Origin: Idiomarina seosinensis
Lineage (GTDB): Bacteria > Pseudomonadota > Gammaproteobacteria > Enterobacterales > Alteromonadaceae
Direction of reading: 5' to 3'
Length of the DNA: 64,000 bases
NCBI RefSeq assembly: GCF_003987275.1
Contig: NZ_PIQF01000003.1
Location: forward strand, 233,315-297,314
Both the position numbers and the translations under genes were made by a program. Under the pieces are notes generated by a model, which made no database searches, was not told the origin of the DNA, and was given only the letters and a program-made list of their open reading frames with translations. Shown here piece by piece: positions 1-64,000 of this stretch; position 1 is the first letter of the stretch; every line of letters begins with the position of its first letter.

Positions 1-1810
1 AACGCGCGAAGTGTTTTTCGCGGTGGTGGCAACCACAGCCGTGTTAGTGGCCGTGTTTGTGCCCATTGCCTTCTTACCATCAACCGCGGGTCGGCTATTC
101 CGAGAATTTGGTGGAGTACTTGCCGCCGCGGTAGTTATTTCGTCGTTCGTGGCGTTGTCGCTGGTTCCTGCGTTTACCGCAAAACTCCCCAAAGATGCCG
201 GCCGTAACAATATTTTTCGGCCTATTGGTAATTGGTTTAAGCGTGGCTATCAGCGCACGTTACATCGAGCTTTAAACTGGTCATGGGTAATCGTTGCGGC
301 TTCTTTAGTCGCAGCGGCAGGAGCCGGCTTTTTGTATGATCGCGTTGCGGCAGAACTATTACCGTCTGAAGACCGAGGCACCGTAAGAGTATTTTCACGC
401 GGCCCTGATGGTGTTGGTCTTAGCTTTATGGATCGTCAGACGCGACAGCTAGAAGATGTTCTTATTCCTTATCAGGAAGAAGGGGTGTTTGACTCCATCT
501 ATACAGTCGTTGGTCAGTGGGACGTTAATCTAAGCTTTATCACTGCCAATATGAAACCTTGGGAAGAACGTGATATTTCTCAGCAAGAAGTGATTGAAGA
601 AATTCGTGAACCGCTGTCCAAGATTCCTGGAGCGCCAGGTCGTGCCTTTGGCTCTAACTCATTAGACGTGCGCGGCGGCCAGGGCGGCGGTGCAGTGGAG
701 ATGGCGATAACCGGTGAAAACTATACCGAAATTTATCAAGCGGCGCAGGAATTCACCGCAGCTGCGGTAAAGCGCAACTCAAATTTGAGTAACCCGGATA
801 TTTCGTATCAGCCCACACAGCCACAATTGCGTTTTAAAATTGATCGTCGCCGAGCCGCTGAACTGGGGGTTGAGCTTAGTGATATATCAGCAACGTTAAG
901 AGCTGCAATAAACGGTGATGATGTTGCCGATCTGAATGTTGGTGACCAGCAGATCCCGGTTATCTTACAAACCCGCGCTGAAGCTATAAAGTCACCGCAG
1001 GATATGCAGAACTTATATGTATCCTCCAGAGACGGCGGTTTAGTGCCGATTTCTAGCGTAGCTGAAATCGTTGAAGAAGGAGTATCTGCAGAGCTTGAGC
1101 GACATGGACAACGTCGTGCCATCGAGGTTGAATTTGAAGTCCCCGAGGACTACCCGCTGTCTGAAGCTACTGATAGCCTTCGTAGCATTGCCCAGGAAAC
1201 TCTGCCCGACAGCATGGGACTGCTCTTCTTGGGCGAGGCGCAAACGTTTGAGGACACCAATCGCGAAGTGGCGATGACCTATATCTTAGCTTTCTTAATT
1301 GTGTTGCTGGTATTAGCGGCTCAGTTTGAGAGCGTGAACAGTGCGGTCGTGGTTATGTTGACGGTGCCGTTTGGTATTGCCGCTGCAATTTATGCGCTGT
1401 TCCTGACCGGGGTTTCACTTAACATCTATTCTCAGATTGGTCTGGTGATGTTGATTGGCCTGCTCGCTAAGAACTCAGTGCTATTGGTTGAGTTTGCTGA
1501 CCAGCTGCGTGATCGCGGCGAATCTGTGCGTGATGCGATTGAGAATGCCGCGTCGATTCGTTTGCGCCCCATCATGATGACATTGGTCTCGACTATACTG
1601 GGTGGTTTACCGCTTATTCTATCGAGTGGGGCAGGTGCCGAGGCACGTAATTCGATTGGTTGGGTTGTATTTGGCGGGCTTGGCTTAGCCACCGTCTTTA
1701 CGTTGTACCTGACGCCAGTACTGTACTTGTGGTTAGCACGCTTTACTAAACCACGGGCAGATGAATCAGCGCGCTTGGCGCAAGAACTTAGCGAAGCTGA
1801 AAATAACTAA
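1..1810 (+). CDS. RND multidrug efflux permease, C-terminal part (5' end outside window)
   Basis: This is the inner-membrane pump of a tripartite RND exporter of the HAE1/AcrB type. The reading frame is already open at base 2 (TREVFFAVVATT...), so the start lies upstream and about 602 residues are present out of the roughly 1,030 usual for the family. Seen here are the end of the first transmembrane half (VAVFVPIAFLPS), the second large periplasmic loop, and the last membrane helices. These include the AcrB-like IGLVMLIGLLAKNSVLLVEF, which keeps the TM10 lysine needed for proton coupling. The substrate cannot be read from the sequence. The stop overlaps the end of the convergent solute-binding protein gene by 23 bases. 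An adaptor gene would be expected to the left of the window. Confidence 0.93.
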   Translation, partial: TREVFFAVVATTAVLVAVFVPIAFLPSTAGRLFREFGGVLAAAVVISSFVALSLVPAFTAKLPKDAGRNNIFRPIGNWFKRGYQRTLHRALNWSWVIVAASLVAAAGAGFLYDRVAAELLPSEDRGTVRVFSRGPDGVGLSFMDRQTRQLEDVLIPYQEEGVFDSIYTVVGQWDVNLSFITANMKPWEERDISQQEVIEEIREPLSKIPGAPGRAFGSNSLDVRGGQGGGAVEMAITGENYTEIYQAAQEFTAAAVKRNSNLSNPDISYQPTQPQLRFKIDRRRAAELGVELSDISATLRAAINGDDVADLNVGDQQIPVILQTRAEAIKSPQDMQNLYVSSRDGGLVPISSVAEIVEEGVSAELERHGQRRAIEVEFEVPEDYPLSEATDSLRSIAQETLPDSMGLLFLGEAQTFEDTNREVAMTYILAFLIVLLVLAAQFESVNSAVVVMLTVPFGIAAAIYALFLTGVSLNIYSQIGLVMLIGLLAKNSVLLVEFADQLRDRGESVRDAIENAASIRLRPIMMTLVSTILGGLPLILSSGAGAEARNSIGWVVFGGLGLATVFTLYLTPVLYLWLARFTKPRADESARLAQELSEAENN

Positions 1811-2555
1811 GATCATTTTCCGGTGGGGTAATATCCCACCGCTTTTTTAATGTCGATAATGTGCCATTTTGCTCGAGTTCGGCTAATGCTTTTTCCAGTC
1901 GCTCGAGCAATGCCTGGTTACCCTTACTGACTGCCATAGCGACGGGGGTTGAGTCGTTTGGCTGCCATAATATATCCAGTTTAATGCCATGCTGTTCCGC
2001 TAAGTAAAAAGCCACTCTGGAAGGCATAATAACGGCTTCAACTTCGCCCACTGCGAGTTGCGCCATCGCCTGTCTCTTAGAGTCTGCCTGCTCGATACGA
2101 ATGGCGTCACGTAGCCCTAAATCTTTTAAATGCAGCTCGAGTGCTGAATGACGATCGCCACTGATTCGTTTCCCAATAAGCTGACGTACAGTCGTTATCT
2201 GAGTATTGCTGCGAAGAATAAACAGACTTGTCTGGCGCCTGTAGTAAGGTGTTGTGAAATCAAAATATTGACGACGGATATCGGTCGCCTCCATTCCGAT
2301 AGCGACATCTAATTCGCCGTATCTGAGTAAACTGACGACATTGTCCCAGTCGTACTGAGTTAAATCGATATTTTCGTCAAGTTGATCAGAAATAGCCTCA
2401 ATAACCGCTACATCGAAGCCAGACAGTTCACCTTCATGTTTAAACTGGTAGGGAGGATAACCTGTCGCCATACCTGCTTTTATATCGGCAGTCGCCGTGG
2501 TTGAGAAAGAGCAAATTACTAAACCAACCGCTGCAAGCTGCTTGAGGGTAGTCAT
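1788..2555 (-). CDS. Periplasmic solute-binding protein, family 3 (amino-acid type)
   Basis: 255 residues with a cleavable signal peptide (MTTLKQLAAVGLVICSFSTTATA) followed by an SBP_bac_3 fold: GYPPYQFKHEGELSGFDVAVIEAI near the start and a typical DVAIGMEATDIRRQYFDFTTPYY segment. Members bind polar amino acids or similar small ligands in the periplasm. No ABC permease or ATPase gene lies nearby, so it may deliver a ligand to a sensor or to a transporter coded elsewhere. Its ATG overlaps the stop of the TerB-like gene by 4 bases, which indicates cotranscription with that gene and the upstream kinase. That shared operon suggests a signalling role (inference). Confidence 0.85.
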   Translation of the reverse strand: MTTLKQLAAVGLVICSFSTTATADIKAGMATGYPPYQFKHEGELSGFDVAVIEAISDQLDENIDLTQYDWDNVVSLLRYGELDVAIGMEATDIRRQYFDFTTPYYRRQTSLFILRSNTQITTVRQLIGKRISGDRHSALELHLKDLGLRDAIRIEQADSKRQAMAQLAVGEVEAVIMPSRVAFYLAEQHGIKLDILWQPNDSTPVAMAVSKGNQALLERLEKALAELEQNGTLSTLKKRWDITPPENDLSYFQLR

Positions 2556-3013
2556 AAATTTTCTGTGACCTTAAGTTTGGTCTTAATATAATCCGCATGA
2601 GAAATATAAAGCAAGTCAGACAACTTCCTTAGCATGCTCTCTTCATGTGGGTCGAGCTTACTATCAGCATAGGCAAGCCGCCATAGATTTTCCAGTAAAT
2701 CGACTTTTACCTGATAATCTAAGTCTTTGAGAGGATAGGTGAAATGCTGCAATGAAGCGGCTTCTTTAACTTCTGCAACGGCTTGTTTAAGCGCTGCTTG
2801 GGCTTGCGGTTCGGTTAGTTGATAGTCGTTAGACAACTCGTCCAGCAAGTGTCTTTCTTCATCCGCAGAAAAATCACCATCAGCCAGTGCGATTTCGGTC
2901 ATCAGGATCAAACTAAGCCCTTGCTCAGCGCTTAAATTATCGATGGGTTTTAGTGAAGGCTGTTGTTGCGGTGTTAAGCTCTGCTGCATTAGCTGTTGTA
3001 ATTTTTTTAGCAT
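2552..3013 (-). CDS. TerB-like tellurite-resistance-family protein
   Basis: 153 residues, all helical in appearance. The acidic helix-turn pairs LMTEIALADGDFSADEERHLLDEL and LAYADSKLDPHEESMLRKLSDLL are typical of the TerB/DjlA-like fold that binds metal in an acidic pocket. Family members often sit beside membrane or signalling proteins, and their exact function is poorly known. It has no signal peptide, so it is expected in the cytoplasm. It lies 8 bases after the histidine kinase gene and overlaps the solute-binding protein gene, so the three form one operon. No other ter genes are present, so tellurite resistance should not be assumed. Confidence 0.75.
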   Translation of the reverse strand: MLKKLQQLMQQSLTPQQQPSLKPIDNLSAEQGLSLILMTEIALADGDFSADEERHLLDELSNDYQLTEPQAQAALKQAVAEVKEAASLQHFTYPLKDLDYQVKVDLLENLWRLAYADSKLDPHEESMLRKLSDLLYISHADYIKTKLKVTENL

Positions 3014-3021
3014 AGGTCCTG

Positions 3022-4395
3022 TTACGTCTTGTGTTGGTCTAAATTCGGCAGTAATAAAATAAACTCACTGCCCTTGCTCAGCTCTGATTTGACGTCAATT
3101 TCGCCTTTGAGTTTCCGGACTACTAAATTATAAACGATCGAAAGCCCGAGGCCGGATCCCCCACTGTCACGCGCGGTGGTATAAAAGGGCTCAAATATAC
3201 TATTCAGCGTATCTTTGTCCATACCACGACCGTTATCGGTAAAACGTATAATCGCGCCATCTTCGTGTGGTTCAATGATAATGGTTATCTGATGGTTTTC
3301 GTCAGGTTGAAGAAAAGCGTGATCGTGACAGTTGCTGACGAGATTGGTAATGATTTGCGCCAATGCGCCTTGATAGGTTCTGATGCTAACGTCGGCTTTT
3401 GCATCAATATTGATACTTACCTTTTTCTTTTTAACCATCGGTTTAAGACTAATGACTAGCGCATTCAAATAGTCCGTGAGTTGGCAGTTAACTAACTCAA
3501 AACTGGATTGGTCAACCGCTGTTTTTTTGAAGTTTTGAATCAGTGTCGCTGCTCGCTCCAGGTTACTGCTAAGTAGTGTATAAGCGTCGAGCGTTTCATC
3601 GATAAAATTGGTCAGTTGCTTGCGCGAAATGTTGCCGTCGACAAACGATTTCTGCAGTTTTTTCAGTCGGTGCTCACAGTGTGTGGTTGCGGTTACCGCA
3701 ATACCTAAAGGAGTATTGACCTCATGCGCAACGCCGGCAACCAGCTTACCCAGAGCTGCCATTTTTTCCGTTTCGACCAAGCGATCCTGTGCCTGCTTAA
3801 AGTTATCCAGCGCGTTTTGTAAAGACTCGGTACGTTGCTCAACAATTTCTTCCAGCTGTTCATTCTGACGGATTAGTAGTTGTTCGAATTTATGTCGCTC
3901 GGCGGCGCTCATTGCGCGACCATAAATATCCGCCAAAATACCGACAAAAGCCACTTCGTCAGAGGTCCACTTGCGGTCAGCCTGGCGGCTTTCACAACAA
4001 ATAACACCTACCATTTTTCCCTTATGCCGTAATGGCGCATCCAGCATTGCTACGATGCCTAAGGGTTGCATGTATTCTGTTAGTTCGTGGGTAGCTAGGT
4101 GAGAACGAGCATTGTTAGCAATGATGATGCGTTCGGTTCTTAGTGCAGCGAAATAGTCCGGATAGTCCTGCTCAGCAATCGATAGTTGTTTTTTCAGCGC
4201 GGATTTTTCATCCAGAACCATTTCGGTGTGCAGCTTGGTGCTGTCATTTTTATACAACCACACGCCAACCCGGGTGATCTCCAGTCCGTCCATGGCTGCG
4301 TTTAGAATTTTTAGCGTGGCCTTATCTAGCTGCCCGTCGTCAATTTCCGGCGATTTGGAAACATCGAGTAAAATGTTTTCGAGTCGTTCAAGCAT
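3022..4395 (-). CDS. Cytoplasmic GAF-domain sensor histidine kinase
   Basis: 457 residues without signal peptide or membrane helices. A GAF domain covers about 25-170, a coiled coil about 170-210, then a HisKA-type dimerisation helix with His224 in the box GKLVAGVAHEVNTPLG. The ATPase domain shows an N box (LVSNCHDHAF), a GRGMD G1 box and GGSGLGLSIVYNLV. The kinase should autophosphorylate in answer to a small ligand or redox cue read by GAF. No response regulator is coded next to it: the following genes are a TerB-like protein and a periplasmic binding protein. Its partner regulator must be elsewhere. Confidence 0.88.
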   Translation of the reverse strand: MLERLENILLDVSKSPEIDDGQLDKATLKILNAAMDGLEITRVGVWLYKNDSTKLHTEMVLDEKSALKKQLSIAEQDYPDYFAALRTERIIIANNARSHLATHELTEYMQPLGIVAMLDAPLRHKGKMVGVICCESRQADRKWTSDEVAFVGILADIYGRAMSAAERHKFEQLLIRQNEQLEEIVEQRTESLQNALDNFKQAQDRLVETEKMAALGKLVAGVAHEVNTPLGIAVTATTHCEHRLKKLQKSFVDGNISRKQLTNFIDETLDAYTLLSSNLERAATLIQNFKKTAVDQSSFELVNCQLTDYLNALVISLKPMVKKKKVSINIDAKADVSIRTYQGALAQIITNLVSNCHDHAFLQPDENHQITIIIEPHEDGAIIRFTDNGRGMDKDTLNSIFEPFYTTARDSGGSGLGLSIVYNLVVRKLKGEIDVKSELSKGSEFILLLPNLDQHKT

Positions 4396-4546
4396 TTACT
4401 ACGTCCGTTGTTAACTTAATGTTTACTATACATCAGTTGTTTTGCATGTCCATTTACCGCGGTTAGCTGCGCGTCGAACGATCGGCACTAGACAAACCGT
4501 TGCTTTCGTTTTACAACCGGGTAAACCCTAAATAAAAGTGATAATA

Positions 4547-7500
4547 ATGAAAAAGACATTACTCTCTGTTGCTGTGGCGTCGTTGTTTGCCACCAGCGCT
4601 GTTGCTCAACAAGAAGGTTCCGATAGCTGGAATGTGGAACAACCTAAAGGCGTGTTCGATTCCGTTGATATCAGTGTTAACTCCGGCACCTGGATGAACG
4701 TCGATTTAAGCCCTGATGGAAAAACTATCGTTTTTGATTTGCTGGGCGACGTTTATCGTATGCCTGCCGATGGCGGTACTGCGGAAAAGCTAACCAGTGA
4801 TATTGCCTGGCAAATGCAGCCCGTGTTTTCTCCGGATGGTTCACAAATAGCCTTTACCTCGGATCAGGGCGGTGGCGATAATATTTGGGTGATGGATGCC
4901 GATGGCAGCAATCAACGCCCGGTTACTGAAGAAACCTTCCGCTTGTTAAATAGTCCTGCCTGGTCTCCCAATGGTGAGTTTATTGTTGCCCGTAAGCATT
5001 ACACGGCAACCCGCTCACTGGGTGCCGGTGAGGTCTGGATGTATCACGTCAGTGGCGGCACAGGTGTGCAGTTAACGGAGCGGCCTAATGACCAGAAAGA
5101 TTTAGGAGAGCCAGCATTTTCACCTGACGGAAAATATATCTATTTTTCTCAGGATGACACCCCAGGTAAGACCTTTCATTACAGCAAAGATTCCTTAGAA
5201 GGGATCTATGAAATTAAGCGCTTCGAGCGTGAGACCGGCGACATTGAAACGCTAATTGGTGGCGCTGGTGGTGCCATTCGCCCAACGCCATCGCCAGATG
5301 GCCGCTACCTTGCTTACATTAAACGCGAAGACTTTAATAGTGTGCTTTACCTACTGGACTTAAAAACTGGTGAGCATAAACGCGTTTATAAAAACATGGA
5401 ACGCGACATGCAGGAAACCTGGGCTATCCATGGTGTGTATCCAAAAATGGACTGGACGCCGCACAGTGAAGAATTAGTGTTCTGGGCTGGTGGGCATATT
5501 CAGCGTTTAAACATTGAGTCGGGCAATGCTCGCATCGTGCCGTTTAAAGTGGAAACCACCAAACAAGTACAGAAACCACTGCGGTTTGAACAAGATATCG
5601 ATAATGACTCTTTTGATGTAAAAATGCTGCGGATGACGCAGGTATCACCCGACGGTAGTGAGGTGATTTATCAAGCTTTAGGGCATATCTATCGTAAGCA
5701 GTTACCAGACGGCAAGGTCGAACGACTCACCTCAGCCGAACATTTTGAGCTGTATCCAAGCTATTCGCGCGACGGCGATAAGTTGGTTTACGTGACCTGG
5801 GACGACCAACAGTTAGGCCAGGTTATTGTTCGTGATCTGGAAAGTGGCGAAGAAACTCAGCTAGAAACCGGCGGTGGCACCTTTGTTGAGCCAACGTTCT
5901 CGCCCGACGGCCAGTCGGTTGTTTATCGCAAAGTCGATGGCGGTTATATCACCAGTGATAAATACGGGTTAGACACTGGGGTTTACCAAATTGATGTTGG
6001 TGGGGGGGAGCCGCAAAAAGTTTCTGATAGTGGTTGGCTACCACAATTTGGCGCTCGTAACGATCGCTTATACCTAATGACTCCGGGCGAAAAGCCAACA
6101 CTCAGCGTTGTTGACCTGGAAACGCGACAAGCTCGGCCTTTGTATCAATCGGAATTAGCGACAGAGTTCAGAGTGTCGCCCGATGGTAAACAATTAGCCT
6201 TTGCCGAGCGCTTTAAAGTATTTGTAACGCCGTTGGTAGAACGCGGCGAAGTGATCAATGTGGGCCCGGGTGATCAGCAAATGCCAGTACGACAGTTATC
6301 AGTCCGTGCCGGTGAAAGCTTATCGTGGACAGCTAATAGCTCACAAATATACTGGACGTTGGGGCCGGAGCTTTACCATACGGATGTCAGCGGGGCGTTT
6401 AATGCCAATGTTGACGAGCAAACACTGCAAGCCGATAGCGGCATCAATATTGGCTTTGACCAGCCAGCAATGGTGCCGGATACGACGGTTGCCTTTGTCG
6501 GTGGACAAGTCATTACCATGGAAGGCGATAAGGTTATCGAGAACGGTACCGTTGTGGTTGAAAACAACCGCATTGTTGCTGTCGGTACCGTCGACGAAGT
6601 GCAGGTGCCGGAGGGCGCCGAAGTTATCGATACCAGCGGTAAAACCATCATGCCGGGACTGTTTGATGCACACGCTCACGGTGCTCAGGGGGACGACGAA
6701 ATTATCCCTGAACAAAACTGGGGGCAATATGCCAACCTGGCGTTTGGGGTAACCAGTATTCATGATCCTTCCAATGACACCACTGAGTTTTTTGCCGCAT
6801 CAGAAATGCAAAAAGCGGGGTTAATAGCAGCGCCACGGTTATATTCGACCGGCACTATTCTGTACGGGGCTCATGGGCCGGGGTATACCTCGCATGTTGA
6901 TAGCCTGGAAGACGCTAAGTTCCATCTACAACGATTAAAGAAAGTCGGTGCATTCTCGGTTAAAAGTTATAACCAGCCTCGCCGAAATCAACGGCAACAA
7001 GTGGTTGAAGCCGGTCGCGAGTTAGAGATGATGGTAGTGCCGGAAGGTGGTTCGCTATTGCAACATAACCTGACCATGGTAATGGATGGCCACACCACGG
7101 TAGAGCATTCACTGCCGGTTGCCAGTATCTATGATGATATCCGCCAGCTATGGTCGCAAACAGATGTGGCTTACACGCCAACCCTGGGGGTCGCTTATGG
7201 CGGTATCTGGGGTGAAAACTATTGGTATGCAGAAACTGATGTCTGGAAACATCCTAAGTTGTCTCGCTATGTGCCGCAGGATTTTTTAGTCGGCAAGGCT
7301 ATGCGTCGCGAAAAAGCTCCGCACAATCACTACAACCACTTTAACAACGCCGAAGTGGCTACCGAGTTACAAGGCTTGGGAGTTGATGTGTTGTCCGGCG
7401 CTCATGGCCAGCGCGAAGGCCTGGCTCAGCACTGGGAAATATGGATGATGGCACAAGGGGGGATGGAACCGTTGCAGGCATTGCGCACGGCAACTATCGC

Positions 7501-7717
7501 GCCTGCCGAAGTGTTTGGCATGGACCATCAAGTCGGTTCACTTAAAGAGGGTAAGCTGGCGGATATTATTGTTATTGACGGTAACCCGCTAGCTGATATC
7601 CGTGACACCGATAAAGTTACGCATACCATGGTTAATGGCGTGCTATACGACGCCAACACCATGGATCGGTTATTACCTGAGCCTAAACAACGAGAGCCGT
7701 TTTTCTGGGAAAAGTAA
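4547..7717 (+). CDS. Secreted TolB-like propeller / amidohydrolase fusion
   Basis: 1,056 residues from the ATG at 4547. An in-frame GTG lies 9 bases earlier, but the signal peptide MKKTLLSVAVASLFATSAVAQQ begins at 4547. Residues about 40-600 hold many SPDGxxI/V-F blades of a PD40/TolB beta-propeller. Residues about 640-1050 form an amidohydrolase of the imidazolonepropionase/prolidase-like group. Metal-site candidates are MPGLFDAHAH (HxH), FSVKSYNQ (a lysine that may be carbamylated), HTTVEHSLP and LSGAHGQ. Such fusions are exported hydrolases, probably acting on peptides or cyclic amides, but the substrate is unknown. The gene is monocistronic and ends 7 bases before the convergent LysR gene. 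Confidence 0.88.
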   Translation: MKKTLLSVAVASLFATSAVAQQEGSDSWNVEQPKGVFDSVDISVNSGTWMNVDLSPDGKTIVFDLLGDVYRMPADGGTAEKLTSDIAWQMQPVFSPDGSQIAFTSDQGGGDNIWVMDADGSNQRPVTEETFRLLNSPAWSPNGEFIVARKHYTATRSLGAGEVWMYHVSGGTGVQLTERPNDQKDLGEPAFSPDGKYIYFSQDDTPGKTFHYSKDSLEGIYEIKRFERETGDIETLIGGAGGAIRPTPSPDGRYLAYIKREDFNSVLYLLDLKTGEHKRVYKNMERDMQETWAIHGVYPKMDWTPHSEELVFWAGGHIQRLNIESGNARIVPFKVETTKQVQKPLRFEQDIDNDSFDVKMLRMTQVSPDGSEVIYQALGHIYRKQLPDGKVERLTSAEHFELYPSYSRDGDKLVYVTWDDQQLGQVIVRDLESGEETQLETGGGTFVEPTFSPDGQSVVYRKVDGGYITSDKYGLDTGVYQIDVGGGEPQKVSDSGWLPQFGARNDRLYLMTPGEKPTLSVVDLETRQARPLYQSELATEFRVSPDGKQLAFAERFKVFVTPLVERGEVINVGPGDQQMPVRQLSVRAGESLSWTANSSQIYWTLGPELYHTDVSGAFNANVDEQTLQADSGINIGFDQPAMVPDTTVAFVGGQVITMEGDKVIENGTVVVENNRIVAVGTVDEVQVPEGAEVIDTSGKTIMPGLFDAHAHGAQGDDEIIPEQNWGQYANLAFGVTSIHDPSNDTTEFFAASEMQKAGLIAAPRLYSTGTILYGAHGPGYTSHVDSLEDAKFHLQRLKKVGAFSVKSYNQPRRNQRQQVVEAGRELEMMVVPEGGSLLQHNLTMVMDGHTTVEHSLPVASIYDDIRQLWSQTDVAYTPTLGVAYGGIWGENYWYAETDVWKHPKLSRYVPQDFLVGKAMRREKAPHNHYNHFNNAEVATELQGLGVDVLSGAHGQREGLAQHWEIWMMAQGGMEPLQALRTATIAPAEVFGMDHQVGSLKEGKLADIIVIDGNPLADIRDTDKVTHTMVNGVLYDANTMDRLLPEPKQREPFFWEK

Positions 7718-7724
7718 CCCTGGA

Positions 7725-8663
7725 TTAAGCCTCGGCTGCCGCTGTATCCGCTACAATTTGGCGGAACCAGCGGTGGCCAGCATCGTGCTGTAACAAGGGA
7801 CTCCAAATCATGGTCAGGGTAAGGCCGGGAATTTCAAACGGCGGCTGTTTCATTACCAGGTAGTCGTCGTCTTGATATAGTGACGCAGCTCGAGTTGGTA
7901 GTGTTGCAATCAGGCCTTGTCGTGCCAGGTACATAGCTACGTGGTAGTTACGGGTAAATACTTTTATGTGACGGCGGCACCCTAACTTGTCCAAAGCTTC
8001 GTCGACCCAGCCCAGTTTTTGCACGTCGTGCGGATCCATCCCGACACCCACACCAAATCCAGTTTTACTGACCCAGACATGCTCAGCTTTAAGGTATTCA
8101 TCAAGCGTGTAGCTGGCCAGTAGCGGGTGATCTTTGTGAACCAGACAGGAAAACTGATCCTGCCAAAGGACTTTTTGATGAAACGATTGTGGCAGCTTTT
8201 CGAAGCGGTTGATGGCTAAATCCACTTTACCGTTCTCAACGTCATGAAAACTGATGTCACTCGGTGTCATGATATCTAGAGAAACGTGCGGAGCTTGTTC
8301 GTCCAGAGCTTCTAACAACCTTGGCATTAGCGTGGAAGCGGCATAATCTGAGGCCATAATTCGGAATACCCGGTCACTGGTAGCGGCTTCAAATTCACGC
8401 ACTGGCTGAATCATCTCTTCGACTGAGTACAGCACGCCACGCAACGACTCCTGCATATCCAGCGCCCGTTGAGTTGGCATCATGCCTTCACTGGTTCTGA
8501 CTAAAATGGGGTCATTGAGTAGGTTACGTAAACGCTTAAGACCGTTACTCATAGCTGGCTGTGTTATGTTCAGCTGAGCCGCTGCACGGGTCACATTTCG
8601 TTCTCTTAGTAACACGTCCAAATAAACCAAGAGGTTTAGATCGATATCTTTTATTGTGTTCAT
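7725..8663 (-). CDS. LysR-family transcriptional regulator
   Basis: 312 residues from the ATG at 8663; a longer in-frame start at 8687 is possible but MNTIKDIDLNLLVYLDVLLRERNVTRAAAQLNITQPAMSNGL is the classical LysR beginning. The winged helix-turn-helix covers about 1-65 and the periplasmic-binding-like effector domain about 90-300. The LNLL...LLRERNVTRAA style resembles the NodD/SyrM-like subgroup. It converges on the amidohydrolase gene and points away from aceK. Its own target promoter is not evident, and the 160 bases between it and aceK could hold sites for both. Confidence 0.9.
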   Translation of the reverse strand: MNTIKDIDLNLLVYLDVLLRERNVTRAAAQLNITQPAMSNGLKRLRNLLNDPILVRTSEGMMPTQRALDMQESLRGVLYSVEEMIQPVREFEAATSDRVFRIMASDYAASTLMPRLLEALDEQAPHVSLDIMTPSDISFHDVENGKVDLAINRFEKLPQSFHQKVLWQDQFSCLVHKDHPLLASYTLDEYLKAEHVWVSKTGFGVGVGMDPHDVQKLGWVDEALDKLGCRRHIKVFTRNYHVAMYLARQGLIATLPTRAASLYQDDDYLVMKQPPFEIPGLTLTMIWSPLLQHDAGHRWFRQIVADTAAAEA

Positions 8664-8825
8664 CGGGCCGCCTAATCGATATGGCAAAATACGGACAATA
8701 GAAATAATGTATCGGGATTATAAACGCTGTGAATAGTTAATAAAAGTAGTGGTCGCGTAAAACCATTGTATGTTGGTGTCGCTAACCGCTATGGTAGGGC
8801 ATAAAGCGTATAAAAAGGACGTAAC

Positions 8826-10532
8826 TTGGCGGTCGACAGTAATTATTTAGCGCAGAAAATTTTACAAGGTTTTCATTGCCATTATGATCGGTTTCAACGG
8901 CTGACAAAAGGCGCGCGTTCGCGGTTTTTAAAGCGTCAGTGGCAGCAGGTTATCGAAGCTTCTGCCGAGCGAATCTCGTATTACGACCGTCAGGTAAAAG
9001 AAACCAGTGCCAGTATTCAAAGGGCAGTGGGTCAACAGTTTGAGGAACAGCTGTGGTTGGCTACTCGCCAGCGTTATCGCTCATTGTTAAAGTTTCATCC
9101 CCAGGCTGAGCTGGCCGAGACCTTTTACAATTCGGTATTTTGCCGCGCGTTTGAACGCCGCTATTTTCATAACGACTTTATTTTTGTCGAAACCATGCTG
9201 GAAAGCCATATACCGGTGTCTGTACAAAGCCAGTATCACAGCTACTTTCCGGTAAAAGGCGGACTGCCAAAAATTTTGTCACAGCTGTTTTTAGATATTG
9301 GCTTAAACGGTGAATTCGAAAACTTTGAGAACGATCTGGAGCAGCTGCGCGATGCCTTTTTGCAGCGTTCACAGGAAACTGAAATCGAACCGCACGACAT
9401 TCGCATCGATGTTCTGAGCTCGCCCTTTTTCCGCAATAAAGCAGCTTATATTGTTGGCAGAATAGTGACAGAACAGTATCACTATCCGTTTATTGTGCCG
9501 GTGCTGGTTAACAGTCACGGTAAGCTGTATGTCGATGCCTTTATTACCAATTCTAACCGGATGGCGACGATATTCGGCTTTGCCCGCTCTTATTTTATGG
9601 TACAGACCGAAGCGCCGTCGGCATTAGTGCGTTTTTTAAAAGATTTAATGCCACATAAAACGTTGGCAGAACTGTACGCCTCGATCGGGTTTCATAAACA
9701 GGGAAAAACCGAGTTTTATCGGGACTTTTTGCATCACTTGCGGCGTACCGATGATCAGTTAGCGGCGGCTGCAGGGGTTAAAGGTATGGTGATGACGGTG
9801 TTTACCTTACCGTCGTTTCCGTACGTTTTTAAAGTGATTAAGGATACCCTGGGCTCCACCAAAACCTTTAGCCGACAGACCGTTATCGACCGTTACCGCA
9901 TGGTAAAACGCCACGACCGGGTTGGGCGCATGGCTGACACTTTGGAATTTGCTGACGTTGCTATTCCGTTGGATCGCATTGCTGCGGACTTGTTAGATGA
10001 GTTACAGGCAACGGTAGGCGGATCGATTCAGGTAGAAGATAAAACGCTGGTTATTAAGCAGCTGTTCGTTGAACGGCGGATGACACCACTGAACCTCTTT
10101 CTTGAATATGCTAGCGATGAAGAGGTGGATGCAGCAATGGACGATTACGGCCGGGCGATTAAGGAGATGATCGCGGCCAATATATTCCCGGGCGATATGC
10201 TGCTTAAGAACTTTGGGGTCACCCGACACAAGCGAATTGTATTTTATGATTACGACGAAGTGCGCTATTTAACCGACATGAATTTTCGAGCGTTGCCGCC
10301 AATTGACCAGTATTCAGACGTAGACGTGTCGTCGGCACCGGATGATGTGTTTCCGCAGCAGCTCGGGCAGTTTGCTGTGCCACAGCCGCGCTACCGGGAA
10401 AAACTGTTAAAGCATCACCCTGAATTGATTGATCCTAAATACTGGCAAAGAACGCAAAAACACATCCGCGAGGGGTCCCTGACGGATGTGTTTCCTTATG
10501 CTGAACAGCTAAGGTTTACGCGGAGGTTTTAA
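8826..10532 (+). CDS. aceK: Isocitrate dehydrogenase kinase/phosphatase
   Basis: 568 residues, close to the usual AceK length. The protein phosphorylates isocitrate dehydrogenase to push isocitrate into the glyoxylate shunt, and removes the phosphate when the TCA cycle must run. The N-terminal regulatory half is followed by a kinase-like half with [10 protein letters not shown] (ATP-binding Lys), [14 protein letters not shown] and the catalytic segment [22 protein letters not shown]. The start is a TTG with AAGGA at 8815-8819, 6 bases ahead. Unlike the enterobacterial aceBAK operon, this gene is on the opposite strand and its last 17 bases overlap the end of aceA. Confidence 0.96.
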
Positions 10533-11853
10533 ACTGATCTTCTTCGGTGGAACCGGTTAATGCGGTTACCGAAGAACCGCCGCCCTGAATCACGTTAGTC
10601 AGATCATCAAAGTAGCCGGTACCTACTTCTTGTTGGTGAGCCACAAAAGTATAGCCTTTGTCCGCAGCCTGGAATTCCTGTTGTTGCAAACGAACATAGG
10701 CAGACATGTCATTGCGGGCATAGTCATGAGCCAGCTCAAACATGTGATACCACATATTATGTACGCCCGCGAGTGTAATAAACTGGAATTTATAGCCCAT
10801 TGCCGCGAGTTCGCGCTGGAACTTAGCGATAGTTTCGTCATCCAGGTTGCGGCGCCAGTTAAACGATGGCGAGCAGTTATAGGCCAACATTTTACCCGGA
10901 TATTTAGCATGAATGGCCTCGGCAAATTGACGCGCTTCGTCCAGATCCGGCTTGGCTGTCTCGCACCACAATAAATCAGCATAAGGTGCATACGCTAAAC
11001 CTCGAGAAATGGCCTGTTCAATGCCCGGCTTAACCCGGTAAAAGCCTTCGGCAGTGCGCTCGCCGGTAATAAACTGACGGTCATTTTCGTCAAAATCTGA
11101 GGTTAACAGATCGGCTGCGTTCGCATCGGTACGCGCCACAATCAGCGTGGGAATGCCGGCGACGTCGGTAGCTAAACGTGCCGCAACCAGTTTTTGTACC
11201 GCTTCCTGAGTGGGTACCAGCACTTTGCCACCCATGTGCCCGCACTTCTTAACAGACGCGAGCTGGTCTTCAAAATGCACGCCGGCAGCACCGGCCTGGA
11301 TCATGCGTTTCATTAGCTCGTAAGCGTTCAGTACTCCGCCAAAGCCAGCTTCGGCATCGGCCACAATCGGGGCAAAATAGTCAACGTAGTTGTCGTCTTC
11401 TGCGGTAAGGCCTTTTGACCATTGGATTTGGTCGGCCCGCGCAAACGAGTTATTGATGCGCTCGACGACCGTGGGTACTGAGTCGACTGGGTATAGCGAC
11501 TGATCCGGGTACATGCTACAGGCGCTGTTATTGTCCGCAGCAACTTGCCAGCCAGATAAGTAAATAGCTTGCAATCCGGCTTTCACTTGCTGCACGGCCT
11601 GGCCGCCAGTGAGCGCGCCCAGAGCATTCACATAGTCCTTGCCAAATTTTCCCTGAGCTTCGCCGTTAATTAGTCGCCAAAGCTTGTTAGCACCGTTACG
11701 GGCATAGGTATACTCGGGCTGCACCGAGCCACGCAGTCGCACCACTTCTTCTGCCGTGTAGGGGCGTTGCACACCCTCCCAGCGTGGGTCGTTTTGCCAT
11801 TGTTCTTTAAGCTTTTTAGCTTGAGCGGCCTGTGATAAAGATTGAGTTGTCAT
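10516..11853 (-). CDS. aceA: Isocitrate lyase
   Basis: 445 residues from the ATG at 11853, which has AGGA 9 bases ahead; the in-frame TTG 21 bases earlier lacks a better site. The enzyme splits isocitrate to glyoxylate and succinate, the first step of the glyoxylate shunt that allows growth on acetate and fatty acids. The active-site signature KKCGHMGGK is present with its catalytic Cys, as are the [12 protein letters not shown] metal-binding loop and the YNCSPSFNW segment. It follows aceB by 27 bases and should be cotranscribed with it. The 3' end overlaps convergent aceK. Confidence 0.97.
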
Positions 11854-11880
11854 AATGATTGTCCTGTTGTTCAAGTTGTT

Positions 11881-13464
11881 TTATGCCAGTTTTTGATAGC
11901 CCGGCAGGGTTAGAAAATCGACTAACTGGTCGGCTGTAGTAATTTCTTCGAGTAATTTTTTCGCTTTTTCGAAAGGTTCGCTCTGCCAGCGTTTATCACC
12001 GACTTCATTGCGAACCACGTCAGCTTCTTGCTGTAAAAAGTCGCGAAACAGTTGTTTAGTAACCTGAGTTCCGTCGGCCAGAGTTTTACCGTGGCGGATC
12101 CATTGCCAAATCGAAGTGCGTGAAATCTCAGCGGTGGCGGCGTCTTCCATTAACCCGTATATAGGAACGCAGCCCTTACCATCGAGCCAGGCAGCGATGT
12201 ATTGCAGCGAGACTCTGATATTGGTGCGCATACCTTGCTCGGTGCGCTCACCATCGCAAGGTTGTAACAACAACTGCTGGTCAATGTCGGTGTCCTGTTC
12301 ACGTAGTACCTGCAGCTGATTATCACCGTCAATACCATCGACAAAAATGCCGCGCACGGTATCAGCCAGACCTGGGTGAGCTATCCAGGTGCCGTCGTGG
12401 CCGTTATCGCGCTCGAGGGTTTTGTCGGCGTGGACCTTGGCCAGTATTTTTTCGTTTTCATCGGCGTCCTTACTGGGAATAAATGCAGCCATCCCGCCCA
12501 TTGCCAGAGCGCCGCGTTGGTGACAGGTCTTCACCAATAAACGCGAATAGGCATTTAAAAACGGCTTGTCCATTCCGACAACCTGGCGATCCGGCAAGAC
12601 CCGATCGGGGTGTTCTTTCAGAGTTTTTATATAACTAAAAATGTAGTCCCAGCGGCCACAGTTTAGCGCTGCAATATGGTCGCGCAGCTGATACAGAATT
12701 TCGTGCATCTGGAAGACCGCGGGTAATGTTTCGATTAAGACTGTGGCGCGAATGGTGCTGGTTTTAAGCTGGAACCGCTGCTCGGTGTAATGAAATACAT
12801 CGGCCCACCATTTAGCTTCGTCGCTGTGTTCTAACTTTGGCAGGTAAAAGTAGACGCCAGAGCCTTGTTTTAGACGTTGCTGATAGTTATGAAAAAAGTA
12901 CAAGGCAAAATCCATTAACGCGCCGGGAATCGGCTGATCGTCAAGCAGGACATGTTTTTCGGGAAGATGTAAGCCGCGAACCCGGGCAATTAATAAAGCC
13001 GGATCGTCTTTAACCGAATAGTGCTTGCCTGAGCTTGGGTCGTCATAGCTCATATTGCCCAGGTTGGCATCACGTAAATTAATCTGGCCATTAACAAGGC
13101 CGTCCCAGGTGGGTGACTGTGAATCCTCAAAGTCGGCCATATAACAGTCAACGTTTGCGTTTAAGGCGTTTATCACCATTTTTCTGTCGACCGGACCGGT
13201 AATTTCTAAACGACGTTTGGTTAGGTCTTTTGGTAATTCAGCAATGCGCCATTGCTGCTGACGAATGTTTTTTGTGGCTGCGTCAAAGTTAGGTAGTTCG
13301 CCATCGTCAAACAGCGCCTGGCGTTGTCTTCGCTGCTGCAATAATTCAAATAGGCGGGGTCGAAACTGCTCAACCAAATCACATAGAAAATCGACAGCCT
13401 GATCGGTAAATACCGATTGGGCAGCGCTATCGAGCGTATTGGTAAAAACAAGTTGCTTGGTCAT
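11881..13464 (-). CDS. aceB: Malate synthase A
   Basis: 527 residues, as expected for isoform A. The enzyme condenses glyoxylate with acetyl-CoA to malate, the second step of the shunt. Family marks are DFEDSQSPTWDGLVNGQINL, ARVRGLHLPEKHV (catalytic Arg region), FYLPKLEHSDEAKWW and the C-terminal MEDAATAEISRTSIWQWIRHG. It is the first gene of a two-gene aceB-aceA operon on the minus strand. Upstream, 13465-13648 holds its promoter region and the terminator of the chemoreceptor gene. No IclR gene is in the window, so control of the shunt is not visible here. Confidence 0.97.
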   Translation of the reverse strand: MTKQLVFTNTLDSAAQSVFTDQAVDFLCDLVEQFRPRLFELLQQRRQRQALFDDGELPNFDAATKNIRQQQWRIAELPKDLTKRRLEITGPVDRKMVINALNANVDCYMADFEDSQSPTWDGLVNGQINLRDANLGNMSYDDPSSGKHYSVKDDPALLIARVRGLHLPEKHVLLDDQPIPGALMDFALYFFHNYQQRLKQGSGVYFYLPKLEHSDEAKWWADVFHYTEQRFQLKTSTIRATVLIETLPAVFQMHEILYQLRDHIAALNCGRWDYIFSYIKTLKEHPDRVLPDRQVVGMDKPFLNAYSRLLVKTCHQRGALAMGGMAAFIPSKDADENEKILAKVHADKTLERDNGHDGTWIAHPGLADTVRGIFVDGIDGDNQLQVLREQDTDIDQQLLLQPCDGERTEQGMRTNIRVSLQYIAAWLDGKGCVPIYGLMEDAATAEISRTSIWQWIRHGKTLADGTQVTKQLFRDFLQQEADVVRNEVGDKRWQSEPFEKAKKLLEEITTADQLVDFLTLPGYQKLA

Positions 13465-13601
13465 TGTTGAATCCGTTGTTATTGATTTGTTAACACGAAT
13501 TCAGAGTAGACTGGGTTAGTGGTATCAGTCGAATTTATAAAGTGGATTATGGGTATTCAGGAAGGTTATTTTTGTTTTCAGGCAAAGGCTGCTTAAAATT
13601 T

Positions 13602-13634
13602 AAGCGGGGCTGTTGCAGTGACAAAGCCCCACTT
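13602..13634 (-). terminator. Hairpin terminator after the chemoreceptor gene
   Basis: A 10-base stem (13602-13611 with 13625-13634, one G-T pair) rich in G+C lies just past the stop of the chemoreceptor. On the minus strand it is followed by an A+T-rich run (AAATTTTAAGC) rather than a pure T tract. Probably Rho-independent. Confidence 0.5.
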
Positions 13635-13648
13635 AATAGTTATGCCGC

Positions 13649-15280
13649 TTAAGAACGTGTTTTAAAGCGCTCGACTAAGCCGTTAAGATCAACCGCCAGT
13701 CTTGATAGCTCTTGGCTAGAAGCGCTGGTCTCCTCCGCACCGGACGCCGTTGAATTGGACAGGTCACGAATGCTGACCAAGTTCTCATCGACATCTCGTG
13801 CCACGTTGGCTTGTTCTTCAGCCGCACTGGCAATAGACGTATTGTGAGTATTAATTTCGCTAACGGCTTGCGCAATTTGCTTAAGCGCCTCGCCAGCTTC
13901 ACGGGCAATATCCAATGTGTTAGTCGCTCGTTCCATACTGCGCTTCATGGTTGATACAGAGCGCTCGCTGGAGCTATTAATAGATTCCACCATTTCTTCG
14001 ATTTCGACGGTGGATTTTTGAGTTTTATGCGCCAGCGACCTTACTTCGTCGGCAACAACCGCAAAACCACGGCCTGATTCGCCGGCTCGCGCCGCCTCGA
14101 TAGCCGCGTTCAGGGCCAGCAAGTTGGTTTGCTCGGCAATACCGCGGATGACATCAAGCACTTTAGTGATATCGGTGACCTTGTTAGCCAGCTCGGTGAC
14201 GCTGCTGGAAGAGTCACCAATTTCTTGTGAGAGCTGCTCAATGGCCGTGACGGTTTTACTAACGCGGTCGTTACCAAATTGTGCCTGCTCATCGGCATCG
14301 TTAGACGCTTGCGAAGCGCTTTGCGCGTCTTGAGCAACATTCTCAACCGCTGTGGTTAATTCGTTGACGGCGGTTGCCGCTTGCTCCAGCTCCTCTGTTT
14401 GTTGCTGGATAGTGCGGGTCGAATCTTCAGTGACAGAGCTCAGTTCCTCTGACGTAGATGCCAACTGCTCTGATGATTCAGAAATTTTGCTAATTGAATC
14501 ACGTAATTCGTGCTGGGTTTTCTTCAGCTGACGCAATAACGCAGAAGCTTCGTCATTGCCCTCTATCTGAATGCTGTGAGTGAGATCTCTGGATGCGATG
14601 GTTTCCGCAAAATCAACAGCTGCCTGAATCGGCTGTACGATGCTGCGAGTTAACAGTACTGCAAATACGCTCAGTAATAGCATCACAGCAATAAGCGCAA
14701 CGATAATTGCAATATTAGCGTTGGAGGACACTTGTTGCGCTTCCTCAGATACTTGTTCTACAACCGCCATCTGCTTGGCCAGCAATTTGTCGAGAGTCGC
14801 CGAAACTTCTGAGGTGACGGGTAAAATCGAGTTTTCCCGTAACGAAGCAATGGGGTCCGCTAATTTAGCATCCACCAGTTTATTAAATTGCTCTTGCAGC
14901 TCCCAATATTGAGCGTCGAGCTTCATATAGTTTTCATAAATGCTGCGCACTTCAGGGTTCTCGGCAACTTGATCTAGTTGCGTCTGTGCGGCTCTTAAGT
15001 CCTCAATGGCGTTGTCCAGACTATCTTGATAGCGGCTTAAACGCTCGGGGTCGTTAATATAAGTGGCGACATTAGCAGAGTGAACTCTTACACGCAGGAA
15101 CGAGCGATCAATTTCGTTTACCAGCTCAACTGCCGGCATTTTTTGGGTAGTAATAAGCTCTAGTTCAGTGGTGACTGCCGCTAGACGATTGACTGAGAAT
15201 ATTCCCAGTGCCAGCACTAACAGACCAATAATGCCAAAAGCACCAGCGGCCCGGATGCCAATTGAAAACTGTCGAAACAT
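13649..15280 (-). CDS. Methyl-accepting chemotaxis protein
   Basis: 543 residues. TM1 spans about 11-32, a four-helix-bundle periplasmic sensor about 33-188, TM2 about 190-212, then HAMP ([24 protein letters not shown]). The cytoplasmic signalling rod is tipped by [35 protein letters not shown]. It should feed a CheA/CheW array and steer flagellar swimming. The ligand is not predictable from the sensor sequence. It is monocistronic with a terminator after it. There is no obvious C-terminal CheR-docking pentapeptide (it ends RFKTRS). Confidence 0.95.
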
Positions 15281-15367
15281 AGAGAACGGTCTCCGTGATT
15301 TTTGATAGCAATAAGTTAAAGCTTTTGATCTGTATCATGCTTTGTCAAATTGTTATCGACAGCTTTT

Positions 15368-16513
15368 TTAATAACAATACCCCCGAATTAGCTGGTATAT
15401 CTGTTTTTGGGTAGAGTCAATGGTGTCTGTGGCCAGGTATTCGTCCGGTTGGTGCGCTTGTGCAATCGAGCCAGGCCCCATCACCACAGTCTCGCAGCCA
15501 AGCTGCTGAATAAAAGGAGCTTCGGTACAGTAGTTCACAGCATGAGCGGTCCGACCACTAATTTTTTCTGCAAGATGGACCAGAGCCGCATCCGCTTGTT
15601 CCTGATAACCAGGAATAGCCGGATGTAATTGAATCAGATCGATTTGCCCCGGACAACGTTGTCTCAGATCGGCCAGTTGTTGGTTGATAAGTAGGTACAA
15701 CTCACTTATATCCATTCCCGGTAATGGTCGAATGTCTATCTGTAACTCGCAGCAGCCGCAGATACGGTTTGGGTTATCACCACCATGTATGCTGCCAAAA
15801 TTGAGTGTTGGTTCAGGCACGGTAAATAAGGCATTTGAATATTTACTCGAGAAGTCAGATTGCACGGTCAATAGTCGACCGATAACCTGATGCATAATCT
15901 CGATAGCATTTAAGCCGAGCTTAGGATCAGAACTATGACCTGACTTACCGGTCACTCGAATAGCTTCGCTTAAATGCCCTTTATGAGCCAGTACCGGAGT
16001 CATGCTAGTGGGTTCGCCGATAATACAAGCGTCTGGTTTTAGATTCGAAAAGTTTGATAGCTGACGAGCACCGTCCATTGTGGTTTCTTCGTCGGCCGTG
16101 GCAAGAATCATCAGCGGCTGTTGTTGTTGCTCTGCTGGCAGTTCTTTTAAAGCCTCAATGACAAACGCAAAGAAGCCTTTCATATCAATGCTGCCCAGCC
16201 CATACCAGCGGTTGTCTCGCTCGGTTAAGGTAAAAGGGTCACTGCTCCAGCGGCTCTCATCGTAGGGCACCGTATCGGTATGGCCAGAAAGAAGCAGCCC
16301 GCCGCTGCCAGTGCCTCTGCGTGCCAGTAAATTAAATTTACCGGGCTTGCCCTGCAGTTCATTAATTTCGCAGTCAAAGCCGAGCTCACCCAGCCACTCT
16401 GCAAGCTTTTCGATAACGGCCTTATTGCTGTGATCCCATTGGCTGTCCATGCTACTGATGGAGGGAATAGCAATTAGCTGTTGATACATGGAAAAAAATG
16501 ATGGAACTGGCAT
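15368..16513 (-). CDS. argE: Acetylornithine deacetylase
   Basis: 381 residues, near the 383 of E. coli ArgE. This M20-family zinc peptidase removes the acetyl group from N-acetylornithine to give ornithine for arginine synthesis. Metal-site motifs are present: LLLSGHTDTVPYD (His, Asp), ATADEETTMDGA (Glu-Glu) and CIIGEPTSM; the dimerisation domain has VTGKSGHSSDPKLGLNAIE. The cofactor-bearing C terminus shows AQAHQPDEYLA. No other arg genes adjoin it, although argE is often divergent from argCBGH. Some succinyl-diaminopimelate or other M20 deacylases look alike, but the start and motif order favour ArgE. Confidence 0.88.
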   Translation of the reverse strand: MPVPSFFSMYQQLIAIPSISSMDSQWDHSNKAVIEKLAEWLGELGFDCEINELQGKPGKFNLLARRGTGSGGLLLSGHTDTVPYDESRWSSDPFTLTERDNRWYGLGSIDMKGFFAFVIEALKELPAEQQQQPLMILATADEETTMDGARQLSNFSNLKPDACIIGEPTSMTPVLAHKGHLSEAIRVTGKSGHSSDPKLGLNAIEIMHQVIGRLLTVQSDFSSKYSNALFTVPEPTLNFGSIHGGDNPNRICGCCELQIDIRPLPGMDISELYLLINQQLADLRQRCPGQIDLIQLHPAIPGYQEQADAALVHLAEKISGRTAHAVNYCTEAPFIQQLGCETVVMGPGSIAQAHQPDEYLATDTIDSTQKQIYQLIRGYCY

Positions 16514-16534
16514 AGATACGTATCCATAGATGCT

Positions 16535-16565
16535 AAGAAAAAGGCCAACTACAATGAGTTGGCCT
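16535..16565 (-). terminator. Rho-independent terminator after the metallo-hydrolase gene
   Basis: A perfect 9-base stem (16542-16550 with 16557-16565, loop ACAATG) is followed on the minus strand by TTTTTCTT. It separates the metallo-hydrolase gene from argE, so argE needs its own promoter in the short gap 16514-16534 or reads from leak-through. Confidence 0.8.
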
Positions 16566-16590
16566 AGAAATCCTAGTGTTATAAAGCCTA

Positions 16591-17433
16591 TCAGTAAAGC
16601 GTTTTAATCCAGCGTTCTTCGGTAATAAAGTTCCATGCCCAGGGTTTGAATTCATCGCTCAGGCCGTTTCCTAGAGCATCTTCAAGCGCCATACCACTGT
16701 CCCGCATAGCGTCCACTTCTGCTTTAGTCGCCTTAATCATATCGACGAACTGCTGATAGTCAGCTTTTGTCGCTTGCGGTCCGTGACCCGGAATAATCAC
16801 GGTATCCTCGTTTATTTTAGCGATTAGGGTTTCAGCGTTATCAATGTAACCCTCGACATCACCCCCGCTGCCTAAATCTATAAACGGAAAACGCTCGTTA
16901 AAGAACAAGTCGCCCGGGTGCAACACGTTGGCTTTTTCAAACCAGACAGCGACATCACCGTCGGTATGACCATCGGGCAAATAAAATACGTGCACGGTGT
17001 CGCCGTTAATGTGCAATGTGACGGTTGAGTCAAAGGTTAAAGCAGGTAAACCGGCAGGATTAAAATCGTCATCTGCGGCTAACCGCTTGCGCACATTGTC
17101 ATGCGCCATAATGGTGCTGTTGTGCTGCTCTTTGAACCACATGTTAGAACCAACGTGGTCACCATGAAAGTGGGTGTTGATCAAATACCGTACGCTTTCA
17201 CCGGTTAGGTCTTTGATCTTAGTAGAAATCTTTTCTGCCATCTGTTGGTATTGATCATCAATTAACAGTACGCCATCTGCACCATGCATGAGTGCCATAT
17301 TGCCGCCGGCTCCGGTGACCATGTGCACATTAGACGCAACTTTGGTTGCCTCGACATTAACGTCGTCAAAACGATTTTGAGCAGTAGCGCTGGTTGCCAG
17401 TGCTAACCCCATTAACAAAGCGATTTTTTTCAT
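16591..17433 (-). CDS. Periplasmic metallo-beta-lactamase-fold hydrolase
   Basis: 280 residues with signal peptide MKKIALLMGLALATSATA. The zinc ligand set of the MBL fold is clear: INTHFHGDHVGSN (HxHxDH), PDGHTDGDVAV (His), HPGDLFF (Asp) and IPGHGP (His). The arrangement fits the B-type lactamase-like and quinoprotein-relay-like secreted hydrolases, not a proven beta-lactamase. It is divergent from the lipoprotein gene, sharing a 182-base regulatory gap that contains a Pho-box-like repeat. If that gap works in both directions, it could be a phosphate-stress hydrolase (inference). Confidence 0.87.
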   Translation of the reverse strand: MKKIALLMGLALATSATAQNRFDDVNVEATKVASNVHMVTGAGGNMALMHGADGVLLIDDQYQQMAEKISTKIKDLTGESVRYLINTHFHGDHVGSNMWFKEQHNSTIMAHDNVRKRLAADDDFNPAGLPALTFDSTVTLHINGDTVHVFYLPDGHTDGDVAVWFEKANVLHPGDLFFNERFPFIDLGSGGDVEGYIDNAETLIAKINEDTVIIPGHGPQATKADYQQFVDMIKATKAEVDAMRDSGMALEDALGNGLSDEFKPWAWNFITEERWIKTLY

Positions 17434-17517
17434 TGTTGCTTCCCTGTTTGGATTTTTGATTGATTACTTTCTAGACAGCCAAAAGGATCAATTTAACATG
17501 TCATTATGGTGAATCTT

Positions 17518-17541
17518 TTGTGACACTTTTTTGTTGTCACA
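17518..17541. promoter_or_regulatory. Inverted repeat in the divergent promoter region
   Basis: An 8-base inverted repeat TTGTGACA / TGTCACAA with an 8-base spacer lies between the divergent hydrolase and lipoprotein genes, partly overlapping the Pho-box-like repeat. It may be an operator for a dimeric regulator, or chance overlap with the direct repeat. Confidence 0.4.
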
Positions 17542-17551
17542 AAGCTGTCAT
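17534..17551 (+). promoter_or_regulatory. PhoB box-like direct repeat
   Basis: Two 7-base repeats, TTGTCAC and CTGTCAT, are separated by 4 bases (AAAG), matching the 18-base, 11-base-period Pho box layout (consensus CTGTCAT-N4-CTGTCAT). Exactly 10 bases downstream is TAACCT, a weak -10 candidate, the usual spacing for PhoB-activated promoters. The lipoprotein start is 65 bases further on. This predicts induction under phosphate limitation. Confidence 0.6.
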
Positions 17552-17615
17552 GCAAGCTCATTAACCTCCTTCTCCGACAACTAATAACACTCTTGTTCTA
17601 AGTCTGGAGAACACA

Positions 17616-20366
17616 ATGAAATTGCAAACCCTTTTTAAAGCCTCTGCTGTAGCTACCGCGCTGGTACTCGCTGGCTGTGGTGGCGATATCAATATTGATA
17701 CCGGTGCTACGGTAGAACAACCTGATCCCGGCACAGGTGGCGGCGATGATGGCGGCAGCAGCGTTGAACTACCGGGTGAAACCAGTGGCTCACTGTCTCT
17801 GGCGGCCTCGGAAGCTCTGGGTGAAGAGGTTCAGGTACAGATAATATCTGGACGTATCACAGAAGATACTACCCTCGTTAATAGCCTGGATGATGGCACA
17901 ACGGTGATGTACGCGATTGATGGGCCGACTTTTGTTGGCGGTGATAAAACCAATTCAGCGGTACTGACGGTTGAGGCCGGCACCGTTATTTTCGGGCGCC
18001 AGGGTAACGACTACTTAGTGGTGAGTCGTGATTCTCAAATTATGGCAGAAGGTACTGCCGAAGCGCCTATCATCATGACCTCTTCGCAGGATGTGCTAGG
18101 CGAAGAAACGGCACCGGGCCAATGGGGCGGTTTTATCATTCTTGGTAATGCTCCCAGCAACAAATGTCCGGCCGACGGTTCGGATTGCGCACTGCAAGTA
18201 GAAGGTGCAGAGGAAGGCGCGGTATTCGGTGGTGACGACGAAGGCGACAACTCGGGTGTCTTACGTTACTTAGTGGTTAAGCACGGCGGCTTTGAAATTG
18301 CACCGGATAACGAGTTAAACGGCATAACTTTTGGCGGCGTAGGCTCAGGAACAACAGTTGAGTATTTGCAAGTACACGGTAACTCAGACGACGGTATCGA
18401 AATGTTCGGTGGTAACGTGGATTTTAAACACGTTGTATTAACCGGCATGCAGGATGACAGCATCGACTGGGATAACGGCTACCGCGGCCGTATGCAGTTT
18501 GTTTATGTTGAACATGATAAAAACGGTGGCGATGCTAACCGTGGTATCGAAGCCGATAATGACGGCTCTAATCCGGCTGCTGAACCCATGTCTAACCCGA
18601 TTGTGGCGAACCTGACTATTGTTGGTAATAACTTTCAGGGCGAAAACTCGTCGGAAGGTATTTATTTGCGCGAAGGTACAGGTGCTCAGTTTTACAACGT
18701 TGTCGTATCTGGCCCATCAGAGATGGGTGAATGTTTTGAAGTTGAAGGTAACCCTGTTTCTCAGGGGCACCTGGCGGACAATACGATTCGCATGGAAAAC
18801 TCAGTATTCGCCTGTTCAAACGGCGAAAACTTTAAATACGGCGATACTGACGTAAACCTTGAAGATTGGTTCCTAAACGACCAGTCCAATAACTTTATCA
18901 GTGAGTCGGTCATGTTATCTGCTAACGGTCAGCCTATGAGCGGTTCTCCATTGCTGGGAGCCGGCCAGGATGTATCTAATACAGTAGATGGCAGCTTCTT
19001 TGAAGCGGTTGACTTTATCGGTGCTGTCGGCGGCAGCGACGACTGGCGTCAAGGCTGGGCATTTGGGTTTGGCGGCGGCGAAGTCACTGCCGGCGGTTCA
19101 GAAGCCCCCGTTGCAGGATGCCCGACAGGTACAGAAGCTATTACCCCTATCGACGGAACTACCACCACCTGTGAGCTGGAAGGTCGTTATACTGACGATC
19201 TGACACTGACGGCCGGTAATTTCTACGCGCTGACGGGTCCGGTATTTATGGGCGGCGATAATGTCGACTCGGCCACATTGACCATCGAGCCAGGTGTTAC
19301 TGTATATGGCCGCACCGGCAACGATTACCTGGTGATCAGCCGCGGCTCAGAGATCGATGCACAAGGTACAGCCGAAGAGCCAATCACGTTGACCTCTTCA
19401 ATCGACGTTGAAACGGGTGAAGGTATGCCGGGTCAGTGGGGTGGCTTAATTGTTCTGGGCAACGCTCCGAGCAATAAATGCCCATCCGATGGTTCTGACT
19501 GTGCGCTGCAAGTTGAAGGTGCCGAAGAAGGAGCTGTATTCGGTGGTACCGATAGCAGCGATAGCTCAGGGACGCTGCGTTACGTGCGGGTGATGAATGG
19601 CGGCTTTGAAATTGCACCGGACAACGAGTTAAACGGCATTACTTTTGGTGGTGTTGGCTCAGGCACGACTGTTGAGTATATCCAGGTTCACAATAACTCG
19701 GATGACGGCATCGAAATGTTCGGTGGTAACGTTAACTTCAAGTACGTTGTATTAACCAACATGCAAGACGACAGTATCGACTGGGACAACGGTTATCAGG
19801 GTAAGCTGCAATATGTACTGGTACGTCAGAACCCGGACAACTCAGATGCTAACCGCGGTATAGAAGCTGATAACGATGGTTCTAACCCGGGTGCTGAGCC
19901 AATGTCCAGCCCAATCCTTGCCAACCTGAGCATCATCGGTAACACCTTTGCCGGCGAAAATGCTTCGGAAGGTATCTACCTGCGTGAGGGGACTCAGGCA
20001 ACATTCTACAACACTATCGTATCTGGACCGGCCGGTATGGGCGAATGTTTAGAGGTTGAGAGTAACCCGGTAAGTCAGGGACATCTGCAAGACGGCGGTA
20101 TCAGCATGACGAACTCACTGATGGCCTGCGACAACGGTGAGAACTTCAAGTTTGGTGCTTCCGATGTAGACCTGGAGCAGTGGTTCCTTGGTCAGGCAGG
20201 CAACAGCGTTGTAACAGCGGCTGAAGCCCTGGATGGCATCTTTACCGCATCGGACGCGGCAGCAGCTGACTTAAGCGGCGACACCTTCTTTGATAATGCA
20301 GACTTTGTTGGTGCTGTGAGCAGCGATAACGACTGGACAGCCGGCTGGACAGTTGGTCTGGAATAA
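17616..20366 (+). CDS. Lipoprotein with two tandem beta-helix-like repeats
   Basis: 916 residues. MKLQTLFKASAVATALVLAGC ends in a lipobox (LAGC, Cys21), so the protein is lipid-anchored. The body consists of two homologous halves, about residues 75-480 and 525-910. Each has NxPSNKCPxDGSDCALQVEGAEEGAVFGG, FEIAPDNELNGITFGGVGSGTTVEY, DDGIEMFGGNV and GNPVSQGHL-type blocks (the last with one substitution in half 2). The regular turns suggest a right-handed parallel beta-helix. Such proteins are sometimes mislabelled multidrug transporters; nothing here is a transporter. A good ribosome site (GGAG) precedes the ATG. It is followed by a TonB-dependent receptor and is probably its surface or periplasmic partner (inference). 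Confidence 0.85.
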   Translation: MKLQTLFKASAVATALVLAGCGGDINIDTGATVEQPDPGTGGGDDGGSSVELPGETSGSLSLAASEALGEEVQVQIISGRITEDTTLVNSLDDGTTVMYAIDGPTFVGGDKTNSAVLTVEAGTVIFGRQGNDYLVVSRDSQIMAEGTAEAPIIMTSSQDVLGEETAPGQWGGFIILGNAPSNKCPADGSDCALQVEGAEEGAVFGGDDEGDNSGVLRYLVVKHGGFEIAPDNELNGITFGGVGSGTTVEYLQVHGNSDDGIEMFGGNVDFKHVVLTGMQDDSIDWDNGYRGRMQFVYVEHDKNGGDANRGIEADNDGSNPAAEPMSNPIVANLTIVGNNFQGENSSEGIYLREGTGAQFYNVVVSGPSEMGECFEVEGNPVSQGHLADNTIRMENSVFACSNGENFKYGDTDVNLEDWFLNDQSNNFISESVMLSANGQPMSGSPLLGAGQDVSNTVDGSFFEAVDFIGAVGGSDDWRQGWAFGFGGGEVTAGGSEAPVAGCPTGTEAITPIDGTTTTCELEGRYTDDLTLTAGNFYALTGPVFMGGDNVDSATLTIEPGVTVYGRTGNDYLVISRGSEIDAQGTAEEPITLTSSIDVETGEGMPGQWGGLIVLGNAPSNKCPSDGSDCALQVEGAEEGAVFGGTDSSDSSGTLRYVRVMNGGFEIAPDNELNGITFGGVGSGTTVEYIQVHNNSDDGIEMFGGNVNFKYVVLTNMQDDSIDWDNGYQGKLQYVLVRQNPDNSDANRGIEADNDGSNPGAEPMSSPILANLSIIGNTFAGENASEGIYLREGTQATFYNTIVSGPAGMGECLEVESNPVSQGHLQDGGISMTNSLMACDNGENFKFGASDVDLEQWFLGQAGNSVVTAAEALDGIFTASDAAAADLSGDTFFDNADFVGAVSSDNDWTAGWTVGLE

Positions 20367-20380
20367 CACCGCACTCTAAA

Positions 20381-20415
20381 CCGTGGGTACGCAAAGGACT
20401 GCGTGCCCCGGTTTT
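20381..20415 (+). terminator. Stem-loop between lipoprotein and TonB receptor genes
   Basis: GGGTACGCA (20385-20393) pairs with TGCGTGCCC (20400-20408), one G-T pair, followed by CGGTTTT. With only four T residues it may be a partial terminator or mRNA-stabilising element that makes the receptor less abundant than the lipoprotein. Confidence 0.5.
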
Positions 20416-20442
20416 CACTGTATAAAAGAGGTAGTTACTATC

Positions 20443-23103
20443 ATGCGAGCCAAACAATTTCCTCTGGCGAGCCTTACTCTTGCGGTTTTAACGGGCTTGT
20501 CATCGCAAACTGCTTATGCATTGCAAGAGCAGCAGCAAACGGCGACTGCTGAGCAAGAGTCCTCACCCGAAGCTGTTATTGAAGAAGTGGTGACCACCGG
20601 TACCCGCCTTCAGGGCAGCGCCGCTGCAGTGGTACAGGAACGCAAAGAGCAAGCGTTTGTTGCCGATATCATGGGGGCGGAGCAAATTTCCCGAACCGGC
20701 GACAGCGATGCTGCAGCAGCACTGCGCCGAGTTACTGGACTCACCCTGGTTGATGGCAAGTTTATTTATGTTCGTGGTTTGGGTGAACGCTACTCCAGCA
20801 CGCAGCTCAACGGTATGTCGGTACCAAGCCCTGATCCGACCCGTGCTGTTATACCACTGGATTTATTCCCGGCCGACATCATTGAAAGCCTGGCTGTGCA
20901 AAAGTCTTATTCTGCCTCGATGCCGGCGAATTTTGGTGGCGGCAATGTAGATATTCGTTTGAAATCAGCACCGGATGACGAAGTTTTTAACGCATCGGTT
21001 AAGTTGGGCGGCAACAGCGAAAACTTTGATGATGCCTACTGGTACGACGGTGGCAGTAACTGGAATGGTAAAGATGATGGCACGCGTGCGGCGCCGCAAA
21101 TGCTGCAAAACCTATGGGATCAGCGTACCTTTTTGGATGATATCTCACTGGAACAGAACCGCGACGTCGCACTGGCGTTAAATCGCGATTATGACCCCAC
21201 CAGGCAAAGCATCGATCCCGACTATGGTTTGGACCTGACCTACGGTAACCGTTATGACATAGACGACAAGTGGGCGGTCGGCTTTTTGGCTACCGCAGCT
21301 TATGACAACGAGTGGGAAGTGTCGGAGCAGTATCTGGGTGAAGACTGGAGTCGTAACCCAGACGGAACTTACACGATTCTGCGTGGCTGGGACGATGTTG
21401 AGTCTACTGAACAGCAAGTGACCTGGTCAGGTATGCTTACCGCCGGTATTAACTACGGCAGTAACCACAGAGTCGATTTTAGTCATGTTATTTTGAATGA
21501 CACCGAAGATCAGTTCCGGGAGAAACTTGGTAACAGCAACAACATTAACTTTGGTTCAAACCAACGCATCCGCTCATACGATGTCACTTATCAAGAGCGT
21601 CGCATGGTTGCGAACCAGGTTAAAGGTATGCATACCTTTACCGACTGGAACTTCCTCGGTATTGACTGGAAGTATTCGAAGTCTCGCTCTAGTCGTTATG
21701 CGCCGGGCAATATCGAAACCCGCTTTATCCTTACCGATCGCAACGACGACGGGACTTTTGACCGCGAAAACGAGAGCGTTTTAACCAACGCAACGACGGC
21801 AGCACGCTATAACTTTCAGGACTTGAATGACCAGGTTGAGAACTGGGGAGGGAACGTTACCTTACCTATTATGCTGGACACCTGGGACATTACCCTGAAA
21901 GCCGGTGCGGACTTCGTGCAGAAGACGCGTTATGCCACTAACCGACGCTTTGACATCAACACCCGTGCGTTTAGCGACTCAAGTATTCTGGAAGGTTATC
22001 AGCTAGGTGACATTCTAAGTGATGAGGTGATTGCGGATGCTGAGTTGGGCTTCTTGCCGATTTTGAACGACACGACGGTAGCCGGCGATGATTACATCTC
22101 GGCACAGGCTATTGATGCGTATTATTTTGAGGGAGACTTCTTCTTTGATGATCAATGGCGTATTACGGCCGGTGTGCGGTGGGAAGACTTTCGTCAAGTT
22201 GTTGTACCGTTAATCCCTCAGTCGGGGGAAATCGATCTTCCGACCAGCCCGAACGCGCAGGATCTCGCTGACTTGGCGTTCCAGGAAGATGATTTATACC
22301 CTTCGCTGGCGCTCACCTACTTCCTTACCGACGAACAGCAATTACGCTTTAGCTACGGCAAGACCGTGGTGCGTCCTGATCTGCGGGAAGTCTCCAGCTC
22401 AACTTACCTGGATCCACTGACATTATTTCCGGTGGGCGGTACTCCCGGCCTGCAAACAACGGACATCGACAACATTGATGCCCGTTGGGAATGGTATCAG
22501 GATAACGGTGATACCTTGTCGATTGGGTTGTTCTATAAAGACATGACCAATCCGATTGAATCGGTGCAGTCACCTTCACAAGACGGTCCGCCATTGGTGC
22601 GTATTGCTAATGCGGAAACTGGCGAAGTCTATGGTACTGAAGTTGAATGGTTGAAGACCTTGAGCAACAACTTTTTTGTCTCCGGGAACGTTACGCTCAG
22701 TGATTCGAGCATCACCCTGGATACCCAGAATATTGTTGAGCAAACCGGCGTATCAACCTCGATTACTAATACCGAACGCCGCTTAACCGGTCATTCCGAG
22801 TGGGTGGTAAACACGCAGCTTGGCTTCGACTCCGACGATGGCATGCATTCCGCGTCGTTCGTTTATAATGTGTTTGGTGACCGTATTATCATTCCGGGCA
22901 TTGACGGTCGTGGCGATGCTTTTGAACAGCCGTTTCATTCATTAGACGCGGTATATAGTTATTATCCGGACTTTAATTCTCAAGTAACCTTAAAGGTACA
23001 AAATATCCTGAACCAGGATAAAGAGATTGAGTTTGATAATACGCTGTTACGCTCAGAAACTCGTGGAGTGAGCTTCTCGCTCACCTATAAACGCGAATTC
23101 TAA
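20443..23103 (+). CDS. TonB-dependent outer-membrane receptor
   Basis: 886 residues from the ATG at 20443; earlier in-frame starts lie inside the intergenic stem-loop. Signal peptide MRAKQFPLASLTLAVLTGLSSQTAYA; TonB-box-like EEVVTTGTR; plug domain with RRVTGLTLVDGKFIYVRGLGERYSSTQLNGMSVPSPDPTRAVIPLD; then a long beta-barrel ending in the aromatic residue Phe needed for outer-membrane insertion. It imports a ligand using TonB energy. The ligand is unknown: the plug lacks clear siderophore marks. Its place behind a Pho-box-controlled lipoprotein points to a phosphorus-containing substrate (inference). Confidence 0.92.
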   Translation: MRAKQFPLASLTLAVLTGLSSQTAYALQEQQQTATAEQESSPEAVIEEVVTTGTRLQGSAAAVVQERKEQAFVADIMGAEQISRTGDSDAAAALRRVTGLTLVDGKFIYVRGLGERYSSTQLNGMSVPSPDPTRAVIPLDLFPADIIESLAVQKSYSASMPANFGGGNVDIRLKSAPDDEVFNASVKLGGNSENFDDAYWYDGGSNWNGKDDGTRAAPQMLQNLWDQRTFLDDISLEQNRDVALALNRDYDPTRQSIDPDYGLDLTYGNRYDIDDKWAVGFLATAAYDNEWEVSEQYLGEDWSRNPDGTYTILRGWDDVESTEQQVTWSGMLTAGINYGSNHRVDFSHVILNDTEDQFREKLGNSNNINFGSNQRIRSYDVTYQERRMVANQVKGMHTFTDWNFLGIDWKYSKSRSSRYAPGNIETRFILTDRNDDGTFDRENESVLTNATTAARYNFQDLNDQVENWGGNVTLPIMLDTWDITLKAGADFVQKTRYATNRRFDINTRAFSDSSILEGYQLGDILSDEVIADAELGFLPILNDTTVAGDDYISAQAIDAYYFEGDFFFDDQWRITAGVRWEDFRQVVVPLIPQSGEIDLPTSPNAQDLADLAFQEDDLYPSLALTYFLTDEQQLRFSYGKTVVRPDLREVSSSTYLDPLTLFPVGGTPGLQTTDIDNIDARWEWYQDNGDTLSIGLFYKDMTNPIESVQSPSQDGPPLVRIANAETGEVYGTEVEWLKTLSNNFFVSGNVTLSDSSITLDTQNIVEQTGVSTSITNTERRLTGHSEWVVNTQLGFDSDDGMHSASFVYNVFGDRIIIPGIDGRGDAFEQPFHSLDAVYSYYPDFNSQVTLKVQNILNQDKEIEFDNTLLRSETRGVSFSLTYKREF

Positions 23104-23116
23104 ATACCGTGTGGTA

Positions 23117-23147
23117 AAAAAGGGCTCTGTTAAGAGCCCTTTTTTTG
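23117..23147. terminator. Bidirectional terminator between TonB receptor and mscS-like gene
   Basis: GGGCTCT (23122-23128) pairs with AGAGCCC (23133-23139), flanked by an A run on the left and seven T residues on the right. It serves the plus-strand receptor gene, and its arms overlap the last codons and stop of the minus-strand channel gene, so it can end both transcripts. Confidence 0.88.
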
Positions 23148-24035
23148 TTCTGATGGATCTTTTAAATGAATTTCCAGAGGCTTTGATGTATCCAGATGGA
23201 CATCGCGCTGCGGGAACGCAACAACGACGCCGTTTTCGGCAAACAGGCGTTCGATATTAAAACGCACATCTGACTGCACCCGGCGAATATCCATGGGTTG
23301 GTGTACGCTAGTCCAGAAAAACAGGTTAAAAACTAGCGCGTTATCGCCGAAGTTATCAAAGAATACTTCAACCGGATAATCCGCAGATACCTTATCGTGA
23401 ACAGCAGCCTCCAGCATTAGGTCGTGTACCTTCTGCACAGGTGAACCGTAGGCAACGCCAACGGTAACCACCGAGCGAATATCTGCTGATACCAGTGTCC
23501 AGTTAACCACTCGCTGTTCTAAAAAGTAGCTGTTTGGTACTAGCACGTGAACGCCATCGTAACGCCGAATGCGAACGCAGCGATTGCCAATTTCTTCGAC
23601 TCGGCCACGTTCTTTTTCGAGCTCTACAATATCGCCAATACGGATGGGGCGTTCGGCAATTAAGATGACCCCCGATATCAGGTTGTTAAGCAGGTTTTGT
23701 GCGCCAAAACCGACACCGATGGCTAGCGCACCACCCATCACCGCAAATACGGTAATCGGAATGCCCGCAATAGGCAGGGCAATCAGAACGATCAATATGT
23801 AAGCCAGGATAGAAAACAGCTTACGAAACGCATAAACCGTGTTTTCGGTGGAAGAGCTGTTTTTAAGTGCACGTTTGACCACGTGTGCGCCTAACCAGCG
23901 GACAATAATAAAGCCGATAACAATCAGCGAAAACGCAATAATAACTTGCGATAGATAAATTTGCGTATCGCCAGCTTTGTAAAGCTCGGTTTGCCACAAA
24001 TTAGCGAAAGAGGATGAAAGCTCCTGCCAGTTCAT
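23130..24035 (-). CDS. Small-conductance mechanosensitive channel (MscS family)
   Basis: 301 residues with three membrane helices: about 26-46, 70-95 and the pore helix around GGALAIGVGFGAQNLLNNLISGVILI. After the pore comes the family sequence RPIRIGDIVELEKERGRVEEIGNRCVRIRRYDGVHVLVPNSYFLEQRVVNWT of the cytoplasmic beta domain. It opens under membrane tension to release solutes after osmotic downshock. It lies 15 bases after the GST gene and may share its transcript. It is near the core MscS length and has no large N-terminal extension. Confidence 0.93.
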   Translation of the reverse strand: MNWQELSSSFANLWQTELYKAGDTQIYLSQVIIAFSLIVIGFIIVRWLGAHVVKRALKNSSSTENTVYAFRKLFSILAYILIVLIALPIAGIPITVFAVMGGALAIGVGFGAQNLLNNLISGVILIAERPIRIGDIVELEKERGRVEEIGNRCVRIRRYDGVHVLVPNSYFLEQRVVNWTLVSADIRSVVTVGVAYGSPVQKVHDLMLEAAVHDKVSADYPVEVFFDNFGDNALVFNLFFWTSVHQPMDIRRVQSDVRFNIERLFAENGVVVAFPQRDVHLDTSKPLEIHLKDPSEQKKGS

Positions 24036-24050
24036 TAAATAATTTCCTGA

Positions 24051-24668
24051 TTAAACAGATGCGGAAGGACGTGCCTGGATCTTCTCGTACCAAGCTTTTA
24101 AATGAGGTCGCGAATCATCGACTCGCAACTTAACGACTTTACCGAAATCAACCGAACAAAACGCGTTAATATCAGCGGCAGTAAACCGGCCGTAGGCAAT
24201 AAATTCGTTATCCTTTAAATGCTGCTCGAGAAAATCGAGAAACTTTATGGCTGCTTTAATACTGTCTTCGCCCCATTCCTTAATAGGGTTCATCCGATCC
24301 TTAAAATAACCGGAGGTGTGCTGAAAGCCCATACCAATAGGGGTGAATAAGTAAAAGTCTATCCAACGTGTCCACTGCTCGATAATAGCCTTTTCGTTAG
24401 CGTTATCGCCTAACAGGCTGGGACTGTCCGGATATTGTTCCTCAAAATATCGACAAATGGCCGTGGTTTCGCTGATGCAGGAGCCATCATCAAGCTCGAG
24501 TACCGGCACCTTTTTCATCGGGTTTTTGCTGCTAAAGTCGTCGCTGAGGTTTTCACCTTTAGCCAGATCGATTTCGATGCGCTCGACTTTATCTAGCAGG
24601 CCTTTTTCAGCTAAAAACATGCGCACCCGTCTGGGGTTAGGCGCGCTTGCCATTTCGTAGAGTTTCAT
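24051..24668 (-). CDS. Glutathione S-transferase family protein
   Basis: 205 residues. N-terminal thioredoxin-like domain (MKLYEMASAPNPRRVRMFLAEKGL...NPMKKVPVLELDDGSCISETTAICRYFEEQYP) with the cis-Pro and SETTAI glutathione-binding motif, then an all-helical C-terminal domain with FTAADINAFCSVDFGK. It probably conjugates or transfers glutathione in the cytoplasm. It precedes the MscS-like gene by 15 bases. The substrate is not predictable. Confidence 0.92.
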   Translation of the reverse strand: MKLYEMASAPNPRRVRMFLAEKGLLDKVERIEIDLAKGENLSDDFSSKNPMKKVPVLELDDGSCISETTAICRYFEEQYPDSPSLLGDNANEKAIIEQWTRWIDFYLFTPIGMGFQHTSGYFKDRMNPIKEWGEDSIKAAIKFLDFLEQHLKDNEFIAYGRFTAADINAFCSVDFGKVVKLRVDDSRPHLKAWYEKIQARPSASV

Positions 24669-24716
24669 TAGGCTAACTCCTTGTTATTAAGTGGTTAGCT
24701 CCAATCTACTCCGACT

Positions 24717-25367
24717 TCAGTTAGAATTAAAGGCACTTTTTACGCTGTTGGCGAAGGACATAAATTTCTCACGCATGGTGCGGCGTACTTTTACTTCTAT
24801 CGAGCCAAGTATTTGCGTGCCGACAACCTCGATGTGAGGCGCTTGCCGCATCCGTCCGCTGGCTGATACTTTATTTTCCACAGAGCCTAAAATGTTAAAT
24901 ACATTAGAGCTGGTGGTTACTTCCTCGGGTACAAACAGCTCAACGCTCGACAGTGCACCGATAAGTTTGATGGTGACACTGGGATGCTGGAACACGGCAT
25001 CACTAAAATCAAGCTCTACAGAACCGAGCAACGAGTACACGGTGATCTCCCGTGGTACTGTCCAGTGACCGCTACGCTCATTAGAGGATAAGATGCTAAT
25101 GACTTTTTCGGTTGGCTCCACCCGGCCTTCGCCGTAATGGGGCGCAAACTGCTGCTCTTTCATTGAAGTATAGGTGGTGTCAGCCTCTAACTCGAGGTCA
25201 CTGACCAGCTCTGCTAATAGCTGGTTGTCGGTGGCATCCATCGCTTGATCCAGGCGCCGTTCAAACGCCTGCGCCGAAATAATGCCGTGACTGTAATTCA
25301 TCACCAGTTGGTCTATTGTTTCTTCCCGTACCTGCTCAATCGGGCGATCTTCAAATTTAACCGCCAT
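24717..25367 (-). CDS. DUF1707 / LiaF-like C-terminal domain protein
   Basis: 216 residues without membrane helices. The N-terminal 20-70 region (RPIEQVREETIDQLVMNYSHGIISAQAFERRLDQAM) resembles the short DUF1707 domain. The C-terminal half (ISILSSNERSGHWTVPREITVYSLLGSVELDFSDAV...VEVVGTQILGSIEVKVRR) resembles the LiaF/DUF2154-like beta-helical domain of envelope-stress proteins. Usually these have membrane segments; here they are missing, so a cytoplasmic or peripheral role is likely. The gene stands alone. The name 'cell-wall active antibiotics response' often given to such domains is not evidence of function here. Confidence 0.75.
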   Translation of the reverse strand: MAVKFEDRPIEQVREETIDQLVMNYSHGIISAQAFERRLDQAMDATDNQLLAELVSDLELEADTTYTSMKEQQFAPHYGEGRVEPTEKVISILSSNERSGHWTVPREITVYSLLGSVELDFSDAVFQHPSVTIKLIGALSSVELFVPEEVTTSSNVFNILGSVENKVSASGRMRQAPHIEVVGTQILGSIEVKVRRTMREKFMSFANSVKSAFNSN

Positions 25368-25491
25368 GGTTGTTCCCCGTTATTGACATATTGTTATTAT
25401 TAGTCGGGTGGGAGATAAACGCAAAATAGCTTTTTATATATAAAACAAATGGATAACATGTTCTTACAATTACACATATTACTCAAACTGT

Positions 25492-25674
25492 TTATTTAGT
25501 TACTTGATTAATGGTTCTTGCGGAACATTCCAATAATAACAGCTTAAGCACACATCGGCTTTTACTGTCACAACAGCGAAAATCACTCACGACGAGTTGA
25601 CGATCTTGCATTAAACGCATGAGTTGCTGACTATCAATCTCTAACCGTATGCGGCTACTTTGTTGAGTGCGCAT
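25492..25674 (-). CDS. Small Cys-containing protein of unknown function
   Basis: 60 residues from the ATG at 25674, chosen because AGGAGG lies 6 bases ahead; an earlier GTG would sit inside that site. The sequence has a hydrophilic N terminus, LMRLMQDRQLVVSDFRCCDSKSRCVLKLLLLECSA, with four Cys (a CC pair, then single C residues). It overlaps the end of the upstream helical-repeat gene by 20 bases, which indicates translational coupling. I do not recognise the family. The strong ribosome site makes it a likely real gene. Confidence 0.55.
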   Translation of the reverse strand: MRTQQSSRIRLEIDSQQLMRLMQDRQLVVSDFRCCDSKSRCVLKLLLLECSARTINQVTK

Positions 25675-26062
25675 AGGATGCCTCCTCACGAAATCGCTCC
25701 AGATGTAAGTGCCGGCATGCTTTTTCTGCCAACGCCTGATACCCGCGTAGACGCTTTTTGAGCGCGTAATCCTGCGTTGTTGCTAACCATCGGTCTAATA
25801 GGTGAAACACCTGATAGTAACTTGCCAATGTGTCGGCATAACGTTGTTGACGGAATTGCACGCCCATAATAATCAGGCTAGTGGTGACGTAGTTTTGACG
25901 CGCATTAGGACCCAACAATTCATCGTCAGCTATCGCTAACGCAGATGATTTTGCCTGCGTCAGATAGTGTAACGCTTGCACAAAGTTGTTGTTTTGAAGT
26001 TGTTGGGTTCCGGCCGTAAAGGCTTGGTGGAATTGATGGTTTTCTGAAACGGACGACGTCAT
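25655..26062 (-). CDS. Helical (TPR-like) protein of unknown function
   Basis: 135 residues from the ATG at 26062. An all-helical pattern is seen, with QAFTAGTQQLQNNNFVQALHYLTQAK resembling one TPR hairpin and LGPNARQNYVTTSLIIMGVQFRQQRYADTLASYYQVFHLLDRW another. No signal peptide. TPR proteins act as protein-binding scaffolds or secretion chaperones. The partner is likely the 60-residue Cys-rich protein coded by the overlapping next gene (inference). No family name can be given. Confidence 0.6.
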   Translation of the reverse strand: MTSSVSENHQFHQAFTAGTQQLQNNNFVQALHYLTQAKSSALAIADDELLGPNARQNYVTTSLIIMGVQFRQQRYADTLASYYQVFHLLDRWLATTQDYALKKRLRGYQALAEKACRHLHLERFREEASYAHSTK

Positions 26063-26132
26063 GATCAAACTCTATTGTTGCTGAGGTTAATAACAACGAT
26101 ATTACAAACAAGAATCATTCGCAATTGTTTAT

Positions 26133-26315
26133 CTAGCGTTTTCCTCCAAAGAATAGGCGGCTTGCATTGGCTATCGCTGCCACAAACCAAATGCAAACAA
26201 GGATAAGTAGGGTCCAGCCAATGGTTGCCCAACTGTTTGTTTTAAGTGGAGTATAGCTTGATAATGAGTAAATACTTATTAACAATGACAATCGGGAATA
26301 AAGAGTATGACCCAT
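26133..26315 (-). CDS. Short copy of a small membrane protein (paralogue of 38484-38720)
   Basis: 60 residues. The last 30 (TIGWTLLILVCIWFVAAIANASRLFFGGKR) closely match the end of the 78-residue protein coded at 38484-38720 (TIGWVLLIFIGFWFVAAIANADKIFFGGKR), but the N-terminal part is shortened and diverged. One membrane helix remains, against two in the paralogue. Its start overlaps the 5' end of the M24 pseudogene by 9 bases on the other strand. It may be a decayed duplicate or a functional short form; function is unknown. Confidence 0.5.
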   Translation of the reverse strand: MGHTLYSRLSLLISIYSLSSYTPLKTNSWATIGWTLLILVCIWFVAAIANASRLFFGGKR

Positions 26316-27287
26316 GGGGTAGGCATTGCGAAGGTTGAGGATGCACTCGCTGGTTCAAGCGATATGACCGCAGACATTGAACCAATGGGTTTGCAAGAAT
26401 ATCAGGCGCGTATACAAAAAGCTCAGACGCTGATGCAAGCTCAGGGAATCGACGCCATGTATTTAAATGTCGGTACCAACCTGACCTACTTTACGGGTTT
26501 GCAGTGGTATCCGAGTGAACGTTTGGTCGGTGCTGTTGTTCCGGCTGACGGCAACGTAACCTAGATTGCGCCAGCGTTTGAAGTTGGTTCTTTAACTCAG
26601 GCGATGGTGGTGCCGCTGGATACTTTACTGTGGGACGAACACGAGTCACCCTATGGTCATTTAGTAGACTTTTTAAAAGAACGAGAATTAACGGCAGGCA
26701 AGCTGGCGCTGGATGAATCCTGCTCCTACAGCATCATTGCCAACCTTGAAGAACGCTATCCGGCGGCAAAGATGGTGGATGAAAAAGTAATTACCGCAGC
26801 ATGTCGTATGCAGAAATCTGCTGCGGAACTAGCGCTAATACAACGTGCCATGGACATGACGTTGGCTGTCCACCGTGCCACCGGAGCCATGTTATACGAG
26901 GGCATTAGTGCCTCTGAAGTGCGCGCCTTTATTGACGAAGCCCATCGCCGCGTGGGTGCCAGTGGCTCGTTCTTCTGTATCGTTCTATTTGGTCAGGCGA
27001 CTAGCTACCCGCATGGGGTCAATTATGAGCAGCACCTGCGAAAAGACGATTGGGTTTTAATCGACACCGGCCACGGCGTTGGCATGGATTTGCACGAATG
27101 GCCTTATTTAGTTGGCGGTGACACGACGCCGTTAGCCCCGGGCATGTGTTTTAGCAACGAGCCCATGGTGATACAACCGGAAAAATTTGGCGTGCGTTTA
27201 GAAGACCATTTTTATATGACTGAAGACGGGCCGGTTTGGTTTACCCAGCCCTCACGGTCGCTGGATGACCCCTTTAACCTGGTTTAG
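26307..27287 (+). pseudogene. M24 (Xaa-Pro dipeptidase-like) metallopeptidase, disrupted
   Basis: A single reading frame codes for an M24 'pita-bread' peptidase but carries a TAG stop at 26562-26564 (…ADGNVT*IAPAFEVGS…), with the same frame resuming at once. A second lesion is an internal deletion: VLIDTG joins directly to HGVGMDLHEWPYLVGGDTTPLAPGMCFSNEP. About 75-80 residues that normally lie between the first metal Asp and the metal His, including the second Asp (SDITRT-type motif), are missing. The joint contains ACCGGCCACGG, which would fit recombination between two short ACCGGC repeats. The remaining 326 codons compare with about 400 in intact relatives. No active enzyme is expected. Confidence 0.85.
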
Positions 27288-27400
27288 CCGGATAATAGGC
27301 CCATACCTTGTGAAGGGCCTCTTGAATCGCCTTTGGTTTGCTAGACACCTTATAGCCATAGATAACGGTTGCCGATAGCTGCTTAGGGGCTGGAATGTTA

Positions 27401-27440
27401 CTCGATATAACAATATAATATAAGATATAATATTTTTAAT
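27401..27440 (+). promoter_or_regulatory. A+T-rich promoter-like region
   Basis: Two TATAAT hexamers (27414-27419 and 27426-27431) lie in a very A+T-rich stretch 26-43 bases before the GTG of the 70-residue gene. No clear -35 box at 17 bases is visible. It probably drives the first signalling cluster. Confidence 0.4.
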
Positions 27441-27456
27441 ATGTGGATCCAAGATA

Positions 27457-27669
27457 GTGACAGAATTTGTTCTCGTTGCGCAAGCTTCAGACGCCCTAGA
27501 GCCCCTTCGTTTTATTCATAAAAAGGACTGTGAGAAAGCGACTGAAGGTGTTCCGTTAGGGGCTTTTCCTACCGCATCGATCGCGCTCAAGCAGGGGCAA
27601 ACGCTATACAGGGATGTGAAACTATGTCCTGACTGTTGCCTAAATACAAAACCAAATCAAGAAAACTAG
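27457..27669 (+). CDS. Small protein with C-terminal CPDCC motif, unknown function
   Basis: 70 residues starting at GTG. The sequence is soluble: MTEFVLVAQASDALEPLRFIHKKDCEKATEGVPLGAFPTASIALKQGQTLYRDVKLCPDCC. The single Cys plus CPDCC could hold a metal or a disulphide. It lies just upstream of the PAS-GGDEF gene, whose proposed start is 11 bases beyond this stop, so it is likely the first gene of the signalling transcript. I do not recognise the family. Confidence 0.5.
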   Translation: MTEFVLVAQASDALEPLRFIHKKDCEKATEGVPLGAFPTASIALKQGQTLYRDVKLCPDCCLNTKPNQEN

Positions 27670-27680
27670 AGGCTGACAAA

Positions 27681-29315
27681 GTGAACAAATTGGCGACCGA
27701 CGAGCTTGACGCTCTCATTAGTGATATCCCGGCAGTGGTTTTTCGGGTCGCAATTGGGCGGCCTGATCTTCCGAGTGCTATTACTGACGATGTAGAACGA
27801 ACACTTGGCTATTCAAAAGCAGAAATAACGGATTTAGAACAGTGGTGGTTTGATCATATTCATCCTAATGATGTCAAATTGGCGTTAAAAGAATTTGAGT
27901 CTTGGGAGCAGCATGAGTTTAACAATGTGCTTCGCAGAGAATATCGGTTTCAGCATAAAAAGGGTCACTTCCTGTGGGTGGAAGATCATATTCGGCGACA
28001 TAGCAGCAGTAAACAAAACGTTCAATTCTATGTCGGTATAATGACTGTTATCGAAAAAGAGGTGAAGGCGCGATCACATGTTAATCATTTGGCAGACGTT
28101 ATTCCTGGTGTATTTTTCCAAATGCGGTTTAACAATGACCGAACAGTGGACTTTCCCTATGTAAGTCATCAGGTGAATGATTTACTGGGTCTAAGTGAGT
28201 CGCAATTAAAAAACGATAGCCTGCAGTTAATGCAGCGAGTACATCCTGATGATATTCGGCCACTTTGGCGAACCTTGTCGGAGTCAGCAAAAACATTATC
28301 GCCTATTATCTGCGAATTTCGCATAATCGATAATGAGCAGCTAAAGTGGGTATCGATGCGTGCTTCGGCAGAGCAAGACAGCAACAGTAGCGTGCAGTGG
28401 TACGGTATTTTTACTGATGCAACAATGCGAAAAGAAATCGAAGAGAAAGTTCGCCAGGCAAACAAAGACTTGCAGCTTGCGCAGCGCGTAGGGCGAGTGG
28501 GTCACTGGAAAGCAAGCCTGGAGACCGGCGAGTTATTTTGGTCCGATATGATCTATGAACTACTTGGGCTGGCAAAAAGCTCAACAAAGCCTAGTGTCGA
28601 TTTGTTCAATAGCCTTGTACATCCAGACGACATTGCAACTATTCGCGCAAGCGAAGAAAAAGCCAAGGAAACCGGTGTTCATCATGTTCAGCATAGAATG
28701 AAACACGCGAAAGGCCATTATATTTGGGTCGAAGAGCAAGCTGAAATGCAGAGCGATGGCGTCACTCTCATAGGAGCCGTACGAGATATCAGCGAGCAAA
28801 AAGCGCTTGAGCTGAAATTGCGGGAGATGGTCGCTACGGATGAAATGACCGGGCTCTACAATCGGCGCTTTTTCTCGGAAGAGGTCGAAAAGTCGTTATT
28901 GCATGCATCAAGGCATAAGGAACCTCTGTCATTATTAATGCTGGACATTGACCATTTTAAAACGGTTAATGACAATTATGGTCATCCGGCGGGTGACTCA
29001 GTGATTAAAGCTATCTCGGATACTTTGCAACACGAGACACGTTCCGGGGATAGTGTCAGCAGAATTGGTGGCGAGGAATTCGCCATAATGCTCCCGAAAA
29101 CACCATTTGAAGATGCGTTTCGTGTGGCAGAAAAATTACGCGCTAACATAGAACAGCAATCAATAAAAATAAGTACTGATACTGAAATAGCAGTAACCAT
29201 TACTATTGGTGTTGCTGCTGCGGTAAATGGCGATACATGGACAAAACTGCTGAGCCGCGCAGATAAAGCGCTTTATCGCGGTAAAGGCTCAGGAAGGAAT
29301 AAAGTCAGCGATTAA
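27681..29315 (+). CDS. Multi-PAS diguanylate cyclase
   Basis: About 544 residues from the GTG at 27681, which has AGAGG 8 bases ahead; a TTG at 27636 inside the previous gene is less likely. Three PAS/PAC-like domains (about 5-120, 125-250 and 260-380, each with HPDD or HPND) are followed by GGDEF (about 385-540). The active site reads GGEEF and an inhibitory I-site RSGD lies 5 residues before it, so a c-di-GMP-producing, product-inhibited enzyme is expected. No membrane helix: it senses in the cytoplasm. The response regulator gene follows after 12 bases. Confidence 0.9.
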   Translation: MNKLATDELDALISDIPAVVFRVAIGRPDLPSAITDDVERTLGYSKAEITDLEQWWFDHIHPNDVKLALKEFESWEQHEFNNVLRREYRFQHKKGHFLWVEDHIRRHSSSKQNVQFYVGIMTVIEKEVKARSHVNHLADVIPGVFFQMRFNNDRTVDFPYVSHQVNDLLGLSESQLKNDSLQLMQRVHPDDIRPLWRTLSESAKTLSPIICEFRIIDNEQLKWVSMRASAEQDSNSSVQWYGIFTDATMRKEIEEKVRQANKDLQLAQRVGRVGHWKASLETGELFWSDMIYELLGLAKSSTKPSVDLFNSLVHPDDIATIRASEEKAKETGVHHVQHRMKHAKGHYIWVEEQAEMQSDGVTLIGAVRDISEQKALELKLREMVATDEMTGLYNRRFFSEEVEKSLLHASRHKEPLSLLMLDIDHFKTVNDNYGHPAGDSVIKAISDTLQHETRSGDSVSRIGGEEFAIMLPKTPFEDAFRVAEKLRANIEQQSIKISTDTEIAVTITIGVAAAVNGDTWTKLLSRADKALYRGKGSGRNKVSD

Positions 29316-29327
29316 AGGAAATAATTG

Positions 29328-29717
29328 ATGGATGTGCTGGAACGAGTGCTTTATGTTGAAGATGATGCTGATATTCGAGAGATAGCAGTCGTGGCATTAG
29401 AAGATATTGGCGGACTGACAGTTCGACAATGTAAGTCAGGTGAACAGGCGTTAGAGGAAGTAGAAGCTTTTATTCCGCAAGTTATTTTACTCGATGTGAT
29501 GATGCCTGGACTGGACGGCCCTCAGGTATTAAAGGCGATGCGGGACATGGGGGCGGTTACGGAATACACAGCTGTTGCTTTTATGACCGCCAAGGTTCAG
29601 CCCAAAGAAATAGAACGCTACAAAAGAATGGGCGTACAAAAAGTCATTTCTAAACCTTTTGATCCTGTGGCTTTGGCTGATGAAGTAAAACAATTATGGA
29701 ACGATTTCAATACTTAA
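29328..29717 (+). CDS. Single-domain response regulator
   Basis: 129 residues, a lone REC domain (start ATG 29328). Acidic pocket VEDDAD, phosphoacceptor Asp in ILLDVMMPGLDGP, Thr in MTAK and Lys in ISKPFDP are all present. Without an output domain it must act by protein contact or as a phosphate shuttle. It sits between a PAS-GGDEF gene and a hybrid kinase gene, and closely resembles the single-domain regulator coded at 42421-42813 (shared LLDVMMPGLDGP, TAKV, VISKPFDP). Confidence 0.93.
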   Translation: MDVLERVLYVEDDADIREIAVVALEDIGGLTVRQCKSGEQALEEVEAFIPQVILLDVMMPGLDGPQVLKAMRDMGAVTEYTAVAFMTAKVQPKEIERYKRMGVQKVISKPFDPVALADEVKQLWNDFNT

Positions 29718-29729
29718 CTTGAGTAGCTC

Positions 29730-32700
29730 ATGACACCAAGATTAAAGGTTTTTGTCACACTCATCTTAATGCTGCTTGCGCTTATTGGCAATGTAGTGAA
29801 CGTGCCGTTGTTCTTTGGTATCCATTTTATTTTTGGCTCCGTGGCTGTTATCGCCGCTATTAAAATAGTTGGTTTTTGGCCTGCCATAGCTGTTGCATTT
29901 GTTAGTGGGCTTTATACGTGGCAATTATGGGGGCATCCCTATGCCTTGTTGACCTTTATGTTAGAAGCTGGTGTTGTTGGCCTGCTATTTCGCCGGGGAG
30001 TTAGTAATTTAGTTATAGCAGATTTAGGCTTCTGGCTGTTGGCGGGTCCATTCGTGATCTCGCTAGCCTATATGGGTCTGCTGGGAATGGACGGCCCGAC
30101 TGCTGCCACAATTGGCCTTAAGCAGGCGCTCAATGGTGTTTTTAATGCACTAATTGCCGGCTTGATCATTAAGCTGTTGGTACTCTTTATCCAAAATGGC
30201 AAAGTAGCCTGGCTACCCAGTCGAGTGAGACTAAATGAGCTGGTTTTCCATATGCTCGTTGGTTTAACGATGCTGTCAGGTGCAGTACCCATAATACTAA
30301 ATAGTTACACCCACAAAGTTGAACAAGAGCAAATGCTCGCCGAACAATTGCAGACTACATTGGTAAACGTTGTTAGTGAGTTTCAGCAGCAAACTCAACA
30401 GCAAGTGCCTCCGTTGGTGCTATTAAATACTGCACTGCAGGGAGCGAATATCAGCGGGATAGGTATTCTCGACAAGCAAGGCAGTCTTCAGACAGGCGCT
30501 GGTGACTTGGTCGCTTTAACGTCTAAAAATGTCAGTCCAGTGAAACGTGTCGATAATTTGTATATTTGGACTCCTGACACTAATGGCAGTCTGGTTAATC
30601 GTTGGAAAAAAGGCATTTACCAATATCGATTGTCGGTCAACGGTGTTCCGGGTGTTGCTCAATTAGTCGTTGAGTTACCGGCTGCTTCTTTAGCTTCCCA
30701 ATTGGAGAGCGAACGAAATTCAAGCTTTTTAATATTAATTGTATTGGTGCTGTTAAGCATTTTTATCAGTTTTCTGCTAACTCGATTGCTGCTGCGTCCA
30801 TTGTTAGCACTAAACTCGGTCTCGAGAAAGCTACCTGAAAATATTGAACAGCAGCTAACAACAAAACTTCCTGACACTCGATTAGTTGAATATGACGAAT
30901 TATCTGACTCTGTAACGACAATGAGCCAGTCGCTTAGAGATGCGTTTAGTAAATTAGAGTCTGCGCGCTCGAACCTTGAATTAGAAGTTGCAGAGCGAAC
31001 AAAAGAGTTAGCAAAAACGTCATCAATGCTGAGCAATATTCTGGAAGCATCCACTGAACTGGCTATCATTGCCACTGATACCCAGGGAACTATCAAGTTG
31101 TTTAACTCTGGTGCACAGCGGTTGCTGGGCTATACGGCGGAATCAGTGGTTAATAAACACACGCCTGCGCTCTTTCACGACCAGGCAGAGGTAGCAGAAC
31201 GGGCTAAACAACTGGCAGAACAGTTATCAGAGCACGTTGAGGGCTTTGATGTGTTTGTGGTAAAGGCTCACTACGAAGGCTCTGATATTCACGACTGGCA
31301 TTATATTACCCGAAATGGCGAGCGTGTCCCGGTGACCTTGGTGGTGACACCAATTACTGATGAGTCGAATAAGACTGTAGGTTATTTGGGTGTTGCGCAG
31401 GATATTACTGAGCGTAAACGTATGGAGAAGATGAAAAGTGAATTCATCTCTACAGTCAGTCATGAGTTACGAACGCCATTGACTTCGGTTAGCGGTGCTC
31501 TTGGGTTAGTACTAAGCGGCAGCTTGGGGCACTTACCTGAGCAAGTTGAGACACTGTTGAATACGGCACACCGCAACAGTGAGCGATTATCTCACCTCAT
31601 TAACGATTTACTGGATATTGAAAAGGTGGCGGCTGGCCAATTGGATTTCGATATACAAACTCATCGTGTTATTTCATTGATTGAGCGAATCATAGAGGAA
31701 AATAAGGCGTATGGCTCGGAAAGAAAAATTAAACTTGAACTGGTGAAGTCCGTAAGCGACGTTTTATTTAAAGTGGATGAACAGCGGTTAAAGCAAATCA
31801 TGGCGAATCTTTTGTCGAATGCGATCAAGTTCTCTCCGGAAAACGAAACGGTGACAATAGATGTCGATACTGACTGCGATAACGTTGTTATAAGTGTGAC
31901 TGACCGAGGTAATGGTATTCCTGAAGCATTTCAGCACAAGTTATTTAATCGTTTTTCTCAAGCTGATAGCTCCGATACCCGGGAGAAAGGAGGAACAGGC
32001 CTGGGCCTGTCTATAACTAAAGAGCTTGTCGAGCATATGGGGGGTAGCATTGGCTTTAAAACAAAAGAAGGCGAGGGGACACGGTTTTTCTTTAAACTCC
32101 CTTTACTAAAAGAAGCAGCACAAGAAGCTGAGCCTCATTCGAAGCAAAAAAAGCAACAAGTGCAGTTCTCAGAAATAACTGAGAACGCACGCAAAATTTT
32201 AGTCATAGAAGACGACGAAGATGTCGCAAAGCTATTAAAATTGACCTTAGAGACGCAGAACTATGACGTCCATCTTCAGCACAATGGCCACGCAGCACTA
32301 AAAAGTCTTGAAAGTGAGCATTTTGATTTAATAACTCTTGATTTAGGTTTGCCGGATATTAATGGGTTGGAAATTATCAGGCGCTTAAGAGATGAAGCCG
32401 GTACTGCTGACATTCCTATTGTTGTAGTCTCCGGAAAAATTGAAAAAGATCGTTTAGAATTAAAAACGCTCCCCCCCAATGTGGAGTGGGTCTCAAAGCC
32501 TATAAAAAGTGATCAGCTTCTCAAGAAAGTACATACGCAGATAGCTAAGCTGGCCTCGCCACGTGTATTGCATGTAGAGGACGATGTCGATTTATCGTCG
32601 GTTATTCGTTCGATGATAGGCGAACATATTGAGCTTGATAATGTGTCAAACCTCGGCGAGGCTAGGCGTTTGTTAAAAGCCCATCACTACGATGTTATTT

Positions 32701-32906
32701 TGCTAGATATTGGTTTGCCCGATGGCTCTGGTTGGGAGCTCGTTCCTGATTTAAAAGTTGCAAACCCCAATACGGCAATTATCGTTCTTACGGGCAGAGA
32801 TGTTAGTAAGCAAAAGTCGGATGATGTGGAGGCCGTATTAATGAAAACGCGGTTGTCAACTGAGGCGCTAATTGACTTGATCCACGCTCGTATTGATACG
32901 AGTTAG
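29730..32906 (+). CDS. Membrane hybrid histidine kinase with two C-terminal receiver domains
   Basis: 1,058 residues. Residues 1-180 carry five or six membrane helices resembling an integral sensory (MASE-like) region. An extracytoplasmic segment follows (about 195-330), a last helix (about 333-355), HAMP, PAS (about 435-560), HisKA with the H box STVSHELRTPLTS, and the ATPase domain (NLLSNAIKF, GGTGLGLSI). REC1 (VIEDDED...LDLGLPD...SGK...SKPI) is canonical. REC2 (HVEDDVD...LDIGLPDGSG) ends with a less regular Lys region, MKTRLST. Phosphate should pass His to Asp and on to an Hpt domain. Its stop codon TAG shares two bases with the TAA stop of the convergent Hpt-REC-REC-GGDEF-EAL gene. Confidence 0.92.
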   Translation: MTPRLKVFVTLILMLLALIGNVVNVPLFFGIHFIFGSVAVIAAIKIVGFWPAIAVAFVSGLYTWQLWGHPYALLTFMLEAGVVGLLFRRGVSNLVIADLGFWLLAGPFVISLAYMGLLGMDGPTAATIGLKQALNGVFNALIAGLIIKLLVLFIQNGKVAWLPSRVRLNELVFHMLVGLTMLSGAVPIILNSYTHKVEQEQMLAEQLQTTLVNVVSEFQQQTQQQVPPLVLLNTALQGANISGIGILDKQGSLQTGAGDLVALTSKNVSPVKRVDNLYIWTPDTNGSLVNRWKKGIYQYRLSVNGVPGVAQLVVELPAASLASQLESERNSSFLILIVLVLLSIFISFLLTRLLLRPLLALNSVSRKLPENIEQQLTTKLPDTRLVEYDELSDSVTTMSQSLRDAFSKLESARSNLELEVAERTKELAKTSSMLSNILEASTELAIIATDTQGTIKLFNSGAQRLLGYTAESVVNKHTPALFHDQAEVAERAKQLAEQLSEHVEGFDVFVVKAHYEGSDIHDWHYITRNGERVPVTLVVTPITDESNKTVGYLGVAQDITERKRMEKMKSEFISTVSHELRTPLTSVSGALGLVLSGSLGHLPEQVETLLNTAHRNSERLSHLINDLLDIEKVAAGQLDFDIQTHRVISLIERIIEENKAYGSERKIKLELVKSVSDVLFKVDEQRLKQIMANLLSNAIKFSPENETVTIDVDTDCDNVVISVTDRGNGIPEAFQHKLFNRFSQADSSDTREKGGTGLGLSITKELVEHMGGSIGFKTKEGEGTRFFFKLPLLKEAAQEAEPHSKQKKQQVQFSEITENARKILVIEDDEDVAKLLKLTLETQNYDVHLQHNGHAALKSLESEHFDLITLDLGLPDINGLEIIRRLRDEAGTADIPIVVVSGKIEKDRLELKTLPPNVEWVSKPIKSDQLLKKVHTQIAKLASPRVLHVEDDVDLSSVIRSMIGEHIELDNVSNLGEARRLLKAHHYDVILLDIGLPDGSGWELVPDLKVANPNTAIIVLTGRDVSKQKSDDVEAVLMKTRLSTEALIDLIHARIDTS

Positions 32907-35347
32907 TGCTTAGTAAGCCACCCTGCTTTTACTACCTGTTCTGCCAACATTGGACGTGCGCTTAAAAAACCTTGGTACTGGTCGCAACCGATACGGCCAA
33001 GAAAATCAAGCTCTTCCTGTTGCTCTATGCCTTCAGCGATAACCTGCATGTGCATGAGATGGCCCAGTTTTACGATGGTATTGAGTAGACGGGCATCCCC
33101 TGTTTCCGACCAATACTGGATAAAAGAGCGATCAATTTTGAGCTTGTCAGCGTTTATACGGTATAAGTAGCTAAGTGAACTGTAACCGGTGCCGAAGTCG
33201 TCTAATGCTAACGAGAAGCCCGACTCACTGAGTGCATCGAGCATTGGGCCGGCCTTCTGCCAATCAGACAACAGGAGGCTTTCAGTGATTTCCAAAGTCA
33301 GGTTTTTAGCATCCAGATTGCATGCTTCGACTTGTGAATCAAGAACCTTGAGAAACTTCGGTTGTTGAATATCTAAAGCTGACAAGTTGAAGGAAATGTA
33401 TAAATCAGGGTGTGAACTTTGCCACACAGATAACTGACGAGTCACTTGCTTTATTATGCTCGCTGTTAAATCGGAGATTATCCCGTACTCTTCCATTGGT
33501 GGTATGAATTCATTGGGGGTCAATAAGCCTCGTTCAGGATGGTCCCATCGTGCTAACGCTTCAAAGCCAAAAAGTGCTCCTGTTTTGACGCAAATTATGG
33601 GCTGATATACCGCTATAAACTCATCTTTATCCAGTGCTTTTTTTATATTCTGTTCAAGGTTAAACCGATACTTCTGTTCCTCCTTCACGGATTGATCAAA
33701 ATAGACGACTTTGGGACCGCTCAACCGTTTTGCTTTGAATAATGCCATATCAGCGTTATCAATAAGTTCGTCAGAGTTAACGGTTTTACCAGTTGCAAGG
33801 GCCACGCCTGCATCAACGGATAAGGTTGCAGGTCCGTGGGATGATATCAGGCTAATTTCATTGATGGCACCGACCAATTTAGTTAGATACAGCTCTAATG
33901 CTTGCTGAGAGGTAAAGTCAGCTGTAAAAAGCATAAATTCATCATTGTGTTCACGGCAAAGCTGGCTATTGGGTTGTAGGTACTGGGTTAACTGCCATGC
34001 AACTTGCTGTAACACTTGATCGCCGAAGTGCTGACCGTGCAAATTGTTAATAGTATGAAAATTGCGAATATCAATTTTCAACAGAGCGATGGTATTATCT
34101 GTACTACTCTTTAGTGTTTTATCAATAGCAGACTTGAGATGAACAAGGCGACCTAATCCGGTTAAAGAGTCGGGAGCTATATCAGCGTTCGAGCCCGTTA
34201 GGTTGGATACTCCTGTTCGCAGTTGTCTCCCTCTTATCACCCGAGACTTTACCATCATCAACAGTCGCCATGGCTCGATGGGTTTATGAATAAAGTCGTC
34301 GTTGGTGAGTCGAGCGCAGGCAAGCTCGATATCAGTATCGTTAGAGGCCGATATAAATAACAATGGAATAGAGGCAAACTCTTCGTGTTGTCGAATAATT
34401 CTGCCAAGCTCTATGCCATCACAGTTTGGCATATTCACGTCGACAAGTATGAGTTCCGGTTGTGACTGGTCCAGTAAGGATAATGCAGCTTCGGCACTAG
34501 TGCCCGTCGATACGGTGTAGCCGGCATCGGTAAGTATTGAGTCGTATAAGTCGAGTAAGTGCCTATCGTCGTCGACAATCATCACCCGGTATGGCTCTGC
34601 GGGTGCGAGGTTAAGCTCTGAACGGAGTAATGCAATCAACTTTTGGACATCGAGTGGTTTGGTAAGAAAGTGATTGCCACCTGCCCGAACAGCAGCCAAA
34701 CGAAGATCAAACGAGTCATGTTGAGATATGAATATGACCGGTAAAGGTGCCCCGTCTTTTTGGCGCCACAAACGAACCTGGTTAGCGCCCGCAAAGCGTT
34801 GTCCGTAAAAGTCCATATCGACGAGCAGCGCAAGTGGCTCGTGCTCACGGATAGTTGTTTCGAGCTTTGTAATATCAGTCTCAATTGTGGCTTGGTAACC
34901 ATAGTTTGCCAGAGTTTGAGTCAACTTAGCCGAAAAGTGCTCATCGTCGTCAAATATTAGAACGTTAATGTCAGCCTGTTCAGTGTCATTGGGGTGCACC
35001 AAACTTTGTTCAGAGAAAGGAACAGGAGTTTGTTTTTCCAGGCAGTGCTTTAATACTCTCAAAAGCTCATTGAACGGCTCTGTTAGTGCCAAACGCAGTT
35101 CTTTTTTAGAGAAATTATTACTGGCATCTAAGACAGACTCAAGCTCCTTTGCAACTTGCGACAGCTCCCGGAAACCATAGGCTTGCCCAGAGCCCGCTAA
35201 CTTATGAGCAATAAGTCGTATTTCTTCGGTTTTTCCCTTGTCGGCGGTCGCATTTAACCAAAGCGCATTAAGACGGCCGTGGTAATCGGCTAAATGAGCT
35301 TGGTATTGAATGCGCAATTTATCCAGTTTCTCTTGAGCTGAGCACAT
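32903..35347 (-). CDS. Hpt-REC-REC-GGDEF-EAL signalling protein
   Basis: 814 residues, no membrane helix. Hpt about 1-100 with the phospho-His box LIAHKLAGSGQAYGF; REC1 about 128-245 (FDDDEH, LVDMDFYG); REC2 about 252-375 (VDDDRH, LVDVNMPNCDG, HKPIEP). The GGDEF domain (about 395-545) is degenerate, reading HNDEF. The EAL domain (about 560-810) looks active: EALARW, NLSALD, EITES, LDDFGTGYSSL, KIDRSF and AEGIEQ are present. It should therefore break down c-di-GMP under phosphorelay control. It is the EAL-bearing relative of the protein coded at 40761-42434 and converges on the hybrid kinase gene. Confidence 0.92.
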   Translation of the reverse strand: MCSAQEKLDKLRIQYQAHLADYHGRLNALWLNATADKGKTEEIRLIAHKLAGSGQAYGFRELSQVAKELESVLDASNNFSKKELRLALTEPFNELLRVLKHCLEKQTPVPFSEQSLVHPNDTEQADINVLIFDDDEHFSAKLTQTLANYGYQATIETDITKLETTIREHEPLALLVDMDFYGQRFAGANQVRLWRQKDGAPLPVIFISQHDSFDLRLAAVRAGGNHFLTKPLDVQKLIALLRSELNLAPAEPYRVMIVDDDRHLLDLYDSILTDAGYTVSTGTSAEAALSLLDQSQPELILVDVNMPNCDGIELGRIIRQHEEFASIPLLFISASNDTDIELACARLTNDDFIHKPIEPWRLLMMVKSRVIRGRQLRTGVSNLTGSNADIAPDSLTGLGRLVHLKSAIDKTLKSSTDNTIALLKIDIRNFHTINNLHGQHFGDQVLQQVAWQLTQYLQPNSQLCREHNDEFMLFTADFTSQQALELYLTKLVGAINEISLISSHGPATLSVDAGVALATGKTVNSDELIDNADMALFKAKRLSGPKVVYFDQSVKEEQKYRFNLEQNIKKALDKDEFIAVYQPIICVKTGALFGFEALARWDHPERGLLTPNEFIPPMEEYGIISDLTASIIKQVTRQLSVWQSSHPDLYISFNLSALDIQQPKFLKVLDSQVEACNLDAKNLTLEITESLLLSDWQKAGPMLDALSESGFSLALDDFGTGYSSLSYLYRINADKLKIDRSFIQYWSETGDARLLNTIVKLGHLMHMQVIAEGIEQQEELDFLGRIGCDQYQGFLSARPMLAEQVVKAGWLTKH

Positions 35348-35441
35348 CTTTTAATCCTTTAAGATAGAGTTACCGCAAACAACTAAATAACGTTTGATTA
35401 TGAGTTTAGCGCCAAAGCTCGTTGATATCCAAGTTTGCGTG

Positions 35442-36326
35442 TTAAGTAAAAAAATGGGCACAAAATTGATTTCTGCCGTTCTTTTTTGCTTGATAAAGTA
35501 AGCGGTCCGCAGTTTTGTAAAGTGTATCAAAATCGTCGCTGAGCGATGTCGCCACGCCAATACTGACCGTAACGTTCAGGCCCTGAATGTCTTCAGAGCT
35601 GAACACCTTAAGAAGTTTCTCAGCAAACTGGCTGGCAGAGTCGGTGGCGTTACTAGTCGAAAAGATGGCAAACTCTTCACCGCCTATACGAGCGGTTAAG
35701 TCGTTTTCACGACAGTACTTTTTAAGTAGAGCGCCAACATCGGCTATCACCTTATCGCCGACAAAATGTCCCAGCTGATCATTGATGTGCTTAAAATGAT
35801 CAATATCAAGCATCATAAAAGAATAGGATAGGTTATTGCGCTTAGCTTGCTTTATCATAGTGCGAGCGTCCGCGACGAAGGCGCGACGGTTAAGTAATTT
35901 GGTGAGCTCATCGGTTTCCGATAACTGCTTAAGTCGCTCAGCTTTATCTTCTAAGTCGTTGCGAAGGTTGATCAGTTCTTGATAAAGATCATCCCTCTTC
36001 TGAGCCGATGATATGGCCCAATAAATCGAATCTTTCTCTGCTGAATGCATTAAAGCATTAACCAAAACGGGGATTTTGTCGCCACTCGGAGTGTTAATGG
36101 TCAATTGTATTTCGCTGCAATGCCCTTCATGCAAAAGTAACGGCATGACAAAGCTTTCAACAATAATCTTAGAGGCTGGAGTTAATATACTTGTTAATAA
36201 CGATAGACTTTGTGGCGTTTGCTGACAAAGCCGGTAAAAGTCCTTATTGCCATGCAGTACGGCATGGCCTTCAGCTGTGGTGACAACCAGTCCGATTGGA
36301 AAGTTGTCCAGTTGCACTTTAGACAT
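35442..36326 (-). CDS. PAS-GGDEF diguanylate cyclase, partner of RsbQ-like hydrolase
   Basis: 294 residues. An N-terminal PAS domain (LDNFPIGLVVTTAEGHAVLHGNKDFYRLC, about 5-110), a coiled linker (QKRDDLYQELINLRNDLEDKAERLKQLSETDELT), then GGDEF (about 135-290) with an active GGEEF and an I-site REND 5 residues before it. It should make c-di-GMP in answer to a ligand in the PAS pocket. It lies only 6 bases after an RsbQ-like alpha/beta hydrolase gene. In Bacillus, RsbQ works with the PAS domain of RsbP, so a hydrolase-to-PAS signal is likely here. Confidence 0.9.
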   Translation of the reverse strand: MSKVQLDNFPIGLVVTTAEGHAVLHGNKDFYRLCQQTPQSLSLLTSILTPASKIIVESFVMPLLLHEGHCSEIQLTINTPSGDKIPVLVNALMHSAEKDSIYWAISSAQKRDDLYQELINLRNDLEDKAERLKQLSETDELTKLLNRRAFVADARTMIKQAKRNNLSYSFMMLDIDHFKHINDQLGHFVGDKVIADVGALLKKYCRENDLTARIGGEEFAIFSTSNATDSASQFAEKLLKVFSSEDIQGLNVTVSIGVATSLSDDFDTLYKTADRLLYQAKKNGRNQFCAHFFT

Positions 36327-36332
36327 TTGTCT

Positions 36333-37157
36333 TTACTCGCCGGCGCATTTCACTTCTAAAAAACGTTTGATGTGCAGAGCAACGTCTTGAGGATGAGTCA
36401 TATGTAGACAGTGGCCTTTTCCTTTTATGACCTGTAACTCACTGTTAGGTGTATTCTTTTCCATGTACTGACCCACAGACAGCGAAGCTAAGGCATCGTT
36501 ATCACTTTGTAATAGCAATACCGGATGCGTATTTTCGGGAAGTATCGTCCGATGGTCAGAAAAGAAAGTAGCCTTGGCAAAATTCTTAGCTGAAATTGGG
36601 TTGGTCGTGCAAAAACTCTCCGTCAGCTCATTTGTCACGGGGTGGCGCTCCGTGATTCCGGTTACCAAAGGGGCCAGATACTCCGCCCAGCCAATATAAT
36701 TTTTATCCATTAACTCGATGAGTTCGCTTAAGTCATGCTTTTCAAAGCCACCTTGGTAACCTTGGTCAATATTTAAAAAACAAGGGGAGGGGCAAATCAT
36801 AATCAGGGCGTTGATTCTGTCAGGAACGGCTCGTGCAGCAAGTAGACCTATCGTACCGCTGACGGAGTGACCTATAAAAGATACATTCTGGAGGTCGAGT
36901 ACCTTGCATATATCGACAATGTCCTGAGCATAACCTTCGAGGGAGCTGTATTTAGAGGTTGAATACTCTGCCATACTCGCCGCTCCAGAGCCGACGTAAT
37001 CAAAAAGCACTAATTTGTAGTCATCGGGCAGCTCTGGTATGAGAAAACGCCACATTGTTTGATTGCAACCAAAGCCATGAGCCATCATTATGACTTTGTT
37101 GCCAGATCCCATTATGTAGACGTTATTCCGGTCAATGATATGCTCGGGTGCAAACAT
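36333..37157 (-). CDS. RsbQ-like alpha/beta hydrolase
   Basis: 274 residues of the RsbQ/D14/KAI2 group. Marks are AHGFGCNQTMWRFLIPELPDDYKLVLFDYVGSGAA near the start, the nucleophile elbow GHSVSG (Ser about 103), SDNDAL for the Asp and KGKGHCLHMTHP for the His. RsbQ-type proteins process or carry a small hydrophobic ligand and pass a signal to a PAS partner. The next gene is a PAS-GGDEF protein 6 bases on, so the pair probably controls c-di-GMP. The true ligand is unknown. Confidence 0.88.
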   Translation of the reverse strand: MFAPEHIIDRNNVYIMGSGNKVIMMAHGFGCNQTMWRFLIPELPDDYKLVLFDYVGSGAASMAEYSTSKYSSLEGYAQDIVDICKVLDLQNVSFIGHSVSGTIGLLAARAVPDRINALIMICPSPCFLNIDQGYQGGFEKHDLSELIELMDKNYIGWAEYLAPLVTGITERHPVTNELTESFCTTNPISAKNFAKATFFSDHRTILPENTHPVLLLQSDNDALASLSVGQYMEKNTPNSELQVIKGKGHCLHMTHPQDVALHIKRFLEVKCAGE

Positions 37158-37234
37158 GCAAAGTCCTTTGTAGTGATCCAGTTCTATAAATATGCCGATT
37201 CACCCGAGATTATACAAGCAGAGAACGCTACTTA

Positions 37235-38329
37235 CTAATAAAGCCAGGTCAGTCTTAACCCCAGTATTGTCGCATCGTGACTGCTTAAACTATCGTACAG
37301 GGCGAAGCCGCTATTCATAATTCGCTGTATGTCAGTGGTAACAATAAGGTTTTGGCTCAGGCGATATTGTGCATATGCGTCAAAGTGAGTCATGTCTTTT
37401 AAAACTTTTTCAGCGTATTCCGATGATGCTTGCGTCCAGCCAATACCAACTCCTAGTGCATAACTCGTTGCATCATAACTGTAACTGCCACTCGTAAATG
37501 TTTGCGCCAAACTTACATTAGGGTTTGCAACCCCAAAGCGAAAATTGATCGCATGGTTATTAAGCTGGTAACCAGCAAGCGAGTACACACCATAGTTACT
37601 GGCGTTTTCATTGGTTGCGTCGAAAGTGACATAATCTGATGAGTTTATCCATGCCCCCGCTCTAATTAACCATCCTTGTTGCTGCCAGCTGGCGGAGACT
37701 ACACTGAAAATACCCTTGCCTTTATCATCGAGTGATAAAAGTTGAGAGTAGGAGCGACTAGGGTTATCAGCAATTCCATTAGAACTTGCAATAGCAGCAG
37801 CTACTTGGATCCCGTTACTTAGTTGATTCTCATACACAGCTCCTAGCGTGTAGTCGGGAAATGCAATGGTTGGGTTGGCGGTAAAGCTTGCACCTAAAAA
37901 CTGCGTTGTTTCATCACTGGCTATGCGGCTTTGTTCAAAAAGCCCGGAAATATCAATAAGCCCTACTGACAGCTTTTGTTGGTTGAAAAAATAATGTGAA
38001 TAGTAAAGCTCTGAAAGCTGGATACGACCTTGATTTTTACTATCTAATGCTGAACCAGCATCCCCATTGGCTTCTGGGTATGCTGCTGACACCTCATCAG
38101 GTTCTAACGAGCTGGAACCTTCAATGTGAACTAGCCACCCACCAGCGGTATAACCTTTTTGCAAAACTATATCGCCGCTAGCGCTAAATTCATCAGCAAC
38201 CGCTGAGTTATTCGAGGTCTGATATATAAGAACCCCACTTGTGCTTATATCGACAGGGGAGCCGTTGGCATATGCATACCCAGAGAGAAGTAGGCAATTA
38301 GTGGCCAAAAGGAGCTTAGGAAATTTCAT
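37235..38329 (-). CDS. Outer-membrane porin-like protein (possibly carbohydrate porin)
   Basis: 364 residues from the ATG at 38329, where a signal peptide begins (MKFPKLLLATNCLLLSGYAYA); the frame is open for 73 more codons upstream but those overlap another gene and do not look coding. The rest alternates short polar and aromatic beta strands (LSVGLIDISGLFEQSRIASDETTQFLGASF, LRLTWLY at the end), like OprB-type or other 14-18-strand porins. The last residue is Tyr, an acceptable outer-membrane signal. The substrate is unknown. Confidence 0.7.
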   Translation of the reverse strand: MKFPKLLLATNCLLLSGYAYANGSPVDISTSGVLIYQTSNNSAVADEFSASGDIVLQKGYTAGGWLVHIEGSSSLEPDEVSAAYPEANGDAGSALDSKNQGRIQLSELYYSHYFFNQQKLSVGLIDISGLFEQSRIASDETTQFLGASFTANPTIAFPDYTLGAVYENQLSNGIQVAAAIASSNGIADNPSRSYSQLLSLDDKGKGIFSVVSASWQQQGWLIRAGAWINSSDYVTFDATNENASNYGVYSLAGYQLNNHAINFRFGVANPNVSLAQTFTSGSYSYDATSYALGVGIGWTQASSEYAEKVLKDMTHFDAYAQYRLSQNLIVTTDIQRIMNSGFALYDSLSSHDATILGLRLTWLY

Positions 38330-38483
38330 ATTGAGGAAGCCGTTAAGTAAATAAGTAATAAACTCAGGGGGATCTCGGAACGCTTTATACAGCAGGTTTA
38401 AAAGCCGGTCTAGATTTTTATTGGAAGAGAGAGCTAAAAGCTTTGAATCATCCAGAGCGCTTTCTGATTCGGATAAATAAAGG

Positions 38484-38720
38484 TTAGCGTTTACCGCCAA
38501 AAAATATTTTGTCGGCGTTGGCAATGGCAGCAACAAACCAAAACCCAATAAATATCAGCAATACCCAGCCGATGGTTCCCCAGCCCCAGCCTTCACCTTC
38601 GTCAAAGAAAATAGCGCTGATTAGCCAATAGATCCCGAGCGCCATTAGTACCGATGGAATAAAGGCTAAAATAATATAAATGAGAAACTTATTGCGTTCG
38701 TAAAAACGTTTTAGGAACAT
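38484..38720 (-). CDS. Small two-helix membrane protein, unknown function
   Basis: 78 residues: a basic N terminus (MFLKRFYERNK), helix 1 (FLIYIILAFIPSVLMALGIYWLIS), an acidic-Trp loop (FFDEGEGWGWG), helix 2 (TIGWVLLIFIGFWFVAAIANA) and a FFGGKR tail. The last 30 residues recur in the shorter protein at 26133-26315. It starts 15 bases after the DUF2157-like membrane protein gene, so they are probably cotranscribed. No known family is recognised. Confidence 0.65.
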   Translation of the reverse strand: MFLKRFYERNKFLIYIILAFIPSVLMALGIYWLISAIFFDEGEGWGWGTIGWVLLIFIGFWFVAAIANADKIFFGGKR

Positions 38721-38735
38721 CGCTCGCTCGATATG

Positions 38736-39737
38736 TTAAGAAATAGGTGGAACATAAGCCTGTAACCGAGGCGGTAATTGGTTCAGCAAAATGGCGCGTA
38801 TGCCGTGCCACTGAGAGGAAACCAATAATAATCCAATACCTATCACTAAGCCAGTAATGGTGGTTGCTAAGTCGACCAGACCAACATTGGTTAATAGGCT
38901 GGCAAACACATAAAAGACATAAGCCAGCGCGGATACCATTAAGGCTCTGCGGTCGATAATTAACGACGTAACGCTCAGCAGTGCATAGACAGCAACGGTA
39001 ATTAGAGCCTGCGCAATACCAATATCAAAATCGCCTTTGGTGATACCGGCAAATAACGGGTTAACCAACATGGGGGCCGCCACCAGGTGTAACCAAAAGG
39101 CAATATCCGAACTGCGAGTTTGGCGTAGGGTATCTTTCCTATCCCAGTAAAGCGCAATGGCGAATACCAAAACGCCAGCAAGAAAAATCACAGACTGCCA
39201 AACAACAGTAGACTCTATCCACCATTCTAGCGGGACAAAAGCGGTGACCATCAGCAAGCCTAAACTGGTCGCAAACGCAATTGGCACCCGAAACCTAAGC
39301 CAATGAGCCACTGAAATAAGTGTGGTAACAGCTGTCGCGAGCATCGCGGCCAACTCGGTTTCACCGGTAATAAGTTTAAAACCAAAGAAGGCGCTAAAGT
39401 AAACACCGCCTAAACAGGTGAGCAGTAACACAATAGAGGGCAATGCCATTTGCCGCTTCCGGCTAAAGTACTCGGACATGATCCAGCTGCTAGCAGCGAC
39501 TAATAAACCGCCCAGCCCGAAACCAATTAAGTTGCCTAATGTCCAGGAAGCAACCAGAGTGACAACCGCCGCAATAACCACAAAGATGTCGTTAAAACCA
39601 CTAACGAAACGCACATGCTCTTCATCCTGAAAATGGGTATTGCGACGCTCTTCTACAAATTGGCGGAAGTCACTCGCTGACTGTTCAGAAATCACGCCTT
39701 CCTGAACCGCGGAGTGCAGGTCATCGTCCGTGTACAT
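38736..39737 (-). CDS. DUF2157/DUF4401-like multipass membrane protein
   Basis: 333 residues. A short cytoplasmic N-terminal domain ([32 protein letters not shown]) is typical of the DUF2157 group and is followed by about nine hydrophobic helices. Function of the family is unknown; some members accompany envelope proteins. The C-terminal segment ([23 protein letters not shown]) is polar. The gene heads a minus-strand pair with the 78-residue protein and is divergent from the DUF817 gene at 39911. Confidence 0.7.
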
Positions 39738-39910
39738 ACCAAGTCCCTTGCTTAATAACCGAAGTGAATCAGTATGTTGACACTTTGTTAATGGGGAGTC
39801 AAAAGCTGGAGGGCGGTCTTCTAGCTACGACAAAACAGTTGCTGGTAACCAGTCAGGGTGGTAGAACAGAAAGCTTCGTTATTATTCTCAAGGCATGTTG
39901 TGATAGAGAT

Positions 39911-40729
39911 ATGGACATCAAAACCTTTGTAAAAGAGTTTTGGCTATTCGGTGTAAAGCAAGCCTACGCCTGTTTGTTTGGTGGCTTTTTATTGGCGCTA
40001 ATGCTGCTTACCAAGTTCTGGTATCCGCTAGAAGGGCTCCACCGATATGACTTTATCTTTTTAGCGGCTATCGCCTTTCAGCTGTTTCTTATCGTTTTTC
40101 GGTTGGAAACTTGGCGCGAGTTCACGGTTATTCTAGTGTTTCATATCGTCGCAACGGTTATGGAATTATTTAAAACCTCTGACGCTATAGGAGCCTGGGT
40201 ATATCCCGAAGAGTATGTTTTTGGAATTGCCAACGTGCCTCTGTTTACCGGGTTTATGTACAGTGCGGTAGGCAGTTATATCGCCCGGGTCTGGCGCATT
40301 TTTGAATTCGAATACTCCTACTACCCACCGAAAAGCGCAACCATACTATTAGTTTCCTTAGTCTATATAAATTTCTTTAGCCATCACTATATTTGGGACA
40401 TGCGCTGGGTGTTACTGGGCGCTACCATTTTGCTGTTCTACAAAACCACCATTTACTACAAAATAAACAAAACGCATCGCAGTATGCCGCTGTTGCTGGG
40501 TTGGTTTTTAGTCGCACTGTTTATCTGGTTTGCTGAGAACATTGCAACCTACGCGAATATCTGGATTTACCCGAACCAGACAGACGACTGGGAAATGGTC
40601 TCTGTTGCTAAGCTCAGCTCCTGGTTCTTGTTGATGTTACTGAGCTTTGTTCTGGTCGCTTCTATCAATCAGCTGAAAATAAGAAAAGCGGGGGAGTCAG
40701 AGGATCAACGTGTTAAGGCGTGTCCTTGA
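39911..40729 (+). CDS. DUF817 family membrane protein
   Basis: 272 residues from the ATG at 39911. An open frame continues upstream to a GTG at 39764, but that 49-residue extension is unlike the family start ([28 protein letters not shown]). About eight membrane helices are seen, with conserved-looking [56 protein letters not shown] and [18 protein letters not shown]. The role of DUF817 is unknown. It converges on the Hpt-REC-REC-GGDEF gene. Confidence 0.85.
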
Positions 40730-40736
40730 GTGTTTT

Positions 40737-40765
40737 AATAAACGTTAAATATGGCAACGTTTATT
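40737..40765. repeat. Perfect inverted repeat between convergent genes
   Basis: AATAAACGTT (40737-40746) and AACGTTTATT (40756-40765) form a perfect 10-base stem with a 9-base loop. The right arm covers the stop of the minus-strand gene. There is no T tract in the right place on either side, so it may be a weak bidirectional terminator or a 3'-end stabiliser. Confidence 0.45.
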
Positions 40766-42434
40766 GCTGAGTACTGACTTGATTGCGACCATTCCTTTTG
40801 CTCTCGTAGAGCGCTTTATCCGCAGTTTCGATAAGCTCTGAAGCGTCCATCTGATCGGGGAGGTGGCTTGAACAAATGCAACCTGCTGATAAGGTGCAGG
40901 AGAACTTTTGATTGTCCGCGGAAAACTCCATCTCACTAAACGCTATTCGTATTCGGTCAACTATTTTAAAAGCCTCCTGCTCTTGAGTGTTTGGCAAAAT
41001 AACCAAAAACTCTTCGCCCCCATAACGGCCAACAATGTCAGTTTGTCGAAACCGGTGACGTAGCAAGGCTGCAAGTGATGCGATGACCGTATCTCCGGTA
41101 GAATGTCCGTATGTATCATTTACGCGTTTGAAGTGATCGATATCCAGCATGATAATTGATAAGGCGGTTTTTTCCCGACGAGCCCGCATAAGTTCTCGGT
41201 CTGCGTGCTCCTTAATGGTTGCGTGCTTTAATAAGCCGGTTAATCCGTCCCTGCTGATTAATTGCTCTAGATTTCGCGCGCGATGCACTCTGGAACGAAT
41301 AGAGGAAATTAGACGTTCGTTCGAGATAGGCTTCACTAAAAAGTCATCGGCATCAAACAAAAGTGCCTCGGTTTGTTTATCGAGATTGCGTTCGGCTGAA
41401 AGGTAAACAATAGGAAGGCTTTCAAACTGCACGTTTTGTCGAACTAACAGCGCTATATCGATACCTGAGTACTCTGGCATTTCCATATCCAGTAGCAGCA
41501 ATTCAGGCCGAAACTCATTCAGTTCTGAGACAATATTTCTGACGTCGTGGAGAATACTAACCTGCATCCCTTGCGACTCTAGCTCTAGCTTCATTAATGA
41601 ACAGAGTTCTTTGTCGTCATCAATGAGCATGACACGAGGTTGTGCGGACTTCTCCTCGTTGACGACTGCCTCTAAATGACTGACTAGTTCTGAAAGGTTG
41701 ATCGGCTTCTTTAAAAAGCTTGTTGCGCGAATTTTCGCGGCTTTTATTCGCTGATCAAAAGCATCGTTTTCGGACAGCATGATAAGCCCTTTAGGAGCTC
41801 CTTCTGTGGTTGTGAACAATGTTTTGAAATCTGCTGTGGCATTGAATGGATGGCCGTCCATATCAATAATAGTTGCATCCGGCCAGCCCCCTTTATCCAC
41901 TAACTTAAGTGCTTCTTTCAGGGTTACAGTGTTGATTTTAAAGTTGAAGTTTACAAGCTGCTTCGAAAATTGGGCGGCTAATTGTTCGTTTTCTTCAATG
42001 AGCCATACTTCGCCTTCATGAGCTGAACGGGACGGATTAGTTTTCTGGAGTGTTTTAGCAGTGCTTGCAGACTCACTAGAAGAGGATGCATTATGAACAC
42101 TAGTTCTATCTAACAGCTGACAAAAACGGGTGACATCATTACTAATTAGTTTAATGATTGTGTCTTGCCCGAACTGACTCGCAGATTCTTTTAATTTTTC
42201 GTCAATACGGCGTGCTTCTTCGCTGATTTTATCAAAGCCGAAAGTTCCTGCAGAGCCGCTGATGGAGTGCAGTATAAGATGTATCTCATCAACTCTTTGG
42301 TTGGCGTTAGTGAGGCTTAATCCGTCTAATAGAGAAGTTAGTTTCGACTTATCTGACACCAGACGTTCTTTATACTGATCTCGGATAGCCTGGATTTCAG
42401 CCTGTAGCTCTTCTGGTACATTATGTTTGCTCAT
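40761..42434 (-). CDS. Hpt-REC-REC-GGDEF diguanylate cyclase
   Basis: 557 residues from the ATG at 42434. Hpt about 1-110 (phospho-His box LILHSISGSAGTFGF); REC1 about 145-265 is degenerate (IEENEQ in place of the acidic pair, though IIDMDG remains); REC2 about 270-395 is complete (IDDDKE, LLDMEMPEYSG, VKPI). GGDEF about 400-555 has an active GGEEF with I-site RQTD 5 residues before it. It should make c-di-GMP in answer to phosphorylation. It overlaps the response regulator gene by 14 bases and ends the second signalling operon. It is the EAL-less relative of the protein at 32903-35347. Confidence 0.93.
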   Translation of the reverse strand: MSKHNVPEELQAEIQAIRDQYKERLVSDKSKLTSLLDGLSLTNANQRVDEIHLILHSISGSAGTFGFDKISEEARRIDEKLKESASQFGQDTIIKLISNDVTRFCQLLDRTSVHNASSSSESASTAKTLQKTNPSRSAHEGEVWLIEENEQLAAQFSKQLVNFNFKINTVTLKEALKLVDKGGWPDATIIDMDGHPFNATADFKTLFTTTEGAPKGLIMLSENDAFDQRIKAAKIRATSFLKKPINLSELVSHLEAVVNEEKSAQPRVMLIDDDKELCSLMKLELESQGMQVSILHDVRNIVSELNEFRPELLLLDMEMPEYSGIDIALLVRQNVQFESLPIVYLSAERNLDKQTEALLFDADDFLVKPISNERLISSIRSRVHRARNLEQLISRDGLTGLLKHATIKEHADRELMRARREKTALSIIMLDIDHFKRVNDTYGHSTGDTVIASLAALLRHRFRQTDIVGRYGGEEFLVILPNTQEQEAFKIVDRIRIAFSEMEFSADNQKFSCTLSAGCICSSHLPDQMDASELIETADKALYESKRNGRNQVSTQQ

Positions 42435-42813
42435 TAGCACGATTCCAGATGTCCTTTAGTTGGGTCGGTAATGTCATTGGGTCAAATGGCTTAGAGATAA
42501 CGTCTTGGGCGCCGAGTTCTTTTAGCTCTTCAACTTCAGAGTTTAGAACTTTGGCGGTAAAGAATACTACAGGTGTTCCATCTAGCAATCCCTTTTCCTG
42601 AAGCTGTTTCAGTGTGTGTGGCCCGTCCAGGCCCGGCATCATAACGTCTAACAATACTAAGTCGGGTTTAAAGTCAGCTATTTGCTCAATTGCCTCGTAG
42701 CCCGATGAGCAGATGAGTGATGTAAACCCGCCAACCTTATCGAGAGACAGCTTTGCAATGGCCTGGATGTCTGGTTCGTCATCCACCAATAAAACACGTT
42801 TTAACTCAGACAT
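42421..42813 (-). CDS. Single-domain response regulator
   Basis: 130 residues from the ATG at 42813, which has AGGAG upstream. A lone REC domain with VDDEPD, LLDVMMPGLDGP (phospho-Asp), FTAK and VISKPFDP. About half of its residues match the regulator at 29328-29717 by eye. It lies between a CHASE hybrid kinase and the Hpt-REC-REC-GGDEF gene, overlapping both, so it is probably the shuttle that links kinase to output. Confidence 0.93.
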   Translation of the reverse strand: MSELKRVLLVDDEPDIQAIAKLSLDKVGGFTSLICSSGYEAIEQIADFKPDLVLLDVMMPGLDGPHTLKQLQEKGLLDGTPVVFFTAKVLNSEVEELKELGAQDVISKPFDPMTLPTQLKDIWNRANEQT

Positions 42814-45640
42814 GGGGTCTCCTATTCTCATTATTGCCAGCGAGTTTATCGATCAAATCAACGAAGTTGGTACGCGTAAAATTTGCTTTATCCATAATCG
42901 CATCGACACGGCTAGCTTTTTCAAGTGACACCTCGGGGTCGGATGTAACCACGATCTTTATTGCTTCATGAGTGCTGTTTGCAATCTCAATGATGTCGCA
43001 ACCAGAGCTGTCTGGTGAAAGAATATCGAATATTACAACATCATATTTGTTTGATGATAATTTCTGCTTGGCTTGCTGTATAGAGCTTGCCGTATCGACC
43101 TCATAGTTATCTTCTAGTATGGCGGTGATAACAGCAGAGAAATCATCAGAGTCTTCTACATGTAATACGGACTTTTTATTAGAAAGGTTGGTCTTTTTCG
43201 GCAGAGAAAACCAAAATCTTGTTTTCTGATTCAGTTCTGAGTCGAAGCCAATGGTTCCACCCATTTTTTCGATAATCGTTTTTGTAATAGCAAGTCCAAG
43301 CCCAGTTCCACCTTTATTTCGTGAGTCTGAAGACTCAGCTTGTGCAAAAGGCTCGAATACTCTGTTTTTAAAAGCCTCAGGAATTCCTGAGCCGTGATCA
43401 ATAATCTCGATAAGAACATTTTGACCCGTCATTGATGCAGTCACCCGAACCTCACCATCATTCGGCGAGAATTTTGCGGCATTTGAGAGTAAGTTGGTCA
43501 TTGCCTGTATAAACCGAAGTTCATCAACGACGATATGAGCGTCTGTCGATAACGTATTATCGAACTTAATTATCGCGTTCTCTTGTTCGGCATAGCTGCG
43601 ATTTTCTGCAATGGCTTGGTCTAACAATAATTTGAGCGAATGTTCCTGAAACTTAAAAGTTAAGTTTCCCGAGGTCAGCTTTTCAATGTCGAGTAGGTCA
43701 TTAATCAGCAGTGTTAATCGTTTACTGTTCCGGTTGGCTAAGTCCAACACATTTTTAGTTTCCTCTGAGAAACTCTTTTCTTCTAGCGATAGCAGTGAGA
43801 GAGCGCCAGAAATTACTGAAAGAGGTGTTCTTAATTCATGGCTCACAGTGGATAAAAATTGCGATTTTAATCTTTCAGCTTGTTCTGCGGCTTCTTTCGC
43901 GAAGACCAATGACGAAATTTCATGCATTGCGCCCAGCATAGACTGAGGAACGCCGGACTCATCACACTGAATGACGGCATGGCCTTTCATCCAACGCAGT
44001 TCCTCGTTATCGGCTCTGATAATACGAAACGTCGTTTCAAGTGGGGGAGGCGCTTCACTAAAGGGGTCTCGATTGAGCGCTCTTCTCTTCAACTTTTCTA
44101 GTAGTTGATTAAACTCTTCTCGTTCTTCGTGACAAAACACGGGTTCTATACTTTCATAGTTACCATAAAAGTCGCGATGAGTTGTTCCCGTCAGTGAGTA
44201 CATCTGCTCATTCCAGAGCATTTTATAATCTTTTAAGTCGAGTTCCCAAACGCCGATATTGGCCACTTTGGTGGCTGATTCTAATCGTTCTTTTAGTTCA
44301 TTAAGCGTGAGCTGATCATTAATATGTTGGCTGATATCTGTCGCTAACCCTAGATAGCCAACGGGATTGCCGTCGTTGTTAAATTCTTTAGTGACAATCA
44401 ACTCAACCGGAATGCGCTTTCCGAACTTAGATATGTAGGTCCAGTTATCTTTTTCTGACCCTTCAATGTCTGGTATTGCTGTAAACACAGAAAAACCAGA
44501 AATATCTTTATCCAGCTGTGCTGTCAGTATTTTCTCTTTTTTGGTTACTTCATCGGGGTCATGAAAAATTGCTGGTGTTGTTTTATTAATAACCTCGTTG
44601 GCTGAATACCCAAGCATGCGCTCGGCGCCGCGGTTAAAGACGGTTATTAAGCCGTTTCTGTCGGTTGCAATGATAGCCGTTTCAGATGCGGCATTAAGCA
44701 CGTGGTTTAGTTTACTGTTGACATCACTTAGTTCCTTTGTGCGAGCTTTAACTTCGGTTGATAGTGAATTAAGTAAGTTTTGCTGATAGACATGTCGCGT
44801 CAAAAAATAAATGCCAAGCACTACAGCAAGAGTGAGGCACCAAATGATAAAGCGAGCAACCCAGAGATTTGGTTCATCTTCTTCAACTGCAATAGCAAGC
44901 TGCCAGTCTCCGCTGGGAGTTTCTACAACAGTTGTTGCGGATGCATCAGCAAAAACCGCCGCATCTCCTATAAAAGGGGATGGATTAATGTTTTTGGTGT
45001 TGTTGGCATGTTTTAAACCCAGCTGTACTGAGATTTCTGTTTCTTGAATTTCTTCCGTTAACGACTGAAATAAGCGATCTGCGTCTATAACAGCGCTGAT
45101 TATGCCCCAGTAATTATCATTAAGGTATACCGGGGATCGGTAAATTAGCCCTAAACCGCCCTGCACTAATTCCAAAGGGCCGTCGAGGGCAACAGTGTTT
45201 GACTCAATAGTTTGTTTGATCGATGGCCACTGAGATGGCAGGTTTTCGTAGTTCAAGCCTAACGCGGCCTCATTTCCCTCAAGGGGGATAATCCAGGAAA
45301 GCTTATTATTAGGGGCAATACCAATATTTCTAAAGAAGGGACTAAATTGATAAACTTGTTTAAGCATTGAGTTTACTTCATCCGAAACAATATCTCCTCG
45401 GCGTGCAACAATATATGCCTCGATGCCGTTTGTTAAAAATATCGTCCCATTAAGCTCTGTTTCCAGTTGAGACTTAAGCCTGATAGCAAGCTCCGAGGCG
45501 CTGCGTTCCAGATCCGCCCGCTGACTTTTTTTATACTCATAAATAAGGTACTCAGTAGCTCCGATAAAACTGAAAAACAGCAAGGCGGCGATTAGTTTGA
45601 GCCAGCGTGAGCTTTTATATGAATGCCGATAATAACTCAT
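42806..45640 (-). CDS. CHASE-PAS hybrid histidine kinase
   Basis: 944 residues. TM1 about 14-32, a CHASE periplasmic sensor about 35-265 (SPFFRNIGIAPNNKLSWIIPLEGNEAALGLNY), TM2 about 280-300. Two PAS domains follow (about 325-450 and 455-600), then HisKA with STVSHELRTPLSVISGA, the ATPase domain (NLLSNAAKFS, GGTGLGLAITK) and a C-terminal REC (LHVEDSDD, IFDILSPDSSG, MDKANF). It overlaps the preceding kinase gene by 4 bases (ATGA) and the response regulator gene by 8. CHASE domains read small extracellular ligands such as peptides or cytokinin-like compounds; the ligand here is unknown. Confidence 0.92.
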   Translation of the reverse strand: MSYYRHSYKSSRWLKLIAALLFFSFIGATEYLIYEYKKSQRADLERSASELAIRLKSQLETELNGTIFLTNGIEAYIVARRGDIVSDEVNSMLKQVYQFSPFFRNIGIAPNNKLSWIIPLEGNEAALGLNYENLPSQWPSIKQTIESNTVALDGPLELVQGGLGLIYRSPVYLNDNYWGIISAVIDADRLFQSLTEEIQETEISVQLGLKHANNTKNINPSPFIGDAAVFADASATTVVETPSGDWQLAIAVEEDEPNLWVARFIIWCLTLAVVLGIYFLTRHVYQQNLLNSLSTEVKARTKELSDVNSKLNHVLNAASETAIIATDRNGLITVFNRGAERMLGYSANEVINKTTPAIFHDPDEVTKKEKILTAQLDKDISGFSVFTAIPDIEGSEKDNWTYISKFGKRIPVELIVTKEFNNDGNPVGYLGLATDISQHINDQLTLNELKERLESATKVANIGVWELDLKDYKMLWNEQMYSLTGTTHRDFYGNYESIEPVFCHEEREEFNQLLEKLKRRALNRDPFSEAPPPLETTFRIIRADNEELRWMKGHAVIQCDESGVPQSMLGAMHEISSLVFAKEAAEQAERLKSQFLSTVSHELRTPLSVISGALSLLSLEEKSFSEETKNVLDLANRNSKRLTLLINDLLDIEKLTSGNLTFKFQEHSLKLLLDQAIAENRSYAEQENAIIKFDNTLSTDAHIVVDELRFIQAMTNLLSNAAKFSPNDGEVRVTASMTGQNVLIEIIDHGSGIPEAFKNRVFEPFAQAESSDSRNKGGTGLGLAITKTIIEKMGGTIGFDSELNQKTRFWFSLPKKTNLSNKKSVLHVEDSDDFSAVITAILEDNYEVDTASSIQQAKQKLSSNKYDVVIFDILSPDSSGCDIIEIANSTHEAIKIVVTSDPEVSLEKASRVDAIMDKANFTRTNFVDLIDKLAGNNENRRPHV

Positions 45641-48600
45641 TCGTCTACCTCAAGCGCGCATGTGGGCTTTGGCAGCATGATGTAAAAGTCTGTACCAGTT
45701 GAATCTGTGATAAAGTCGATGTTGCCTCCTAAGCGATCAACAATCTCTTTTGATATAGACAATCCGAGGCCAGTACCGCCTGTTGCTCGCGTATTGCTTG
45801 AGTTTGCTTGGGCGAACTTCTCAAATACTCTGGGCTGAAATTCCTCAGGGATCCCTTCGCCGTTATCCTTTACTGATATTCGAACATATTCGCCGGTTTC
45901 TTCAGCAAAGATTTTTACAGTCTCACCTTTTGGTGAGAACTTGACGGCGTTTGAAATTAGATTGGCAAGAACTTGTTCAAACCGTTGAGCATCGACATAA
46001 ATACAAAGCGACGGATCGATAGGGTATAATTCTAGATTAACTTGGTAACGACGAGAATAGGGCGTATTGCGGTCAATAATCGCTTCCAGTAAAGGAGCGA
46101 CAAGCAGATTTTCAAAATGCATTTGCATTCTTCCGGCTAGCAATTTTTCGAGATCGAGTATGTCATTAATCAGTAAGTTCATGCGAACACTGTTCTTTTT
46201 AGCAACCTCTATCATTTCTGTGGCTTGCGTGGGGAGCTCGCCAAAAGTACCGCCAAGCAATAAGTCAAGGGCACCGGTAATTGATGTTATGGGAGTGCGC
46301 AGCTCATGACTTACTGTTGAGACGAAGGCATTTTTAATTTCTTCGTTACGTTTGCGTTCTGAGATATCTTCGATGATGGACCAAATTAGCTTCCTGCCAT
46401 TGTCGTCATAGACGACCATCCCGTTTAACAGGACAGGGTAACGACTCCCGTCTTTACGAATGTATTCTTTTTCAAAGGGACCATAGCGGCCGGTATCCGC
46501 CAAAACTTCCAGTTGCTTGATTTCTTCCTCTTCATATTCGCGAGGTGTCACGTCCCAATAACTTAAAGAAATAAACTCTTCGCGTGTATACCCAGTGGGC
46601 GCTAACAGCGCATTATTTAAGTCAACAAACTTCCCTGTTTCGTAGTCGTTTAGTGCAATGCCAATCGGAGACAGTTCAAAAAGACCCCGTAATCGACTCT
46701 CACTATTTTCCAGCGCTTCGTTTTTATGTTTAAACTCCAGAGACGAAGAGACCCAGCGGGCGAGCAAGCCTAAAAACTGCTTTTCAGTCTCCTTAAAGGG
46801 TTCGCCTCTGGGATGTGCGGAAGAAAAGTTGAGAGTACCAAATGGGTGCCCATTCACGTTTATTGCTAAACCAATGTAAGATTCAAGGCCAAATGCCTCA
46901 TAACAGGGGTGTTGCCGGTACTTGGATGTCGCCATATTTTCAATGGCAACAGTTTCACCCTCAGACATCACTATTTGGCAATAGGTGTCTTTAAGTGGAA
47001 ACGTTTGTCCTGTTGTTAAGTCGGCCTCTTCTGGCGCATTATAGGCGATGATCTCATATTCTTGCGCTTGCTCATTAATCCTACTGACAATACCGAGTTC
47101 GAGATCCAAGTAGGCGCATGCCAAGTTAAGACCTTGAGTAATGCGCTGAAGCGGGTTCTCAGGAGAAAGTGAGGCGATTTGGTTAAGCGCTTTAAAGGCT
47201 GCAAGTTGAGTTTGTAACTCATCTTGGTTTTGTTTCTGCTGCGTGATGTTGAGAATGAATCCATCGAAATAATCAACATCGCCTTCTTCATTTTTTATGG
47301 CTCTGCCCTTTTCCTGAGCCCAGCGAATGCCTCCATCGCGGTGCAAAATTCGGTACTCGAGGAGCCACTCTTGATTATTTTCAATGGCTTTTGATACTTC
47401 CCGCTCCAATCTCTCTTTATCATCAGGGTGAATAACACTGTCATAGCTACGAACGGTATTCTGAATAAAGTCGGTTGCAGGGTAACCCGACAGAGGGTCT
47501 ATCTTGTCACTCATGTACAGCATCGTCCAATGCTCATCGTGAAGGCAGCGATACGTCACACCCGGAATATTATTCACAAGTGAGCGAAACTGAGCTTCAC
47601 TGGCTTTTAATGCTTGTTCACTTTTTACTTGCTGGGTTATATCGCGAACCGCGAATACGTAGTGAGTTTCAGCGCCCACGACGAGGGGGGCACCGTTAAC
47701 TGATAACGCTTTCCACTCCCCACTCGGCCAATGGATAGCGTGCTGCACATCGCTGATGGATTGACCGGTTCGACGGACAACAGGAAAAGGAAGCTCTTCG
47801 GGGGGAAAGAATGACCCATCGATTTTAGTAATTTGCCAGCGCGGGTCGTCAAAGGTTGCATTAGTTTTATCCGGTGATTCCTGTGGCTCTAACCCCAAAA
47901 CATTGACTGCTTCAGCATTTGCGTAGGTGAATTTGCCCGCCTCATCGAGTACGAAGAAAGCAACAACATTACTGTTAAAAATCTTTTCAAGAAATTCGCG
48001 CTGAGACTTTATTTCTCTCTCTGCTTGTTTCTGCTTGGTAATATCTTCATGAGTACCAGCAATGAGAAGAGGCTCGCCACTTTCAGTGGTCGAAACCAAC
48101 CGCCCGCGGTCATGGACCCATACCCAATGTCCATCTTTGTGACGCATGCGCGCGTTGAAATCATAGAAATCGGTTTCACCCCGAAAGTGTTGTTGTAACA
48201 ACTCATTAGACTTTTCTAAATCGTCAGGATGTGCAAGCGACATCCAGGTATCAATTGAGATGGGTTCAAGTTCCGCCAGGGTGTAGCCAACGATATTTGC
48301 CCAGCGCTCATTAAAAACTGTTTCTCCGGTTTGGACATTCCATTCCCAGGTGCCGACGTTGGTTCCTTCTAAAATGGACTGGAGCCGTTGTTCATTCTTT
48401 TTCGTTGCTTTGAGCTTCTCAGTGAGTTTGATTTCATCCTGCACGGCCGACGCAATGTCTTGCAAAATGCTTCTTTCTGCAACAGAAAGTACGCGAGGTC
48501 GAGTATCGATAACACAGAGAGTGCCAATCCGAAAACCATCGATACTTTGAATGGGGCAGCCCGCATAAAACCGGATTTTTGGGTCATCAATGACTAACGG

Positions 48601-48903
48601 GTTATCGCTAAACCGGCTGTCTTCCTTTGTGTCGTTAACTTCAAACACTTTGTCGTTGAGTATGCTGTAGGCGCAGAATGCAAATTCACGTGGTGTTTCT
48701 GAAACCGAAAGGCCTTGCTTAGATTTAAACCATTGTCGGCACTCATCGACAAGGGAAATAAGGGCGATTGGCACGTTCAGGGCAGTTTGTGCAATGCGAG
48801 ATAGTCGATCAAATCGTTCTTCCGGGGGAGAGTCCAGCAGTCCCGTTTCTTGTAACGCTTTTAAACGTTGTTGTTCATTATCTGGGATATCAGCTGATTT
48901 CAT
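45637..48903 (-). CDS. Cytoplasmic GAF/PAS histidine kinase
   Basis: 1,088 residues, no membrane helices. In order: GAF (about 15-160), PAS (165-295), PAS (300-420), PAS (425-555), GAF (565-720), PAS (725-850), HisKA with STVSHELRTPITSITGA (about 855-925) and an ATPase domain (NLISNAVKFS, GGTGLGLSISK). There is no receiver domain, so its phosphate must go to the receivers coded by the next genes. It heads the second signalling operon, which runs to 40761 with overlapping genes. Six sensory domains suggest that it combines several cytoplasmic cues. Confidence 0.92.
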   Translation of the reverse strand: MKSADIPDNEQQRLKALQETGLLDSPPEERFDRLSRIAQTALNVPIALISLVDECRQWFKSKQGLSVSETPREFAFCAYSILNDKVFEVNDTKEDSRFSDNPLVIDDPKIRFYAGCPIQSIDGFRIGTLCVIDTRPRVLSVAERSILQDIASAVQDEIKLTEKLKATKKNEQRLQSILEGTNVGTWEWNVQTGETVFNERWANIVGYTLAELEPISIDTWMSLAHPDDLEKSNELLQQHFRGETDFYDFNARMRHKDGHWVWVHDRGRLVSTTESGEPLLIAGTHEDITKQKQAEREIKSQREFLEKIFNSNVVAFFVLDEAGKFTYANAEAVNVLGLEPQESPDKTNATFDDPRWQITKIDGSFFPPEELPFPVVRRTGQSISDVQHAIHWPSGEWKALSVNGAPLVVGAETHYVFAVRDITQQVKSEQALKASEAQFRSLVNNIPGVTYRCLHDEHWTMLYMSDKIDPLSGYPATDFIQNTVRSYDSVIHPDDKERLEREVSKAIENNQEWLLEYRILHRDGGIRWAQEKGRAIKNEEGDVDYFDGFILNITQQKQNQDELQTQLAAFKALNQIASLSPENPLQRITQGLNLACAYLDLELGIVSRINEQAQEYEIIAYNAPEEADLTTGQTFPLKDTYCQIVMSEGETVAIENMATSKYRQHPCYEAFGLESYIGLAINVNGHPFGTLNFSSAHPRGEPFKETEKQFLGLLARWVSSSLEFKHKNEALENSESRLRGLFELSPIGIALNDYETGKFVDLNNALLAPTGYTREEFISLSYWDVTPREYEEEEIKQLEVLADTGRYGPFEKEYIRKDGSRYPVLLNGMVVYDDNGRKLIWSIIEDISERKRNEEIKNAFVSTVSHELRTPITSITGALDLLLGGTFGELPTQATEMIEVAKKNSVRMNLLINDILDLEKLLAGRMQMHFENLLVAPLLEAIIDRNTPYSRRYQVNLELYPIDPSLCIYVDAQRFEQVLANLISNAVKFSPKGETVKIFAEETGEYVRISVKDNGEGIPEEFQPRVFEKFAQANSSNTRATGGTGLGLSISKEIVDRLGGNIDFITDSTGTDFYIMLPKPTCALEVDE

Positions 48904-49053
48904 TTAAACGCTCCACTTTATAACCGCCTCAGAACAATACTATGTAGCTAGGTAAGGAACTGCAATGATTTTGTGCAGAGCGATTCTTAAAAGGTTCCGG
49001 AATCAAAGTAGTATTATCGGTTACCATTTTACGAGGCTTTAAAGTAGCCATGT

Positions 49054-52000
49054 TTAATTGGCTTTCTCCCTTCTTTGGCCGTCCCAGGCAAGCATTGCCG
49101 GAGTTAACAGAAGCGTAATAAACGTCGCAACTAGCAGTCCGCCAACCAGTGCTGTAGATAACTGAATCCAGTATTGTCCTGAAGGCGCCCCAACAAAAAT
49201 ATCCCGCTCAAAAAAGTCGACGGTTAAACCCAACACCATAGGTAACAATCCGACTATCGTCGTTGTCGCGGTGAGAAGTACCGGGTTTAAACGTTGCATT
49301 GCTGCTTTTACCGCAGCTTCCATCGGCGATAACCCATCCGAGCGGTACTCGTTATATGCGTCAATTAGAACGATATTATTATTTACTACAATACCCGCCA
49401 GAGCCATAATGCCGATTCCGCTCATTACTACAGAAAAGGGTTCTTGCCGCACGAGTAATGCAAGCAGCACGCCAGCTAAAGAGAATACAATAGCGGATAG
49501 CACTAAAGCACTCTGGAAGAAGCTATTCAACTGTAATAGTAGGACGAACAGCATTAAGAAAATGGCTAAGGCAAATGCCAGTAATAAAAAGCTCATGGCT
49601 TCATTTTGGTCGTCAAGCTCTCCGGTAAAATCAAATTCCACACCTTTGGCAAAATCACTCTGCTTGATCTTCTGTCGCAACGTTTCCGTTGCTTCGCCAA
49701 CAGTCACTCCAGCAACAAGACCTGATTCAATTGTTTGTACGTTGCGTGAATTCACACGAGTGATAATAGTTGGGCTTAAACTGGGCGATAGCTGGACAAA
49801 ATTCTCTATAGGCATGAGACCTCTGCTTGCTGGAATGCGTAAATTAGCAAGGTCCGCCATTGAGCGTTCTTCCCAGGGATAACGTATACGAATATCGACT
49901 TGCTCTGGTGCCGACTCAGGCAGATAAGTGCCAACTAAGACACCATCGGTCAATAGACGCGCTAAGGTACCTAAGGTCGCGACATCGACACCATACTCAG
50001 CAGCTTTTTCACGGTCTACATCAATTTTTATCTGTGGCTTAGGGGTCGCCATGTCACTGGAGGTATCAATAAAATCATCTGATTCTTTCATTATCTCGAG
50101 TAACTTACCCACGGCTTCAGGCAATAAGTTCCGATCTTTCGCTGACACTTCTATAGAGACGGGACGAGCAGAGGACGGACCGCTTTGTTGTTTTTCAATC
50201 TTTAGTGCTATCCCGGGTAAGTTGTCTGTTTTAGCGCGAATACGCTGTATGATTTTTGCGGCAGAATCACGCTCCTGCCAATCCAGCAAATCAATTTGTA
50301 GTGTACCAATAATTTCTGAGTCCAGGTTGGCTTTCAGCCTTTCCTCAACTGACCCTATGGTGCGAGAATAAATGCGTTCAATGCCCGCGACCGGCTCAAC
50401 GGTCTTATCGACCAGCTTAACCAGATTATCAGCTTCACTTACTGATAAATTACCATCGGCTTGAACTTGTATTTGTATACGATCGGCCTCGATGTCAGGG
50501 AAAAAGTTTACGCCTTGCCCGAGCTTGCTGTAGAGGAAAAATGAAAGTAATAAGACAAACAGGCTGACCAGCAAAGCAAGTAACGGCTTACCTACCATAT
50601 AGCTGACCAAAGACTGGAGTTTTGAGCCTTTGTCTGGTGCTTTCTCTGATTGTGAGGTCACTGATACTTTGCTTTTTACTGATGAGCCAATTATCGGAAC
50701 GAAAACCAGTGCCATGAGCAAAGACATGAGCAGTGTTATGATAACAGTGGCGGGCAGATAAAACATAAATTGCCCGGCCATACCCGGCCAAAAGAGCAGT
50801 GGTATAAATACGGCGAGGGTGGTCATTGTCGACGCAATAATAGGCCACGCCATGCGTTGCGAAGCTGCCAGGTAGGCTTGTAATCGGTCTTGTCCCTGTC
50901 GACGATAGCGCTCCGCAAGGTCGACCACAACAATGGCACCATCGACTAACATTCCAATCACTAAAATGAGTGCGAACAGCACCACGATGTTCAGGGTTAT
51001 ACCCAGCAGTTGCAGCGTCAAGATGCCGCCAAGAAATGAGCCTGGAATCGCAAGAGCAACGAGCAGGGAAGCTTTGACGCCCAAAGCCACCACAACAGTT
51101 AGTATGACCAGAATAATGGCGAGAATGACATTGTTTTCAAGGTCGCCCAGAAATTGCTTAACATCGTCGGCCTGGTTTTGCATATAAGCGACATTAACGG
51201 TTGCAGGCCAGTCGGTGCGCTCCTGTTCGACCATTTGGGTTACACGGTCGACAACGTCAATCACATTAGCGCTGCTCAGTTTTGTAATATCAAGTGCTAT
51301 CGACGGTTGACCATCAATACGGGCGTAACTGACGGGATCTTTAAAGGTGCGTCGAACTTCAGCGACATCGCTTACCCGTACGACATTATTGGGCGTAGTT
51401 TTTACCGGCATCTCGAATACATCGACAATGTTTTCAATGGTGCCAGGGATGGCGACGCTAATGCGCCCTGCTCCGGTATCCATTGCACCCGCGGTAACCA
51501 GAAGGTTGTTATTACTAATAGCTTGCGATACTTCCGCTAAAGAAATGTTGTAAGACTGCATGGCTAACGGTTCGATGATGATCTCTAACAGATCTTCACG
51601 ATCACCGGACATATCAACTTCGAGTACACCATTAAGCGTTTCAAGTTTATCCTCTAAGTTACGTGCCAGTTGGATTAAGTCCCGTTCGGGAATATTGCCT
51701 GAGAGCGCGACCGTTAAAATGGGGAATAACGACAGATCAACTTCTTGCACTGTGGGCTTCTCAGCATCGGATGGTAAATCTTGCTCTGCTTTTTCAGTTT
51801 CATCTTTGACATCACGTAATGCTTTTTCGTTATCGAAGCCTGCGGCAAACTCCAGTTGCAACATGGCAAAGCCTTCACCGGCTTGAGCGGTTAAAGTATC
51901 TAAACCGTCGATGCTTTGTAATTTTCGCTCAAGCGGCTCGACCAATAAGCGTGCGCTGTCTTCGGTTGAAATGCCAGGGTAGCTTACGGTGACCGTGAAT

Positions 52001-52134
52001 ACCGGAATGTCAATTTCAGGGGCTGCTTCTTTGGGAATTGTGGCGTAGGCGATGCTGCCCATTATAAACAACACAGCGAGTAACAGTATCGCTGCGCGAT
52101 TGCGTGAGAAAGCGGCGGCAATAAAGGCTTTCAT
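49054..52134 (-). CDS. RND efflux permease (HAE family)
   Basis: 1,026 residues with the full twelve-helix, two-loop RND plan. TM4 reads GMLVDGAIVVVDLAERYR: only one of the two acidic residues found in AcrB (DD) is kept, with Gly at the second place. TM10 reads IVVNNNIVLIDAYNEY, without the AcrB lysine. This pattern is common in a divergent HAE branch and suggests a different proton path. Its start touches the stop of the adaptor gene (TAATG). No outer-membrane channel gene is nearby, so it probably uses a TolC coded elsewhere. The substrate is unknown. Confidence 0.93.
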   Translation of the reverse strand: MKAFIAAAFSRNRAAILLLAVLFIMGSIAYATIPKEAAPEIDIPVFTVTVSYPGISTEDSARLLVEPLERKLQSIDGLDTLTAQAGEGFAMLQLEFAAGFDNEKALRDVKDETEKAEQDLPSDAEKPTVQEVDLSLFPILTVALSGNIPERDLIQLARNLEDKLETLNGVLEVDMSGDREDLLEIIIEPLAMQSYNISLAEVSQAISNNNLLVTAGAMDTGAGRISVAIPGTIENIVDVFEMPVKTTPNNVVRVSDVAEVRRTFKDPVSYARIDGQPSIALDITKLSSANVIDVVDRVTQMVEQERTDWPATVNVAYMQNQADDVKQFLGDLENNVILAIILVILTVVVALGVKASLLVALAIPGSFLGGILTLQLLGITLNIVVLFALILVIGMLVDGAIVVVDLAERYRRQGQDRLQAYLAASQRMAWPIIASTMTTLAVFIPLLFWPGMAGQFMFYLPATVIITLLMSLLMALVFVPIIGSSVKSKVSVTSQSEKAPDKGSKLQSLVSYMVGKPLLALLVSLFVLLLSFFLYSKLGQGVNFFPDIEADRIQIQVQADGNLSVSEADNLVKLVDKTVEPVAGIERIYSRTIGSVEERLKANLDSEIIGTLQIDLLDWQERDSAAKIIQRIRAKTDNLPGIALKIEKQQSGPSSARPVSIEVSAKDRNLLPEAVGKLLEIMKESDDFIDTSSDMATPKPQIKIDVDREKAAEYGVDVATLGTLARLLTDGVLVGTYLPESAPEQVDIRIRYPWEERSMADLANLRIPASRGLMPIENFVQLSPSLSPTIITRVNSRNVQTIESGLVAGVTVGEATETLRQKIKQSDFAKGVEFDFTGELDDQNEAMSFLLLAFALAIFLMLFVLLLQLNSFFQSALVLSAIVFSLAGVLLALLVRQEPFSVVMSGIGIMALAGIVVNNNIVLIDAYNEYRSDGLSPMEAAVKAAMQRLNPVLLTATTTIVGLLPMVLGLTVDFFERDIFVGAPSGQYWIQLSTALVGGLLVATFITLLLTPAMLAWDGQRREKAN

Positions 52135-53252
52135 TATAATTCCTCGCCTTTGTCATAATCAGCAGGTACGGGTTTGGGGGTAACTTTTTGACCGGCGGTC
52201 AACGAACTATGGCTAATGATGACTAAACGCGTTTCGTCATCCAGCCCGCTGACCCATAAGGCATTAACGTCTGCCTGCTCCACAGTAACTGGAGAAAAAC
52301 GTGTTTCGTTATTGTCATTAATGGTTAAAACACCCATGCGGCCAGCCGCATCTATTTTGATTTGGGCCGCAGAAATTTTGTGTGCTTTAACGTTGTTGGT
52401 TTCAATAGTGACTTCGGCACTCATACCGGAAGGGATAGGGTCGTTCTGGTTTGGGATGGTTATTTCAACGCGAAATGTCCGGGTCTGCGGATCGGCAATA
52501 GGAGCGATAAAGCTGACCTGTCCCTGACGATCAGTACCACCGATAAGTTTGACCGTCGCGGGCATGTTGAGTTTGAGCCTGTGAATTTGACTTTGTTGTA
52601 CGTTAATAATGGCGATTAACGGATCGTTATCGATAAGCTCTAGCACTTGATTGCCAGCTGACACATAAGCACCTTGCTCAATAAAGCGTTGATTGATAAC
52701 GCCGCTGACCGGTGCTGTCAGTTTAGTATTTTCAATATCAAAGGTAATACGGCGAAGCTGTGCTCGTGCTGCTTCTAGTTGTGCTTCTAACGCCTGGAGT
52801 TGAGACTGGGACGACAAATTTTGTTCGATGAGCTTTTTAGTCGCATTGAAATCGCTTTGTGCCTTTGTTAGTTGAGCTTCTGCCTGAGTACGTTGAACTT
52901 CGCGATCATCAATGGAAAGTTTTGCAATGACGTCACCCTGGCTGACCTCAGCACCACTGTCGGCAATCATTTCGAGCATGCCGTCAGTACGTGCTCGAAT
53001 ATTAAGTTGCTGATTTGGTCTAATTTCGCCGTTTAGTGTCAACTCGCGAGCCACAAGCTGGGCTTGACTATTTCTTACTGCAACTGACGGTAAACTGCTC
53101 TCAGTTGCGCTTGTCTTTTCGGTATCGCCTCTGAAGATGAAACCACTGGCTATCCACAAAAAAACCAAGGTTACGATGGCAATAAATACGGCTGTAGAGC
53201 TACTGATTCGGCCTTGCTGCTTGTGCAGTGAGCCACGTGATGATGAGGTCAT
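52134..53252 (-). CDS. RND periplasmic adaptor (membrane fusion protein)
   Basis: 372 residues. One N-terminal anchor helix (STAVFIAIVTLVFLWIASGFIF), a biotinyl-lipoyl segment (IRARTDGMLEMIADSGAEVSQGDVIAKLS), an alpha hairpin (about 110-175), the return lipoyl half (LTAPVSGVINQRFIEQGAYVSAGNQVLELI) and a beta-barrel domain. It links the RND pump at 49054-52134 to an outer-membrane channel. It is in one operon with the pump and the GbsR-like regulator gene 67 bases upstream. Confidence 0.93.
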   Translation of the reverse strand: MTSSSRGSLHKQQGRISSSTAVFIAIVTLVFLWIASGFIFRGDTEKTSATESSLPSVAVRNSQAQLVARELTLNGEIRPNQQLNIRARTDGMLEMIADSGAEVSQGDVIAKLSIDDREVQRTQAEAQLTKAQSDFNATKKLIEQNLSSQSQLQALEAQLEAARAQLRRITFDIENTKLTAPVSGVINQRFIEQGAYVSAGNQVLELIDNDPLIAIINVQQSQIHRLKLNMPATVKLIGGTDRQGQVSFIAPIADPQTRTFRVEITIPNQNDPIPSGMSAEVTIETNNVKAHKISAAQIKIDAAGRMGVLTINDNNETRFSPVTVEQADVNALWVSGLDDETRLVIISHSSLTAGQKVTPKPVPADYDKGEEL

Positions 53253-53319
53253 TGATGTTGCACCTAAATAATTTAAATGTTTTCGTCAAACGTCAATTTT
53301 TCTGACTATTGAGCATGGC

Positions 53320-53772
53320 TTAGCGTTCGGATTTCAACTCCAGCAGCAACTTTTTCACGCTTTCATCGTAGAGTGTATTAAACCTTTCCAACTCAGTAAT
53401 TTTCTCCTGAGCTCTAGTATTCTTAATACTTGCTTTGGCTTCCGTTATTATCTTTTTCGCTTCTTGATGCTGTTTTATCTTTAATTCCAGCAGCGAATCA
53501 TAAGGGTTGGTACGCATTACAAAATGGTTTTGGCGCTTTCCAGGCAGCGCTCTGCGTTCGACCAGCTGAAGCATTTCCAAAAAGCGAATATTGGTGCTGA
53601 CACTTCCTTTACTTATTTCAAGTAAGTTCATGAGATCGGCTGTATTTAGTGGGGCATCAGATATGATAAGAGCCGCAATTATTTGCCCAGCAATTCGAGA
53701 AAGACCATAGCCCTGAGTGTGCATGCCCATATCGGTAATAAACTGCAATTCTGCTTCGGTAAGCTTATTCAT
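53320..53772 (-). CDS. GbsR/MarR-type transcriptional regulator
   Basis: 150 residues. A winged helix (GYGLSRIAGQIIAALIISDAPLNTADLMNLLEISKGSVSTNIRFLEMLQLVERRALPGKRQNHF) is followed by a long helical dimerisation tail. The GYGLSRIAGQI opening marks the GbsR branch of MarR-like repressors. It is the first gene of the efflux operon and its promoter is covered by an inverted repeat, so it probably represses itself and the pump. The inducer is unknown. Confidence 0.88.
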   Translation of the reverse strand: MNKLTEAELQFITDMGMHTQGYGLSRIAGQIIAALIISDAPLNTADLMNLLEISKGSVSTNIRFLEMLQLVERRALPGKRQNHFVMRTNPYDSLLELKIKQHQEAKKIITEAKASIKNTRAQEKITELERFNTLYDESVKKLLLELKSER

Positions 53773-53801
53773 AGTAAAAACTTGTTAATTTGGATAATTT
53801 T

Positions 53802-53839
53802 AGATTAATCTGTTTAATCTGTTCAGTCAAGATTAAACA
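53802..53839 (-). promoter_or_regulatory. Efflux operon promoter with overlapping operator
   Basis: On the minus strand TTGACT (53825-53830) and TAATCT (53802-53807) are 17 bases apart, a good sigma-70 promoter. A perfect 10-base inverted repeat TGTTTAATCT / AGATTAAACA (53811-53820 and 53830-53839, 9-base spacer) covers the -35 box. The palindrome AGATTAATCT (53802-53811) covers the -10. Repeated TTAATCT/AGATTAA half-sites are the probable binding sites of the GbsR-like regulator. Confidence 0.75.
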
Positions 53840-54017
53840 AATAAAACGAGTTAACGCCAAGTGTGGATACTCCAATAAAAAATGGGTTACGAGGTTCTAG
53901 TGAATTAAGTATTATGGGTATGCGAACTTATTATTGGCTATGATGGAGTTTAATTTTAATCATAAGCCAACACGGTTTGGCTCGATTGGAACAAACTTGG
54001 TACACCGCCAGAAACTA

Positions 54018-54046
54018 AAAAGCCCCGCACATTGTGCAGGGCCTTT
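54018..54046 (-). terminator. Terminator hairpin beside the tRNA-like remnant
   Basis: GCCCCGCAC (54022-54030) pairs with GTGCAGGGC (54034-54042) with one G-T pair; on the minus strand a TTTTT run follows. It would terminate transcription coming from the tRNA-like remnant side, as expected for the old downstream end of a tRNA gene. Confidence 0.7.
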
Positions 54047-54053
54047 AGAATAG

Positions 54054-54073
54054 TGGTGCCGGAGGCGGAATCG
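54054..54073 (-). other. tRNA 3'-end-like remnant, candidate attachment site
   Basis: Read on the minus strand these 20 bases are CGATTCCGCCTCCGGCACCA, which looks like a T-arm end, acceptor strand and CCA of a tRNA (a leucine-type 3' end is possible). The rest of the tRNA body is missing on the right. It sits 8 bases from a terminator, as a real tRNA would. This is the layout of an att site left at the far end of an island integrated into a tRNA gene. Confidence 0.45.
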
Positions 54074-54283
54074 ATAAGATCTAATAACTTATTGTTTTAT
54101 AGTGGATAAAAAATATTAAGATTCAAGCGTGTTACTTACCTTGTTACTAAAACTTCAGCTTTAGTTTTTTGATTGAAAGCTTTTTCACAAATGAATCTTT
54201 TAACTTTTTGGCTATGCCCAATACTCGCTTAACACGTTGAACATAGCTATAGTGGTCTGCAACTTGTGAACGTGTAGTGGCAA

Positions 54284-54291
54284 ATAAATTC
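54284..54291. repeat. Left target-site duplication of the ISL3 element
   Basis: ATAAATTC, directly abutting the left inverted repeat and identical to 57665-57672. Eight bases is the duplication size known for the ISL3 family. Confidence 0.93.
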
Positions 54292-54315
54292 GGGTAAGCG
54301 GATTAAATGGTTGAT
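54292..54315. repeat. Left terminal inverted repeat of the ISL3 element
   Basis: 24 bases beginning GGGTAAGCGGATTAAATGG. It matches the reverse complement of 57641-57664 except at positions 6, 7 and 14. Confidence 0.92.
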
Positions 54316-54378
54316 CTTACCTTTGCATGAGAGTGAGACAGACCGGCATCTCATCGGATTATCTGGTTGATGCTTCAC

Positions 54379-54786
54379 CTACTGCTGGTGCATGTTTCCT
54401 TCGCTAATTCCAGCAAGAACCCCACACGCCTCAACTTCCCGCTCATCGTTGCAACTCGCTCTCAGTGAAACGAGTTGTTTCTCAAGCGCTTGCAGAGCGG
54501 TTATCTGCGACCGCACATGAGAGATGTGATCATCGAGCAAGGCGTTGACGGCGGTACAAGGCTGATGAGGGTCGTCCTGATAGCTCTGTAGTTCGTGAAT
54601 CTCAGCCAGTGACAGGCCCAGGATTCTGCAGCGACGGATGAAGGCCAGCCCCTCACCATGCTTCTCGGTATAGACACGGTAACCGTTGTCCTGCCGATCA
54701 GGCGGCGGCAACAAGCCCTGCTGTTCATAGAAGCGGATCGTCTGTGTTTCGACCCCTACCAACTGCGCCAACTGACCAATGCGCAT
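54379..54786 (-). CDS. MerR-family metal-responsive regulator (PbrR/CadR-like)
   Basis: 135 residues from the ATG at 54786. MRIGQLAQLVGVETQTIRFYEQQGLLPPPDRQDNGYRVY is the MerR winged helix, with a long dimerisation helix after it. Cys77, Cys112 and Cys121 stand where Pb/Cd-sensing relatives bind metal; the 35- and 9-residue gaps fit the PbrR691-type set more than CadR (35 and 7). Cys53 is extra. It is divergent from the cation-efflux gene, whose promoter has the stretched MerR spacing. It is a passenger gene of the ISL3 element. Confidence 0.9.
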   Translation of the reverse strand: MRIGQLAQLVGVETQTIRFYEQQGLLPPPDRQDNGYRVYTEKHGEGLAFIRRCRILGLSLAEIHELQSYQDDPHQPCTAVNALLDDHISHVRSQITALQALEKQLVSLRASCNDEREVEACGVLAGISEGNMHQQ

Positions 54787-54817
54787 CAGCCTCCTCCCCA
54801 ACGGATTCTTTACTCTA

Positions 54818-54848
54818 TTGACCTTATAGTAGCTTTATAGTTTAAAAT
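54818..54848 (+). promoter_or_regulatory. MerR-type promoter of the cation-efflux gene
   Basis: TTGACC (54818-54823) and TAAAAT (54843-54848) are 19 bases apart, the overlong spacer that MerR-family activators twist into shape. The spacer contains CTTATAG and CTTTATAG, an imperfect dyad. The efflux gene starts 34 bases downstream. Confidence 0.75.
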
Positions 54849-54881
54849 GGTACCACAACATTGTTCAAGTGGAGTCGTATC

Positions 54882-55778
54882 ATGAGCAAATCCTGTGGTG
54901 GCGCCTGTGGCGGTGATGCAACGTCCGCAGCGGATACCGATATACAGGCCTCCTCCGAGGCGCCAGGGAGATGGGTCAGTGTTTATGCCGTGCCGAAGAT
55001 GGACTGTCCATCAGAAGAACGAATGATTCGCCTAGCCCTGAACGGCTTTGAGGAGATTCGGGCGCTGTCCTTCGACTTGTCGAACCGCCGGCTGAAGGTC
55101 GTGCATGACGGCGAGGTCGAGCCCGTCACCTCGAAACTGAAGACCTTGGGGCTAGGCGCCTCGCTTCAGGAAACCGTCGCTGCAAATCCGGAGACCATCA
55201 AGGCCGCCGAGTTTTCGGCAGCTTCTGCTAAGCAAGAATCCGGGACCCTGCGCTGGTTGCTCGGCATCAATGCACTTCTGTTCGTGGTGGAAATGACTGC
55301 CGGTCTGATCGCCCAGTCCACCGGCCTGATTGGAGAATCCCTGGACAATTTTGCCGATGCGGCGGTGTACGGGCTTGCCCTTTATGCGGTTGGACATAGC
55401 GTGAAAATGCAGGTACGTGCCGCGCATCTTGCTGGTGTACTGCAACTGATCTTGGCTGTGGGCGTGCTCGTAGAGGTGGTGAGACGCTTTGTATCCGGTA
55501 GTGAGCCTGAATCGCTGGTGATGATGGCTATCGCATTCGTCGCATTGATTGCCAATACCAGTTGTCTGCTGCTCATATCCAAACATCGGGAAGGCGGGGC
55601 GCACATGAAGGCAAGCTGGATATTCTCGGCCAACGACGTGGTGATCAACCTGGGGGTCATCACCGCCGGCGCCCTGGTCGCGTGGACCGGTTCCAATTAT
55701 CCGGATCTGATTATCGGCACCATCGCGGGGGGCATTGTACTTAACGGTGCCAGACGCATTTTGGCGTTGAAGGGTTAA
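54882..55778 (+). CDS. Cation-diffusion-facilitator-like efflux protein
   Basis: 298 residues from the ATG at 54882 (GGAG 7-8 bases ahead). The N terminus is Cys-rich (MSKSCGGACGGD) and a heavy-metal-associated-like domain follows with PKMDCPSEE in place of the usual CxxC. About six membrane helices follow (WLLGINALLFVVEMTAGLIAQSTGLIGESLDNFADAAVYGLALYAV, FSANDVVINLGVITAGALVAW). The SLDNFADA and NDVVIN helices carry the Asp residues expected to bind the metal. It should move Zn, Cd or Pb out of the cytoplasm. It is controlled by the divergent MerR protein and ends 3 bases before lspA. Confidence 0.88.
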   Translation: MSKSCGGACGGDATSAADTDIQASSEAPGRWVSVYAVPKMDCPSEERMIRLALNGFEEIRALSFDLSNRRLKVVHDGEVEPVTSKLKTLGLGASLQETVAANPETIKAAEFSAASAKQESGTLRWLLGINALLFVVEMTAGLIAQSTGLIGESLDNFADAAVYGLALYAVGHSVKMQVRAAHLAGVLQLILAVGVLVEVVRRFVSGSEPESLVMMAIAFVALIANTSCLLLISKHREGGAHMKASWIFSANDVVINLGVITAGALVAWTGSNYPDLIIGTIAGGIVLNGARRILALKG

Positions 55779-55781
55779 ATA

Positions 55782-56294
55782 ATGCTCATTATTGGCAAAA
55801 AGCTCTCGCCGTATGCCCTATTGTCCATATCGGGCCTGCTGGCAGCGTCTGATCAGGCTGTAAAGTGGCTGGTGCAGCAATCAATGGCCTATGGCGAGTA
55901 TGTTTCGGTGACCCCGTTCTTTAACTGGGTGCACCTATGGAACACCGGTGCCGCATTCAGTCTTTTTGCGAATGGTGGAGGCTGGCAGCGCTACTTTTTT
56001 ATCGGAATCGCGGTAGTGGTCTCGATTTTTTTGATCAAGCTGATCCTTGAAAATCGTCATAAAGGAGAAGCCATCGCTTACAGTCTTATCCTCGGTGGCG
56101 CCATGGGCAACCTGATTGACCGGGTCTTTCGCGGCTATGTTGTGGATTCCTTTGATTTCTATTGGCGAGACTGGCATTGGCCGGCCTTCAACCTGGCTGA
56201 TATTGCAATTGTCCTCGGTGCCTTACTTTTCGTTTCCAGCAGCTTGTTGGGTAAAAAAGCAAACACCAATGCCGAGCCGGATGGATCTGACTGA
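55782..56294 (+). CDS. lspA: Signal peptidase II (lipoprotein signal peptidase)
   Basis: 170 residues with four membrane helices. Family boxes are present: SDQAVKWLVQ, WNTGAAFSLF, GGAMGNLIDRVFRGYVVDSFDF and WPAFNLADIAIVLGA, holding the two catalytic Asp residues. It cleaves lipoprotein signal peptides in the inner membrane. As a passenger of the ISL3 element it is probably an extra copy; the housekeeping lspA should lie elsewhere. In ISPpu12 the same gene lies between the transporter and the transposase. Confidence 0.93.
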   Translation: MLIIGKKLSPYALLSISGLLAASDQAVKWLVQQSMAYGEYVSVTPFFNWVHLWNTGAAFSLFANGGGWQRYFFIGIAVVVSIFLIKLILENRHKGEAIAYSLILGGAMGNLIDRVFRGYVVDSFDFYWRDWHWPAFNLADIAIVLGALLFVSSSLLGKKANTNAEPDGSD

Positions 56295-56315
56295 CACCTA
56301 CGCCTATACAACACC

Positions 56316-57606
56316 ATGACCGAACTTCCCGACAACATCCTTCACCTGCCGCAATACCAAGTACTGGGCTGCAAATCAACCGACGACGAAATGCACTTCC
56401 AGGTGGACGTGCCCGATCCCATCGCCTGCGAGGAATGCGGCGTGCAGGGTGAGTTCGTACGGTTCGGCAAGCGTGACGTTCCCTATCGTGATCTGCCCAT
56501 CCACGGCAAGCGGGTCACTCTCTGGGTGGTCCGCCGCCGATACACCTGCCGGGCCTGCAAGACAACATTCAGGCCCCAGCTACCGGAGATCGGTGGACGG
56601 ATTCCGTATGACACTGCGGCTGCATGAGTACGTGGAGAAGGAATCCTTCAACCACCCCTACACCTTTGTGGCGGCACAGACCGGCCTGGACGAGAAGACG
56701 GTGCGCGACATCTTCAACGCCCGCGCCGAGTTCCTGGGGCGCTGGCACCGCTTCGAGACGCCCCGCATCCTGGGCATTGACGAGCTATACCTGAACAAGC
56801 GCTACCGCTGCATTCTGACCAACATTGAGGAGCGAACCCTGCTCGACCTGCTGGCCACCCGCCGCCAGGACGTGGTGACCAACTACCTGATGAAGCTGAA
56901 AGACCGGCAGAAGGTCGAGATCGTCAGCATGGACATGTGGAACCCCTACCGGGCAGCGGTCAAGGCTGTGCTGCCCCAGGCCCGTATCGTGGTCGATAAG
57001 TTCCATGTGGTGCGCATGGCCAACGATGCCCTAGAGAGAGTGCGCAAGGGCCTCAGAAAGGAGCTGAAACCGTCCCAGAGCCGGACTCTCAAGGGAGACC
57101 GGAAAATCCTGCTGAAACGCGCTCACGAAGTCTCAGACCGGGAGCGCCTCATCATGGAGACCTGGACAGGCGCGTTCCCGCAACTGCTGGCCGCCTACGA
57201 GCACAAGGAGCGCTTCTACGGCATCTGGGACGCCACCACACGGCTCCAGGCAGAAGCCGCCCTGGACGAGTGGATAGCCACCATCCCGAAGGGCCAAAAG
57301 GAAGTCTGGAGCGATCTGGTCAGGGCAGTGGGAAACTGGCGCGAAGAGACCATGACCTACTTCGAGACGGACATGCCCGTCACCAACGCTTACACGGAGT
57401 CCATCAACCGACTGGCCAAGGACAAGAACCGTGAAGGGCGCGGTTACTCCTTCGAGGTGATGCGGGCACGAATGCTCTACACCACGAAGCACAAGAAGAA
57501 GGCACCGACTGCGAAGGTCTCTCCTTTCTACAAGAAAACCATCGGTTACGGACTGCCGGACTTCGCAGAGGAACTCAACTACGGAGTCGATCTATCAACC
57601 ATCTGA
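56316..57606 (+). pseudogene. tnpA: ISL3-family transposase, frameshifted
   Basis: The first frame (56316 to about 56590) codes for the N-terminal zinc-finger-like region (CEECGVQGEFVRFGKRDV..., CRACKTTFRPQLPE). The second frame, from about 56592 to 57606, continues VDGFRMTLRLHEYVEKESFNHPYTF and includes the catalytic core LGIDELYLNKRY, IVSMDMWNPYRAA and TNAYTESINRLAK. Together the span is 430 codons plus one base. An extra C at about 56591 (GAGAT[C]GGTGGAC) accounts for the shift; removing it restores an unbroken 429-residue protein. No slippery heptamer is seen, so programmed frameshifting is unlikely. A sequencing error cannot be ruled out. Confidence 0.9.
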
Positions 57607-57640
57607 GGGTGGTATCAGATTGATGGGGTGAAGGTGCCCC

Positions 57641-57664
57641 ATCAACCATTAAATCCGTATACCC
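57641..57664. repeat. Right terminal inverted repeat of the ISL3 element
   Basis: 24 bases beginning ATCAACCATTAAATCCG; reverse complement of the left repeat at 21 of 24 positions. Confidence 0.92.
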
Positions 57665-57672
57665 ATAAATTC
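57665..57672. repeat. Right target-site duplication of the ISL3 element
   Basis: ATAAATTC, identical to 54284-54291. Confidence 0.93.
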
Positions 57673-57728
57673 GTGCTTCTGATCAGAGATGAAAAGCTAT
57701 ACTTGTTGCTTTGGTTAAAGTGAATTAG

Positions 57729-57929
57729 CTATTTATCAACATTTTTCCATGGGCCGAACGCTATAAAGTAAAGAAGAATGATATTTGCGATAGGGATAAC
57801 AATCAGAAGACCCAATGGACCAGGGTAGCCAACTCGTTGGCAGATACGCCATGCGGGAACAATAAAAATAGCTCCCACAATCAGCATCCATAGAAAGCCC
57901 ATACCTGCGAACATTTCGTGATTCATCAT
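57729..57929 (-). CDS. Small two-helix membrane protein, unknown function
   Basis: 66 residues from the ATG at 57929, chosen because AAGGAG lies 8 bases ahead; the earlier ATG at 57950 has no such site. Helix 1 is MGFLWMLIVGAIFIVPAWRI and helix 2 GPLGLLIVIPIANIILLYFIAFG, with a short RVGYPG loop between. It is divergent from the copper operon and may share its promoter region (57930-57998). No family is recognised with confidence, though the loop recalls small DUF805-like proteins. Confidence 0.6.
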   Translation of the reverse strand: MMNHEMFAGMGFLWMLIVGAIFIVPAWRICQRVGYPGPLGLLIVIPIANIILLYFIAFGPWKNVDK

Positions 57930-57998
57930 TATCTGCTCCTTATTTGACATGCGTTAAAATGACGTTAGACTAAAGTTTATTAAATTGCAAAAAGCAGG

Positions 57999-58349
57999 GT
58001 GCTCGTGCTAATTCGAATTCTGTTATTAATGACAGTGCTATTGGTGTCGATGTCGTTTTCGCAAACGGCAGAAGCTCACGCATGTCATGATAACAGCCAA
58101 ATGCAGCACAGCATGATGTACGAAGCCGACACAAACGATTGCGAGCATGAGACGCAAAAGCACAACTCGTGCTGTGCTGACATGACCATTCGGCATTGCT
58201 CCGGCGGCTCGGTTTTATTTGTCGGACAGTCTTCTTCGGTTAATGCCGCTGCAGTTAACCTCTCTGCCAAAGTCGATGCGCCCATCGACACCTCAATTCG
58301 TGCTAAACACGCGTCTAATTTATTCCGTCCCCCAATAATTACCGCTTAA
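57999..58349 (+). CDS. Secreted Cys/His/Met-rich protein of the copper operon
   Basis: 116 residues from a GTG (a second GTG at 58005 is equally possible). Signal peptide MLVLIRILLLMTVLLVSMSFSQTAEA, then HACHDNSQMQHSMMYEADTNDCEHETQKHNSCCADMTIRHCSGG. This holds seven His, five Cys and several Met within about 45 residues, well suited to bind Cu(I)/Cu(II). The C terminus, NLFRPPIITA, recalls small envelope proteins often found in copper clusters. It heads the copper operon. I cannot assign it to a named family. Confidence 0.65.
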   Translation: MLVLIRILLLMTVLLVSMSFSQTAEAHACHDNSQMQHSMMYEADTNDCEHETQKHNSCCADMTIRHCSGGSVLFVGQSSSVNAAAVNLSAKVDAPIDTSIRAKHASNLFRPPIITA

Positions 58350-58415
58350 TAAGTTACTAGAAATTTAACACACGCTCGGCGTGTTTCCTTAAAACTTATT
58401 AATCGGTGAATAATT

Positions 58416-58907
58416 ATGTCTATCAAACGCAATATCGCTGTTTTGGCGATGCTGTTTTCCGTGTCTGTATCTGCAACCGATGTAGAAGAGCAGCAACTAA
58501 CCGTTCTAAAAGATCCCAACTGCGGTTGCTGTGAAAAGTGGTTACAAGCTTTACCCGATAGCTTTAGTGTGTCCGTACAACATCCGAACAACCTGACCCA
58601 ACGAAAACGTGACTCCGGTATTAGTGCCGAGGTCCAATCCTGTCATACCGCTATTTCTAGTAATGGCTATGTCTTTGAGGGGCACGTTCCTCCTACATTG
58701 GTTTCTCATTATTTAGCTGGGAAAAAGTCAGCCAATGGCATTGGATTAACTGTTCCTGGCATGCCGGTAGGGTCTGTTGGTATGGAAATGGGTACTCGGT
58801 TTCAACCGTATACGGTCTATGAAATCAAAAAGGACGGTTCAATTACACCTTATAAGCAGATAGCAAGTTTAAAGCAGCAGCAAGCACTCTCAAATGGAGG
58901 GCTTTAG
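58416..58907 (+). CDS. DUF411 copper-associated periplasmic protein
   Basis: 163 residues with signal peptide [23 protein letters not shown]411 signature: [23 protein letters not shown] (CGCC site) followed by [27 protein letters not shown] and [17 protein letters not shown]. Members occur in copper and silver resistance clusters and are thought to bind metal in the periplasm. It ends 2 bases before the tatA-like gene, showing tight coupling with it and with copA. Confidence 0.9.
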
Positions 58908-58909
58908 CT

Positions 58910-59128
58910 ATGGGATTTGGCGGCATGAGTATGGTTCAGTTAGGAGTTTTACTGGTTATTGTCATTCTTCTTTTTGGTAGTAAAAAGCTACGAACCCTGG
59001 GCTCCGATCTTGGTAGTGCGATTAAAGGGTTTAAATCATCGGTTTCTGATGAGCCGTCTGATAAGGAACAGGACGTTCAACGTTATCAAAATTTAACCTC
59101 AAAAGAGGAGCGTCATAATGAGCAATGA
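58910..59128 (+). CDS. tatA: TatA/E-like Sec-independent translocase subunit
   Basis: 72 residues. One N-terminal membrane helix ([38 protein letters not shown]) with the FGxKKL hinge and amphipathic helix of TatA, then a charged tail. TatA forms the pore for folded, cofactor-loaded proteins with twin-arginine signals. It overlaps by 11 bases the start of copA, whose product has such a signal. No tatB or tatC is nearby, so it must work with the host TatBC. Confidence 0.88.
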
Positions 59129-60881
59129 GTTTAACAAAGGGCGTCGAAAGTTTATTAAATCTGCATTCACTGTGGCGTCTGCTTTAGCAATCGCCAAAGT
59201 AGCCCCAACTTGGGCTGCTCCTCAGGGACGCAGTTTTAAAGATCAGATCCTGACAAACGATGAGATTGATCTGACCATTGCAAAGTCCCCACTGCTCGTG
59301 GGAAATAAAGTAGGAGCACCAATAACCATCAATGGCCAAATGCCGGGCCCTTTGATTCGTTTAAAAGAAGGGCAGCGAGCAAAGCTAAATGTGACTAACC
59401 GGTTGTCGGAAGACACGTCAATTCACTGGCACGGAATTATATTGCCGGAGAATATGGATGGCGTGCCTGGCGTATCTTTCGAAGGGATAAAGCCAGGACG
59501 AACGTTCAAATACCGCTACGATGTCGAGCAAAACGGAACTTATTGGTATCACAGCCATTCCGGTTTGCAGGAGCAATTGGGACACCTGGGGCCGTTAGTG
59601 ATTGAACCGAAAGACGGAGACATTGGTGCTGATCGAGAACATACCATTATTCTCAGCGACTGGACATTCGAAGATCCGGATACCGTGTTTCGTAACTTGA
59701 AAGTTGCGGAGGGGTACTATAACTATCAAAAACGTACGATATTTGAGACCTTCGAGGACGTGCGACAGCAAGGGTTAGAGAAAACCTGGAAGCAACGAGA
59801 AATGTGGGGGCAAATGCGAATGAGCCCCCGTGATATTGCGGATGTGACGGGCAGTACTTATACCTACCTGATGAATGGCCGCGATTCACAGATGAACTGG
59901 TCAGCATTGTTTAAGCCTGGTGAAAAAGTACGCCTGCGTATCATTAATGGTTCGGCAATGAGTTTCTTCGACGTAAGAATCCCTGGATTGGAGATGACGG
60001 TAGTGGCCGCTGACGGGCAGCCTGTGAAGCCAGTGCCAGTTGACGAGTTCCGCATTGGTGTGGCGGAAACCTACGATGTAATTGTCCAGCCTAAGCAAAA
60101 CAAGCCTTACACTATTTATGCTGAGAGCTTTGATCGAAGTGGTTATGTCAGAGGTACATTAACGCCGGAACTTGGTCTTGAGGCTGAAGTGCCTGAACTA
60201 CGGCAAGTTCCTGAGCGAGGCATGGCCGCTATGGGCATGGGAGCGATGGCGATGTCCGGTGATATGAAAGGCAATAGCATGAATATGAAGCATATGGGCG
60301 GCAATAACAGCCATATGACGCATAAAATGACACACAAAAAAGAGCTCCCGGTCGAAAACATTAAAATCAAACACCGTGAGTCCGGACATGGCGCCGGGGC
60401 GGCTATGATTGCTACAAACCCGGTAAGCCGTTTGCATGAACCCGGGATTGGATTGGAAGACGTTGATCATAAAGTCTTAGTGTATACCGACTTGGTCGGC
60501 GCGCATGAATGGCCGGATACGCGGGAGCCCGAACGACAGATAGAGCTGCACTTAACGGGTAATATGGAGCGTTACATGTGGTCTTTCGACGGGAAGAAGT
60601 TTACCGAAGTGGATGGCCCGGTTCAGTTTCATCATGGAGAACGACTGAGGTTGGTGATGGTAAACGATACGATGATGGACCACCCCATACACCTACACGG
60701 TATGTGGATGGAACTTGAAAACGGACAGTATCCACGCCCACGCAAACATACGATTAGCCTGAAGCCGAGCGAAAAAGTGTCGTTATTGATAACGGCAGAC
60801 GCGCCGGGTAGTTGGGCGTTCCACTGTCACCTGTTGTATCACATGAAAGCGGGTATGTTCCGTGTGGTCAATGTCGCATAA
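59118..60881 (+). CDS. copA: Multicopper oxidase CopA (copper resistance)
   Basis: 587 residues. Twin-arginine signal [25 protein letters not shown]. Copper ligands are all visible: IHWHG (103-105), WYHSHSG (145-147), HPIHLHG (522-528) and [12 protein letters not shown] (569-580). A Met-rich insert at about 369-404 ([28 protein letters not shown]) is typical of Cu(I)-binding CopA/PcoA. The enzyme oxidises Cu(I) to the less toxic Cu(II) in the periplasm. It overlaps tatA and is followed 11 bases on by copB. This is the oxidase called CopA in Pseudomonas, not the P-type ATPase of the same name. Confidence 0.96.
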
Positions 60882-60892
60882 GGAGGACAATT

Positions 60893-61636
60893 ATGTACGG
60901 TAAATCATTATTAGTGGGTGCGGCGTTGTTGCCAGGTTTAGCAGTCGCCGGACATGCGAAAGAGGACTGGCCTGAACCCGTCAAAGAATATTACACCGGG
61001 CAAGTACTGTTCGATCGGTTGGAGTTAACGCGAACCAACGAGGAAGAGAACCTAGCCGTCTGGGACATGATGGCTTGGTATGGCGGTGACTATCACCGAG
61101 CTGTTTTCAAGAGTGAAGGGGAGAATGTTCAAGACGACGGTGAGCCCACTGACTTGGAAAGTGCCGAACTGCTGTATGGATACTTGGTGTCTCCGTTTTG
61201 GTCGTTTCAGGCCGGTATTGGTACGCGAGGTACCTTATCGTCGGACGCGTCTATGGAAAATTATGCTGTCGTGAGTTTTATGGGGTTGGCGCCCTATTGG
61301 TTCGAAATGGATAACTCGCTGATGGTGAATGAAGAAGGCGACGTCCAATTTGTTAGCGAAACTGAGTACGAGTGGCAGCTCACACAAACATCGTACTTAC
61401 AGCCTCGCATTGAGTTTACAGCCAACCTGACAGATTCAGACAAATATGAACGGCAAAGTGGCTTGAGCAACTTGCGTGTGGGGTTGCGTTATCGTCACGA
61501 AATCAGTCGTGAGTTTGCACCCTACATTGGTGTTTATTGGAACGGCGCGTTAGGCAACACGGCAGATGAAATGAAACGAATGGGTGAGGACACCACAGAA
61601 ACAGGCGTGGTCTTAGGGGCCAGAGTTTGGTTTTAA
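60893..61636 (+). CDS. copB: Copper resistance outer-membrane protein CopB
   Basis: 247 residues from the ATG at 60893, with AGGAGG at 60881-60886; a longer open frame upstream belongs to the end of copA. Signal peptide MYGKSLLVGAALLPGLAVA, then a PcoB-type barrel (VLFDRLELTRTNEEENLAVWDMMAWYGGDYHRAVFKSEGE, YEWQLTQTSYLQPRIEF, GVVLGARVWF) ending in Phe. The Met/His-rich N-terminal repeats found in many CopB proteins are missing here. It probably forms an outer-membrane barrel for copper handling. Confidence 0.93.
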   Translation: MYGKSLLVGAALLPGLAVAGHAKEDWPEPVKEYYTGQVLFDRLELTRTNEEENLAVWDMMAWYGGDYHRAVFKSEGENVQDDGEPTDLESAELLYGYLVSPFWSFQAGIGTRGTLSSDASMENYAVVSFMGLAPYWFEMDNSLMVNEEGDVQFVSETEYEWQLTQTSYLQPRIEFTANLTDSDKYERQSGLSNLRVGLRYRHEISREFAPYIGVYWNGALGNTADEMKRMGEDTTETGVVLGARVWF

Positions 61637-61663
61637 TGGATGATAAAACAAAGAGGAAACAAC

Positions 61664-62014
61664 ATGAGAAACTTATTTAAATTAGCATTCGCCACCGCTT
61701 TATTTTTTAGTGCATGGGCCAACGCCCATGTCGGCATGACATCCAGTAGCCCGGAAGACGGTGCGACTTTGTCGGAGTCACCGGCGGAAATTACGATGAA
61801 TTTTTCCGGTGATGTTCGCCTGGCTAAAATTATGCTGCACTCAGACGACGGTAAGATGCACCCGTTGGACTTTTCTATGAGTATGACACCTAAAGCAGCG
61901 TACGAAATTACTGTTAAAAACAACCTGCCGTCAGGTGGTTACACGGTTTACTGGACAGCTATGGGTGGGGACAGTCATAAAATCTCGGGTGATTTTAGCT
62001 TTGAGGTGAAATGA
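61664..62014 (+). CDS. copC: Periplasmic copper chaperone CopC
   Basis: 116 residues from the ATG at 61664; an in-frame ATG at 61640 lies in the ribosome-site region. Signal peptide MRNLFKLAFATALFFSAWANA leaves an N-terminal HVGMTSSSPEDG. With that His and the later GGDSHK this gives the expected Cu(II) site of CopC (N-terminal His, Asp, His). The Met-rich Cu(I) loop is reduced to LDFSMSMTP. It overlaps copD by 4 bases and should hand copper to it. Confidence 0.92.
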   Translation: MRNLFKLAFATALFFSAWANAHVGMTSSSPEDGATLSESPAEITMNFSGDVRLAKIMLHSDDGKMHPLDFSMSMTPKAAYEITVKNNLPSGGYTVYWTAMGGDSHKISGDFSFEVK

Positions 62015-62859
62015 TGACCTTTTGGAGTGTGGCCAGTGTTTTAACGCTGGCCTTCATATTCTGGCTCAATGCGGTGATGACGGCCTCGCCTTATATCGTT
62101 TATTTGTCCGGTTTAAAAAAGCAGTCTGAACGAAAGAATAGCGTTGCTGCGTTGCTTTTATTGCTAGCAAGCCTTCTGTATTTTTTTCTAAAAGTTGGTA
62201 GTTTTGCTGCAGAAGGGCTTGCTGGAATGGCCGACTCGACATATATGCAATTTATATGGGCTGGTCCTGTTGGGTTGTTCATGCAACTTCAGATAGCGGT
62301 TGCTATTGCTTGGATTGTTTACTCCGTTGTTAAGCTAAAACGTATAAAGTGGGTGCTATATGTTGTCGCCATTGGACTCATGGGATGGAGCTTTTTAAGT
62401 ATTGGTCACGGCAGTGACGCCGTCTGGTGGGGAAAGCTAGCGCTTTTAACACACTTGTTAGTCGCTTGGGTTTGGTTCGGCAGTCTTAACTCATTGCGAA
62501 AGCTGGCAACGTCGGTACCGCTTGCTAAAGCGAAAGCCATTATGGAGCGTTTTGGTGTGCATATGTCTGCAGCGGTTCCAATACTCCTTATTGCGGGCTT
62601 GGTTATGTATCGTAGTGCAACAGGGCGATGGATGCCAGAGCTGCCGCTTACGTCGTATGACACGGTACTACTAGCGAAACTTGTGTTTGTGGCGCTGATT
62701 CTCCTTGTTGCCGCATTGCATAAATTAAAGTTCGTACCGCAATTAAATGATAACGCGGCCGCCAAGCGACTCAAAAACTCCATAACGGCGGAAATGGTAT
62801 TGGCTGTCACTATTTTTACCCTGGCCTCTGCGCTAAGCAGCGCGTTTTCCCCTAGTTAA
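62011..62859 (+). CDS. copD: Copper-transport membrane protein CopD
   Basis: 282 residues with about eight membrane helices. Family marks are GHGSDAVWWGKLALLTHLLVAWVWFGSLNSL and ERFGVHMSAAVPILLIAGLVMYRS, whose His residues may carry copper across the inner membrane. It follows copC with a 4-base overlap, the standard copCD arrangement. In other bacteria CopD brings copper into the cytoplasm, which makes its place in a resistance operon a matter of balance. Confidence 0.9.
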   Translation: MMTFWSVASVLTLAFIFWLNAVMTASPYIVYLSGLKKQSERKNSVAALLLLLASLLYFFLKVGSFAAEGLAGMADSTYMQFIWAGPVGLFMQLQIAVAIAWIVYSVVKLKRIKWVLYVVAIGLMGWSFLSIGHGSDAVWWGKLALLTHLLVAWVWFGSLNSLRKLATSVPLAKAKAIMERFGVHMSAAVPILLIAGLVMYRSATGRWMPELPLTSYDTVLLAKLVFVALILLVAALHKLKFVPQLNDNAAAKRLKNSITAEMVLAVTIFTLASALSSAFSPS

Positions 62860-62876
62860 TGTAAGGAATAATAAGA

Positions 62877-63311
62877 ATGAAATTATTCATGAGTGTTTTT
62901 ATGGTTTCGGTGCTGTTTATTTCAGCGCCTAGTAGTGCCGAGGAAGTATCTGAACCGACAGTTGTGCTTGATAGGTTTCGAACGGCTTTGACTGAAGGTG
63001 ACACGGAAGTCGTTAAAGATGTGCTTTCCAATGATGTGTTTATCTTTGAAGGTGGTGGTGTTGAACGATCCTTGGCCGAGTACAGTGCTCATCACCTTAA
63101 GTCAGATATTAAGTTTAGCCAGGCGGTTCCTTCACAGTTGCTTGAAAGGACAGTACAAGAAGCCGATGGCCTTGCTGTGATCACTTCTCGGTATAGCGTT
63201 TCCGGGGAGTATAACGGGCGTGAGGTTGATTTAACGATGAATGAAACCGTAACCGTATCAAATACGACTGAGTCTGGCTGGAAAATTATCCGGATCCATT
63301 GGTCCAACTGA
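62877..63311 (+). CDS. Secreted NTF2/SnoaL-like protein of the copper operon
   Basis: 144 residues with signal peptide MKLFMSVFMVSVLFISAPSSA. The fold pattern LDRFRTALTEGDTEVVKDVLSNDVFIFEGGGVERSLAEYSAHHLKSD … TMNETVTVSNTTESGWKIIRIHWSN is that of NTF2/SnoaL-like (DUF4440-type) small cone-shaped proteins. These bind small ligands or act as enzymes; no catalytic residue can be named. It follows copD by 17 bases and is followed by the APC permease gene after 21, so it is part of the operon. Confidence 0.78.
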   Translation: MKLFMSVFMVSVLFISAPSSAEEVSEPTVVLDRFRTALTEGDTEVVKDVLSNDVFIFEGGGVERSLAEYSAHHLKSDIKFSQAVPSQLLERTVQEADGLAVITSRYSVSGEYNGREVDLTMNETVTVSNTTESGWKIIRIHWSN

Positions 63312-63332
63312 GTTCAATCACAGGAGCTGATT

Positions 63333-64000
63333 ATGGCAGAACACGATCATGAACACGGACATCAGGATTATCAGAAAAGCAGCCTGAGTCTTTGGGGGGC
63401 GGTGTCGCTGGGGACTGGTGTGATGATTGGCGCTGGTATTTTTGCACTGACCGGACAAGTTGCTCAGCTGGCAAGAGAGTGGTTTGTCCTGGCGTTTGTG
63501 TGCGGCGGTATCATTGCCGGCTTTAGCGCTTACTCTTACGTTAAGTTGGCGAAAGCCTATCCGTCAGCGGGCGGTATTGCGATGTTCCTCAGTAAAGCTT
63601 ATGGAAAAGGAAGTGTGACGGCGATATTCGCACTCTTGATGTACTTTTCTATGGTCATTAATGAAAGTCTAGTCGCTCGCACATTTGCGTCCTATACAAG
63701 CCAGTTAATTTCTTTTGAAGCGCAGTGGCTTATTCCGTTGTTGGCGGTTGGGTTGCTGCTCTTCGCATTTTTTATCAATATTTTGAGTAATCAGTTTATT
63801 CAAACGTTCTCGTTCTTTATGGCCTTTGTGAAGGCTTTAGGATTGGTGATTTTAGCCGCTGGTGGTTTGTGGGCTTCAGGCATTCAGTTTGAATCGATAT
63901 CTGCTATTCCAGAAGAAGCTTCGGGTGGCGGTATTTTAGCGGGTATTGCTTTAAGCATACTTGCATACAAAGGGTTTACAACAATAACGAATAGTGGCGG
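63333..64000 (+). CDS. APC-superfamily permease, N-terminal part (cut by window end)
   Basis: 222 residues are visible and the frame is open at the window end. The N terminus MAEHDHEHGHQDYQKSS is His-rich (four His in eight residues) and is followed by helix 1 with GTGVMIGAGIFALTG, the substrate-backbone motif of amino-acid permeases. Six or so helices follow before the cut. It starts after CAGGAG. It should import amino acids or a similar solute. Its place at the end of the copper operon and its His-rich tail suggest a link with metal, which is unusual. Confidence 0.85.
   Translation, partial: MAEHDHEHGHQDYQKSSLSLWGAVSLGTGVMIGAGIFALTGQVAQLAREWFVLAFVCGGIIAGFSAYSYVKLAKAYPSAGGIAMFLSKAYGKGSVTAIFALLMYFSMVINESLVARTFASYTSQLISFEAQWLIPLLAVGLLLFAFFINILSNQFIQTFSFFMAFVKALGLVILAAGGLWASGIQFESISAIPEEASGGGILAGIALSILAYKGFTTITNSG

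Follow-up and report, generated by a model that had tools for sequence, protein, structure and literature searches.

Two neighbouring Idiomarina seosinensis gene clusters, probably of different lineages, with Hpt-REC-REC output proteins of opposite predicted c-di-GMP activity

A cyclase with the domain order Hpt-REC-REC-GGDEF is encoded in chemosensory cluster 2 of Halomonas titanicae KHS3, where phosphorelay control was proposed; its authors stated in 2018 that, to their knowledge, no cyclase of this order had been characterised (PMC5907407, available part). A precedent for such a relay is Anabaena CdgK (HK-REC-REC-Hpt) acting on CdgS: the route HK - REC2 - Hpt - REC - GGDEF was proposed from mutants and transfer assays, with REC1 dispensable, according to the available part of the paper (PMC9927289). 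In Aeromonas ArrS/ArrR and Pseudomonas RocS1/RocR an EAL phosphodiesterase is under Hpt-dependent control; there, as far as the available text goes, the Hpt is on the kinase and the output is REC-EAL only (PMC11841396).

We analysed a window of 64,000 nucleotides of Idiomarina seosinensis DNA with two clusters, A and B (Table 1), whose output proteins themselves bear the Hpt and both receivers; in CdgK-CdgS these belong to the kinase (PMC9927289, available part). The H. titanicae cyclase is similar to the output protein of B in domain order, GGEEF motif and I-site; however, the available part of its description places it in a Wsp-like CheA/chemoreceptor cluster and mentions no EAL partner (PMC5907407). 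Clusters A and B instead combine HisKA kinases with a lone receiver; next to the output genes are HisKA kinases, lone receivers and some genes of other kinds rather than a Wsp-like chemosensory set.

Table 1. Features of clusters A and B and of the insert that holds them (positions in the window)
Feature	Position	Strand	Length	Content	Basis
Cluster A	27636-36326			kinase, lone receiver, Hpt-REC-REC-GGDEF-type output protein, two further GGDEF proteins	
A: predicted diguanylate cyclase	27636-29315	+	559 aa	3x PAS_3 + GGDEF; TTG start	Pfam, translation
A: lone receiver	29325-29717	+	130 aa		Pfam
A: hybrid kinase	29730-32906	+	1058 aa	PAS-HisKA-HATPase-REC-REC	Pfam
A: output, predicted phosphodiesterase	32903-35347	-	814 aa	Hpt-REC-REC-GGDEF-EAL	Pfam
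A: second GGDEF-only protein, predicted diguanylate cyclase	35442-36326	-	294 aa		Pfam, translation
Cluster B	40761-48903			kinases, lone receiver, Hpt-REC-REC-GGDEF output protein	
B: output, predicted diguanylate cyclase	40761-42440	-	559 aa	Hpt-REC-REC-GGDEF	Pfam
B: lone receiver	42421-42831	-	136 aa	longest frame overlaps genes on both sides; relatives in the same genus 81-85% identical	
B: hybrid kinase	42806-45640	-	944 aa	CHASE-PAS-PAS-HisKA-HATPase-REC	Pfam
B: kinase without receiver	45637-48903	-	1088 aa	two GAF, several PAS, HisKA-HATPase	Pfam
Variable insert (with A, B and further genes)	27281-53986	no strand	26.7 kb		

A preliminary description of this DNA had begun cluster A at 27457; the cluster is there, with its first open reading frame starting at 27636, and 27457 is out of that frame. 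The genes of A between 27636 and 32906 are separated by gaps of 9 and 12 bases, and the longest frames of B overlap, that of kinase 45637-48903 by 4 bases with the next gene; the output gene of A is convergent with the kinase gene 29730-32906, with an overlap of 4 bases. The N-terminus of the latter kinase reads hydrophobic (a HAMP match was weak, below the cut-off) and its Marinobacter relatives are ∼51% identical across almost the full length; for kinase 45637-48903, identity reaches 74% and 80% in two other genomes (G010 and G016). The lone receiver of A has the phospho-acceptor Asp57 as well as Thr88 and Lys110, whose functional roles we take to be the usual ones. Both further GGDEF proteins of A read GGEEF, preceded by five residues and, at the I-site position, by an RxxD motif (RSGD in 27636-29315, REND in 35442-36326). 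The PHROGs collection gave no match for the three frames tested.

For both output proteins, all Pfam matches that define the domain order exceeded the curated cut-offs and agree with the order reported in the preliminary description, with an additional EAL in A and none in B. Its reading of the motifs also holds. The A protein has HNDEF in its degenerate GGDEF, followed by an EAL with the residue set of a c-di-GMP phosphodiesterase: E596, N654, E686, D716, D717, K737, E772 and Q792 were invariant in seven of seven proteins, and they match the Glu, Asn, Glu, Asp-Asp, Lys, Glu and Gln that we assume to be catalytic. In the Hpt-REC-REC tree the A protein falls in a small clade of seven rows with support 100, here called the A clade. 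The B protein reads RQTD, five residues and an intact GGEEF. The two proteins are co-linear (27% identity over 550 residues; end-to-end alignment with E-value 1e-58). These readings support opposite predicted activities of the two outputs, as in the earlier view of a split into a c-di-GMP maker and a breaker; for the clusters as wholes ‘A breaks, B makes’ oversimplifies, because the two further GGDEF proteins of A look like intact cyclases.

The structure model of the B output had mean pLDDT 82.6 and pTM 0.60, with a Hpt region of four helices (residues 10-113); for the A output the values were 78.5 and 0.41. At such pTM values the models do not fix the domain arrangement. The best-scoring solved sequence relative, DgcR (PDB 6zxm), which judging by its NCBIfam name is presumably from Leptospira, covers the REC2-GGDEF part; it is a REC-GGDEF protein that, unlike the outputs of A and B, has a single receiver and no Hpt. 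A comparison with solved structures at E-value 1e-20 gave 56 chains, none with a match in the Hpt part. A solved Marinobacter GGDEF domain, 3ign, was considered as a part of the tested M. nauticus Hpt-REC-REC-GGDEF protein and rejected, as no chain matched at E-value 1e-50.

The order Hpt-REC-REC-GGDEF had been called rare; the genome census rejects this, with the order present in at least 47 of 369 genomes of the class, our own included, besides its description in Halomonas in 2018. Such counts are lower bounds, since only the best two or three candidates per genome were scored; in two of the 47 genomes (G378 and G394) the sole match begins behind the Hpt region. Cyclases of this kind are widespread, yet the authors of the 2018 description were aware of no characterised example (PMC5907407, available part). 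Besides GGDEF, the Hpt-REC-REC front end precedes GGDEF-EAL in two or more distinct clades, and it is fused to PAS-HisKA kinases as well (domains were checked in 10 of the 17 rows longer than 690 aa outside the A clade). The EAL tail is not confined to the A clade: two proteins (L005 of genome G051 and L010 of G048) share all five domains of the A output in the same Pfam order, with a GGDEF motif degenerate in the alignment, but the Hpt-REC-REC tree sets them well apart from the A clade, and a third (L060) is Hpt-REC-REC-EAL. The front end is probably an ancient input module of general use.

Site conservation was counted in an alignment of 87 matches spanning at least ∼290 query residues plus the two window proteins; the counts include the window rows and near-duplicates (L013/L014, L015/L017, L045/L098, L007/L039, L042/L044 and L060/L061), and the A-clade rows were named by locus, two of the nine (L014 and L015) being absent from the tree. 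Both receiver sites were complete in all nine A-clade rows. Outside the A clade, the five-position REC2 site was complete in 79 of 80 rows and the Hpt His was kept in 78, while REC1 was complete in 24. Among the GG(D/E)EF rows of this set REC2 was kept in 50/51 and REC1 complete in 12/51; REC1 was also complete in two of the four EAL rows, in five of seven rows with a HisKA motif and in 5 of the remaining 18. In 22 cyclase-type proteins the Hpt His was invariant, as were Asp, Ser and Lys of REC2; in the B output of the window both receiver sites read as complete. In this alignment a complete REC1 is not limited to phosphodiesterases, as those twelve cyclases have it and two other EAL rows do not; REC1 loss could be partly misalignment of a divergent domain. 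Since Hpt His and REC2 site are nearly always retained together, internal phosphotransfer within one Hpt-REC-REC chain is possible.

PleD of Caulobacter (PDB 1w25, 2v0n) likewise has tandem receivers before GGDEF, with dimerisation as the likely activation mode, but no Hpt, and the PleD model NF007135 scored 211 bits, short of its cut-off of 474. In PleD the first receiver works and the second is a pseudo-receiver, according to the available part of PMC12632262; the Hpt-REC-REC family keeps the second and the first decays.

HisKA His, receiver Asp, Hpt His and receiver Asp are encoded together, and we consider it fairly probable that A and B are each a multistep His-Asp-His-Asp phosphorelay ending in a c-di-GMP enzyme. 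The kinase would autophosphorylate on the HisKA histidine; the lone receiver, or one carried by a hybrid kinase, would take over the phosphate and hand it to the N-terminal Hpt histidine of the output protein, from which it would reach the REC2 aspartate directly ahead of GGDEF. In B, phosphate on REC2 would shift the GGDEF towards its active dimer and increase c-di-GMP; in A, the relay would set the EAL phosphodiesterase activity, up or down, and the degenerate GGDEF could be a regulatory or structural domain. In most cyclase-type members REC1 may be an adaptor or a decaying receiver; every A-clade member has it complete. Cross-talk between A and B is conceivable.

A lone receiver adjoins the gene of cyclase type in 19 of 30 loci, our own included, taken from 56 order matches; the other 11 have none within ∼1.5 kb on each side. 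It may be dispensable, as the hybrid kinases bear their own receivers. Lone receivers can serve as phosphate sinks or allosteric adaptors, as CheY sinks and DivK do, and Hpt relays are reversible. One could speculate that those of A and B do so too and that the Hpt drains REC2 to the kinases, such a reverse relay switching the output off; the 11 loci would suit this, as would kinases 29730-32906 and 42806-45640, whose own receivers make a separate intermediate not strictly necessary. We find this rather unlikely, given that the lone receiver is retained beside the Hpt protein in the 19 loci and that kinase 45637-48903, without a receiver, would need one to reach the Hpt. Reversibility of Hpt relays is stated in the available part of PMC12632262, which also describes phosphorylation of the PleD receiver by partner kinases. 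In the same manner, the kinases here could phosphorylate REC1 or REC2 directly, the Hpt being an auxiliary serving other regulators, and in the fold search the B model indeed matched PleD chains best. The nearly universal Hpt His (78/80) would be unexpected in a dispensable domain, however, and the receiver retained is opposite to that of PleD; we regard direct phosphorylation as somewhat less likely still than a reverse relay, and the forward route through the Hpt as the better reading.

Concerning the relationship of the clusters, the lone receivers had been judged about half identical with shared motifs: we measured 48.4% identity over 128 residues, and LLDVMMPGLDGP and VISKPFDP are present in both translations. 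In the within-genome search the pair was ∼49% identical, and the 12 other matches listed 25-36%. Similarly, for the kinase core of 45637-48903, identity is 49% and 43% with the two remaining kinases of the clusters, as against 24-36% with four further matches. By these comparisons A and B are closer to each other than either is to the rest of the genome, and their homology is supported. The preliminary description had suggested that one ancestral module was copied within the genome, the copies diverging into cyclase and phosphodiesterase; lone receivers and kinase cores that are mutual closest relatives within the genome, in clusters only 4.4 kb apart, would fit. The trees speak against it. 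In the Hpt-REC-REC tree (85 rows, quick method without bootstrap; four rows dropped: L098, two of L014, and L015) A adjoins Marinobacter/Halomonas and B adjoins Idiomarina, both with support, and the A clade is a single branch with Marinobacter, Halomonas, Pseudomonas, Rheinheimera and Alishewanella rows. The lone-receiver tree (46 rows; frames of up to 270 aa scoring at least 85 bits, rows of L014, L098 and L006 dropped) gives the same two supported placements, with Marinobacter NP96 and Halomonas nearest to A. In the kinase tree (the best 72 of 96 matches by score, L014 and L098 left out, plus three window kinases) both B kinases are in supported sets with same-genus rows; the A kinase agrees by path length only, being nearest Marinobacter/Halomonas but in no supported set. 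Also, the A lone receiver is 63% identical to that of Marinobacter versus 48% to that of B, the B lone receiver is 81-87% identical to same-genus copies, and none of 18 other same-genus genomes had a match to the A output at E-value 1e-90. Nowhere in these trees are A and B sisters; a local duplication is thus very improbable, and A and B appear to come from different lineages.

Both clusters are on an insert that has the 3′ end of an M24 peptidase pseudogene on one side and a heavy-metal island on the other. Integration marks (flanking repeats, tRNA) were sought there and none useful was found. Carriage of the A output by plasmids or phages was rejected, as no record covered 80% of the query (one plasmid and 13 phage records matched). 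On this variable insert, 4.4 kb apart, are A, probably a cluster of the type seen in Marinobacter, Halomonas, Rheinheimera and Alishewanella but lacking its linked cyclase partner, and B, a cyclase cluster of Idiomarina type.

A cyclase of the order Hpt-REC-REC-GGDEF was located <10 kb away on the same contig in five of eight A-clade genomes, from which we infer that the opposite pair predates this genome. In a sixth (G281) the same gene order is split at contig ends, the A-clade gene being on a 4.6 kb contig and the cyclase cluster elsewhere. The other two, M. halophilus and Pseudomonas CSBr16, show no linked cyclase partner, and M. halophilus shows no lone receiver in the 21 kb covered. One could tentatively think of a conserved push-pull unit, although we would not bet on it: one set of kinases and lone receiver would feed, via Hpt-REC-REC of the same type, a cyclase (REC1 decaying, REC2 working) and an opposite-strand phosphodiesterase (with both receivers complete); a single phosphate pool would then switch c-di-GMP synthesis and breakdown oppositely, the pair having been rebuilt here from two lineages at a variable site. 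A linked pair of opposite enzymes that share one front end is a natural control for the steering of c-di-GMP enzymes by Hpt and receivers, and brings that question within direct experimental reach in marine bacteria. Marinobacter, Halomonas, Rheinheimera and Alishewanella have the A-clade phosphodiesterase in one cluster together with a cyclase of the same front end, kinases and a lone receiver; what looked like an in-frame stop in the cyclases of Rheinheimera and Alishewanella proved to be the terminal stop codon.

Clusters A and B, two phosphorelay gene clusters of the window, are truly related, because their lone receivers and kinase cores are each other's best matches within the genome. 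The lone receivers are 48.4% identical in pairwise alignment; when the B lone receiver was searched against its own genome, its A counterpart came first after the query itself, at 49%, ahead of 12 further listed hits of 25-36% identity. The core of the GAF/PAS kinase of cluster B matched the two remaining kinases of the clusters best, at 49% and 43% identity against 24-36% for 4 further hits. The Hpt-REC-REC-GGDEF parts of the output proteins align with 26.9% identity over 550 residues (E 1e-58); by domain, pairwise alignment gave 24% for Hpt, 28% for the first receiver (REC1), 36% for the second (REC2) and 26% for GGDEF. The preliminary description had seen two related clusters here, accurately in view of the Pfam domain orders and the own-genome matches. 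Given this kinship, cross-talk between A and B is plausible.

Coordinates of features in the window and in loci of relatives (L-numbers)
Feature	Position	Orientation	Evidence
Cluster A	27636 to 36326		
GGDEF protein with three PAS_3 stretches (A)	27636-29315		Pfam
Lone REC (A)	29325-29717		Pfam
PAS-HisKA-HATPase-REC-REC, preceded by weak HAMP (A)	29730-32906		Pfam
Hpt-REC-REC-GGDEF-EAL, output (A)	32903-35347	convergent (-)	Pfam
GGDEF protein (A)	35442-36326		Pfam
Cluster B	40761 to 48903		
Hpt-REC-REC-GGDEF, output (B)	40761-42440	-	Pfam
Lone REC (B)	42421-42831		Pfam
CHASE-PAS-PAS-HisKA-HATPase-REC (B)	42806-45640		Pfam
GAF/PAS kinase without receiver (B)	45637-48903		Pfam
M24 peptidase pseudogene	26306-27280		
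Small open frame	27457-27669		
Variable insert	27281-53986		
Four genes between A and B	36333-40729		
RND pump	49054-52134		
Heavy-metal island	54009-63311		
Cyanobacterial receiver/winged-helix/Hpt/REC/REC/GGDEF proteins	L054:9116-11476, L062:9116-11560, L068:7448-9799, L069:540-2957		Pfam
Hpt-REC-REC fused to PAS-HisKA-HATPase kinase	L020:4244-7012, L021:1963-4365, L024:9968-12340		
Tandem Hpt-REC-REC-GGDEF genes, Geobacter sp. OR-1	L023:8146-11476		

Gaps of 9 and 12 bases separate the first three genes of cluster A, and its convergent kinase and Hpt genes share 4 bases at their 3' ends; in cluster B the longest frames overlap. A small open frame of 70 residues overlaps, in another frame, the beginning of the gene that opens cluster A; a PHROGs search with it gave no match. 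The whole genome (2.69 Mb, 6 contigs) has 46 GGDEF matches, in our impression possibly a high density.

The two clusters had tentatively been taken for one module duplicated and split at this locus. We rejected local duplication because the trees part A from B and the A output has no match at E 1e-90 among 18 other genomes of the genus. The Hpt-REC-REC tree (85 rows) places the seven rows of the A clade (the A output and its close Hpt-REC-REC-GGDEF-EAL relatives) on one side of a branch with support 100 (1 change versus 6.8 in shuffles); the window's A groups with two Marinobacter rows (84), within a group of five rows that also takes in Halomonas and Pseudomonas (100), and B groups with the same-genus genome G016 and Idiomarina ATCH4 (100). 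The lone receiver tree (46 rows) likewise joins A to Marinobacter NP96 and Halomonas (99/97) and B to G016 and ATCH4 (100/99). Of the 75 rows of the kinase tree, those nearest to the A kinase are from Marinobacter and Halomonas, yet the A kinase belongs to no starred set; both B kinases fall within starred three-row sets. Searched at E 1e-90 against these 18 genomes, the A output gene matched none; the GAF/PAS kinase of B has relatives in G010 (74%), G016 (80%) and G012 (partial, 43%), the same three genomes that match the Hpt-REC-REC profile.

Two points keep their interest: the linked pair of opposite outputs, and the pattern of REC1 and REC2. We surveyed eight genomes with an A-clade gene; five of them (two Marinobacter, Halomonas campaniensis, Alishewanella tabrizica and Rheinheimera maricola) carry a cyclase-type gene (Hpt-REC-REC-GGDEF) less than 10 kb from it on the same contig. 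The A-clade gene of Vreelandella neptunia is cut by contig ends, and gene order on a second contig fits that of Halomonas; for Pseudomonas CSBr16 and M. halophilus the survey showed no partner linked to the A-clade gene. Marinobacter and Halomonas have a lone REC gene followed by Hpt-REC-REC-GGDEF, kinase and hybrid kinase genes and then a convergent Hpt-REC-REC-GGDEF-EAL gene. Three kinase genes surround the lone REC in Rheinheimera and Alishewanella, where the cyclase gene comes last, with the A-clade gene at the opposite end and on the opposite strand. In genome G281 the cyclase-type cluster lies apart from the A-clade gene, whose contig measures 4.6 kb. Since the two Marinobacter, and likewise Halomonas and Vreelandella, are near-duplicates, there are about three independent cases of the linked pair.

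The motifs of the outputs predict opposite activities, a c-di-GMP breaker in A and a maker in B: by translation, A has HNDEF and no I-site, and B has RQTD-IVGRY-GGEEF. For cluster A as a whole this reading does not hold; judged by motifs, it cannot be called a breaker, because both of its other GGDEF proteins have GGEEF and RxxD at the I-site position. Among the seven aligned A-clade proteins only DEF of the GGDEF motif is invariant, as are all eight EAL positions that we take to be catalytic residues. In the B output model (mean pLDDT 82.6, pTM 0.60) the Hpt region comprises four helices, alongside two receiver-like stretches and one for GGDEF; the A output model is weaker (78.5 and 0.41), and neither fixes the domain arrangement. 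The best solved matches were DgcR and PleD by sequence and PleD by fold (B model); at E 1e-20, none of 56 solved chains matched before profile position 251.

Among the 80 rows that do not belong to the A clade, 78 retain the Hpt histidine, 79 a complete five-position REC2 site and 24 a complete REC1 site, counts that take in near-duplicates and the window's own rows, REC1 being harder to align. By output, REC1 is complete in 12/51 GG(D/E)EF rows, 2/4 EAL rows, 5/7 HisKA-motif rows and 5/18 of the rest; the figures for REC2 are 50/51, 4/4, 7/7 and 18/18. Both sites are complete in all nine A-clade rows, and REC1 is complete by the same criteria in the window's B protein. As Hpt and REC2 are kept nearly always and REC1 is often incomplete, conservation singles out Hpt and REC2 as the likely phosphate pair. 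In PleD, according to PMC12632262, the first receiver is the working one; the Hpt-REC-REC proteins show the reverse, REC2 having the site that is kept.

The domain order is not rare, as had been supposed: a profile of 22 cyclase-type proteins (E 1e-120 or better) matched 47 of 369 class genomes, own included, although in two (G378 and G394) the only match begins behind Hpt. A passage of PMC5907407 already describes the order for H. titanicae, its authors knowing of none characterized. The A clade occurs in 2/369 class genomes, own included (E 1e-170). In 19 of 30 loci, own included, the cyclase-type gene has beside it a lone receiver related to the window's. Relatives of the Hpt-REC-REC region with a name come from Gammaproteobacteria, Rhodospirillaceae, Geobacter, Desulfovibrionales and Cyanobacteria, among others. 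Hpt-REC-REC is a general input module, since EAL, kinase and winged-helix partners were found among longer relatives, ten of which were scanned with Pfam: two (L005, L010) join the front end to GGDEF and EAL, one (L060) to EAL with GGDEF undetected, three carry a kinase in the same chain, and four cyanobacterial proteins have a receiver and winged-helix domain ahead of Hpt-REC-REC-GGDEF. The EAL tail is thus not unique to the A clade. In the literature searched (subscription journals lie mostly outside it) we recognized no description of the EAL form or of the linked pair; there may be more recent papers on this order. One of the tandem Geobacter genes has the motif GSNEF.

The M24 peptidase gene to the left of A is a pseudogene, with an in-frame stop and an internal gap relative to intact relatives; of 18 same-genus genomes, 14 match its conserved part, and there the open frames measure 405-442 aa. 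In G004 and G006 the heavy-metal island begins less than 500 bases after this gene (99% identical to the window from 53987-54017 on; in the window the island starts near 54 kb). Other genes come next in G001, G002, G005, G015 and G017, and in G016 the B cluster comes after ~50 bases, with the right flank (94%) some 15 kb further. Because the gene adjoins different DNA across these genomes, the DNA from its end to the island is a variable insert. It carries both clusters, the four genes between them, which have no signalling domains, and an RND pump with adaptor and a MarR-type regulator. The four genes encode an alpha/beta hydrolase, an RNase T2-like protein (weak C-terminal match, below cut-off), a 333-aa orphan and DUF817; their stretch had no DNA match in ten same-genus stretches compared. 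Copies of the RND pump in G016 and G005 are 99% and 97% identical to it, the former lying about 1 Mb from the B cluster of G016; at E 1e-180 the pump had no match in 16 of the 18 genomes. The heavy-metal island carries MerR, cation efflux, signal peptidase II, ISL3 transposase and multicopper oxidase genes; its proteins are 84-100% identical, many at least 98%, in the compared parts of G002, G004, G005 and G006.
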